DNA from: Chamaelirium japonicum
Taxonomy: Eukaryota > Streptophyta > Magnoliopsida > Liliales > Melanthiaceae
Direction: 5' to 3'
Length of the DNA stretch: 64,000 bases
Assembly: GCA_947650365.1 (NCBI GenBank)
Contig: CANTAL010000139.1
Coordinates: 682,001-746,000 of the forward strand
This document shows positions 1-64,000 of this stretch, piece by piece (positions within the stretch are counted from its first letter, which is position 1; each line of letters begins with the position of its first letter). The position numbers and the translations under genes are program-made. A model generated the notes under the pieces. That model saw nothing but the letters and a program-made list of their open reading frames with translations, did not search any database and had not been told where the DNA came from.

Positions 1-413
1 ATCGTGCGAATGAATTAGCATGAATCGTACGAATGTATTAGAATGGATCGTACGAATGAATTAGAATGAATCGTACGATCCATTCTAATTCAATCGTCCG
101 ATCCATTCTATTTCATTCGCATGAATGTATCCATTCTAATTCATTCGTACAATCCATTCTATTTCATTCGTACGATCCATTCTTACTCATTCGTATGATC
201 CATTCTAATTCATTCGTATGATCCATTCTAATTCATTCATACGATCCATTCTAATTCATTCGTACGATCCATTCTAATTCATTCGCACGATCCATTCTAA
301 TTCATTCATACGATCCATTCAAATTCATTCATACGATCCATTCTAATTCATTCCTACAATCCATTCTAATTCATTCGCCCGATCCATTCTAATTCATTCA
401 TACGATCCATTCT

Positions 414-443
414 ATTCGAATGGATCATGCGATCCATTCGAAT
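414..443. repeat. 30-bp inverted repeat (13-bp arms, 4-base loop), copy 1
   Basis: Arms 414-426 (ATTCGAATGGATC) and 431-443 are perfect reverse complements around the loop ATGC. It is a fold-back inside an F block. The same structure, with its flanking TCTATTCGAA context in reverse complement, occurs at 2924, 35451 and 55381, so this copy is an inverted duplicate of the others and not a chance hairpin. Confidence 0.9.
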
Positions 444-2923
444 TCATTCGCACGATCCATTCTAATTCATTCATACGATCCATTCTAATTCATTCATACA
501 ATGCATTCTAATTCTTTCGCACGATCCATTCTAATTCATTCATACGATCCATTCTAATTCATTTGTACGATCCATTCTAATTCACTCATACGATCCATTC
601 TAATACATTCATACGATCCATTCTAATTCATTTGCACGAATATATCCATTCTAATTCATTCGTATGATCCATTCTAATTCCTTCGTACGATCCATTCTAA
701 TTCATTCGTACGATCTATTCTAATTCATTCGTACGATCCATTCTAATTCATTCGTACGATCCATTCTAATTCCTTCATACGATCCATTCTAATTCCTTCG
801 TACGATCCATTCTAATTCATTCATACAATCCATTCTAATTCTTTCACACGATCCATTCTAATTCATTCGTACAATCCATTCTAATTCATTCGTGCAATCC
901 ATTCTATTTCATTCGTACGATCCATTCTTACTCATTCGTACGATCCATTCTAATTCATTCACACGAATGTATCCATTCGTACGAATGAATTAGAATAGAT
1001 TGTACGAATGAAATAGAATGGATCGTACGAATGAATTAGAATGGATCGTACGAAGGAATTAGAATGGATCGTACGAATGAATTAGAATGGATCGTACGAA
1101 TGAATTAGAATAGATTGTACGAATGAATTAGAATGGATCGTTCGAAGGAATTAGAATGGATCGTACAAATGAATTAGAATGGATATATTCGTGCAAATGA
1201 ATTAGAATGGATCGTATGAATGTATTAGAATGGATCGTATGAGTGAATTAGAATGGATCGTACGAATGAATTAGAATGGATCGTATGAATGAATTAGAAT
1301 GGATACATTCGTGCGAATGAATTAGAATTGATCGTACGAATGAATTAGAATGGATCGTGCGAATGAATTAGAATGGATCGTACGAATGAATTAGAATGGA
1401 TCGTACGAATGAACTAGAATGGATACATTCGTGCGAATGAATTAGAATGGATCGTACGAATGAATTAGAATGGATCGTACGAATGAATTAGAATGGATCT
1501 TACGAATGAATTAGAATGGATCGTACGATTGAATTAGAATGGATCGTACGAATGAATTAGAATGGATACATTCGTGCGAATGAATTAGAATGGATCGGAC
1601 GAAGGAATTAGAATGGATCGTACGAATGAATTAGAATGGATCAAATGAATGAATTAGAATGGTTACATTCACGCGAATGAATTAGAATGGATCGTACGAA
1701 TGGATTAGAATGGATCGTACGAATGGATTAGAATAGATACATTCGAGCGAATGAATTAGAATGGATCGTACGAATGAATTAGAATGGATCGGACGAATGG
1801 ATTAGAATAGATCCTACGAATGGATTATAATGGATACCTTTGTGCATATGAATTAAAAAGGATCGTACGAATGAATTAGAATGGATCATATTAATGAATT
1901 AGAATGGATCGTACGAATGAATTAGAATGGATACATTCGTGCGAATGAATTAGAATGGATCGTGCGAATCCATTAGACTGGATCGTGCGAATGAATAAGA
2001 ATGGATCATATGAATGAATTAGAATGGATCGTACAAATTAATTAGAATGGATATATTCGTGCGAATGAATTAGAATGGATTTTATGAATGAATTAGAATG
2101 GATCGTACGAATGAATTAGAATGGATCAAACGAATTAATTAGAATGGATCATACGAATAAATTAGAATGGATCGTACGAATGAATTAGAATGGATCGTAC
2201 GAATGAATTAAAATGGATACATTCGTGCGAATGAATTAGAATGGATCGGACGAATGAATTAGAATGGATCGTACGAATGAATTAGAATGGATCAAATGAA
2301 TGAATTAGAATGGTTACATTCATGCGAATGAATTAGAATGGATCGTACGAATGGATTAGAATGGATCGTACGAATGGATTACAATGGATACATTCGTGCG
2401 AATGAATTAGAATGGATTGTATGAATGAATTAGAATGGAACGTACGAATGAATTAGAATGGATCGTATGAGTGAATTAGAATGGATATGAAGGAATTAGA
2501 ATGGATCGTACGAAGGAATTAGAATGGATCATACGAATGAAATAGAATGGATCGTACGAAGGAATTAGATTGGATCGTACGAAGGAATTAGAATGGATCG
2601 TACGAATGAATTAGAATGGATATATTCGTGCAAATGAATTAGAATGGATCGTACGAATGAATTAGAATGGATCATATGAGTGAATTAGAACGGATAGTAC
2701 GAATGAAGTAGAATGGATCGTATGAATGAATTAGAATGGATACATTCGTGCGAATGAATTTAAATGGATTGTATGAATGAATTAGAATAGATTGTGCGAA
2801 TGAATTAAAATGGATCGTACAAATGAATTAGAATGGATACATTCGTGCGAATAAATTAGAATGGATTGTATGAATGAATTAGAATGGATCGTATGAATGA
2901 ATTAGAATGGATCGTGCGAATGA

Positions 2924-3976
2924 ATTCGAATGGATCGCATGATCCATTCGAATAGAATGGATCGTATCAATGAATTAGAATGGATCGGGCGAATGAATTA
3001 GACTGGATTGTAGGAATGAATTAGAATGGATGGTATGAATGAATTAGAATGGATCGTATGAATGAATTAGAATGGATCGTGCGAATGAATTAGAATGGAT
3101 CATACGAATGAATTAGAATAGATCGTACGAATGAATTAGAATGGATCATACGAATGAGTTAGAATGAATCGTACGAATGAAATAGAATGGATTGTACGAA
3201 TGAATTAGAATGGATACATTCATGCGAATGAATTAGAATGGATCGGACGATTGAATTAGAATGGATCGTACGATTCATTCTAATTCATTCATACAATCCA
3301 TTCTAATACATTCGTACGATTCATGCTAATTCATTCGCACGATCCATTCTAATTCATTCGTACGATCCATTCTTATTCATTCATACGATCCATTCTAATT
3401 CATTCGCACAATCCATTCTAATTCATTCCTACAATCCATTCTAATTCATTCATACGATCCATTCTAATTCATTCGCACAATCCATTCTAATTCATTCATA
3501 CAATCCATTCTAATTCATTCATACGATCCATTCTAATTCATTCCCACGATCCATTCTAATTTATTCGTACGATCCATTCTAATTCATTCGTACGATCTAT
3601 TCTAATTCATTCGCACGAATGTAACCATTCTAATTCATTCATACGATTCATTCTAATTCATTCGTATGAGCTATTCTAATTCATTCGTACGATCCATTCT
3701 AATTCATTCGTACGATCCATTGTAATTCATTCATACAATCCATTTAGATTCATTCGCACAAATGTATCCATTCAAATTCATTCGTACGATCCAGTCTAAT
3801 TCATTCGTACGATCCATTCTAATTCCTTCGTACGATCCATTCTAATTCATTCGTACGATCTATTCTAATTCATTTATACGATCCATTCTACTTCATTCGT
3901 ACGATCCATTCTAATTCATTCGTTTGATCCATTCTAATTCATTCGTACAATCTATTCTAATTCATTCGTACGAATG
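2924..3976. repeat. Higher-order satellite unit of about 1 kb, copy 1 of 3
   Basis: The unit starts with the 30-bp hairpin 2924-2953 (loop GCAT). It runs through R monomers with private variants (GGGCG near 2987, a distinct GGACGATTG near 3243), switches R to F near 3268 at GGATCGTACGATTC, carries the F variants AATACATTCG and GATTCATGC near 3305-3330, and ends at the F to R palindrome CATTCGTACGAATG (3963-3976). The same order of private variants recurs at 38755-39796 and 55381-56433. The unit therefore contains two orientation switches and was copied as a whole. Confidence 0.8.
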
Positions 3977-5771
3977 GATACATTCGTGTGAATGAATTAG
4001 AATGGATCGTACGAATGAGTAAGAATGGATCGTACGAATGAAATAGAATGGATTGCACGAATGAATTATAATGGATCATACGAATGAATTAGAATGGAAC
4101 GTGTGAAAGAATTAGAATGGATTGTATGAATGAATTAGAATGGATCGTACGAATGAATTAGAATGGATCGTACGAAGGAATTAGAATAGATCGTACGAAT
4201 GCATTAGAATGGATCGTACGAATGAATTAGAATGGATCGTACGAATGAATTAGAATGGATATATTCGTGCAAATGAATTAGAATGGATCGTATGAATGTA
4301 TTAGAATGGATCGTATGAGTGAATTAGAATGGATCGTACGAATGAATTAGAATGGATCGTATGAATGTATTAGAATGGATACATTCGTGTGAATGAATTA
4401 GAATGGATCGTATGAATGAATTAGAATAGATTTTGTGAATGAATTAGAACTGATCGTACGAATGAATTAGAATGGATACATTCGTGCGAATGAATTAGAA
4501 TGGATACATTCGTGCGAATGAATTAGAATGGATTGTATGAATGAATTAGAATGGATCGTACGAATGAACTAGAATGGATACATTCGTGCGAATGAATTAG
4601 AATGGATCGTACGAATGAATTAGAATGGATCGTAGGAATGAATTAGAATGGATCTTACGAATGAATTAGAATGGATCGTACGAATGAATTAGAATGGATC
4701 GTACAAATGAATTAGAATGGATACATTCGTGCGAATGAATTAGAATGGATCGGACGAATGAATTAGAATGGATCGTACGAATGAATTAGAATGGATCGTA
4801 CGAATGAATTAGAATGGATCGTACGAATAAATTAGAATGGATACATTCGTCCGAATGAATTAGAATGGATCATACGAATGAGTAAGAATGGATCGTACGA
4901 ATGAAATAGAATAGATTGTACGAATGAATTAGAATGGATCCTACGAATGAATTAGAATGGATCGTGTGAAAGAATTAGAATGGATTATATGAATGAATTA
5001 GAATGGATCATATGAATGAATTAGAATGGATCGTGCGAATGAATTCGAATGGATCGTACGAATTCATTCTAATTCATTCATACAATCCATTCTAATTCTT
5101 TCACACGATCCATTCTAATTCATTCGTACATTCTATTCTAATTCATTAGCACGATCCATGCTAATTCATTCGTTCGATCAATTCTAATTCATTAGCACGA
5201 TCCATTCTAATTCATTCGTACGATCCATTCTAATTCATTCGCACGATCCATTCTAATTCATTCATAGGATCCATTCTAATTCATTCATACAATCTATTCT
5301 AATTCATTCGCAAGAATGTATCCATTCTAATTCGTTCGTACGATCAGTTCTAATTCATTCACAAAATCTATTCTAATTCATTCATACGATCCATTCTAAT
5401 TAATTCACACGAATGTATCCATTCTAATTCATACATACGATCCATTCTAATTCATTCTTACGATCCATTCTAATTCACTCATACGTTGCATTCTAATACA
5501 TTCATACGATCCATTATAATTCATTTGCACGAATATATCCATTCTAATTCATTCGTACGATCCATTCTAATTCCTTCGTACGATCCATTCTAATTTATTC
5601 GTACGATCTATTCTATTTCATTCGTACGATCCATTCTTACTCATTCGTACGATCCATTCTAATTCATTTGTCCGATCCATTCTAATTCATTCGCATGAAT
5701 GTATCCATTCTAATTCATTCGTTCGATCAATTTTAATTCATTAGCACGATCCATTCTAATTCATTCTTACG

Positions 5772-5784
5772 ATCCATTCTAATT
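5772..5784. repeat. Target-site duplication, left copy (13 bp)
   Basis: ATCCATTCTAATT immediately left of the LINE poly(A), identical to 12141-12153 on the other side. Because the host DNA is a 23-bp repeat, the test is phase: in an uninterrupted array the base after this string starts CATTC, but the right flank restarts 13 bases earlier. That restart shows a real duplication. The last two T are shared with the T run of the tail, so the boundary is uncertain by about 2 bases. Confidence 0.85.
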
Positions 5785-5799
5785 TTTTTTTTTTTTTTT
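5785..5799 (-). other. LINE poly(A) tail
   Basis: An unbroken T run on the plus strand (5783-5799, 17 T, two of which probably belong to the target site) is the poly(A) of the minus-strand element. It marks the 3' end and the point where target-primed reverse transcription began on the plus strand after CTAATT. Confidence 0.93.
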
Positions 5800-6011
5800 A
5801 CTCAAAGTTTGGGGATTTTATTTGGGACCCCGCCCATGAAAGTAATCATATTACAAAGAATCCAAAGCCTTTTATAGAACAAGGCAACCAAAATACAGAA
5901 AGGAAAAACAAACAACAAAGAAATCTGCACCCTTCCTTTAGAACAATCTGAAAGACTGGCATCCCAATCCTCTAAACTGCATTCAGACCTTCAGAAAACC
6001 TATTTTTGCAA
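5800..6011 (-). other. LINE 3' UTR
   Basis: About 212 bases between the ORF2 stop (6012-6014) and the tail, with no open frame of note. It is unrelated to the satellite in sequence and composition. It holds the polyadenylation signal near its end. Confidence 0.8.
5817..5822 (-). promoter_or_regulatory. Polyadenylation signal AATAAA of the LINE
   Basis: Plus-strand TTTATT reads AATAAA on the element strand and lies 18-23 bases upstream of the tail, the usual spacing for a canonical signal. Confidence 0.7.
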
Positions 6012-7448
6012 TTAGTCAGAAACTCTGTCATAAATCCGACCTATTTTATCAGCTCCAATGGCAATATGAAGATTTTTCCTGAAGTTTTGAGGATAGCACT
6101 TGATAATTGTAGATGTATGGAATCCCATCTTAGACAATATATCTGCTGGCTGATTTCCTTCTCTCCAGATATGTGAGAGTTTTGAATGATCAAACTTGTG
6201 CATTTGCATTCTGATTTTTGAAATATGATGAACAGCTGACCATGGGATAGAGTAATTACCCTTGATGCAGTTAACAGCTAGGAGAGAATCAGACTCAATC
6301 CAAACTTTACTCAGTTTCATATTAGAGGCATAAGATAGTCCAACTTCAATAGCTTCCAGCTCAATGTTAAGAATATCAGAGAAATTAGACATACCATAGT
6401 AACCAAAGTCAGCATCACCTTCACTGTTTCTGAAAATGCCTCCAATTGAAGCATTTCCTTGGTTAAAAGCTCCATCAGTATTTAGTTTTACCCATCCTTC
6501 AGTCGGTTTTTCCCAAGAAACTTGATTGACATTATGACTGGTCATATTAAGTGAGCAACCCCATTTAGCAGCACATAGGGAGTTATCATAATTGTCAACA
6601 TCACCAAGATGTGATTCAACAATTCTGAGACAAATTGATTTAGTGATTTGAGCCATCAAATATCTCTTATGCCTAGTAATTTTCTCAAAGACTCTCTTAT
6701 TTCTTTCCTCCCAAAGGTAATAGATCACACAAGCTGTAGCAATACGAGCAATAGAAGCAATCATACCTTTGCCTTTGAATTTAGATTGAAGTCTAGCAAT
6801 TTCTTCATTTAAAGTACCAACTCTAGTAGCTTTAATATTAAATCTGGATAAAACTGATTTCCATATCCAATTTGAGTAGGAGCATTTGAAGAAAAGATGC
6901 TCATGATCCTCTCTATCAGACCAACAAAGAGAGCACAAAGAGTGAACAACTATTCCTCTCTTATGAAGTTTATCACAGGTTAGTAGCTTCTTCTGGACTG
7001 CTCTCCAAAGACAGAAAGCATGCTTTTCAATTCTCTGATTATGCCAAATCCATTTATATTCAGGAAAAGAATTACCTTTAACCCGAATTGCTTCCCATGC
7101 TGATTTGAGTGTATATTCACCATTTGTAGAAGGTTTCCAAACAATGAGGTCTTGAAAATCAGAGAAACTACTGTCAACTTGCTTTGCCATCTCAAAAATA
7201 TCACACAAATCTGCTGAATTAGGATGAGGAAAATCCCAATTATTATCATGCAAGAAATTGCTCACTAGGACATCTTTGCCAAAACCCATATCATAGACAG
7301 CTCTATCATTGAATAAATCAATGAATCTACCATTTGGATGCCATAAGTCATACCAGAACTTCGTGTTTTCACCATTGCCCACCACATGACAGATTAAAGG
7401 TTTCACAATATGCCTAATGTTGAGTATCCCCCTCCAAATACCTGATAC
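6012..7448 (-). CDS. LINE ORF2, C-terminal part: zf-RVT-like region and RNase H
   Basis: The C-terminal third of ORF2, in a different frame from the segment before it. Numbering from the GTG at 7406 (464 residues): a zf-RVT-like zinc region has CSLC at 158-161 followed by DHEH and FKC (175). RNase H covers about 305-430, with the expected acidic residues visible: NTDGA (D311), ELEAIE (E349), ESDS (D373) and REGNQPAD (D422). RNase H would remove RNA from the RNA/cDNA hybrid. The frame opens at 7448 after an in-frame TAA; codons 7448-7407 read like the normal linker (GIWRGIL), so GTG 7406 is not a true start. The break with the preceding frame therefore lies within 7403-7448. The stop is at 6012. 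The domain calls are secure; expression as a separate protein is not implied. Confidence 0.9.
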   Translation of the reverse strand, partial: VSGIWRGILNIRHIVKPLICHVVGNGENTKFWYDLWHPNGRFIDLFNDRAVYDMGFGKDVLVSNFLHDNNWDFPHPNSADLCDIFEMAKQVDSSFSDFQDLIVWKPSTNGEYTLKSAWEAIRVKGNSFPEYKWIWHNQRIEKHAFCLWRAVQKKLLTCDKLHKRGIVVHSLCSLCWSDREDHEHLFFKCSYSNWIWKSVLSRFNIKATRVGTLNEEIARLQSKFKGKGMIASIARIATACVIYYLWEERNKRVFEKITRHKRYLMAQITKSICLRIVESHLGDVDNYDNSLCAAKWGCSLNMTSHNVNQVSWEKPTEGWVKLNTDGAFNQGNASIGGIFRNSEGDADFGYYGMSNFSDILNIELEAIEVGLSYASNMKLSKVWIESDSLLAVNCIKGNYSIPWSAVHHISKIRMQMHKFDHSKLSHIWREGNQPADILSKMGFHTSTIIKCYPQNFRKNLHIAIGADKIGRIYDRVSD

Positions 7449-7723
7449 TTACCACAGATTTTGCAGTCCCAGATGTCATTGTGCTTTAAGTATTTTTGTC
7501 TAATCCAACGGGGCCACAAAGCATTATCATTAGAACAAATTCTCCAGATATGCTTGGATAGAGATGCAATATTCCATTCTACTAAATTCCGAAGACCAAG
7601 ACCACCCTCTTTCTTAGGATAACAAAGTTTCTTCCAAGCTATAGGGATCAGCTTCTTTGATAAAGAAGGCCCTCCCCACAAAAATCTGCAGAAGATACTC
7701 TCAATTGCATTTATAATTAATAG
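7403..7723 (-). CDS. LINE ORF2, short middle segment after the RT (FLWGG motif)
   Basis: A short open frame that continues the ORF2 reading after the first frame change. It contains FLWGG, then KKLCYPKKEGGLGLRNL and NIASLSKHIWRI, the conserved block that follows the RT thumb in plant LINE ORF2. The frame is open back to about 7723, upstream of the stop (7701-7703) that ends the EN-RT segment, so the frame change lies in roughly 7703-7725. The TTG at 7679-7681 is simply the Leu codon of FLWGG and not a start. The frame closes at 7403 and the downstream frame takes over. Confidence 0.82.
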   Translation of the reverse strand, partial: LLIINAIESIFCRFLWGGPSLSKKLIPIAWKKLCYPKKEGGLGLRNLVEWNIASLSKHIWRICSNDNALWPRWIRQKYLKHNDIWDCKICGKYQVFGGGYSTLGIL

Positions 7724-10166
7724 ACTTAGGAATCCTAAAGATACCCGACCAGTAGATGTGCAGAGAATTAAGAACTGATTTAATAAGTTCTACTCGGCCA
7801 GCTAGTGAAAGAAAATTCCGATTCCAGGAGCCTATTTTAGCTCTGATTTTATCTATCAGAATCTGACAGTCTGTATATTTAAGCCCCTTCGAAATGAGAG
7901 GAAGTCCAAGATACTTGACTGGTAGTTTTTCTTCTCTGAATCCTAGGACTTCAAGAATCTCTTGCTTATTCTGAACATTGCTACTGAAAAAGACCATAGA
8001 CTTCTCATGGTTTATCTCCAAACCTGATTGCTTGTTGAAGGAATAAAGAATACTTTTCCATTCAATAGCAGAAAGAACATTTGCATTACTGAAGAGAAGC
8101 AAGTCATCTGCATAGGCCAAATGAGAAACAGGGAAGCTACCAAGTCCTGGAACTGAGATCCTTTTGTTATTCTCTGTATCTGAAATGAGACAAGAGAGCA
8201 CATTCATTGCAATAGTAAAAATATAGGGGGAAAGTGGGTCTCCCTGTCTGATCCCTCTGTAAGCTTTGAAAAAACCTGCTGCTGCTCCATTTATAAGAAC
8301 AGAAAATTTGACTGATGTGATACAAGATTCAATCCAAGAGATCCATTTTCTGGGGAAAGCCATAGCCTGAAGACATTGAAGAATGAAAGAATGGCTGACA
8401 GTGTCAAATGCTTTTTTTAAATCCACTTTAATACACATTCTGGGGGTGCCAATCTGTGTATGATAGTTATTAAGTAATTCATGGGCCATCATAACTGCAT
8501 CTTGGATAAGTCTACCATTTAGGAAGGCTAATTGATACTCTGATATAAGAGGAGGAAGCACAATCTTCATTCGATTTGCAAGGATAGTAGAGATGATTTT
8601 GTAGGAAAAATTGCAAAGAGAAATAGGTCTGCAGCTAGCAAAGCTAGAAATACGATCCTCTTTAGGAATCAGAGCAATCAATGTGTGGTTAAGCATAGAT
8701 ATCTTATCCTGATGATCATAAAACCATCGAACCATAGCAATAATATCAGTTTTGATAGTCTCCCAGTTTTTAACATAAAAAGAATCTGAGAAACCATCAG
8801 CTCCAGGAGCTTTATTAGCAGAAGATTCATGAATAGCATTGTAGATTTCTTCATCAGAAAAAGGCAAACAAAGCCAATTTGATTGGGCCTCTGTCAATTG
8901 CTTGATATTAGCACAGCTCATATTTTCTGTAGGACTATGCTTAAACAAGTTGGAAAAAAAATTTATTCCTTCATCCTTGATAGTTTCTGGTTCTTCAAGA
9001 GTGTTTCCGGATGATGAAAGGATAGAGATAATCTTGGTTCTAGATCTTCTGTTATTAATAGCTGCATGATAAAATTTAGTGTTAGAATCACCCTCAGTCA
9101 ACCATTGAATTCTAGATTTAACTCTGAGTAAATCTGTATGAATAGCCCTCTCTTTCTTTAGCTGAATCAGAGCAGTTCTCTCTTCCAAGGCTAAAGTAAT
9201 ATCCAAAGGATTTAGGCTGATTTTTTCCTGAATCAGCTCTAAATTTTTCTCTGCTGCTTCACATCTGAACTGAGTGTGCCCAAAGCTACTTTTATTCCAG
9301 GATTTCAATCTGATTTTAAGCCTTTTCAGTTTTGTACAGATTTGCATAAAAGGGTCTCCCTCAACTGGCTGCTTCCAAGACTCTGCTACAATAGTGTGAT
9401 AATCTTTATGAGTTTCCCAGATTTGAAGATATCTGAAAGGAGGGGATCCAAAAGACCAAGAGGGCTTCATACTTATCACCATTGGAGAGTGGTCAGAATC
9501 ACCTTGTGTAAGAAATTTAGTAATACTATTTGGAAAACCAAAAAGCCAATGATGATTGACAAGAGTCCTATCCAGTTTAGCTGCAATTCTTGTGACCTCA
9601 GCTCTATTAGTCCAAGTAATATGAATCCCATGAGATTCCATGTCTTCAAGCTCACAGGTGTCAAGAGTGTCATTGAAATCTTTGAGAATAGAAGAAGGAA
9701 CAAGATTTCCACCTATTTTCTCATTTGCTGCCTTGATGACATTGAAATCACCTGCAACTAACCAAGGCCCTGTAACCATTTTAGCAATAGAAAGCATAGA
9801 AGACCACAATCCTCTTCTGTCAGTCACTGTGTTATGTCCATAAACAATAGAGAGAAGGAAACATTTGTTCCCTGGAATCCATCGAATCTTACAATGAATA
9901 ATTTGATCAGATTCCAAAAGTTTAAGCACTTCAAAATTACTTGGGTCCCAAAGCATAATAATTCTGCCAGCCCTATGGGAAGAGTGATTAGAGATTGAAT
10001 CCCAATGAGGGTTAATACATTGTTTGATTCGAGTAAAATTACCTTCTTTTACCTTGGTTTCAACCAATCCAAAAAGGCCAATGTTATGTTTAGCTGAGAG
10101 CTTTTTAACATCTTGGCATCTATCCATACTGTTGAGACCCCTTGTGTTCCAAACACAAATATTCAT
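7701..10166 (-). CDS. LINE ORF2, N-terminal part: AP endonuclease and reverse transcriptase
   Basis: 821 residues. An exonuclease-endonuclease-phosphatase fold covers about 1-230: NTRG (N7), VETK (E36), GDFN (D140, N142), KLDR (199-200) and SDH (D225, H226). This enzyme nicks the target DNA. Reverse transcriptase covers about 445-760: RPISLCN (513-519), VDLKKAFD (D582), GIRQGDPLSP (638-647), YADD (685-688; D687 and D688 catalytic) and KYLGLPL (751-757). It copies LINE RNA from the nicked end. The LTEGDSNTKFYH linker (356-367) is typical of plant L1. The start is ATG 10166, chosen because MNICVWNTRG is the usual ORF2 opening; it overlaps the ORF1 stop as ATGA. The segment ends at TGA 7701 just past the RT thumb, well short of the approximately 1,385 codons from start to the RNase H stop, because of a frame change. 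Confidence 0.95.
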   Translation of the reverse strand: MNICVWNTRGLNSMDRCQDVKKLSAKHNIGLFGLVETKVKEGNFTRIKQCINPHWDSISNHSSHRAGRIIMLWDPSNFEVLKLLESDQIIHCKIRWIPGNKCFLLSIVYGHNTVTDRRGLWSSMLSIAKMVTGPWLVAGDFNVIKAANEKIGGNLVPSSILKDFNDTLDTCELEDMESHGIHITWTNRAEVTRIAAKLDRTLVNHHWLFGFPNSITKFLTQGDSDHSPMVISMKPSWSFGSPPFRYLQIWETHKDYHTIVAESWKQPVEGDPFMQICTKLKRLKIRLKSWNKSSFGHTQFRCEAAEKNLELIQEKISLNPLDITLALEERTALIQLKKERAIHTDLLRVKSRIQWLTEGDSNTKFYHAAINNRRSRTKIISILSSSGNTLEEPETIKDEGINFFSNLFKHSPTENMSCANIKQLTEAQSNWLCLPFSDEEIYNAIHESSANKAPGADGFSDSFYVKNWETIKTDIIAMVRWFYDHQDKISMLNHTLIALIPKEDRISSFASCRPISLCNFSYKIISTILANRMKIVLPPLISEYQLAFLNGRLIQDAVMMAHELLNNYHTQIGTPRMCIKVDLKKAFDTVSHSFILQCLQAMAFPRKWISWIESCITSVKFSVLINGAAAGFFKAYRGIRQGDPLSPYIFTIAMNVLSCLISDTENNKRISVPGLGSFPVSHLAYADDLLLFSNANVLSAIEWKSILYSFNKQSGLEINHEKSMVFFSSNVQNKQEILEVLGFREEKLPVKYLGLPLISKGLKYTDCQILIDKIRAKIGSWNRNFLSLAGRVELIKSVLNSLHIYWSGIFRIPKSINYKCN

Positions 10167-11509
10167 TTAGATAAAAATGGGGCAGAATAAGTGCCCAGAT
10201 CAGATGAAGCACATGTAGTATCAATTCTGTCCTCTTCATCTTCAGATTCTAGCATAGTTCCCGAAACCAAATCCGGCTCAAAATTTGGAGGATGACCTTT
10301 ATTTTGAATTTCATTCAACACAGCAATTCTGGATGCTTTTCTATAAGCTTGTATGATAGTGGGGGGACCTGCTGTATGAACAGATTTTAAAGCTTGGAGG
10401 TACTCATAATTTGCCTTGAATCTAGCCAAACTTTCCTCCTTTTCAACATCCAGTACCTGTTCCTGAGCTTCATGTTGGTTCCCATTGTCAGTATCAGCAT
10501 CCAAGACTTTAGAATTACTCTCTTTGTATTCCCTAATTGATTCCTTTGCAGCAGTTTCATCCAGATTTGTAGAGTCATAAGATAATTCCTTGGCCTTATC
10601 AGTTATAGCAGCATTTTTCCCAGAATCAACAATTTTTGATTTGATGACAGACTCTATATTCATGTTCTTAGAAATACACTCTTTGTATTCCCTAATCGAT
10701 TCCTTTGCAGCAGTTTCATCCATATTTTTAAAGTCATGAGATAATTCCTTGGCCTTATCAGTTGTAACATCATTTTTCCCAGAATCAACTTTAGCATCCA
10801 AAACCTCATAAGGATTAGAAATTTCTAGTGATTGAGTTTTCTGCTGTACCTTTTGAGTCCAGACTCTCTGCCTCTGCATAATCTTTGATTTTGAGACATA
10901 AGAGGGACAAATATTCTGAGTATGTCCAAATCCTTGACAGTGAGAGCAAAAGGTAGGCTTCCATTCATAGATAACTTGCTGTTCAAAAGCAAACTGACCT
11001 TTTATGAAAATAGGTATTGAATCAACAAGCTTAGAACTTGAGGAGACCTCAATATAGATTCTGGCATAATTTGGACGTAGTTTCTTTTCAGTAGGCTCAT
11101 CAATTCGAATAAGATCACCAATAACACTGCCAATTTTGCAGAAGCTTTCCCACGCATAAAATTCTAGTGGTAAATGAGGCAGACGAATCCATATAGGTAA
11201 TTTATCAAACATCTTTCGTTCAAGGATAATACCTGGTTTCCACTTCCACAAAAACAGAGGACGACCTTCAAAATTCCATGTCCCTGATTGTAGTATGCGA
11301 TTGAAATCAGATTCATCAGAGAATTGGAAAATAATAAGCCCATTATCAATAGTAGATATTGTAAAAACCCCTTTACATTTCCAATCTCTCAACAATCTAG
11401 AACGTAAAGAACGGTAGTAAGGCCTTTTTCCCATCAGATGTCCAACTATGGTATTCTTCCAATGATTTATCCCTTCTTCAATATTTTCTGCAGAAAGATC
11501 CACTCCAAA
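10163..11509 (-). CDS. LINE ORF1, C-terminal part: DUF4283-like domain and CCHC zinc knuckle
   Basis: 448 codons in the same frame as the upstream ORF1 piece, separated from it only by TGA 11510-11512. It has a DUF4283-like region of about 145 residues (GINHWKN, GTWNFEG, FLWKWKP, PIWIRLPHLPLEFY, NYARIYIEV) and a zinc knuckle, C-x2-C-x4-H-x4-C (CSHCQGFGHTQNIC), at residues 186-199 counted from the GTG at 11503. ORF1 proteins of this kind bind element RNA in the ribonucleoprotein. After the knuckle comes a charged tail with an internal duplication. GTG 11503 is not a credible start; the segment is the continuation of ORF1. It ends at TGA 10163-10165, overlapping the ORF2 ATG. Confidence 0.9.
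   Translation of the reverse strand, partial: FGVDLSAENIEEGINHWKNTIVGHLMGKRPYYRSLRSRLLRDWKCKGVFTISTIDNGLIIFQFSDESDFNRILQSGTWNFEGRPLFLWKWKPGIILERKMFDKLPIWIRLPHLPLEFYAWESFCKIGSVIGDLIRIDEPTEKKLRPNYARIYIEVSSSSKLVDSIPIFIKGQFAFEQQVIYEWKPTFCSHCQGFGHTQNICPSYVSKSKIMQRQRVWTQKVQQKTQSLEISNPYEVLDAKVDSGKNDVTTDKAKELSHDFKNMDETAAKESIREYKECISKNMNIESVIKSKIVDSGKNAAITDKAKELSYDSTNLDETAAKESIREYKESNSKVLDADTDNGNQHEAQEQVLDVEKEESLARFKANYEYLQALKSVHTAGPPTIIQAYRKASRIAVLNEIQNKGHPPNFEPDLVSGTMLESEDEEDRIDTTCASSDLGTYSAPFLSK
10520..10789 (-). repeat. Internal duplication in LINE ORF1 (two copies of about 110 bp)
   Basis: Segments 10520-10630 and 10679-10789 are close copies offset by 159 bp, exactly 53 codons, so frame is kept. 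Both encode VDSGKN, TDKAKELS, DETAAKESIREYKE. It lies in the acidic/basic linker after the zinc knuckle, a region of plant LINE ORF1 that tolerates length change. Differences between the copies are mostly single bases. Confidence 0.9.
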
Positions 11510-12136
11510 TCATTCACCATCAAGATTCAGAGGTTTTGTGAATTTCAGAGAAGAAGAAACCGATCTAGATGATATAGGACTAGTTTTAAAAAATTCAGCC
11601 CAAGCTTTTGGCATCGTTGATTTCTCATTTTGATGATCAGCAAAATTTGGAGACGAAGAGATAATAGGCTCCCGAACTAGATTCTTGATTAACAGCTCTT
11701 CAGATGATACTCCCTTTGCTCTCGAATCTTCCAGCCCTTCAGAGACGTCCCATTTCACAGGAACTGGAATGGTGGTTTGCAGATTATAACTCGACTGATT
11801 GATCTGCTCTGATGAGGAAGAAGAAGCTTTTGTCCCCAAAATCCGAGCATCATCTATAGTTTCAGCTTCTTCTTGAATAACAGAGATCCCCTTAGAAAGA
11901 TCAGGGATAGTTGAGGACGAAGAGGAAGGAGTTTCTTGAGTTTGAGCCCCAGCCAACTGAACAAGAACATGGCAAATTTGATTCCGAACAAGAAAATTTG
12001 ATGATGAACCTCCCTCCAAATCATCCTTCTTGAGACTCTCTGCAGAAAAAGTAGATGAAGGATCAGTAGAAATGAATCTTGTGGGAAGAAGCAGCCCTAT
12101 TGATCGAGAGGAAGATGAATTCTTTGAAAGATCCAT
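11510..12136 (-). CDS. LINE ORF1, N-terminal part (Ser-rich), closed by an in-frame stop
   Basis: 208 residues starting MDLSKNSSSS at ATG 12136, four bases inside the element. The segment is rich in Ser, Thr and Glu and looks disordered; near its end PKAWAEFFK and FTKPLNLDGE resemble the stretch that precedes DUF4283 in plant LINE ORF1. It stops at TGA 11510-11512, and the same frame then continues open for 448 codons, so this is ORF1 broken by a single stop at codon 209. The frame is also open upstream into the satellite: an ATG at 12169 would add 11 satellite-encoded residues (MDRVNELEWIE). ATG 12136 is preferred because it is the first inside the element. Confidence 0.85.
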   Translation of the reverse strand: MDLSKNSSSSRSIGLLLPTRFISTDPSSTFSAESLKKDDLEGGSSSNFLVRNQICHVLVQLAGAQTQETPSSSSSTIPDLSKGISVIQEEAETIDDARILGTKASSSSSEQINQSSYNLQTTIPVPVKWDVSEGLEDSRAKGVSSEELLIKNLVREPIISSSPNFADHQNEKSTMPKAWAEFFKTSPISSRSVSSSLKFTKPLNLDGE

Positions 12137-12140
12137 TTCT

Positions 12141-12153
12141 ATCCATTCTAATT
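12141..12153. repeat. Target-site duplication, right copy (13 bp)
   Basis: ATCCATTCTAATT directly beyond the LINE 5' end, identical to 5772-5784. The satellite resumes with CATTCACACG in normal phase. Removing the element and one copy gives the monomer order seen uninterrupted at 42673-42750. Confidence 0.85.
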
Positions 12154-13634
12154 CATTCACACGATCCATTCTAATTCATTCATAGGATCCATTCTAATTC
12201 ATTCATACGATCTTTCGCACGAATGTATCCATTCTAATTTATTCGCACGAATGTATCCATTTTAATTCATTCGTACGATCCATTCTAATTTATTCGTACG
12301 ATCCATTCTAATTCATTCGTACGATCCATTCTACTTCATTCATACGATCTATTCTAATTCATTCATACAATCCATTCTAATTCTTTCACACGATCCATTC
12401 TAATTCATTCGTTCGATCAATTCTAATTCATTAGCACGATCCATTCTAATTCATTCGTACGATCCATTCTAATTCATTCGTACGATTCGATTCTAATTCA
12501 TTCGTACGATGCATTCTAATTCATTCGTATGATCCATTCTAATTAATTCATATGATCCATTCTAATTCATTCGTACGATCCATTCTAATTCATTCATACA
12601 ATCCATTCTAATTCATTCGCACGATCCATTCTAATTCACTCATATGATCCATTCTAATACATTCATACGATCCATTCTAATTCATTTGCAAGAATATATC
12701 CATTCTAATTCATTCATACGATCCATTCTAATTCCTTCGTACGATCCATTCTAATTCATTCGTACGATCCATTCTAATTCATTCATACGATCCATTCTAA
12801 TTCATTCGCACAAATGTATCCATTCTAATTCATTCGTACGATCCATTCTAATTCATTCGTACGATCCATTCTAATTCATTCGTAAGATCCATTCTAATTC
12901 ATTCGTACGATCCATTCTAATTCATTCATACGATCCATTCTAATTCATTCGCACGAATGTATCCAATCTAGTTCATTCGTACCATCCATTCTAATTCATT
13001 TGTACGATTCATTCTAATTCATTCGCACGATCCATTCTAATTCATTCGTACGATCCATTCTAATTCATTCGCACAAATGTATCCATTCTAATTCATTCGT
13101 ACGATCCATTCTATTTCATTCGCACGATCCATTCTAATTCATTCGTACGATCCATTCTAATTCATTCGCACGATCTGTTCTTATTCATTCGCACAATCCA
13201 TTCTAATTCATTCGCACGAATGTATCCATTCTAATTCATTCGTACGATCCATTCTAATTCATTCGTACGATCCATTCAAATTCATTCGTATGATCCATTC
13301 TAATTAATTCGTATGATCCATTCTAATTCACTCATACGATCTATTCTAATACATTCATACGATCCATTCGAATTCATTTGCACGAATATATCCATTCTAA
13401 TTCATTCGTACGATCCATTCTAATTCATTCGTACGATCCATTCTAATTAATTCTAATTCATTCATACGATATATTCTAATTCATTCATACAATCCATTCT
13501 AATTCTTTCACACGATCCATTCTAATTCATTCGTACGATCCATTCTAATTCATTCGCACAATCCATTCTATTTCATTCGTACGATCCATTCTTACTCATT
13601 CGTATGATCCATTGTAATTCATTCGCACGAATGT

Positions 13635-13809
13635 ATCCATAATGGATCATTCGAATGAGTAAGAATGGATCGTACGAATGAAATAGAATGGATTGATCGA
13701 ATGAATTAGAATGGACCGTACGAATGAATTAGACGTACGAATGAATTAGAATGGATACATTCGTGCAAATAAATTAGAATGGATCATACAAATGAGTAAG
13801 AATGGATCG
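13635..13809 (-). repeat. 175-bp inverted cassette, copy 1 of 4
   Basis: An R-oriented insert in an F array. It opens at the odd palindrome ATCCAT-A-ATGGAT (13635-13647) and closes at GGATCGTCATTCTAATTC (about 13809). Inside, GAGTAAGAATGG variants stand at both ends and one truncated unit reads GAATTAGACGTACG. This copy has private changes (GATCATTCGAATGAG near 13646). Same length and order as the copies at 16037, 24911 and 27907. Confidence 0.88.
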
Positions 13810-16036
13810 TCATTCTAATTCATTCGTATGATCCATTCTAATTCATTTGTATCCATTCTATTTCATTCGCATGATCCATTCTAATTCATTCGCGCAATCT
13901 ATTCTAATTCATTCGTACGATCCATTCTAATTCATTCGTACGATCCATTCTAATTCATTCGTACGATCCATTCTAATTCATTCGCACGATCCAGTCTAAT
14001 GGATTCGCACGATTCATTCTAATTCATTCGCACGAATGTATCCATTCTAATTCATTCGTACGATCCATTCTAATTCATTAATATGATCCATTCTAATTCG
14101 TTCGTACGATCCATTCTAATTCATATGCACAAAGGTATCCATTCTAATCCATTCGTAGGATCCATTCTAATCCATTCGTACGATCTATTCTAATTCATTC
14201 GTACGATCCATTCTAATTCATTCGCTCGAATGTATCCATTCTAATCCATTCGTATGATCCATTCTAATCCATTCGTACGATCCATTCTAATTCATTCGCA
14301 TAAATGTAACCATTCTAATTCATTCATTTGATCCATTCTAATTCATTCGTACGATCCATTCTAATTCATTCGTCCGATCCATTCTAATTCATTCGCACGA
14401 ATGTATAAATTCTAATTCATTCATACGATCCATTCTAATTCATTCGTACGATCCATTCTAATTCATTCGCACGAATGTATCCATTCTAGTTCATTCGTAC
14501 GATTCATTCTAATTCATTCGTAAGATCCATTCTAATTCATTCGTACGATCCATTCTAATTCATTCGTACGATCCATTCTAATTCATTCGTAAGATCCATT
14601 CTAATTCATTCGTACGATCCATTCTAATTCATTCGTACGATCCATTCTAATTTATTCGCACGAATGTATCCATTCTAGTTCATTCGTACGATCCATTCTA
14701 ATTCATTTGTACGATCCATTCTAATTCATTCGCACGATCCATTCTAATTCATTCGTACGATCCATTCTAATTCATTCATACGATCCATTCTAATTCATTC
14801 GTACGATCCATTCTAATTCATTCGCACAAATGTATCCATTCTAATTCATTCGTACGATCCATTCTAATTCATTCGCACGATCCATTCTAATTCATTCGTA
14901 CGATCCATTCTAATTCTTTCACAAGATCCATTCTAATTCATTCGTACGATCCATTCTAATTCATTCGCACAAATGTATCCATTCTATTTCATTCGTACGA
15001 TCCATTCTAATTCATTCGCACGATCCATTCTAATTCATTCGTACGATCCATTCTAATTCTTTCACACGATCCATTCTAATTCATTGGTACGATCCATTCT
15101 AATTCATTCGCACGATCCATTCTAATTCATTTGTACGACCCATTCTAATTCATTCATACGATCCATTCTAATTCATTCGTACGATCCATTCTAATTCATT
15201 CGCACAAATGTATCCATTCTAATTCATTCGTACGATCCATTCTAATTCATTCGCACGATCCATTCTAATTCATTCATACAATCCATTCTAATTCTTTCAC
15301 ACGATCTATTCTAATTCATTCGTAGGATCCATTCTAATTTATTCGTACAATCTATTCTATTTCATTCGTACGATCCATTCTTACTCATTCGTATGATCCA
15401 TTCTACTTCATTCGGACGAATGTATCCATTCTAATTTATTCGTACGATCCATTCTAATTCATTCGTACGATCCATTCTAATTCATTCATATGATCCATTC
15501 TAATTCATTCGTATGATCTATTCTTATTCATTCGCACGATCCAGTCTAATTGATTCGCACGATCCATTCTAATTCATTCGCACGAATGTATCCATTCTAA
15601 TTCATTCGTACGATCCATTCTAATTCATTAATATGATCCATTCTAATTCATTCGTACGATCCATTCGAATTCATTCGTAGGATCCATTTTAATTCATTCG
15701 TACAATCTATTCTATTTCATTCGTACGATCCATTCTTACTCATTCGTATGATCCATTCTAATTCATTCGGACCAATGTATCCATTCTAATTTATTCGTAC
15801 GATCCATTCTAATTCATTCGTACGATCCATTCTAATTCATTCGTACGATCCATTCTAATTCATTCGTATGATCCATTCTAATTCATTCATACGATCTATT
15901 CTAATTCATTCATACAATCCATTCTAATTCTTTCACACGATCCATTCTAATTCATTCGCACAATCCATTCTATTTCATTCGTACGATCCATTCTTACTCA
16001 TTCGTATGATCCATTCTAATTCATTCGCACGAATGT

Positions 16037-16211
16037 ATCCATAATGGATCATACGAATGAGTAAGAATGGATCGTACGAATGAAATAGAATGGATTGTGC
16101 GAATGAATTAGAATGGACCGTACGAATGAATTAGACGTACGAATGAATTAGAATGGATACATTCGTGCGAATAAATTAGAATGGATCATACGAATGAGTA
16201 AGAATGGATCG
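16037..16211 (-). repeat. 175-bp inverted cassette, copy 2 of 4
   Basis: Same two junctions and the same internal truncated unit (GAATTAGACGTACG) as the copy at 13635. It has few private changes and is closest to the apparent consensus. The start-to-start distance to copy 1 is about 2.40 kb. Confidence 0.88.
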
Positions 16212-19098
16212 TCATTCTAATTCATTCGTATGATCCATTCTAATTCATTTGTATCCATTCTATTTCATTCGCACGATCCATTCTAATTCATTCGCGCAAT
16301 CTATTCTAATTCATTCGTACGATCCATTCTAATTCATTCGTACGATCCATTCTAATTCATTCATTCAATCCATTCTAATTTATTCGCACGAATGTATCCA
16401 TTCTAATTCATTCGTACGATCCATTCTAATTCATTCGCACAATCTATTCTAATTCATTCATACGATCCATTCTAATTCATTCGCACGAATGTATCCATTC
16501 TAATTCATTCATACGATCCATTCTACTTCATTCGTACTATCCGTTCTAATTCACTCATACGATCCATTCTAATTCATTTATACGATCCATTCTAATTCAT
16601 TTGTACGAATATAACCATTCTAATTCATTCGTACAATCCATTCTAATTCCTTCGTACGATCCATTCTAATTCCTTTGTACGATCCATTCTAATTACTTCG
16701 TACGATCCATTCTATTTCATTCGTATGTCCATTCTAATTCCTTCGTACGATCCATTCTAATTCCTTCGTATCCATTCTAATTCACTCATACGATCCATTC
16801 TAATTCATTCGTACGATCCATTCTAATTCATTCATACAATCCATTCTAATTCATTCGCATGAATGTATCCATTCTAATCCATTCGTACGATCCATTCTAA
16901 TCCATTCGTACGATCCATTCTAATTCATTCGCATGAATGTAACCATTCTAATTCATTCATTTGATCCATTCTAATTCATTCGTATGATCCATTCTAATTC
17001 ATTCGTCCGATCCATTCTAATTCATTCGCACGAATGTATCTATTCTAATTCATTCATACGATCCATTCTAATTCATTCGTACGATCCATTCTAATTCATT
17101 CGTAAGATCCATTCTAATTCATTCGCACGATCCATTCTAATTTATTTGTACGATCCATTCTAATTCATTCGCACGAATGTATCCATTCTAGTTCATTCGT
17201 ACGATCCATTCTAGTTCATTCGTACGATCCATTCTAATTCATTCGTACGATCCATTCTAATTCATTCGTACGATCCATTCTAATTCATTCGCACGAATGT
17301 ATCCATTTTAATTATTTCATACGATCCATTCTAATTCATTCATATGATCCATTCTTATTCATTCGCACAATCCAGTCTAATGGATTCGCACGATCCATTC
17401 TAATTCATTCGCACGAATGTATCCATTCTAATTCATTCGTACGATCCATTCTAATTCATTAATATGATCCATTCTAATTCATTCGTACGATCCATTCTAA
17501 TTCATATGCACAAAGGTATCCATTCTATTCCATTCGTACGATCCATTCTAATTCATTCGTACGATCCATTCTAATTCATTCGCTCGAATGTATCCATTCT
17601 AATCCATTCGCACGATCCATTCTAATCCATTCGTATGATCCATTCTAATTCATTCGTATGAATATAACCATTCTAATTCATTCATTTGATCCATTCTAAT
17701 TCATTCGTACGATCCATTTTAATTCATTCGTCCGATCCATTCTAATTCATTCGCACGAATGAATCCATTCTAATTCATTCGTACGATCCATTCTAATTCA
17801 TTCGTATGATCCATTCTAATTCATTCGTAAGATCCATTCTAATTAATTCGTACGATTCATTCTAATTCATTCGTACGATCCATTCTAATTCATTCGCACG
17901 AATGTATCCATTCTAGTTCATTCGTACGATCCATTCTAATTCATTCGTAAGATCCATTCTAATTCATTCGTACGATCCATTCTAATTTATTCGTACGATC
18001 CATTCTAATTCATTCTTAAGATCCATTCTAATTCATTCGTACGATCCATTCTAATTCATTCGTACGATCCATTCTAATTCATTCGCACGAATGTATCCAT
18101 TCTAGTTCATTCGTACGATCCATTCTAATTCATTCGTACGATCCATTCTAATTCATTCGCACGATCCATTCTAATTCATTCGTACGATCCATTCTAATTC
18201 ATTCATACGATCCATTCTAATTCATTCGTACGATCCATTCTAATTCATTCGCACAAATGTATCCATTCTAATTCATTCGTACGATCCATTCTAATTCATT
18301 CGCACGATCCATTCTAATTCATTCGTACGATCCATTCTAATTCTTTCACACGATCCATTCTAATTCATTCGTACGATCCATTCTAATTCATTCGCACGAT
18401 CCATTCTAATTCATTTGTACGATCCATTCTAATTCATTCGTACGATCCATTATAATTCATTCGCACAAATGTATCCATTCTAATTCATTCGTACGATCCA
18501 TTCTAATTCATTCGCACGATCCATTCTAATTCATTCATATGATCCATTCTAATTCATTCGTATGATCTATTCTTATTCATTCGCACGATCCAGTCTAATT
18601 GATTCGCACGATCCATTCTAATTCATCCGCACGAATGTATCCATTCTAATTCATTCGTACGATCCATTCTAATTCATTAATATGATCCATTCTAATTCAT
18701 TCGTACGATCCATTCGAATTCATTCGTAGGATTCATTCTAATTCATTCGTACAATCTATTCTATTTCATTCGTAAGATCCATTCTTGCTCATTCGTATGA
18801 TCCATTCTAATTCATTCGGACGAATGTATCCATTCTAATTTATTCGTACGATCCATTCTAATTCATTCGTACGATCCATTCTAATTCATTCGTACGATCC
18901 ATTCTAATTCATTCGTACGATCCTTTCTAATTAATTCATACGATCTATTCTAATTCATTCATACAATCCATTCTAATTCTTTCACATAATCCATTCTAAT
19001 TCATTCGTACGATCCATTCTAATTCATTCGTACAATCCATTATAATTCTTTCACACGATCCATTCTAATTCATTCGTAGGATCCATTCTAATTCATTC

Positions 19099-22000
19099 GT
19101 ACAATGAGTAAGAATGGATCGTACGAATGAAATAGAATGGATTGTACGAATGATTTAGAATGGATACATTCGTGCGAATGAATTAGAATGGATTGTGCGA
19201 ATGAATTAGAATGGATCGTACGAATGAATTAGAATGGATCATGTGAAAGAATTAGAATGGATTGTATGAATGAATTAGAATAGATTGTATGGATGAATTA
19301 GAATGGATCGTACGAAGGAATTAGAATGGATCGTACGAATGAATTAGAATGGATCGTACGAATGAATTAGAATAGATCGTACAAATGAATTAGGATGGAT
19401 CGTACGAATGAATTAGAATGGATCGTGTGAAAGAATTAGAATGGATCGTACGAATGAATTAGAATGGATCGTGCGAATGAATTAGAATGGATCATACGAA
19501 TGAATTAGAATGGATCGTGCTAATGAATTAGAATGGATCGTACCAATGAGTACGAATGGATCGTACGAATGAAATAGAATGGATTGTGCGAATGAATTAG
19601 AATGGATCGTACGAATGAATTAGAATGGATCGTGTGAAAGAATTAGAATGGATTGTATGAATGAATTAGAATAGATCGTATGAATGAATTAGAATGGATC
19701 GTACGAATGAATTAAAATGGATCGTGCGAATGAATTAGAATGGATCGTACGAATTAATTTGAATGGATACATTCGTGCGAATGAATTAGAATGGATCAGA
19801 CGAATGAATTAGAATGGATCGTATGAATGAATTAGAATAGAACAAATGAATGAATTAGAATGGATCGTACGAATGAATTAGAATGCATCGTACGAAAGAA
19901 TTAGAATGGATATATTCGTGCGAATGAATTAGAATGGATCGTATGAATGAATTAGAATAGATTGTATGAGTGAATTAGAACGGATAGTACGAATGAAATA
20001 GAATAGATTGTACGAATGAATTAGAATGGATTCTACGAATGAATTAGAATGGATCGTGTGAAAGAATTAGAATGGATTGTATGAATGAATTAGAATGGAT
20101 CGTATGAAAGAATTATAATGGATCGTGCGAATGAATTCGAATGGATCGTACGAATTTATTCTAATTCATTCATACAATCCATTCTAATTCTTTCACACGA
20201 TCCATTCTAATTCATTTGTACGTAACATTCTAATTCATTAGCACGATCCATGCTAATTCATTCGTTCGATCAATTCTAATTCATTAGCACCATCTATTCT
20301 AATTCATTCGTACGATCCATTCTAATTCCTTCGTACGATCCATTCTAATTCATTCGTACGATCTATTCTATTTCATTCGTACGATCCATTCTTACTTATT
20401 CGTACGATCCATTCTAATTCATTCGTCCGATCCATTCTAATTCATTCGCACGAATGTATCTATTCTAATTCATTCGTACGATCCATTCTAATTCATTCGT
20501 ACTATCCATTCTAATTCCTTCGTACGATCCATTCTAATTCATTCGTATGATCTATTCTAATTCATTCGTACGATCCATTCTAATTCATTCGTACGATCCA
20601 TTCTAATTCATTCGTAAGATCCATTCTAATTCATTCGTACGATCCATTCTAATTCATTCGCACGAATGTATCCATTCTAGTTCATTCGTACGATCCATTC
20701 TAATTCATTCGTACGATCCATTCTAATCCATTCGTACGATCCATTCTAATTCATTCGCACGAATGTATCTATTCTAGTTCATTTGTACGATCCATTCTAA
20801 TTCATTCGTACGATCCATTCTAATCCATTCATACGATCCATTCTAATTCATTCATACAATCCATTCTAATTCTTTCACACGATCTATTCTAATTCATTCG
20901 TAGGATCCATTCTAATTCATTCGTACAATCTATTCTATTTCATTCGTACGATCCATTCTTACTCATTCGTATGATCCATTCTAATTCATTCGGACGAATG
21001 TATCCATTCTAATTTATTCGTAGATCCATTCTAATTCATTCGTACGATCCATTCTAATTCATTCGTACGATCCATTATTACTCATTCGTATGATCCATTC
21101 TAATTCATTCGTACGATCCATTCTAATTCATTCGTACGATCGATTCTAATTCATTCGCACTATCCATTCTAATTCATTCGTACGATCCATTCTAATTCAT
21201 TCGTATGATCCATTTGGTCCATTCTAACTCATTCGTATGGATCATACGAATGAGTAAGAATGGATCGTACGAATGAAATAGAATGGATTGTGCGAATGAA
21301 TTACAATGGATCGTACGAATGAATTAGAATGGATCGTGTGAAAGAATTAGAATAGATTATATGAATGAATTAGAATAGATCGTATGAATGAATTAGAATG
21401 GATCGTACGAATGAATTAGAATGGATCGTACGAATAAATTAGAATGGATCGTACGAATGAATTAGAATGGATACATTCGTGCGAATTTATTAGAATGGAT
21501 ACATTCGTGTGAAAGAATTAGAATAGATCGTATGAATGAATTAGAATGGATCCTATGAATGAATTAGAATGGATCGTGCGAATGAATTAGAATAAATCGT
21601 ACGAATGAATTAGAATGGATCGTGCTAATGAATTAGAATTGATCGAATGAATGAATTAGCATGGATCGTGCTAATGAATTAGAATGGAACATACGAATGA
21701 ATTAGAATGGATCGTGTGAAAGAATTAGAATGGATTGAATGAATGAATTAGAATGAATTCGTACGATCCATTCGAATTCATTCGCACGATCCATTCTAAT
21801 TCATTCATACGATCCATTCTAATTCATTCATACAATCCATTCTAATTCTTTCACACGATCCATTCTAATTCATTCGTAGAATCCATTCTAATTCATTCGT
21901 ACAATCTATTCTATTTCATTCGTCCGATCCATTCTTACTCATTCGTACCATCCATTCTAATTAATTCGGACGAATGTATCCATTATAATTTATTCGTACG

Positions 22001-24598
22001 ATCCGTTCTAACTCATTCGTACGATCCATTCTAATTCATTCGTCCGATCCATTCTAATTCATTCGCACGAATGTATCCATTCTAATTCATTCGTACGATC
22101 CATTCTAATTCATTCGTACGATCCATTCTAATTCATTCGTAAGATCCATTCTAATTCATTCGTACGATCCATTCTAATTCATTCGTACGATCCATTCTAA
22201 TTCATTCGCACGAATGTATCCATTCTAGTTCATTCGTACGATCCATTCTAATTCATTCGTACGATCCATTTTAATTCATTCGCACGATCCATTCTAATTC
22301 ATTCGTACGATCCATTCTAATTCATTCATACGATCCATTCTAATTCATTCGTACGATCCATTCTAATTCATTCGCAGAAATGTATCCATTCTAATTCATT
22401 CATACGATCCATTCTAATTCATTCGCACGATCCATTCTAATTCATTCGTACGATCCATTCTAATTCTTTCACACGATCCATTCTAATTCATTCGTACGAT
22501 CCATTCTAATTCATTCGCACGATCCATTCTAATTCATTCGTACGATCCATTCTAATTCATTCGTACGATCCATTCTAATTCATTCGCACAACTGTATCCA
22601 TTCTAATTCATTCGTACGATCCATTCTAATTCATTCGCACGATCCATTCTAATTCATTCGTACGATCCATTCTAATTCATTCGCACGATCTGTTCTTACT
22701 CATTCGCACAATCCATTTTAATTCATTCGCACGAATGTATCCATTCTAATTCATTCGTACGATCCATTCTAATTCATTCGTACGATCCATTCTAATTCAT
22801 TCGTATGATCCATTCTAATTAATTCGTATGATCCATTCTAATTCATTCGTACGATCCATTCTAATTCATTCATACAATCCATTCTAATTCATTCGTACGA
22901 TCCATTCTAATTCACTCATACGATCCATTCTAATACATTCATACGATCCATTCTAATTCATTTGCACGAATATATCCATTCTAATTCATTCGTACGATCC
23001 ATTCTAATTCCTTCGTACGATCCATTCTAATTCAATCGTACGATCTATTCTAATTCATTCGTATGATCCATTCTAATTCCTTCGTACGATCCATTCTAAT
23101 TCATTCGTACGATAAATTCTAATTCATTCGTACAATCTATTCTAATTCATTTGTACGAATGGATACATTCGTGTGAATGAATTAGAAGGGATCGTACGAA
23201 TGAGTAAGAATGGATCGTACGAATGAAATAGAATGGATTGCACGAATGAATTAGAATGGATCGTACGAATGAATTAGAATGGATCGTGTGAAAGAATTAG
23301 AATGGATTGTATGAATGAGTTAGAATGGATCGTACGAATGAATTAGAATGGATCGTACGAAGGAATTAGAATGGATCGTACGAATGAATTAGAATGGATC
23401 GTATGAATGAATTAGAATAGATCGTACGAATGAATTAGAATGGATCGTACGAAGGAATTAGAATGGATCGTACGAATGAATTAGAATGGATATATTGGTG
23501 CAAATGAATTAGAATGGATCGTATGAATGTATTAGAATGGATCGTATGAGTGAATTAGAATGGATCGTACGAATGAATTAGAATGGATCATATGAATGAA
23601 TTAGAATGGATACATTCGTGTCAATGAATTAGAATGGATCGTATGAATGAATTAGAATAGATTTTGTGAATGAATAAGAACTGATCGTACGAATGAATTA
23701 GAATGGATACATTCGTGCGAATGAATTAGAATGGATTGTATGAATGAATTAGAATGGATCGTACGAATGAATTTGAATGGATCGTATGAGTGAATTAGAA
23801 TGGATACGAAGGAATTAGAATGGATCGTATGAAGGAATTAGAATGGATCATACGTATGAAATAGAATGGATCGTACGAAGGAATTAGAATGGATCGTACG
23901 AAGGAATTAGAATGGATCGTACGAAGGAACTAGAATGGATCGTACGAATGAATTAGAATAGATCGTATGAATGAATTAGAATGGATCGTACGAAGGAATT
24001 AGAATGGATCGTACGAATGAATTAGAATGGATATATTCGTGCAAATGAATTAGAATGGATCGTATGAATGTATTAGAATGGATCGTATGAGTGAATTAGA
24101 ATGGATCGTACGAATGAAATAGAATGGATCGTACGAAGGAATTAGAATGGATCGTACGAATGAATTAGAATGGATATATTCGTGCAAATGAATTAGAATG
24201 GATTATATGAATGAATTAGAATGGATCATATGAGTGAATTAGAACGGATAGTACGAATGAAGTAGAATGGATCGTATGAATGAATTAGATTGGATATATT
24301 CATGCGAATGAATTAGAATGGATCGTATGAATGAATTAGAATAGATTGTGCGAATGAATTAGAATGGATCGTACGAATGAATTAGAATGGATACATTCGT
24401 GCGAATAAATTAGAATGGATTGTATGAATGAATTAGAATGGATCGTACGAATGAATTAGAATGGATCGTACGAATGAATTAGAATGGATCGTACGAATGA
24501 ATTAGAATAGATTGCGCGAATGAATTAGAATGGATCGTACGAATGAAATAGAATGAATACAAATGAATTAGAATGGATCATACGAATGAATTAAAATG
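19099..24598. repeat. Satellite array, right arm part 2
   Basis: Blocks: R 19099-20152, F 20153-21240, R 21241-21757, F 21758-23156, R 23157-24598. No gene. At 21228-21254 there is a perfect inverted repeat with 12-bp arms (CTCATTCGTATG) around GAT at an F to R switch. The R to F switch near 21757 is the first of six copies of the junction reading GAATGAATTCGTACGATCC. The R block 23157-24598 holds many GAAGGAATTAG monomers, rare in F blocks nearby. Confidence 0.96.
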
Positions 24599-24910
24599 AC
24601 GATCCATTCTTACTCATTCGTATGATCCATTCTAATTCATTCGCACGAATGTATCCATTCTAATTCATTCGTACGATCCATTCTAATTCATTCGTACGAT
24701 CCATTCTAATTCATTCGTATGATCCATTCTAATTCATTCATACGATCTATTCTAATTCATTCATACAATCCATTCTAATTCTTTCACACGATCCATTCTA
24801 ATTCATTCGTACGATCCATTCTAATTCATTCGCACAATCCATTCAATTTCATTCGTACGATCCATTCTTACTCATTCGTATGATCCATTCTAATTCATTC
24901 GCACGAATGT

Positions 24911-25085
24911 ATCCATAATGGATCATACGAATGAGTAAGAATGGATCGTACGAATGAAATAGAATGGATTGTGCGAATGAATTAGAATGGACCGTACGAA
25001 TGAATTAGACGTACGAATGAATTAGAATGGATACATTCGCGCGAATAAATTAAAATGGATCATACGAATGAGTAAGAATGGATCG
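24911..25085 (-). repeat. 175-bp inverted cassette, copy 3 of 4
   Basis: Opens at ATCCAT-A-ATGGAT (24911-24923) and closes at GGATCGTCATTC. Its private changes include CATTCGCGCGAATAAATTAA near 25030. It lies in the first unit of the 3.0-kb tandem pair. Confidence 0.88.
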
Positions 25086-27906
25086 TCATTCTAATTCATT
25101 CGTATGATCCATTCTAATTCATTTGTATCCATTCTATGTCATTCGCACGATCCATTCTAATTCATTCGCGCAATCTATTCTAATTCATTCGTACGACCCA
25201 TTCTAATTCATTCATACGATCCATTCTAATTCATTCGTATGATCCATTCTAATTAATTCGTATGATCCATTCTAATTCATTCGTACGATCCATTCTAATT
25301 CATTCATACAATCCATTCTAATTCATTCGCACGAATGTATCCATTCTAATTAATTCATATGATCCATTCTAATTCATTCGTATGATCCATTCTAATTCAT
25401 TCGCACAATCCATTCTATATCATTCGTACGATCCATTCTAATTCATTCGTAAGATCCATTCTAATTCATTCGTACGATCCATTCTAATTCATTCGTACGA
25501 TCCATTCTAATTCATTCGCACGAATGTATCCATTCGAGTTCATTCGTACGATCCATTCTAATTCATTCGTACGATCCATTCTAATTCATTCGCACGATCC
25601 ATTCTAATTCATTCGTATGATCCATTCTAATTCATTCATACGATCCATTCTAATTTATTCGTACGATCCATTCTAATTCATTCGCACAAATGTATCCATT
25701 CTAATTCATTCGTACGATCCATTCTAATTTATTCGCACGATCCATTCTAATTCATTCGTACGATCCATTCTAATTCTTTCACACGATCCATTCTAATTCA
25801 TTCGTACGATCCATTCTAATTCATTCGCACGATCCATTCTAATTCATTCGTACGATCCATTCTAATTCATTCATACGATCCATTCTAATTCATTCGTACG
25901 ATCCATTCTAATTCATTCGCACAAATGTATCCATTCTAATTCATTCGTACGATCCATTCTAATTCATTCGCACGATCCATTCTAATTCATTCGTACGATC
26001 CATTTTAATTTATTCGCACGATCTGTTCTTATTCATTCGCACAATCCATTCTAATTCATTCGCACGAATGTATCCATTCTAATTCATTCGTACGATCCAT
26101 TCTAATTCATTCGTATGATCCATTCTAATTAATTCGTATGATCCATTCTAATTCATTCGTACGATCCATTCTAATTCATTCATACAATCCATTCTAATTC
26201 ATTCGTACGATCCATTCTAAATCACTCATACGATCCATTCTAATACATTCATACGATCCATTCTAATTCATTTGCACGAATATATCCATTCTAATTCATT
26301 CGTATGATCCATTCTAATTCCTTCGTACGATCCATTCTAATTCATTCGTACGATCCATTCTAATTCATTCGTACGATCCATTCTAATTCATTCGTACGAT
26401 CCATTCTAATTCATTCGTACAATCTATTCTAATTCATTCGTACGTATGGATACATTCGTGTGAATGAATTAGAATGGATCGTACGAATGAGTAAGAATGG
26501 ATCGTACGAATGAAATAGAATGGATTGCATGAATGAATTAGAATGGATCGTACGAATGAATTAGAATGGATCGTGTGAAAGAATTAGAATGGATTGTATA
26601 AATGAATTAGAATGGATCGTACGTAGGAATTTGAATGGATCGTACGAATGAATTAGAATGAATCGTACGAATGAATTAGAATAGATCGTATGAATGAATT
26701 AGAATGGATCGTACGGAGGAATTAGAATGGATCGTACGAATGAATTAGAATGGATATATTCGTTCAAATGAATTAGAATGGATCGTATGAATGTATTAGA
26801 ATAGATTTTGTGAATGAATTAGAACTGATCGTACGAATGAATTAGAATGGATTGTATGAATGAATTAGAATGGATCGTACGAATGAATTAGAATGGATCG
26901 TATGAATGAATTAGAATGGATACGAAGGAATAAGAATGGATCGTACGAAGAAATTAGAATGGATCATACGAATAAAATAGAATGGATCGTACGAAGGAAT
27001 TAGAATGGATCGTACGAATGAATTAGAATGGATCGTACGAAGGAATTAGAATGGATCGTACGAATGAATTAGAATGGATATATTCGTGCAAATGAATTAG
27101 AATGGATCGTATGAATGTATTAGAATGGATCGTATGAGTGAATTAGAATGGATCGTATGAATGAAATAGAATGGATCGTACGAAGGAATTAGAATGGATC
27201 GTACGAAGGAATTAGAATGGATCGTACGAAGGAATTAGAATGTATATATTCGTGCAAATGAATTAGAATGGATCGTATGAATGAATTAGAATGGATCGTA
27301 TGAGTGAATTAGAACGGATAGTACGAATGAAGTAGAATGGATCGTATGAATGAATAAGAATGGATACAATCGTGCGAATGAATTAGAATGGATCGTATGA
27401 ATGAATTAGAATAGATTGTGCGAATGAATTAGAATGGATCGTACGAATGAATTAGAATGGATCGTACGAATGAATTAGAATGGATCGTACAAATGAATTA
27501 GAATAGATTGCGCGAATGAATTAGAATGGATCATCCGAATGAAATAGAATGGATACAAATGAATTAGAAAGGATCATACGAATGAATTAGAATGACAATC
27601 CATTCTTACTCATTCGTATGATCCATTCTAATTCATTCGGACGAATGTATCCATTCTAATTCATTCGTACGATCCATTCTAATTCATTCGTACGATCCAT
27701 TCTAATTCATTCGTACGATCCATTCTAATTCATTCATACGATCTATTCTAATTCATTCATACAATCCATTCTAATTCTTTCACACGATCCATTCTAATTC
27801 ATTCGTACGATCCATTCTAATTCATTCACACAATCCATTCTATTTCATTCGTACGATCCATTCTTACTCATTCGTATGATCCATTCTAATTCATTCGCAC
27901 GAATGT

Positions 27907-28081
27907 ATCCATAATGGATCATACGAATGAGTAAGAATGGATCGTACGAATGAAATAGAATGGATTGTGCGAATGAATTAGAATGGACCATACGAATGAA
28001 TTAGACGTACGAATGAATTAGAATGGATACATTCGTGCGAATAAATTAGAATGGATCATACGAATGAGTAAGAATGGATCG
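27907..28081 (-). repeat. 175-bp inverted cassette, copy 4 of 4
   Basis: Opens at ATCCAT-A-ATGGAT (27907-27919). The closing junction has one change (GGATCGCCATTC). It lies in the second unit of the 3.0-kb tandem pair, 2,996 bp from copy 3. Confidence 0.88.
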
Positions 28082-28794
28082 CCATTCTAATTCATTCGTA
28101 TGATCCTTTCTAATTCATTTGTATCCATTCTATTTCATTCGCACGATCCATTCTAATTCATTCGCGCAATCTATTCTAATTCATTCGTACGATCCATTCT
28201 AATTCATTCGTACGATCCATTCTAATTCATTCGTATGATCCATTCTAATTAATTCGTATGATCCATTCTAATTTATTCGTACGATCCATTCTAATTCATT
28301 CATACAATCCATTCTAATTCATTAGCACGAATGTATCCATTCTAATTCATTCGTATGATCCATTCTAATTCATTCGCACAATCCATTCTATTTCATTCGT
28401 ACGATCCATTCTTACTCATTGATACGATCCATTCTAATTCATTCGCACGAATGTATCCATTCTAATTCATTCGTACGAATCCATATTAATTCATTCGTAC
28501 AATCTATTCTATTTCATTCGTACGATCCATTCTTACTCATTCGTATGATCCATTCTAATTCATTCGGACAAATGTATCCATTCTAATTTATTCGTACGAT
28601 CCATTCTAATTCATTCGTACGATCCATTCTAATTCATTCGTACAATCCATTCTAATTCATTCGTCCGATCCATTCTAATTCATTCGCACGAATGTATCCA
28701 TTCTAATTCATTCGTACGGTCCATTCTAATTCATTCGCACAATCCATTCTATTTCATTCGTACGATCTATTCTTACTCATTCGTATGATCCATT

Positions 28795-31700
28795 ATGGAT
28801 ACATTCGTGTGAATGAATTAGAATGGATCGTACGAATGAATTAGAATGGATCGTACGAATGAATTAGAATGGATCGTACGAATGAATTAGAATGGATATA
28901 TTCGTGCAAATGAATTAGAATGGATCGTATGAATGTTTTAGAATGGATCGTATGAGTGAATTAGAATGGATCGTACGAATGAATTAGAATGGATCGTACG
29001 AATGAATTAGAATGGATCAAACGAATGAATAAGAATGGATCGTACGAATGAATTAGAATGGATCGTACGAATGAATTAGAATGGATCGTACGAATAAATT
29101 AGAATGGATACATTCGTCCGAATGAATTAGAATGGATCATACGAATGAGTAAGAATGGATCGTACAAATGAAATAGAATAGATTGTACGAATGAATTAGA
29201 ATGGATCCTATGAATGAATTAGAATGGATCGTGTGAAATACGAATGAATTAGAATGGATATATTCGTGCAAATGAATTAGAATGGATCGTATGAATGTAT
29301 TAGAATGGATCGTATGAGTGAATTAGAATGGATCGTGCGAATGAATTAAAATGGATTGTATGAATGAATTAGAATGGATTGTACGAATGAATTAGAATGG
29401 ATCGTACGAATGAATTAGAATGGATCGTACGAATGAACTAGAATTGATACATTCGAGCGAATGAATTAGAATGGATCGTATGAATGAATTTGAATGGATC
29501 GTGCGAATGAATTAGAATGGATCGTATGAATGAATTAGAATAGATCGTATGAATAAATTAGAATGGATCGTACGAATGAATTAGAATAGATCGTACGAAT
29601 GAATTAGAATGGATCGTACGAATAAATTAGAATGGATACATTCGTCCGAATGAATTAGAATGGATCATACGAATGAGTAAGATTGGATCGTACGAGTGAA
29701 ATAGAATAGATTGTACGAATGAATTAGAATGGATCCTACGAATGAATTAGAATAGATCGTGTGAAAGAATTAGAATGGATTGTATGATTGAATTAGAATG
29801 AATTCGTACGATCCATTCGAATTCATTCGCACGATCCATTCTAATTCATTCATACGATCCATTCTAAATCATTCATACAATCCATTCTAATTCTTTCACA
29901 TGATCCGTTCTAATTCATTCATAGGATCCATTCTAATTCATTCGTACAATCTATTCTATTTCATTCGTACGATCCCTTCTTACTCATTCGTATGATCCAT
30001 TCTAATTCATTTGGACGAATGTATCCATTCTAATTTATTCGTACGATCCATTCTAATTCATTCGTACGATCTATTCTAATTCATTCGTACGATCCATTCT
30101 AATTCATTCATACGATCTATTCTAATTCATTCATACGATCCATTCTAATTCATTCGCACGATCCATTCTAATTCATTCGTACGATCCATTCTAATTCATT
30201 CGCACGAATGTATCAATTCTAGTTCATTCGTACGATCCATTCTAATTCATTCGTACGATCCATTCTAATTCATTCGTACGATCCATTCTAATTCATTCAT
30301 ACAATCCATTCTAATTCATTCGCACGATCCATTCTAATTCACTCATACGATCCATTCTAATACATTCATACGATTCATTCTTATTCATTTGCACGAATAT
30401 ATCCATTCTAATTCATTCGTATTTCACACGATCCATTCTAATTCATTCGTAGGATCCATTCTAATTCATTCGGACGAATGTATCCATTCTAATTTATTCG
30501 TACGATCCATTCTTATTCATTCGTACGATCCATTCTAATTCATTCGTACGATCCATTCTTACTCATTCGTATGATCCGTTCTAATTAATTCGTACGATCC
30601 ATTCTAATTCATTCGTACGATCCATTCTAATTCATTCGCACAATCTATTCTAATTCATTCGTACGATCCATTCTAATTCATTCGTACGATCCATTCTAAT
30701 TCATTCGTCCGATCCATTCTAATTTATTCGTCTGATCCATTCTAATTCATTCGCACGAATGTATCCATTCTAATTCATTCATACGATCCATTCTAATCCA
30801 TTCTAATTCTTTCACAAAATCTATTCTAATTCATTCATACGATCCATTCTAATTCATTGACACGAATGTATCCATTCTAATTCATTCATACGATCCATTC
30901 TATTCATTCGTACGATCCATTCTTACTCATTGGTACGATCCATTATAATTCATTCGCACGATCCATTCTAATTCATTCGTACGATCCATTCTAATTCATT
31001 CATACGATCCATTCTAATTCATTCGTACGATCCATTCTAATTCATTCGTAAGATCCATTCTAATTCATTCGTTCGATCCATTCTAATTCATTCGCACGAT
31101 CCATTCTAATTCATTCGTATGATCCATTCTAATTCATTCGCACGATATGTTCTTATTCATTCGCACAATCCATTCTAATTCATTCGCACGAATGTATCCA
31201 TTCTAATTCATTCGTACGATCCATTCTAAGTCATTCGTACGATCCATTCTAATTCATTCGTATGATCCATTCTAATTAATTCGTATGATCCATTCTAATT
31301 CATTCGTACGATCCATTCTAATTCATTCGTACGTTCCTCCATTCTAATTCATTCGTACAATCTATTCTAATACATTCGTACGATCCATTCTAATTCATTC
31401 GCATGAATGTAACCATTCTAATTCATTCATTTGATCCATTCTAATTCATTCGTACGATCCATTCTAATTCATTCGTCCGATCCATTCTAATTCATTCACA
31501 CGAATGTATCCATTCTAATTCATTCATACGATCCATTCTAATTCATTCGTAAGATCCATTCTAATTCATTCGTACGATCCATTCTAATTCATTCGTACGA
31601 TCCATTCTAATTCATTCGCACGAATGTATCCATTCTAGTTTATTCGTACGATCCATTCTAATTCATTCGTACGATCCATTTTAATTCATTCGCACGATCC

Positions 31701-34700
31701 ATTCTAATTCATTCGTACGATCCATTCTAATTCATTCGCACGATCTATTCTTATTCATTCGCACAATCCATTCTAATTCATTCGCACGAATGTGTCCATT
31801 CTAATTCATTCGTACGATCCATTCTAATTCATTCGCACAAATGTATCCATTCTAATTCATTCGTACGATCCATTCTAATTCATTCGCACGATCCATTCTA
31901 ATTCATTCATACGATATATTCTAATTCTTTCGCATGAATGTATCCATTCTAATTCATTCGCACGAATGTATCCATTCTAATTCATTCAGAATGGATACAT
32001 TCGTCCGAATGAATTAGAATGGATTATACGAATGAGTAAGAATGGATCATACGAATGAAATAGAATAGATTGTACGAATGAATTAGAATGGATTCGTACG
32101 AATGAATTAGAATGGATACATTCGTGCGAATGAATTAGAATGGATCGTACCAATGAGTAAGAATGGATCGTACGAATGAAATAGAATGGATTGTGCGAAT
32201 GAATTAGAATGGATCAGACAAATGAATTAGAATGGATCGTACGAATTAATTAGAATGGATACATTCGTGCGAATGAATTAGAATGGATTGTATGAATGAA
32301 TTAGAATGGATCGTACGAATTAATTAGAATGGATCATACGAATTAATTAGAATGGATCATACAAATGAATTAGAATGGATCGTACGAATGAATTAGAATG
32401 GATCGTACGAATGAATTAGAATGGATACATTCGTGCGAATGAATTAGAATGGATTGTGCGAATGAATAAGAACAGATCGTGCGAATGAATTAGAATGGAT
32501 CGTACGAATGAATTAGAATGGATCGTGCGAATGAATTAGAATGGATCGTACGAATGAATTAGAATAGATACGTTTGTGCGAATGAATTAGAATGGATCGT
32601 ACGAATGAATTAGAATGGATCGTACGAATGAATTAGAATGGATCGTGCGAATGAATTAGAATGGATCGTACGAATGAATTAGAATGGATCGTACGAATGA
32701 ACTAGAATGGATACATTCGTGCGAATAAATTAGAATGGATCGTCCGAATGAATTAGAATGGATCGTACGAATGAATTAGAATGGATCTTACGAATGAATT
32801 AGAATGGATCATATGAATGAATAAGAATGGATCGTACGGATGAATTAGAATGGATCTTACGAATGAAATAGAATAGATTGTACGAATGAATTAGAATGGA
32901 TTCGTACGAATGAATTAGAATGGATACATTCGTGCGAATGAATTAGAATGGATCGTACCTATGAGTAAGAATGGATCGCACGAATGAAATAGAATGGATT
33001 GTGCGAATGAATTACAATGGATCGCACGAATGTATCCATTCTAATTCATTCGTACGATCCATTCTAATTCATTCGTACGATCCATTCTAATTCATTCGTA
33101 TGATCCATTCTAATTAATTCGTATGATCCATTCTAATTCATTCATACGATCCATTCTAATTCATTCATACAATCCATTCTAATTCATTCGTACGATCCAT
33201 TCTAATTCACTCATACGATCCATTCTAATACATTCATACGATCCATTCTAATTCATTTGCATGAATATATCCATTCTAATTCATTCGTACGATCCATTCT
33301 AATTCCTTCGTACGATCAATTCTAATTCATTCGTACGATCTATTCTAATTCATTCGTACGATCCATTCTAATTCATTCGTACGATCCATTCTAATTCCTT
33401 CGTACGATCCATTCTAATTCATTCGTACGATCCATTCTAATTCATTCGTACAATCTATTCTAATTCATTCGTACGAATGGATACATTCGTGTGAATGAAT
33501 TAGAATGGATCGTACGAATGAGTAAGAATGGATCGTACGAATGAAATAGAATGGATTGCACGAATGAATTAGAATGGATCGTACGAATGAATTAGATTGG
33601 ATCGTACGAATGAATTAGAATAGATCGTACGAATGAATTAGAATGGATCGTACAAAGGAATTAGAATGTATCGTACGAATGAATTAGAATGGATCATGCT
33701 AATGAATTAGAATTGATCGAACGAATGAATTAGCATGGATCGTGCTAATGAATTAGAATGGAACGTACGAATGAATTAGAATGGATCGTGTGAAAGAATT
33801 AGAATGGATTGTATGAATAAATTAGAATGAATTCGTACGATCCATTCGAATTCATTCGCACGATCCATTCTAATTCATTCATACGATCCATTCTAATTCA
33901 TTCATACAATCCATTCTAATTCTTTCACACAATCCATTCTAATTCATTCGTAGGATCCATTCTAATTCATTCGTACAATCTATTCTATTTCATTCGTACG
34001 ATCCATTCTTACTCATTCGTATGATCCATTCTAATTCATTCGGACGAATGTATCCATTCTAATTTATTCGTACGATCCATTCTAATTCATTCGTACGATC
34101 TATTCTAATTCATTCGTACGATCCATTCTAATTTCATTCGTACGATCCATTCGAATTCATTCGCACGATCCATTCTAATTCATTCATATGATCCATTCTA
34201 ATTCATTCATACAATCCATTCTAATTCTTTCACACGATCCATTCTAATTCATTCGTAGGATCCATTCTAATTCATTCGTATAATCTATTCTATTTCATTC
34301 GTACGATCCATTCTTACTCATTCGTATGATCCATTCTAATTCATTCGTACGATCTATTCTAATTCATTCGTACGATCCATTCTAATTCATTCATACGATC
34401 TATTCTAATTCATTCATACGATCCATTCTAATTCATTCGCACGATCCATTCTAATTCATTCGTACGATCCATTCTAATTCATTCGCACGAATGTATCTAT
34501 TCTAGTTCTTTCGTACGATCCATTCTAATTCATTCGTACGATCCATTCTAATTCATTCGTACGATCCATTCTAATTCATTCATACAATCCATTCTAATTC
34601 ATTCGCACGATCCATTCTAATTCACTCATACGATCCATTCTAATACATTCATACGATCCATTCTAATTCATTTGCACGAATATATCCTTTCTAATTTTTT

Positions 34701-35064
34701 CGTATTTCACACGATCCATTCTAATTCATTCATAGAATCCATTCTAATTCATTCGTACAATCTATTCTATTTCATTCATACGATCCATTCTTACTCATTC
34801 GTATGATCCATTCTAATTCATTCGGACGAATGTATCCATTCTAATTTATTCGTACGATCCATTCTAATTCATTCGTACGATCCATTCTAATTCATTCGTA
34901 CGATCCATTCTAATTCATTCGTACGATCCATTCTTACTCATTCGTATGATCCATTCTAATTCATTCGTACGATCCATTCTAATTCATTCGTACGATCTAT
35001 TCTAATTCATTCGCACAATCTATTCAAATTCATTCGTACGATCCATTCTAATTCATTCGTACGA
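28795..35064. repeat. Satellite array, right arm part 4
   Basis: Blocks: R 28795-29806, F 29807-31987, R 31988-33022, F 33023-33472, R 33473-33832, F 33833-35064. No gene. Copies of the GAATTCGTACGATCC junction lie near 29806 and 33832, both followed by the same order of F variants (CATACAATCC, CTTTCACACG, GTAGGATCC, CTATTTC, CTTACTC, GGACGAATG). The F to R switch at 33466-33479 is the 14-bp palindrome CATTCGTACGAATG; that at 31983-31993 is CATTC-A-GAATG. Confidence 0.95.
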
Positions 35065-35094
35065 TCGTACGAATGAATTAGAATGGATCGTACG
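35035..35094. repeat. 60-bp perfect palindrome at an F to R switch
   Basis: Arms 35035-35064 and 35065-35094 are exact reverse complements with no spacer, centred on CGTACGA/TCGTACG. The right arm is followed by an extra G (ACGGAATG) that ends the symmetry. More than one full monomer lies in each arm, so the junction is a clean head-on joining of two identical monomers. Confidence 0.93.
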
Positions 35095-35450
35095 GAATGA
35101 ATTAGAATGGATTGTGTGAATGAATTAGAATGGATACATTCGTGCGAATGAATTAGAATGGATCATACGAATGAGTAAGAATGGATCGTACGAATGAAAT
35201 AGAATGGATTGTACGAATGAATTAGAATGGATCGTACAAATGAATTAGAATAGATCGTACGAATGAATTAGAATGGATCATACGAATGAGTAAGAATGGA
35301 TCGTACAAATGAAATAGAATGGATTGTACGAATGAATTAGAATGGATCGTACGAATGAATTAGAATGGATCGTGTGAAAGAATTAGAATGCATTGTATGA
35401 ATGAATTAGAATGGATCGTATGAATGAATTAGAATGGATCGTGCGAATGA

Positions 35451-35480
35451 ATTCGAATGGATCGCATGATCCATTCGAAT
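35451..35480. repeat. 30-bp inverted repeat, copy 3
   Basis: Arms 35451-35463 and 35468-35480 around GCAT, the same sequence as at 2924. The following R monomers (GGGCG, GTAGGAATG) also match the 2924 copy for about 100 bases before a GGATCC orientation switch breaks the match. Confidence 0.88.
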
Positions 35481-38400
35481 AGAATGGATCGTATGAATGA
35501 ATTAGAATGGATCGGGCGAATGAATTAGAATGGATTGTAGGAATGAATTAGAATGGATCGTATGAATGAATTAGAATGGATCGTACGAATGAATTAGACT
35601 GGATCCATTCTAATTCTTTCACACGATCTATTCTAATTCATTCGTACGATCCATTCTAATTCATTCGTGCAATCCATTCTACTTCATTCGTACGATCCAT
35701 TCTAATTCATTTGTACGATCCATTCTAATTCATTCATACAATCCATTCTTTTTCATTCGTACGATCCATTCTTACTCATTCGTATGATCCATTCTAATTC
35801 ATTCGCACGAATGTATCCATTCTAATTCATTCATACAATCCATTCTAATTCATTCCGTACGATCCATTCTAATTCATTCGCATGAATGTAACCATTCTAA
35901 TTCATTCATTTGATCCATTCTAATTCATTCGTACGATCCATTCTAATTCATTCGTCTGATCCATTCTAATTCATTAGCACGAATGTATCCATTCTAATTC
36001 ATTCGTACGATCCATTCTAATTCATTCGTACGATCGATTCAAATTCATTCGTACGATCCATTCTAATTCATTCGCACGAATGTATCCATTCTAATCCATT
36101 CGTACGATCCATTCTAATTCATTCGCATGAATGTAACAATTCTAATTCATTCATTTGATCCATTCTAATTCATTCGTACGATCTATTCTAATTCATTCGT
36201 ACGATCCATTCTAATTCATTCGTACGATCCATTCTAATTCATTCGTCCGATCCATTCTAATTCATTCGCACGAATGTATCCATTCTAATTCATTCGTACG
36301 ATCCATTCTAATCCATTCTAATTCTTTCACAAAATCTATTCTAATTCATTCATACGATCCATTCTAATTCATTCACATGAATGTATCCATTCTAATTCAT
36401 TCATACGATCTATTCTATTCATTCGTACGATCCATTCTTACTCATTGGTACGATCCATTCTAATTCATTCGCACGATCCATTCTAATTCATTCGTACGAT
36501 CCATTCTAATTCATTCGTACGATCCATTCTAATTCATTCGTAAGATCCATTCTAATTCATTCGTACGATCCATTCTAATTCATTTGTACGATCCATTCTA
36601 ATTCATTCGTACGATCCATTCTTACTCATTCGTATGATCCATTCTAATTCATTCGCACGAATGTATCCATTCTAATTCATTCATACAATCCCTTCTAATT
36701 CATTCCGTACGATCCATTCTAATTCATTCGCACAAATGTAACCATTCTAATTCATTCGTACGATCCATTCTAATTCATTCGTATGATCCAATCTAATTCC
36801 TTCGTACGATCCATTCTAATTCATTCGTACGATCCATTCTAATTCATTCATACAATCCATTCTAATTCTTTCACACGATCCATTCTAATTCATTCGTATG
36901 ATCCATTCTTACTCATTCGTATGATCCATTCTAATTCATTAGCACGATCCATTCTAATTCATTCGTACGATCCATTCTAATTCATTCGCACGATCCATTC
37001 TAATTCATTCGTACGATCCATTCTAATTCTTTCACACGATCCATTCTAATTCATTCGTACGATCCATTCTAATTCATTCGTACGATCTATTCTAATTCAT
37101 TCGTACGATCCATTCTAATTCATTCGTACGATCCATTCTAATTCCTTCGTACGATCCATTCTAATTCATTCATACAATCCTTTCTAATTCTTTCACACGA
37201 TCCATTCTAATTCATTCGTACGTTCCATTCTAATTCGTTAGCACGATCCATGCTAATTCATTTGTTCGATCAATTCTAATTCATTAGCACGATACATTCT
37301 AATTCATTCGCACGATCCATTCTAATTCATTCATAGGATCCATTCTAATTCATTCATACGATCTATTCTAATTCTTTCGCACGAATGTATCCATTCTAAT
37401 TCATTCGTACGATCCATTCTAATTCATTCATATAATCCATTCTAATTCTTTCACACGATCCATTCTAATTCATTCGTACGATCCATTCTAATTCATTCGT
37501 GCAATCCATTCTAATTCATTCATACGATCCATTCTAATTCATTCATACAATCCATTCTAATTCTTTCACACGATCCATTGTAATTCATTCGTAGGATCCA
37601 TTCTAATTCATTCGTATAATCTATTCTATTTCATTCGTACGATCCATTCTTACTCATTCGTATGATCCATTCTAATTCATTCGGATGAATGTATCTATTC
37701 TAATTTATTCGTACGATCCATTCTAATTCATTCGTACGATCTATTCTAATTCATTCGTACGATCCATTCTAATTCATTCATACGATCTATTCTAATTCAT
37801 TCATACGATCCATTCTAATTCATTCGCACGATCCATTCTAATTCATTCGTACGATCCATTCTAATTCATTCGCACGAATGTATCTATTCTAGTTCATTCG
37901 TACGATCCATTCTAATTCATTCGTACGATCCATTCTAATTCATTCGTACAATCCATTCTAATTCATTCATACAATCCATTCTAATTCATTCGCACGATCC
38001 ATTCTAATTCACTCATACGATCCATTCTAATACATTCATACGATCTATTCTAATTCATTTGCACGAATATATCCATTCTAATTTATTCGTATTTCACACG
38101 ATCCATTCTAATTCATTCGTAGGATCCATTCTAATTCATTCGTACAATCTATTCTATTTCATTCGTACGATCCATTCTTACTCATTCGTATGATCCATTC
38201 TAATTCATTCGGACGAATGTATCCATTCTAATTTATTCGTACGATCCATTCTAATTCATTCGTACGATCCATTCTAATTCATTCGTACGATCCATTCTAA
38301 TTCATTCGTACGATCCATTCTAATTCATTCGCACAATCTATTCAAATTCATTCATACGATCCAATCTAATTCCCCCGTACGATCATACGAATGAATTAGA

Positions 38401-38754
38401 ATGGATCGTACGGAATGAATTAGAATGGATTGTATGAATGAATTAGAATGGATACATTTGTGCGAATGAATTAGAATGGATCACACGAATGAGTAAGAAT
38501 GGATCGTACGAATGAAATAGAATGGATTGTGCGAATGAATTAGAATGGATCGTACGAATGAATTAGAATGGATCGTGTGAAAGAATTAGAATGGATCATA
38601 TGAATGAATTAGAATCGATCGTGCGAATGAATTAGAATGGATCGTACGAATGAATTAGAATGGATACATTTGTGCGAATGAATTAGAATGGATCGTACGA
38701 ATGAATTAGAATGGATCGTATGAATGAATTAGAATGGATCGTACGAATGAATTA

Positions 38755-39796
38755 GAAAGGATCGGGCGAATGAATTAGAATGGATTGTAGGAATGAATTA
38801 GAATGGATCGTATGAATGAATTTGAATGGATCGTATGAATGAATTAGAATGGATCGTGCGAATGAATTAGAATGGATCGTACAAATGAATTAGAATGGAT
38901 CGTATGAATGAATTAGAATGGATCATACGAATGAATTAGAATGGATCATACGAATGAGTAAGAATGGATCGTACGAATGAAATAGAATGGATTGTACGAA
39001 TGAATTAGAATGGATACATTCATGCGAATGAAATAGAATGGATCGGACGATTGAATTAGAATGGATCGTACGATTCATTCTAATTCATTCGTACGATCCA
39101 TTCTAATACATTCGTACGATTCATGCTAATTCATTCGCACGATCCATTCTAATTCATTCGTACGATCCATTCTTATTCATTCATACGATCCATTCTAATT
39201 CATTCGCACAATCCATTCTAATTCATTCGTACAATCAATTCTAATTCATTCGTATGATCCATTCTAACTCATTCGGTGGATCCATTCTAATTCATTCGTA
39301 CGATCCATTCTGATTCATTCCCACGATCCATTCTAATTTATTTGTACGATCCATTCTAATTCATTCGTACGATCTATTCTAATTCATTCGCACGAATGTA
39401 ACCATTATAATTCATTCATATGATTCATTCTAATTCATTCGTATGAGCTATTCTAATTCATTCGTACGATCCATTCTAATTAATTTGTACGATCCATTAT
39501 AATTCATTCATACAATCCATTTAGATTCATTCGCACAAATGTATCCATTCAAATTCATTCGTACGATCCAGTCTAATTCATTCGTACGATCCATTCTAAT
39601 TCCTTCGTACGATCCATTCTAATTCATTCGTACGATCTATTCTAATTCATTCGTACGATACATTATACTTCATTCGTACGATCCATTCTAATTCCTTCGT
39701 ACGATCCATTCTAATTCATTCGTACGATCCATTCTAATTCATTCGCCCGATCCATTCTAATTCATTCATACGATCCATTCTAATTCATTCGTACGA
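38755..39796. repeat. Higher-order satellite unit of about 1 kb, copy 2 of 3
   Basis: Follows the order of the unit at 2924-3976 (GGGCG, GTAGGAATG, GGACGATTG, switch near 39068, AATACATTCG, GATTCATGC, later GATCCAGTC and TTAGATTC) without the leading hairpin. It ends at the 56-bp palindrome 39769-39824 and not at CATTCGTACGAATG. Confidence 0.78.
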
Positions 39797-39824
39797 TCGT
39801 ACGAATGAATTAGAATGGATCGTA
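39769..39824. repeat. 56-bp perfect palindrome at an F to R switch
   Basis: 28-bp arms with no spacer, centre between 39796 and 39797 (GTACGA/TCGTAC). The same junction as at 35035, including the following ACGGAATG. It is shorter because the left arm carries CATACG where the right has CGTACG. Confidence 0.92.
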
Positions 39825-40877
39825 CGGAATGAATTAGAATGGATCGTACGAATGAATTAGAATGGATCATACGAAGGAATTAGAATGGATCGTACGAATG
39901 AATTAGAATGGATATATTCGTGCAAATGAATTAGAATGGATCGTATGAATGTATTAGAATGGATCGTATGAGTGAATTAGAATGGATCGTACGAATGAAT
40001 TAGAATGGATCGTATGAATGAATTAGAATGGATACATTCGTGTGAATGAATTAGAATGGATCGTATGAATGAATTAGAATAGATTTTGTGAATGAATTAG
40101 AACTGATCGTACGAATGAATTAGAATGGATACATTCGTCCGAATGAATTAGAATGGAATGAATTAGAATGGATCGTACGAATGAACTAGAATGGATACAT
40201 TCGTGCGAATGAATTAGAATGGATCGTACGAATGAATTAGAATGGATCGTACGAATGAATTAGAATGGATCTTACGAATGAATTAGAATGGATCGTACGA
40301 ATGAATTAGAATGGATCCTACGAATGAATTAGAATGGATCGTGTGAAAGAATTAGAATGGATTGTATGAATGAATTAGAATGGATAGTATGAATGAATTA
40401 GAATGGATCGTGCGAATGAATTCGAATGGATCGTACGAATTCGTTCTAATTCATTCATACAATCCATTCTAATTCTTTCACACGATCCATTCTAATTCAT
40501 TCGTACGTTCCATTATAATTCATTAGCACGATCTATGCTAATTCATTCGTTCGATCAATTCTAATTCATTAGCACGATCCATTCTAATTCATTCGTACGA
40601 TCCATTCTAATTTATTCGCACGATCCATTCTAATTCATTCATACAATCCATTCTAATTCATTCGCACGAATGTATCCATTCTAATTCATTCGTACGATCA
40701 GTTCTAATTCATTCACAAAATCTATTCTAATTCATTCATACGATCCATTCTAATTCATTCACACGAATGTATCCATTGTAATTCATTCATACGATCCATT
40801 CTAATTCATTCGTACGATCCATTCTAATTCACTCATATGATCCATTCTAATACATTCGTATGATCCATTCTAATTCC

Positions 40878-43800
40878 GAATGGATTAGAATGGATCGTAC
40901 AAATGAATTAGACTGGATACATTCGTACGAATGAATTAGAATGGATCGTACCAATGAGTAAGAATGGATCGTAATGGATCGTACGAATGAACTAGAATGG
41001 ATACATTCGTGCGAATGAATTAGAATGGATCGTACGAATGAATTAGAATGGATCGTATGAATGAATTAGAATGGATCGTACGAATGAATTAGAATGGATA
41101 CATTCGTGCGAATGAATTAGAATGGATCGGACGAATGAATTAGAATGGAGCGTACGAATGAATTAGAATGGATCAAATGAATGAATTAGAATGGTTACAT
41201 TTATGCGAATGAATTAGAATGGATCGTACGAATGGATTAGAATGGATCGTACGAATGGATTAGAATGGATACATTCGAGCGAATGAATTAGAATGGATCG
41301 TACGAATGAATTAGAATGGATCGTACGAATGGATTAGAATGGATCCTACAAATGGATTAGAATGGATACCTTTGTGCATATGAATTAGAATGGATCGTAC
41401 GAATGAATTAGAATGGATCATATTAATGAATTAGAATGGATTGTACGAATGAATTAGAATGGATACATTCGTGCGAATGAATTAGAATGGATCGTGCGAA
41501 TCAATTAGACTGGATCGTGCGAATGAATAAGAATAGATCATACAAATGAATTAGAATGGATCGTACGAATTAATTAGAATGGATACATTCGTGCAAATTA
41601 ATTAGAATGGATTGTATGAATGAATTAGAATGGATCGTACGAATGAATTAGAATGGATCATACGAATTAATTAGAATGGATCATACGAATGAATTAGAAT
41701 GGATCGTACGAATGAATTAGAATGGATCGTACGAATGAATTAGAATGGATACATTCGTGCGAATGAATTAGAATGGATTGTGCGAATGAATAAGAACAGA
41801 TCGTGCGAATGAATTAGAATGGATCGTAAGAATGAATTAGAATGGATCGTGCGAATGAATTAGAATGGATCGTACGAATGAATTAGAGTGGATACATTTG
41901 TGCGAATGAATTAGAATGGATCATACGAATGAATTAGAATGGATCGTATGAATGAATTAGAATGGATCATACGAATGAATTAGAATGGATCGTGCGAATG
42001 AATTAGAATGGATCGTATGAATGAATTAGAATGGATCGTACGAATGAACTAGAATGGATACATTCGTGCGAATGAATTAGAATGGACCATACGAATGAAT
42101 TAGAATGGATCGTACGAATGAATTAGAATGGATCTTATGAATGAATTAGAATGGATCGTACGAATGAATTAGAATGGATCGTATGAATGAATTAGAATGG
42201 ATACATTCGTGCGAATGAATTAGAATGGATCGGACGAATGAATTAGAATGGATCGTACGAATGAATTAGAATGGATCGTTCGAATGAATTAGAATGTATC
42301 GTACGAATAAATTAGAATGGATACATTCGTCCAAATGAATTAGAATGGATCATACGAATGATTAAGAATGGATCGTACGAATGAAATAGAATAGATTGTA
42401 CGAATGAATTAGAAGGGATCCTACGAATGAATTAGAATGGATCGTGTGAAAGAATTAGAATGGATTGTATGAATGAATTAGAATGGATCGTATGAATGAA
42501 TTAGAATGGATCGTGCGAATGAATTCGAATGGATCGTACGAATTCATTCTAATTCATTCATACAATCCATTCTAATTCTTTCACACGATCCATTCAAATT
42601 CATTCGTACGTTCCATTCTAATTCATTAGCACGATCCATGCTAATTCATTCGTTCGATCAATTCTAATTCATTAGCACGATCCATTCTAATTCATTCGTA
42701 CGATCCATTCTAATTTATTCGCACGATCCATTCTAATTCATTCATAGGATCCATTCTAATTCATTCATACGATCTATTCTAATTCTTTCACACGAATGTA
42801 TCCATTCTAATTCATTCGCACGAATGTATCCATTCTAATTCATTCGTACGATCCATTCTAATTCATTTGTATGATCCATTCTAATTCATTCGTACGATCC
42901 ATTCTAATTCATTCATACGATCTATTCTAATTCATTCATACAATCCATTCTAATTCTTTCACACGATCCATTCTAATTCATTCGAACGATCCATTCTAAT
43001 TCATTCGCACAATCCATTCTATTTCATTCGTACGATCCATTCTTACTCATTGGTACGATCCATTATAATTCATTCGCACGAATGTATCCATTATAATTCA
43101 TTCGTACGAATCCATTCTAATTCATTCGTACAATCCATTCTATTTCATTCGTACGATCCATTCTTACTCATTCGTATGATCCATTCTAATTCATTCGCAC
43201 GAATGTATCCATTCTAAATCATTCGTACGATCCATTCTAATTCATTCGTACGATCCATTCTAAATCATTCGTACAATCCATTCTATTTCATTCGTACGAT
43301 GAATTCTAATTCATTAGCACGATCCATTCTAATTCATTCGTACGATCGATTCAAATTCATTCGCACGATCCATTCTATTTCATTCGTACGATCCGTTCTT
43401 ACTCATTCGTATGATCCATTCTAATTCATTCGCACGAATGTATCTATTCTATACCATTCGTCCGATCCATTCTAATCCATTCGTACGATCCATTCTAATT
43501 CATTCGCATGAATGTAACCATTCTAATTCATTCATTTGATCCATTCTAATTCATTCGTACGATCCATTCTAATTCATTCGTCCGATCCATTCTAATTCAT
43601 TCGCACGAATGTATCCATTCTAAACCATTCATACGATCCATTCTAATTCATTCGTAAGATCCATTCTAATTCATTCGTACGATCCATTCTAATTCATTCG
43701 TACGATCCATTTTAATTCATTCGCACGAATGTATCCATTCTAGTTCATTCGTATGATCCATTCTAATTAATTCGTACGATCCATTCTAATTCATTCGCAC

Positions 43801-46800
43801 GATCCATTCTAATTCATTCGTACGATCCATTCTATTTCATTCGCACGAATGTATCCATTCTAATTCATTCGTTCATACGATCTATTCTAATTCATTCGCA
43901 CAAATGTATCCCTTCTAATTCATTTGTATAATCCATTCTATTTCATTCGTACGATCCATTCTTACTCATTCGTATGATCCATTCTAATTCATTCGCACGA
44001 ATGTATCCATTCTAATTTATTTGTACGATCCATTCTAATTCATTCGCACGATCCATTCTAATTCATTCGTAAGATCCATTCTAATTCATTCGTACGATCC
44101 ATTATAATTCATTCGCACGAATGTATCCATTCTAGTTCATTCGTACGATCCATTCTAATTCATTCGTACGATCCATTCTAATTCATTCGCACGATCCATT
44201 CTAATTTATTCGTACGATCAATTCTAATTCATTCGCACGAATGTATCCATTCTAATTCATTCGTACGATCCTGAATTAGAATATATCGTACGAATGAATT
44301 AGAATGGATCGTACGAATGAACTAGAATGGATACATTCGTGCGAATGAATTAGAATGGACCGTACGAATGAATTAGAATGGATCGTACGAATGAATTAGA
44401 ATGGATGATACGAATGAATTAGAATGGATCATACGAATGAGTAAGAATGGATCGTACGAATGAAATAGAATGGATTATACGAATGAATTCGAATGGATCG
44501 TACCAATGAATTAGAATGGATCGTGCGAATGAATTCGAATGGATCGTACGAATGAATTAGAATGGATCGTACGAATGAATTAGAATGGATACATTCGTGC
44601 GAATGAATTAGAATGGATACATTCGTGCGAAAGAATTAGAATAGATCGTATGAATGAATTAGAATGGATCCTATGAATGAATTAGAATGGATCGTGCGAA
44701 TGAATTAGAATGGATCGTACGAATGAATTAGAATGGATTGTGCTAATGAATTAGAATTGATCGAATGAATGAATTAGCATGGATCGTGCTAATGAATTAA
44801 AATGGAACGTACGAATGAATTAGAATGGATCGTGTGAAGGAATTAGAATGGATTGTATGAATGAATTAGAATAAATTCGTACAATCCATTCGAATTCATT
44901 CGCACGATCCATTCTAATTCATTCATACGATCCATTCTAATTCATTCATACAATCCATTCTAATTCTTTCACACGATCCATTCTAATTCATTCGTAGGAT
45001 CCATTCTAATTCATTCGTACAATCTATTCTATTTCATTCGTACGATCTATTTTAACTCATTCGTATGATCCATTCTAATTCATTCGGACGAATGCATCCA
45101 TTCTAATTTATTCGTACGATCCATTCTAATTCATTCGTACGATCCATTCTAATTCATTCGTCCGATCCATTCTAATTCATTCGCACTAATGTATCCATTC
45201 TAATTCATTCATAGGATCCATTCTAATTCATTCGTACGATCCATTCTAATTCATTCGTAAGATCCATTCTAATTCATTCGTACGATCCATTCTAATTCAT
45301 TCGTCCGATCTATTCTAATTCATTCGCACGAATGTATCCATTCTAATTCATTCGTACGATCCATTCTAATTCATTCGTACGATCCATTCTAATTCATTCG
45401 TAAGATCCATTCTAATTAATTCGTACGATCTATTCTAATTCATTCGTACGATCCATTCTAATTTATTCGCACGAATGTATCCATTCTAGTTCATTCGTAC
45501 GATCCATTCTAATTCATTCGTACGATCCATTCTAATTCATTCCCACGATCCATTCTAATTTATTCGTACGATCCACTCAAATTCATTTGTACGATCTATT
45601 CTAATTCATTCGCACGAATGTAACCATTCTAATTCACTCATACGATTCATTCTAATTCATTCGTATGAGCTATTCTAGTTCATTCGTACGATCCATTCTA
45701 ATTCATTCGTACGATCCATTGTAATTCATTCATACAATCCATTTAGATTCATTCGTACAAATGTTCATACGATCCATTCTAATTCATTCATACAATCCAT
45801 TCTAATTCATTCGTACGATCTATTCTAATTCACTCATACGATCCATTCTAATACATTCATACGATCCATTCTAATTCATTTGCACGTACGAATGAATTAG
45901 AATGGATCGTACGAATGAATTAGAATAGATCGTACGAATGAATTAGAATGGATCGTACGAAGGAATTAGAATGGACCGTACGAATGAATTAGAATGGATA
46001 TATTCGTGGAAATGAATTAGAATGGATCGTATGAATGTATTAGAATGGATCGTATGGGTGAATTAGAATGGATCGTACGAATGAATTAGAATGGATTGTA
46101 TGAATGAATTAGAATGGATCGTACGAATGAATTAGAATGGATCGTGTGAAAGAATTAGAATGGATTGTACGAATGAATTAGAATGGATCGTACGAATGAA
46201 TTAGAATGGATCGTACGAATGAATTAGAATGGATACATTCGTGCGAATGAATTAGAATGGATCGGACGAATGAATTAGAATGGATCGTACGAATGAATTA
46301 GAATGGATTAAATGAATGAATTAGAATGGTTACATTCATGCGAATGAATTAGAATAGATCGTACTAATGGATTTGAATGGATCGTACGAATGGATTAGAA
46401 TGAATACATTCGTGCGAATGAATTAGAATGGATTGTATGAATGAATTAGAATGGATCGTACGAATGAATTAGAATGGATCGTATGAGTGAATTAGAATGG
46501 ATACGAAGGAATTAGAATGGATCGTACGAAGGAATTAGAATGGATCATACGAATGAAATAGAATAGATCATACGAAGGAATTAGAATGGATCGTACGAAG
46601 GAATTAGAATGGATCGTACGAATGAATTAGAATGGATATATTCGTGCAAATGAATTAGAATGGATCGTATGAATGAATTAGAATGGATCGTATGTGTGAA
46701 TTAGAACGGATAGTACGAATAAAGTAGAATGGATCGTATAAATGAATTAGAATGGATACATTCGTGCGAATGAATTAGAATGGATCGTATGAATGAATTA

Positions 46801-47206
46801 AAATAGATTGTGCGAATGAATTAGAATGCATCGTACGAATAAATTAGAAAGGATACATTCGTACGAATAAATTAGAATGGATTGTATGAATTAATTAGAA
46901 TGGATCCTACGAATGAATTAGAATGGATTGTACGAATGAATTTGAATAGATTGCACGAATGAATTAGAATGGATCGTGCGAATGAAATAGAATGGATACA
47001 AATGAATTAGAATGGATCATACGAATGAATTAGAATGACGATCCATTCTTACTCATTCGTATGATCCATTCTAATTTATTCGCATGAATGTATCCATTCT
47101 AATTCATTCGGACGTCTAATTCATTCGTACGGTCCATTATAATTCATTCGCACAATCCATTCTATTTCATTCGTACGATCCATTCTTACTCATTCGTATG
47201 ATCCAT
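40878..47206. repeat. Satellite array, right arm part 6
   Basis: Blocks: R 40878-42537, F 42538-44272, R 44273-44879, F 44880-45887, R 45888-47039, F 47040-47206. No gene. The R to F switch near 42537 (GGATCGTACGAATTC) is one of five copies (5057, 20152, 40436, 42537, 52191). R block 40878-42537 shares private variants with 981-2400 (GGTTACATTC, TACCTTTGTGCATATG), showing a long-distance duplication in the same orientation. Confidence 0.95.
42480..44000. repeat. Higher-order satellite unit of about 1.5 kb, copy 1 of 3
   Basis: Private markers in order: R to F switch at 42537, GATCCATGC, GTTCGATCAATTC, ATTAGCACG, ATAGGATCC, later two CTAATCC-type monomers, GAATGTAACC, CATTTGATCC, GTCCGATCC and CTAAACCATTC at 43621. 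The same order occurs at 52130-53660 and 59640-60935. It includes, uninterrupted, the equivalent of the LINE target (after 42715). Confidence 0.8.
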
Positions 47207-50200
47207 TATGGATACATTCGTGCGAATAAATTAGAATGGATCATACGAATGAGTAAGAATGGATCGTACGAATGAAATAGAATGGATTGTGCGAATGAAT
47301 TAGAATGGATCGTACGAATGAATTAGAATGGATCGTGTGAAAGAATTAGAATGGATTGTATGAATGAATTAGAATAGATCGTATGAATGAATTAGAATGG
47401 ATCGTACGAATGAATTAGAATGGATCGTACGAATGAATTAGAATGGATCGTACGAATGAATTAGAATGGATACATTCGTGCGAATGAATTAGAATGGATT
47501 AATTCGTGTGAAAGAATTAGAATAGATCGTATGAATGAATTAGAATGGATCCTATGAATGAATTAGAATGGATAGTGCGAATGAATTAGAATGGATCGTA
47601 CGAATGAATTAGAATGGATCGTGCTAATGAATTAGAATTGATCGAACGAATGAATTAGCATGGATCGTGCTAATGAATTAGAATGGAACGTACGAATGAA
47701 TTAGAATGGATCGTGTGAAAGAATTAGAATGGATTTTATGACGAATGAATTAGTAAGAATGGATCGTACGAATGAATTAGAATGGATACATTCGTGCGAA
47801 TGAATTAGAATGGATCGGACGAATGAATTAGAATGGATCGTACGAATGAATTAGAATGGATCGTACGAATAAATTAGAATGGATACATTTGTCCGAATGA
47901 ATTAGAATGGATCATACGAATGAGTAAGAATGGATCGTACGAATGAAATAGAATAGATTGTACGAATGAATTAGAATGGATCCTACGAATGAATTAGAAT
48001 AGATCGTGTGAAAGAATTAGAATGGATTGTATGAATGAATTAGAATGAAATCGTACAATCCATTCGAATTCATTCGCACGATCCATTCTAATTCATTCAT
48101 ATGATCCATTCTAATTCATTCATACAATCCATTCTAATTCTTTCACACGATCCATTCTAATTCATTCGTAGGATCCATTCTAATTCATCCATACAATCTA
48201 TTCTATTTCATTCGTACGATCCATTCTTACTCATTCGTATGATCCATTCTAATTCATTCGGACGAATATATCCATTTAATTTATTCGTACGATCCATTCT
48301 AATTCATTCGTACGATCCATTCTAATTCATTCGTACGATCCACTCTAATTCATTCGTCCGATCCATTCTAATTTATTCGCACGAATGTATCCATTCTAAT
48401 TCATTCGTATGATCCATTCTAATTCATTCGTACGATCCATTCTAATTCATTCATACGATCCAGTCTAATTCATTCGTACGATCCATTCGAATTCATTCAT
48501 ACGATCCATTCTAATTCATTCGCACGAATGTATCCATTCTAATTCATTCATACGATCCATTCTACTTCATTCGTACTATCCGTTCTAATTCACTCATACG
48601 ATCCATTCTAATTCATTCATACGATCCATTCTAATTCATTTGCACGAATATATCCATTCTAATTCATTCGTACGATCCATTCAAATTCCTTCGTACGATC
48701 CATTCTATTTCATTCGTATGATCCAATCTAATTCCTTCGTACGATCCATTCTAATTCCTTCGTATCCATTCTAATTCACTCATACGATCCATTCTAATTT
48801 ATTCGTACGATCCATTCTAATTCATTCATACAATCCATTATAATTCATTCGCACGAATGTATCCATTCTAGTTCATTCGTACGATCCATTCTAATTCATT
48901 CGTACGATCCATTCTAATTCATTCGCACGATCCATTCTAATTCATTCATACGATCCATTCAAATTCATTTATACGATCCATTCTAATTCATTCGTATGAT
49001 CCATTCTAATTCATTCGCACAAATGTATCCATTCTAATTCCTTCGTACGATCCATTCTATTTCATCCATACAATTCATTCTAATTCTTTCACACGATCCA
49101 TTCTAATTCATTCGTACGATCCATTCTAATTCATTTGTGCAATCCATTCTATTTCATTCGTACGATCCATTCTTACTCATTCGTATGATCCATTCTAATT
49201 CATTCACATGAATGTATCCATTCGTACGAATGAATTAGAATAGATTGTACGAATGAATTAGAATGGATCGTACGAATGAATTAGAATGGATCGTACGAAG
49301 GAATTAGAATGGATCGTACGAATGAATTAGAATAGATCGTACGAATGAATTAGAATGGATCGTACGAAGGAATTAGAATGGATCGTATGAATGATTTAGA
49401 ATTGATCATACGAATGAATTAGAATGGATCGTGCGAATGAATTTGAATGGATCGTACGAATGAATTAGAATGGATCGTACGAATGAACTAGAATGGATAC
49501 ATTTGTGCGAATGAATTAGAATGGATCGTACGAATGAATTAGAATGGATCGTACGAATGAATTAGAATGGATCGTACGAATGGATTAGAATGGATCACAC
49601 GAATGAATTAGAATGGATCGTGCGAATGAATTAGAATGGATCGAACGAATGAATTAGAATGGATTTATTCGAGTGAATGAATTAGAATAGATCGTAGGAA
49701 TGAATTAGAATGTATCATACGAATAAATTAGAATGGATCGTACGAACGAATTAGAATGGATCGTACGAACGAATTAGAATGGATCGTACGAATGAATTAG
49801 AATGGATACATTCGAGCGAATGAATTAGAATGGATCGTACGAATGAATTAGAATAGATCATAGGAATGATTTAGAATGGATCGTGCAAATGAATTAGAAT
49901 GGATACATTCGTGCGAATGAATTAGAATGGATCGTGCGAATGAATTAGAATGGATCGTACGAATGAATTAGAATGGATATATTTGAACGAATAAATTAGA
50001 ATGGATCATACGAATGAATTAGAATGGATCGTACGAATGAATTAGAATGGATAGTGCGAATGAATTAGAATGGATCGTACGAATGAATTAGAATGGATAC
50101 ATTCGTGCGAATGAATTAGAATGGATCATGCGAATGAATTAGAATGGATCGTACGAATGAATTAGAATGGATACATTCGTGCGAATGAATTAGAATGGAT

Positions 50201-52129
50201 CATACGAATGAGTAAGAATGGATCGTACGAATGAAATAGAATGGATTATACAAATGAATTAGAATGGATACATTCGTGCGAATGAATTAGAATGGATTGT
50301 ATGTACGAATGAATTAGAATAGATACATTCGTGCGAATGAATTAGAATGGATCGTACGAATGAATTAGAATGGATCGTGCGAATGAATTAGAATGGATCC
50401 TAGGAATGAATTAGAATGGATCGTACGAATGAACTAGAATGGATACATTCGTGCGAATGAATTAGAATGGATCGTATGAATGAATTAGAATGGATCGTAT
50501 GAATGAATTAGAATGGATCTTACGAATGAATTAGAATGGATCGTACGAATAAATTAGAATGGATCGTATGAATGGTTTAGAATGGATACATTCGTGCGAA
50601 TGAATTAGAATGGATCGGACGAATGAATTAGAATGGATCGTACGAATGAATTAGAATGGATATATTCGTGCAAATGAATTAGAATGGATCATATGAATAT
50701 ATTAGAATGGATCGTATGAGTGAATTAGAATGGATCGTACGAATGAAATAGAATGGATTGTATGAATGAATTAGAATGGATCGTATGAATGAATTAGAAT
50801 GAATCATACGAATTAGTTAGAATGGATCATACGAATGAATTAGAATGGATCGTACGAATGAATTAGAATGTATCGTACGAATGAATTAGAATGGATCGTA
50901 CGAATAAATTAGAATGGATCGTACGATCCATTCTAATTCCTTCGTACGATCCATTCTAATTCATTCGTACGATCTATTCTAATTTATTCGTACGATCCAT
51001 TCTAATTCATTCGTACGATCCATTCTAATTACTTCGTACGATCCAGTCTAATTCATTCGTACGATCCGTTCAAATTCATTTGTACAATCTATTCTAATTC
51101 ATTCGTACGAATGGATACATTCGTGTGAACGAATTAGAATGGATCGTACGAATGAGTAAGAATGGATCGTACGAATGAAATAGAATGGATTGCACGAATG
51201 AATTAGAATGGATCGTACGAATGAATTAGAATAGATCGTGTGAAAGAATTAGAATGGATTTTATGAATGAATTAGAATGGATCGTACGAATGAATTAGAA
51301 TGGATCGTACGAAGGAATTAGAATGGATCGTACGAATGAATTAGAATGGATCGTACGAATGAATTAGAATAGATCGTACGAATGAATTAGAATGGATCGT
51401 ACGATGGAATTAGAATGGATCGTACGAATGAATTAGAATCGATATATTCGTGCAAATGAATTAGAATGGATCGTATGAATGTATTAGAATGGATCGTATG
51501 AGTGAATTAGAATGGATCGTATGAATGAATTAGAATGGATAGTATGAGTGAATTAGAATGGATACATTCGTGTGAATGAATTAGAATGGATCGTATGAAT
51601 GAATTAGAATAGATTTTGTGAATGAATTAGAACTGATCGTACGAATGAATTAGAATGGATACATTCGTGCGAATGAATTAGAATGGATTGTATGAATGAA
51701 TTAGAATGGATCGTACGAATGAACTAGAATGGATACATTCGTGCGAATGAATTAGAATGGATCGTACGAATGAATTAGAATGGATCATACGAATGAATTA
51801 GAATGGATCTTACGAATGAATTAGAGTGGATCGTACGAATGAATTAGAATGGATCGTACGAATGAATTAGAATGGATATATTCGTGTGAATGAATTAGAA
51901 TGGATCGGACGAATGAATTAGAATGGATCGTACGAATGAATTAGAATGGATCGTACGAATGAATTAGAATAGATCGTACGAATAAATTAGAATGGATACA
52001 TTCGTCCGAATGAATTAGAATGGATCATACGAATGAGTAAGAATGGATTGTACGAATGAAATAGAATAGATTGTACGAATGATTTAGAATGGATCCTACG
52101 AATGGATTAGAATGGATCGTATGAATGAA

Positions 52130-53660
52130 TTAGAATGGATCGTATGAATGAATACGAATGGATCGTGCGAATGAATACGAATGGATCGTACTAATTCATT
52201 CTAATTCATTCATACATTCCATTCTAATTCTTTCACATGATCTATTCTAATTCATTCGTACGTTCCATTCTAATTCATTAGCACGATCCATGGTAATTCA
52301 TTTGTTCGATCAATTCTAATTCATTAGCACGATCCATTCTAATTTATTCGTACGATCCATTCTAATTCATTCGCACGATCCATTCTAATTAATTCATAGG
52401 ATCCATTCTAATTCATTCACACGATCTATTCTAATTCTTTCGCACGAATGTATCTATTTTAATTCATTCGCACGAATGTATCCATTCTAATTCATTCGTA
52501 CGATCCATTCTAATTCATTCGTGCGATCCATTCTAATTCATTCGTACGATCCATTCTAATTCATTCATACGATCTATTCTAATTCATTCATACAATCCAT
52601 TCTAAATCTTTCACACGATCCATTCTAATTCATTCGTACGATCTATTCTAATTCATTCGCACAATCCATTCTATTTCATTCGTACGATCCATTCTTACTC
52701 ATTGGTACGATCCATTCTAATTCATTCGCACGAATGTATCCATTCTAATTCATTTGTACGAATCCATTTTAATTCATTCGTACAATCCATTCTATTTCAT
52801 TCGTACGATCCATTCTTACTCATTCGTATGATCCATTCTAATTCATTCGCACGAATGTATCCATTCTAAATCATTCGTACGATCCATTCTAATTCATTTG
52901 TACGATCCATTCTAAATCATTCGTACAATCCATTCTATTTCATTCGTACGATCAATTCTAATTCATTAGCACGATCCATTCTAATTCATTCGTACGATCC
53001 ATTCAAATTCATTCGCACGATCCATTCTAATTCATTCGTGCAATCCATTCTATTTTATTCGTACGATCCATTCTTACTCATTCATATGATCCATTCTAAT
53101 TCATTCGCACGAATGTATCTATTCTAATCCATTCGTACGATCCATTCTAATCCATTCGTACGATCCATTCTAATTCATCCGCATGAATGTAACCATTCTA
53201 ATTCATTCATTTGATCCATTCTAATTCATTCGTACGATCCATTCTAATTCATTCGTCCGATCCATTCTAATTCATTCGCACGAATGTATCCATTCTAAAC
53301 CATTCATACGATCCATTCTAATTTATTCGTACGATCCATTCTAATTCATTCGCAAGATCCATTCTAATTCATTCGTACGATCCATTCTAATTCATTCGTA
53401 CGATCCATTCTAATTCATTCGCACGAATGTATCCATTCTAGTTCATTAGTACGATCCATTCTAATTCATTCATACGATCCATTCTAATTCATTCGCACGA
53501 ATGTATCCATTTTAATTCATTCGTACATACGATCCATTCTAATTCATTCGCACGAATATATCCATTCTAATTTATTTGTATAATCCATTCTATTTCATTC
53601 GTACGATCCATTCTTACTTATTCGTATGATCCATTCTAATTCATTCGCACGAATGTATCC
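52130..53660. repeat. Higher-order satellite unit of about 1.5 kb, copy 2 of 3
   Basis: Matches the marker order of 42480-44000, including CTAAACCATTC (53296) and the later GTATAATCC-CTATTTC pair. The offset from copy 1 is about 9.65-9.68 kb along its length, so only small indels separate them. LINE-empty equivalent after 52367. Confidence 0.8.
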
Positions 53661-53984
53661 ATTCTAATTCATTCGTACGATCCATTCTAATTTATTCGCA
53701 CTATCCATTCTAATTCATTCGTACGATCCATTCTAATTCATTCGTATGATCCATTCTAATTTATTCGTTCAAATATATCCATTCTAATTCATTCGTACGA
53801 TCCATTCTAATTCATTCACACAATCCATTCTAATTCATTCGCACGAATGTATCCATTCTAATTTATTTGCACGATCCATTCTAATTCATTCCTATGATCT
53901 ATTCTAATTCATTCGTACGATCCATTCTAATTCATTCGCTCGAATGTATCCATTCTAATTCATTCGTACGATTCATTCTAATTC

Positions 53985-54610
53985 GTTCATATGATCCATT
54001 CTAATTCGTTCATACGATCCATTCTAATTCGTTCGTACGATCCATTCTAATTCATTCGTACGATCCATTCTAATTCATTCGTATGATCCATTCTAATTCA
54101 TTCCTACGATCTATTCTAATTCATTCGCTCGAATATATCTATTCTAATTCATTCGTTCGATCCATTCTAATTCATTCGCACGATCCATTCTAATTCATTC
54201 ATATGATCCATTCTAATCCAGTCGTACGATCCATTCTAATTCATTCGTACGATCCATTCTAATTCATTCGTACGATCCATTCTAATTCATTCGTACGAAT
54301 GGATTAGAATGGATCCATTCTAATTCGTTCATATGATCCATTCTAATTCGTTCATACGATCCATTCTAATTTGTTCGTACGATCCATTCTAATTCATTCG
54401 TATGATCCATTCTAATTCATTCCTACGATCTATTCTAATTCATTCGCTCGAATATATCCATTCTAATTCATTCGTTCGATCCATTCTAATTCATTCGCAC
54501 GATCCATTCTAATTCATTCATATGATCCATTCTAATCCATTCGTACGATCCATTCTAATTCATTCGTACGATCCATTCTAATTCATTCGTACGATCCATT
54601 CTAATTCATT
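53985..54610 (+). repeat. Local tandem duplication of about 330 bp
   Basis: The order ATTCGTTCATATG, ATTCGTTCATACG, GTATGATCC, CCTACGATC, CGCTCGAATATATC, CGTTCGATCC, CATATGATCC is seen starting near 53991 and again near 54323. The second copy lacks one 23-bp monomer. A 17-bp R fragment with a 22-bp palindrome (54303-54324) sits exactly at the boundary between the two copies. Confidence 0.82.
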
Positions 54611-55380
54611 CGAACGAATGTATCCATTCTAGTTCATTCGTACGATCCATTCTAATTCATTCGTACGATCCATTCTAATTCATTCGCACAATCCATTCTA
54701 ATTCCTTCGTACGATCCATTCTAATTCATTCGTACGATCCATTCTAATTCATTCGTACGATCCATTCTAATTCCTTCGTACGATCCATTCTAATTCCTTC
54801 GTACGATCCATTCTAATTCATTCGTACAAATGGATACATTCGTGTGAATGAATTAGAATGGATCGTACGAATGAATTAGAATGGATACCTTTGTGCAAAT
54901 GAATTAGAATAGATCGTATGAATGAATTAGAATGAATCGTATGAGTGAATTAGAACGGATAGTACGAATGGATCGTACGAATGAATTAGAATGGATCGTG
55001 TGAAAGAATTAGAATGGATTGTATGAATGAATTAGAATGGATCGTACAAATGAATTAGAATGGATCGTACGAAGGAATTTGAATGGATCGTACGAATGAA
55101 TTAGAATGGATCGTACGAATGAATTAGAATAGATCGTACGAATGAATTAGAATGGATCGTACGAAGGAATTAGAATGGATCGTACGAATGAATTAGAATT
55201 GATATATTCGTGCAAATGAATTAGAATGGATCGTATGAATGTATTAGAATGGATCGTATGAGTGAATTAGAATGGATCGTACGAATGAATTAGAATGGAT
55301 CGTATGAATGAATTAGAATGGATCGTGCGAAAGAATTAGAATGCATTGTATGAATGAATTAGAATGGATCGTGCGAATGA

Positions 55381-56433
55381 ATTCGAATGGATCGCATGAT
55401 CCATTCGAATAGAATAGATCGTATGAATGAATTAGAATGGATCGGGCGAATGAATTAGAATGGATCGTATGAATGAATTAGAATGGATCGTATGAATGAA
55501 TTAGAATGGATCGTGCGAATGAATTAGAATGGATCGTACGAATGAATTAGAATGGACCGTACGAATGAATTAGAATGGATCATACGAATGAATTAGAATG
55601 GATCATACGAATGAGTAAGAATGGATCGTACGAATGAAATAGAATGGATTATACGAATGAATTAGAATGGATACATTCATGCGAAAGAATTAGAATGGAT
55701 CGTACGATTCATTCTAATTCATTCGTACGATCCATTCTAATACATTCGTACGATTCATACTAATTCATTCGCACGATCCATTCTAATTCATTCGTACGAT
55801 CCATTCTTATTCATTCATACGATCCATTCTAATTCATTCGCACGATCCATTCTAATTCATTCGTACGATCCATTCTAATTCATTCGTACGATCCATTCTA
55901 ATTCATTCGTTAGATCCATTCTAATTAATTCGTATGATCCATTCTAATTCATTCGTACGATCCATTCTAATTTATTCGTACGATCCATTCCAATTCATTC
56001 GTACGATCTATTCTAATTCATTCGCACGAATGTAACCATTCTAATTCATTCATACGATTCATTCTAATTCATTCGTATAAGCTATTATAATTCATTCGTA
56101 CGATCCATTCTAATTCATTCGTACGATCCATTGTAATTCATTCATACAATCCATTTAGATTCATTCGCACAAATGTATCCATTCAAATTCATTCGTACGA
56201 TCCAGTCTAATTCATTCGTACGATCCATTCTAATTCCTTCATACGATCCATTCTAATTCATTCGTACGATCCATTCTAATTCATTCGTACGATCTATTCT
56301 AATTCATTCGTACGATCCATTCTAATTCATTCGTACAATCCATTCTAATTCCTTCGTACGATCCATTCTAATTCATTCGTACGATCCATTCTAATTCATT
56401 CGTACAATCTATTCTAATTCATTCGTACGAATG
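55381..56433. repeat. Higher-order satellite unit of about 1 kb, copy 3 of 3
   Basis: Starts with the 30-bp hairpin 55381-55410 (loop GCAT) and ends at the palindrome CATTCGTACGAATG (56420-56433), as in the copy at 2924-3976. Internal markers GGGCG, the R to F switch near 55706, AATACATTCG, GATTCATAC, GATCCAGTC and TTAGATTC are in the same order. Its length is equal to copy 1 within a few bases (1,053 bp by these limits). Confidence 0.82.
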
Positions 56434-59400
56434 GATACATTTGTGTGAATGAATTAGAATGGATCGTACGAATAAGTAAGAATGGATCGTACGAATTAAA
56501 TAGAATGGATTGCACGAATGAATTAGAATGGATCGTACGAATGAATTAGAATGAATCGTGTGAAAGAATTAGAATGGATTGTATGAATGAATTAGAATGG
56601 ATCGTACGAATGAATTAGAATAGATCGTACGAATGAATTAGAATGGATCGTACGAATGAATTAGAATGGTTCGTACGAATGAATTAGAATGAATCGTGTG
56701 AACGAATTAGAATGGATCGTATGAATGAATTAGAATGGATCGTACGAATGAATTAGAATAGATCGTACGAATGAATTAGAATGGATCGTACGAAGGAATT
56801 AGAATGGATCGTACGAATGAATTAGAATGGATTGTGCGAATGAATTAGAATGGATCGTACGAATGAATTATAATGGATCGTGTGAAAGAATTAGAATGGA
56901 TTGTATGAATGAATTAGAATAGATCCTATGAATGAATTAGAATGGATCGTACGAATGAATTAGAATGGATCGTACGAATGAATTAGAATGGATCTTACGA
57001 ATGAATTAGAATGGATCGTACAAATGCACGATCCATGCTAATTCATTCGTTCGATCAATTCTAATTCATTAGCACGATCCATTCTAATTCATTCATACGA
57101 TCCATTCTAATTCATTCGCACGATCCATTCTAATTCATTCGTACGATCCATTCTAATTCTTTCACACGATCCATTCTAATTCATTCGTACGATCCATTCT
57201 AATTCATTCGTACGATCTATTCTAATTCATTCGTACGATCCATTCTAATTCATTCGTACGATCCATTCTAATTCCTTCGTACGATCCATTCTAATTCATT
57301 CATACAATCTATTCTAATTCATTCATACAATCCATTCTAATTCTTTCACACGATCCATTCTAATTCATTCGTACGATCCATTCTAATTCATTCACACAAT
57401 CCATTCTAATTCATTCGCACGAATGTATCCATTCTAAATCATTCGTACAATCCATTCTATTTCATTAGTTCGATCCATTCTTACTCATTGTACGAATGAA
57501 TTAGAATGGATCCTACGAATGAATTAGAATGGATCGTGTGAAAGAATTAGAATGGATTGTTTGAATGAATTAGAATGGATCGTATGAATGAATTAGAATG
57601 GTTCGTACGAATGAATTAGAATGGATACGTTCGTGCGAATGAATTAGAAATTGATCGTACGAATGAATTAGAATGGATCGTGCGAATGAATTAGAATGGA
57701 TCGTACGAATGAATTAGAATGGATCGTACGAATGAACTAGAATGGATACATTCGTGCGAATGAATTAGAATGGATCGTACGAATGAATTAGAATGGATCG
57801 TACGAATGAATTAGAATGGATCTTAGGAATGAATTAGAATGGATCGTACGAATGAATTAGAATGGATCGTACGAATGAATTAGAATGGATACATTCGTAC
57901 GAATGAATTAGAATGGTTCGTACGAAGGAATTAGAATGGATCGTACGAATGAATTTGAATGGATACATTTGTGCGAATTAATCTAAATGGATTGTATCAA
58001 TGAATTATAATGGATCGTAAGAATGAATTAGAATGGATCGTACGAATGAATTAGAATGGATCGTACGAATGAATTAGAATAGCTCATACGAATGAATTAG
58101 AATGAATCGTATGAATGAATTAGAATGGATACATTCGTGCGAATGAATTAGAATGGATCGTACGAATGAATTAGAATGAATATATTCGTGCAAATGAATT
58201 AGAATGGATCGTATGAATGTATTAGAATGGATCGTATGAGTGAATTAGAATGGATCATGCGAATGAATTAGAATGGATTGTATGAATGAATTAGAATGGA
58301 TCGTGCGAATGAATTAGAATGGATCGTACGAATGAACTAGAATGGATCCTATGAATGAATTAGAATGGATCGTGCGAATGAATTAGAATGGATCGTACGA
58401 ATGAATTAGAATGGATCATGCTAATGAATTAGAATTGATCGAACGAATGAATTAGAATGGATACATTCGTGCGAATGAATTAAAATGGTTCGGACGAATG
58501 AATTAGAATGGATCGTACGAATGAGTAAGAATGGATCGTACGAATGAAATAGAATAGATCGTACGAATGATTTAGAATGGATCGTACGAAGGAATTAGAA
58601 TGGATCGTACGAATGAATTAGAATGGATCGTACGAATGATTTAGAATGGATCGTACGAATGGCTTAGAATGGATCCTACGAATGGATTAGAATGGATACC
58701 TTTGTGCATATGAATTAGAATGGATCGTATGAATGAATTAGAATGGATCGTAGAATGGATCGTACGAATAAATTTGAATGAATTAGAATGGATCGTACGA
58801 ATGAATTAGAATAGATCATAGGAATGAATTAGAATGGATCGTGCAAATGAATTAGAATGGATACATTCGTGCGAATGAATTAGAATGGATCGGATGAATG
58901 AATTAGAATGGATCGTACGAATGAGTAAGAATGGATCGTACGAATGAATGGATCGTACAAATGAAATATAATGGATTGTACGAATGAATTAGAATAGATC
59001 ATACAAATGAATTAGAATGGATCGTACGAATTAATTAGAATGGATCATACGAATTAATTAGAATGGATCGTGTAAAAGAATTAGAATGGATTATATGAAT
59101 AAATTAGAATAGATCGTATGAATGAATTAGAATGGATCGGACGAATGAATTAGAATGGATACATTTGTGCGATTGAATTAGAATGGATCGTACGAATGAA
59201 TTAGAATGGATCGTACGAATGAATTAGAATGGATCTTACGAATGAATTAGAATGGATCGTACGAATGCACGATCCATGCTAATTCATTCGTTCGATCAAT
59301 TCTAATTCATTAGCACAATCCATTCTAATTCATTCGTACGATCCATTCTAATTCATTCGCACGATCCATTCTAATTCATTCGTACGATCCTTTCTAATTC

Positions 59401-59639
59401 TTTCACACGATCTATTCTAATTCATTCGTCCGATCCATTCTAATTCATTCGCACGAATGTATCCATTCTAATTCATTCGTACGATCTATTCTAATTCATT
59501 CGTACGATCCATTCTAATTCATTCATACAATCTATTCTAATTCATTCATACAATCCATTCTAATTCTTTCACACGATCCATTCTAATTCATTCGTACGAT
59601 CCATTCTAATTCATTCATACAATCCATTCTAATTCTTTC

Positions 59640-60935
59640 ACACGATTCATTCTAATTCATTCGTACGTTCCATTCTAATTCATTAGCATGATCCATGCTA
59701 ATTCATTCGTTCGATCAATTCTTATTCATTAGCACGATCCATTCTAATTCATTCGCACGATCCATTCTAATTCATTCATAGGATCCATTCTAATTCATTC
59801 ATACGATCTATTCTAATTCTTTCGCACGAATGTATCCATTCTAATTTATTCGCACGAATGTATCCATTCTAATTCATTCGTACGATCCATTCTAATTCAT
59901 TCGTACGATCCATTCTAATTCATTCATACGATCTATTCTAATTCATTCATACAATCCATTCTAATTCTTTCACACGATCCATTCTAATTCATTCGTACGA
60001 TCCATTCTAATTCATTCGCACAATCCATTCAATTTTATTCGTACGATCCATTCTTACTCATTGGTACGATCCATTCTAATTCATTCGCATGAATGTATCC
60101 ATTCTAATTCATTCGTACGAATCCATTGTAATTCATTCGTACAATCCATTCTATTTCATTCGTACGATCCATTCTTAGTCATTCGTATGATCCATTCTAA
60201 TTCATTCGCACGATTGTATCCATTCTAAATCATTCGTATGATCCATTCTAATTCATTCGTACGATCCATTCTAAATCATTCGTACAATCCATTCTATTTC
60301 ATTCGTACGATCAATTCTAATTCATTAGCACGATCCATTCTAATTCATTCATACGATCCATTCAAATTCATTCGCACGATCCATTCTAATTCATTCGTAC
60401 AATCCATTCTATTTCATTCGTACGATCCATTCTTACTCATTTGTATGATCCATTCTAATTCATTCGCACGAATGTATCCATTCTAATCCATTCGTACGAT
60501 CCATTCTAATCCATTCGTACGATCCATTCTAATTCATTCACATGAATGTAACCATTCTAATTCATTCATTTGATCCATTCTAATTCATTCGTACGATCTA
60601 TTCTAATTCATTCGTCCGATCCATTCTAATTCATTCGCACGAATGTATCCATTCTAAACCATTCATACGATCCATTCAAATTTATTCGTACGATCCATTC
60701 TAATTCATTCGTAAGATCCATTCTAATTCATTCGTACGATCCATTCTAATTCATTCGTACGATCCATTCTAATTCATTCGCACGAATGTATCCATTCTAG
60801 TTCATTCGTACGATCCATTCTAATTCATTCGTACGATCCATTATAATTCATTCGCACGATCCATTCTAATTCATTCGTACGATCCATTCTAATTCATTCG
60901 CACGAATGTATCCATTCTAATTCATTCGTACATAC
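59640..60935 (+). repeat. Higher-order satellite unit of about 1.3 kb, copy 3 of 3
   Basis: Shares the F part of the units at 42480 and 52130 (GATCCATGC, GTTCGATCAATTC, ATAGGATCC, GAATGTAACC, CATTTGATCC, CTAAACCATTC at 60655). It is reached from an F block and so lacks the R to F junction at its start. The stretch near 59745-59890 is the closest seen to the LINE right flank, sharing CTAATTTATTCGCACGAATG. Confidence 0.75.
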
Positions 60936-63900
60936 GATCCATTCTAATTCATTCGTACGATCCATTCTAATTCGTTCGCATGATATGTTCTTATTCATTC
61001 GCACAATTCATTCTAATTCATTCGCGTGATTGTATCCATTCTAATTCATTCGTACGATCCATTCTAATTCATATGCACAAAGGTATCCATTCTAATTCAT
61101 TCGTACGATCCATTCTAATTCAGGATCGTACGAATGAATTAGAATGAATACATTCGTGCGAATGAATTAGAATTGATCATACGAATGAGTAAGAATGGAT
61201 CGGACGAATGAATTAGAATGGATCGTACGAATGAATTAGAATGGATCAAATGAGTGAATGAATTAGAATAGATCGTGCGAATGAATTAGAATGGATCGGA
61301 CGAATGGATCGTACGAATGAATTAGAACGGATCGCACGAATGAATTAGAATGGATCTTACGAATGAATTAGAATGGATCGTACGAATGAAATAGAATGGA
61401 TTGTACGAATGATTTAGAATGGATAGTACGAATGAATTAGAATTGATCGTACGAATGAAATAGAATGGATTGTACGAATGATTTAGAATGGATCGTACGA
61501 ATGAATTAGAATGGATCGTACGAATGATTTAGAGTGGATACATTCGTGCGAATGAATTAGAATGGATCATACGAATGACTAAGAATGGATCGTACGAATG
61601 AAATAGAATGGATTGTACGAATGAATTAGAATGGATTTGTACGAATGAATTAGAATGGATACATTCATGCGAATGTATTAGAATGGATTGTACCAATGAG
61701 TAAGAATGGATCGTACGAATGAAATAGAATGGATTGTGCGAATGAATTAGAATGGATCGTACGAATGAATTAGAATGGATCATGTGAAAGAATTAGAATG
61801 GATTGTATGAATGAATTAGAATAGATCGTATGAATGAATTAGAATGGATCGTACGAATGAATGAGAATGGATCGTACGAATGAATTAGAATGGATATATT
61901 CGTCCGAATGAATTAGAATGGATCATACGGATGAGTAAGAATGGATCGTACGAATGAAATAGAATAGATTGTACGAATGAATTTGAATGGATCCTACGAA
62001 TGAATTAGAATGGATCGTGTGAAAGAATTAGAATGGATTGTATGAATGAATTAGAATGGATCATATGAATGAATTAGAATGGATCGTACGAATGAATTAG
62101 AATGGATACATTCATGCGAATGAATTAGAATTTATCGTACGAATGAATTAGAATGGATCGTGCGAATGAATTAGAATAGATCGTACGAATGAATTAGAAT
62201 GGATCATACGAATGAACTAGAATGGATACATTCGTGCGAATGAATTAGAATGGATCGTACGAATGAATTAGAATGGATCGTACGAATGAATTAGAATGGA
62301 TCTTACGAATGAATTAGAATGGATCGTACGAATGAATTAGAATGGATCGTATGAATGAATTAGAATGGATACATTCGTACGAATGAATTAGAATGGATCG
62401 TACGAATGAATTAGAATGGATCGTACGGAATGAATTAGAATGGATATATTTTAACAAATAAATTAGAATGGATCATACGAATGAATTAGAATGGATCGTA
62501 CGAATGAATTAGAATGGATCATACGAATGAATTAGAATGGATCGTACGAATGAATTAGAATGGATCGTACGAATAAATTAGAATGGATACATTCGTCCGA
62601 ATGAATTAGAATGGATCATACGAATGAGTAAGAATGGATCGTACGAATGAAATAGAATAGATTGTACGAATGAATTAGAATGGATCCTACGAATGAATTA
62701 GAATGGATCGTGTGAAAGAATTAGAATGGATTGTATGAATGAATTAGAATAGATCGTATGAATGAATTAGAATGGATCGTACGAATGGATTAGAATGGAT
62801 CGTACGAATGAATTAGAATGGATCGTATGAATAAACTAGAATGGATACATTCGTGCGAATGAATTAGAATGGATCGTGTGAAAGAATTAGAATGGATTGT
62901 GCGAATGAATTAGAATGGACCGTACGAATGAATTAGAACGGATACATTCGTGCGAATGAATTAGAATGGATCGGACGAATGAATTAGAATGGATCGTACG
63001 AATGAATTAGAATGGATCGTACGAATGAATTAGAATGGATCGTATGAATAAATTAGAATGGATACATTCGTCCGAATGAATTAGAATGGATCATACGAAT
63101 GAGTTAGAATGGATCGTACGAATGAAATAGAATAGATTGTACGAATGGATTAGAATGGATCCTATGAATGAATTAGAATAGATCGTGTGAAAGAATTAGA
63201 ATGGATTGTATGAATGAATTAGAATGAATTCGTACGATCCATTCGAATTCATTCGCACAATCCATTCTAATTCATTCATACGATCCATTCTAATTCATTC
63301 ATACAATCCATTCTAATTCTTTCACACGATCCATTCTAATTCATTCGTAGGATCCATTCTAATTCATTCGTACAATCTATTCTATTTCATTCGTACGATC
63401 CATTCTTACTCATTCGTATGATCCATTCTAATTCATTTGGACGAATGTATCCATTCTAATTTATTCGTACGATCCATTCTAATTCATTCGTACGATCCAT
63501 TCTAATTCATTCGTCCGATCCATTCTAATTTATTCGCCTGAATGTATCCATTCTAATTCATTCGTACGATCCATTCTAATTCATTCGCACAATCTATTCT
63601 AATTCATTCATACGATCCATTCTAATTCATTTGCACGAATGTATCCATTCTAATTCATTCATACGATCCATTCTACTTCATTCGTACTATCCATTCTAAT
63701 TCACTCATACGATCCATTCTAATTCATTCATACGATCCATTCTAATTCATTCGCACGATCCATTCTAATTCATTCGTACGATCCTTTCTAATTCTTTCAC
63801 ACGATCTATTCTAATTCATTCGTCCGATCCATTCTAATTCATTCGCACGAATGTATCCATTCTAATTCATTCGTACGATCCATTCTAATTCATTCGTACG

Positions 63901-64000
63901 ATCCATTCTAATTCATTCATACAATCTATTCTAATTCATTCATACAATCCATTCTAATTCTTTCACACGATCCATTCTAATTCATTCGTACGATCCATTC

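What the first reader, a model, noticed from the sequence alone, without database searches (positions are those of the whole stretch)
980..63232. Orientation switches are copied, not made anew: 11 junction types explain about 41 of 55
By eye the switches fall into recurring types with the same flanking variants. GAATTCGTACGATCC: 21757, 29806, 33832, 44879, 48052, 63232. GGATCGTACGAATTC: 5057, 20152, 40436, 42537, 52191. CATTCGTACGAATGGATAC: 3969, 23156, 26441, 33472, 51106, 54827, 56426. The 175-bp cassette gives two more types, four copies each. Others, two or three copies each: 3268/39068/55706, 980/49225, 24598/27595/47039, 28795/47207, 35064/38388/39796, 57026/59267. So few founding inversions were spread by duplicating segments that contained them, and junctions can serve as tags for the amplification history.
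Basis: partly seen in the sequence, partly recalled or inferred. Interest (0 to 1): 0.72.

Follow-up and report, generated by a model that had tools for sequence, protein, structure and literature searches.

The report
Copied orientation switches in centromere satellite
In this plant centromere-type repeat array the points where the repeat flips direction are mostly old copies, spread with the surrounding DNA and in both directions, and they are copied no more faithfully than other parts of the array.

Summary
Confirmed, with corrections. The window is a 23/28-bp satellite array with 53 orientation switches (reader: 55). Its 11 "types" are 7, because four are reverse complements of others. Over 249 kb of the same contig, 230 of 246 switches fall into 30 types, the larger ones present in both orientations. 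Types are not local: T0, T1, T2 and T5 have about 3,800 to 23,000 sites each in the genome, and 37 of 50 switches sampled from three places on another scaffold match a type found here (chance 4 of 200). Switches are passengers: random switch-free positions have the same share of close copies (52/60 versus 216/246 at score 0.9), and copies are about as often inverted as direct. Under strict scoring most ends of copied blocks lie inside a run with register intact, pointing to homology-directed copying; laxer scoring finds more ends at switches. Fold-back origin finds no support. One switch tested is unique in the assembly, so new ones do form. The genome is very probably Chionographis japonica (Chio holocentromere satellite), whose mixed orientation is published; recurrent inversion sites are published for Tribolium. 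Interest is moderate.

The parts
1..5784 (.). satellite array, 23-bp unit with 28-bp variant, runs of both orientations
5785..12137 (-). LINE insertion splitting an F run (same orientation on both sides, so not a switch)
   Evidence: RVT_1, RVT_3, zf-RVT and DUF4283 domains on the minus strand; T run at its low end
12138..64000 (.). satellite array, which goes on to the contig end
5042..5081 (+). switch type T0
20138..20177 (+). switch type T0
21736..21775 (-). switch type T0
29781..29820 (-). switch type T0
33810..33849 (-). switch type T0
40419..40458 (+). switch type T0
42522..42561 (+). switch type T0
44852..44891 (-). switch type T0
48028..48067 (-). switch type T0
63207..63246 (-). switch type T0
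52174..52213 (.). switch with a T0-like core, left flank weaker (T40, single in 249 kb)
959..998 (-). switch type T1
3957..3996 (+). switch type T1
23142..23181 (+). switch type T1
26429..26468 (+). switch type T1
33460..33499 (+). switch type T1
49204..49243 (-). switch type T1
51094..51133 (+). switch type T1
56414..56453 (+). switch type T1
54813..54852 (.). switch with a T1-like core, right flank different beyond 50 bp (T28, two copies in 249 kb)
13641..13810 (+). 170-bp cassette bounded by T2 and T3
16043..16212 (+). 170-bp cassette bounded by T2 and T3
24917..25086 (+). 170-bp cassette bounded by T2 and T3
27913..28081 (+). 169-bp cassette bounded by T2 and T3
47038..47207 (-). the same cassette inverted (T3 reversed, T2 reversed)
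28775..28814 (-). switch type T2 without the cassette
24579..24618 (-). switch type T3 reversed
27575..27614 (-). switch type T3 reversed
49..88 (+). switch type T4 (centred on the 8-bp dyad)
3246..3285 (-). switch type T4
39046..39085 (-). switch type T4
55680..55719 (.). switch sharing its right flank with T4, left flank different (T41, single in 249 kb)
57006..57045 (-). switch type T5
59247..59286 (-). switch type T5
35047..35086 (-). switch type T6
38366..38405 (-). switch type T6
19083..19122 (+). switch type T9
57470..57509 (-). switch type T9
39779..39818 (-). switch type T18 (reader: 35064 type); two more copies outside the window
33002..33041 (-). switch type T16; two more copies outside the window
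40857..40896 (-). switch type T17; two more copies outside the window
44252..44291 (-). switch type T12; three more copies outside the window
45867..45906 (-). switch type T15; two more copies outside the window
61103..61142 (-). switch type T8; four more copies outside the window
21218..21257 (.). switch T36, single in 249 kb; its 48-bp word has one site in the assembly at up to 3 mismatches
35582..35621 (.). switch T38, single in 249 kb; 133 further sites at 1-3 mismatches elsewhere
31968..32007 (.). switch T37, single in 249 kb
50899..50938 (.). switch T39, single in 249 kb by its flanks, centred on the dyad

Best explanation
The array is a Chio-type holocentromere satellite. Orientation switches are rare old joins that ride as passengers on homology-directed copying of array segments (hundreds of bases to about 10 kb in unbroken blocks, more in the large inverted repeat). 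Because F and R runs are the same sequence on opposite strands, a broken or stalled end in one run can pair with any run in either chromosomal direction; copying then crosses switches and reproduces them, direct or inverted, without making a new switch at the ends. Exchange between an F run and an R run of one chromatid would likewise flip a segment and its switches without making new ones. Shown here: shared flanks, copies in both orientations in near-equal number, equal copying of switches and switch-free positions, mostly in-register ends under strict scoring, genome-wide sharing. Inferred: the recombination pathway (gene conversion or break-induced copying, unequal exchange plus intrachromatid inversion, or circles that reinsert by homology). 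The founding joins were partly made at short shared sequence, including the 8-bp dyad TCGTACGA that both strands carry.
For: Types and both orientations: T0 21/26, T1 18/15, T2 13/17, T3 8/7 in 249 kb. Passengers: a 0.9 partner exists for 216/246 switches and 52/60 random positions; at 0.93 the shares are 0.768 and 0.767. Chance levels for that test are low: 0/200 for random joins, 2/40 (0.9) and 1/40 (0.93) for in-run chimeras. Window alone 35/53 versus 115/200 at 0.9 (Fisher p 0.28). Orientation: same/opposite partners at 0.9 are 191/179 (random) and 76/62 (switches) in the window with +-150 bp, and 878/768 for switches in 249 kb after pairs of the large inverted repeat are removed (pairs counted from both sides). 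Ends: 156 of 210 direct and 145 of 200 inverted ends have no switch in either copy under strict scoring, with register breaks close to chance. Genome: T0 23,028, T1 15,105, T2 11,355, T5 3,786 sites beside 559 and 9,378 for two in-run variant words. Sites per match in the 249 kb: 470, 420, 378 and 270 for these switches, 280 and 494 for the in-run words. Other scaffold: 37 of 50 switches match (chance 4/200). Founding: at least 4 bp of overlap in 15 of 46 types (13 of 40 without types bounded by very short runs) against 3.9% of random joins; 6 of 40 types centred on the dyad, p 0.007.
Against: End placement depends on scoring: laxer scoring finds a switch in one copy at 129 of 197 direct and 116 of 169 inverted ends within 25 bp or 104/181 and 91/156 within 40 bp (middle setting); strict scoring still leaves 49/210 and 51/200 against about 14% by chance. 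T0, T2 and T3 show no microhomology. Left and right flank histories of T0 are uncorrelated. With +-200 bp the window's switches lean to the same orientation (46/30 at 0.9, 90/68 at 0.85). In one other place 28 of the 29 listed exact T5 sites between 10.35 and 10.76 Mb of C1 have one orientation, so inverted copying is not equally active everywhere. Window switches have a non-significant surplus of close copies (27/53 versus 76/200 at 0.93, p 0.12). Not all genome-to-contig ratios agree: 1,333 for a dyad-centred switch word and 1,143 for the consensus dimer.
Confidence: 0.72

Rival explanations
1. Each switch arises anew by fold-back at the palindromic TCGTACGA (hairpin or template switch), so similar junctions are recurrent events at a hot spot.
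For: The dyad is in the unit; 6 of 40 types are centred on it; a dyad-centred R-to-F switch word has 31,984 sites in the genome, and all 24 of its matches in 249 kb are at called switches; overlaps of 4 bp or more are enriched among types.
Against: The two sides of a switch are not more mirror-alike than sides of unrelated switches: the most extreme of 46 types has 4.2% of the null above it. Larger types share private variants over 100 bp on both sides. Dyad-centred switches are only 29 of 246 here, and a regularly spaced series of them is listed on C2 near 121.2 Mb.
Confidence: 0.1
2. Switches are retained by selection (hairpin or kinetochore role of inversion sites), which is why they look conserved, as suggested for Tribolium inversion sites.
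For: High within-type similarity and thousands of copies; Tribolium madens precedent (PMC13081366, section 7 part 1).
Against: Switch-free positions have the same copy profile and one of two in-run variant words is as widespread as the switches.
Confidence: 0.08
3. Plain direct unequal crossing-over of higher-order units that already contained switches, with later large inversions giving both orientations.
For: Conserved neighbours and spacings, such as the T2-T3 cassette of 169-170 bp in 13 of 13 cases and T1-T4 at 581-713 bp; one large inverted repeat with arms near 100 kb; a one-orientation T5 series elsewhere.
Against: Orientations are balanced within one arm (142/150 for switches) and within the window (191/179 for random positions), which needs many inversion events rather than a few; repeated neighbours in one arm plus spacer are only modestly above shuffles (62 of 130 against a mean of 47 and a maximum of 63).
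Confidence: 0.2
4. Assembly artefact: repeats collapsed or misjoined, or two haplotypes joined head to head, produce the shared switches.
For: The contig holds a near-mirror repeat with arms near 100 kb and about 1% substitutions, a level that a haplotype misjoin could give; the contig is not chromosome-scale (831 kb).
Against: Members of one type within the window differ by clearly more than 1% (mean pair scores 0.84-0.93), and the same types occur on the 137-Mb scaffold C1 and genome-wide. An exact fold-back would be identical, and the arms are not.
Confidence: 0.05

Closest known systems
Chio1/Chio2 satellite of Chionographis japonica holocentromere units (PMC10264360; abstract, sections 8 and 14 read)
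   Same: 23- and 28-bp units that differ by 5 bp, 8-bp dyad, mixed forward and reverse arrays, spaced array blocks; HiFi assembly of 1,526,137,861 bp in 3,786 contigs against 1,518,659,071 bp in 3,253 contigs here
   Different: The sections read describe mixed orientation and a higher-order cluster but no switch types, junction counts or inverted-copy analysis; the printed consensus is in a figure that I did not see
TmSat1/TmSat2 macro-dyad symmetries of Tribolium madens (PMC13081366; passages and section 7 part 1 read)
   Same: Satellite arrays that change orientation at recurrent, highly similar inversion sites present in thousands of copies
   Different: Satellites built of about 110-bp subunits, two predominant inversion types for TmSat1, mostly two subarrays per array; function suggested. 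Here dozens of types, and switches are no better conserved than other positions
Chama satellite macro-monocentromeres of Chamaelirium luteum (PMC12722358; passages seen)
   Same: Centromere satellite of the sister lineage, megabase arrays with higher-order repeats
   Different: Consistently oriented arrays, in contrast to Chio

Membership tests
Chio1/Chio2 holocentromere satellite (C. japonica) | 23-bp unit and a 28-bp variant with 5 extra bases | tested here: met
   28-bp unit = 23-bp unit plus AATGT; paper section 8
Chio1/Chio2 holocentromere satellite (C. japonica) | 8-bp dyad able to pair between neighbouring units | tested here: met
   TCGTACGA in the unit; that it is the paper's 8-mer is inferred
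Chio1/Chio2 holocentromere satellite (C. japonica) | abundant in the genome, both orientations, in blocks along chromosomes | tested here: met
   3,697,494 dimer sites at up to 2 mismatches; the listed first sites on C1 fall in blocks near 1.36, 3.0, 10.3, 17.1, 18.0, 27, 30 and 40 Mb (capped list)
Chio1/Chio2 holocentromere satellite (C. japonica) | letter-for-letter match to the published consensus; genome name | not testable with these tools
Chio1/Chio2 holocentromere satellite (C. japonica) | CENH3 occupancy | not testable with these tools
   no chromatin data
recurrent inversion sites (Tribolium type) | recurrent, highly similar inversion sites across arrays | tested here: met
recurrent inversion sites (Tribolium type) | inversion sites better conserved than the rest of the array | tested here: not met
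   the paper's claim is similarity within site classes, this stricter comparison is mine
fold-back inverted duplication | two sides of the junction mirror each other | tested here: not met
   definition recalled

The most novel reading that the evidence does not exclude
Orientation is invisible to the homogenising machinery of this centromere: because both strands carry the same short dyad-bearing unit, segments of many sizes are copied between arrays and chromosomes in either direction, so a small genome-wide library of inversion junctions circulates and each array is a random signed mosaic of it. Conserved inversion sites in satellites would then be a by-product, not a functional element.
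Probability: 0.45. Interest if true: 0.62.

Novelty: new member of a known kind. Interest (0 to 1): 0.45.

Why it matters
Highly similar inversion sites in satellite arrays have been read as a hint of function. Here the matching control, switch-free positions of the same array, shows the same copy profile, so conservation of such sites alone is not evidence of function. The switches are also sharp, countable markers with two distinguishable orientations, which makes the question of how megabase centromere arrays are homogenised (direct unequal exchange versus orientation-blind, homology-directed copying between arrays) directly testable in a holocentric plant.

Tried and rejected
Fold-back origin: tested by mirror likeness of the two sides, at background. 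Strand balance of genome counts looked too exact for T0, T2 and T5, but T1 differs (7,416 versus 7,689), so dropped. An apparent one-orientation array on C1 (all 56 T0 sites listed up to 3,000,329 and all 67 T1 sites listed up to 2,705,824 are on +) was rejected: in the same stretch exact palindromic sites are listed on + only, so the place list is cut by strand there; I use the total counts, and the T5 series at 10.35-10.76 Mb with that caution. The F-to-R dyad count (23,938) is not relied on, because 0 of its 2 matches in 249 kb lie at a called switch. One-sided sharing between types (19 pairs at 0.9 or more) was not used for a founder genealogy because no null was run for 100-bp halves. Block ends were scored in three ways; all are reported, the strict one preferred because unrelated in-phase runs already score like about 83% identity (null mean 0.665). 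Six types bounded by runs under 60 bp may be small inserts rather than switches; they were left out of the dyad count (40 of 46 types) but kept elsewhere. At 0.82-0.88 random positions have more partners than switches, which is chance likeness (in-run chimeras reach 0.85 in 31 of 40), so the comparison rests on 0.9 and 0.93. Literature: sequence-string and topic searches found no account of switch types in Chio; that is a statement about this open-access library and these searches only.


Full report
What it is. The window is part of a tandem array of a 23-bp unit (ATCCATTCTAATTCATTCGTACG) and a 28-bp variant with five extra bases, broken by one LINE. It lies at 682,001-746,000 of an 831-kb contig of a 1.52-Gb genome; the last 249 kb of the contig, all I could obtain, is this array apart from the LINE. 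The dimer occurs 3.70 million times in the genome at up to two mismatches. Unit lengths, the five-base difference, an 8-bp dyad, mixed orientation and assembly size fit the Chio1/Chio2 holocentromere satellite of Chionographis japonica (PMC10264360: abstract, sections 8 and 14 read; NCBI name Chamaelirium japonicum). The letters of the published consensus were not seen, so the species is an inference.

Observation. A two-orientation HMM finds 53 switches in the window after one call at the LINE edge is dropped, and 246 of 248 in 249 kb after two are dropped. With the rest of the 249 kb, 47 of 53 window switches and 230 of 246 in all belong to 30 types; 16 are single. Many of the two-member types are partners in the large inverted repeat described below. 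Phase-matched random joins reach 0.85 in 22 of 12,300 comparisons; taking the best of all 246 switches, 4 of 200 do, and none of 200 reach 0.88.

Passengers. If switches were special, they should have more or closer copies than other positions. Over +-200 bp they do not: a partner at 0.9 exists for 216 of 246 switches and 52 of 60 random switch-free positions, and at 0.93 for 76.8% and 76.7%. Chance gives 0 of 200 for joins and 2 of 40 (0.9) or 1 of 40 (0.93) for in-run chimeras. With inverted-repeat partners removed the shares at 0.9 are 174/246 and 43/60. Within the window alone they are 35/53 and 115/200 at 0.9 (p 0.28) and 27/53 and 76/200 at 0.93 (p 0.12). Below 0.9 random positions have more partners, which is chance likeness of near-consensus units.

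Orientation. Copies lie in both directions about equally: at 0.9, same/opposite is 191/179 for random positions and 76/62 for switches in the window at +-150 bp; at +-200 bp the window's switches give 46/30. The 249 kb contain a large inverted repeat, window coordinates about -99,978..385 against 128,542..38,758, with 0.9-1.65% substitutions by block and interrupted in places. With its partner pairs removed the balance in 249 kb is 878/768 for switches and 194/161 for random positions, and within the left arm alone 142/150 for switches (pairs are counted from both sides).

How copies end. For chains of copied sequence of 700 bp or more, strict scoring places 156 of 210 direct and 145 of 200 inverted ends inside a run with no switch within 40 bp in either copy. 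There the 23/28-bp register is broken about as often as at random positions; at the middle setting one-copy breaks are 1.4 to 2 times chance, still far from the near-universal break that random end-joining would give. Ends with a switch in one copy are 49/210 and 51/200 under strict scoring, above the roughly 14% expected, and in the majority under laxer scoring. Direct and inverted copies behave alike at each setting. This fits homology-directed copying or exchange as the main route, with a minority of ends undecided.

Descent and its limits. The nearest copy by the left 400 bp is also nearest by the right 400 bp in 66 of 161 cases in the seven largest types against 7.4 by chance, and in 34 of 161 against 8.4 with inverted-repeat partners barred; with 150-bp flanks 25 and 16 of 161. 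Over the first 100 bp left and right distances correlate for T3 (r 0.60), T6 (0.74), T1 (0.33) and T5 (0.27), and not for T0 or T2; over 20-200 bp T3 and T6 still do, T2 barely (0.08), T1 no longer. Switches are thus copied as units but seem to be shuffled later, so a simple tree of amplification is not to be had from them.

Genome-wide. T0, T1, T2 and T5 have 23,028, 15,105, 11,355 and 3,786 sites (both strands, up to two mismatches); of the 129 matches of these four words in 249 kb, 126 are at called switches. Two in-run variant words, the first two of a seeded draw of six, have 559 and 9,378 sites. In 45 kb sampled from three places on C1 (near 1.36, 3.0 and 10.3 Mb, brought in by consensus dimers), 37 of 50 testable switches of 52 match a type of this contig at 0.85 and 32 at 0.9 (chance 4 and 0 of 200). 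The switch at 21,238 occurs once in the assembly at up to three mismatches in 48 bp; that at 35,602 has 133 further sites at one to three mismatches, three of them at one. These are the only two of the window's six singles tested genome-wide with a specific word; the dyad-centred word that covers the single at 50,919 is common.

Origin of the founders. No fold-back signature is seen. Shared sequence at the join is in excess: 15 of 46 types have 4 bp or more against 3.9% of random joins, and 6 of 40 types are centred on the TCGTACGA dyad (p 0.007), but T0, T2 and T3 have none. So microhomology, partly at the dyad, is one source and not the only one.

Known and new. Mixed orientation of Chio arrays is published (PMC10264360). 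Recurrent inversion sites in satellites are published for Tribolium madens, with 2,044 and 3,486 copies of two types at 98-99% similarity and a suggested role (PMC13081366: passages and section 7 part 1); its authors also name spread and exchange as an alternative. Chama arrays of the sister genus are consistently oriented (PMC12722358: passages). New here, as far as the searches show, are the switch types in a plant, their genome-wide sharing, the orientation balance and the control showing that switches are copied like other positions.

Noticed in passing
window 5785-12137: LINE on the minus strand with DUF4283, RVT_1, zf-RVT and RVT_3 domains in separate open frames, T run at its low end, inside an F run; the direct copy (-67,922..-53,983) and the inverted copy (94,054..81,342) of the surrounding array run past the site without it, as expected if it came after those duplications.
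   Followed up: partly
contig C151 582,001-831,200 (window -99,999 to 149,200): Inverted repeat with arms of about 90-100 kb and a spacer of about 38 kb, arms differing by about 1%; whether it is real or a haplotype misjoin is open.
   Followed up: partly
window 13717-13750, 16119-16152, 24993-25026: Exact 17-bp duplication inside three of the 170-bp cassette copies, a handy marker.
   Followed up: no
G000:C1 10.35-10.76 Mb: 28 of 29 listed exact T5 sites have one orientation, with some stretches at about 6-7 kb spacing (capped list), suggesting a recent direct higher-order expansion there.
   Followed up: no
beyond the window, positions 77330-78650 in window coordinates (contig 759,330-760,650): Runs of only 13-24 bp in the opposite orientation, possibly small inserts rather than inversions.
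   Followed up: partly
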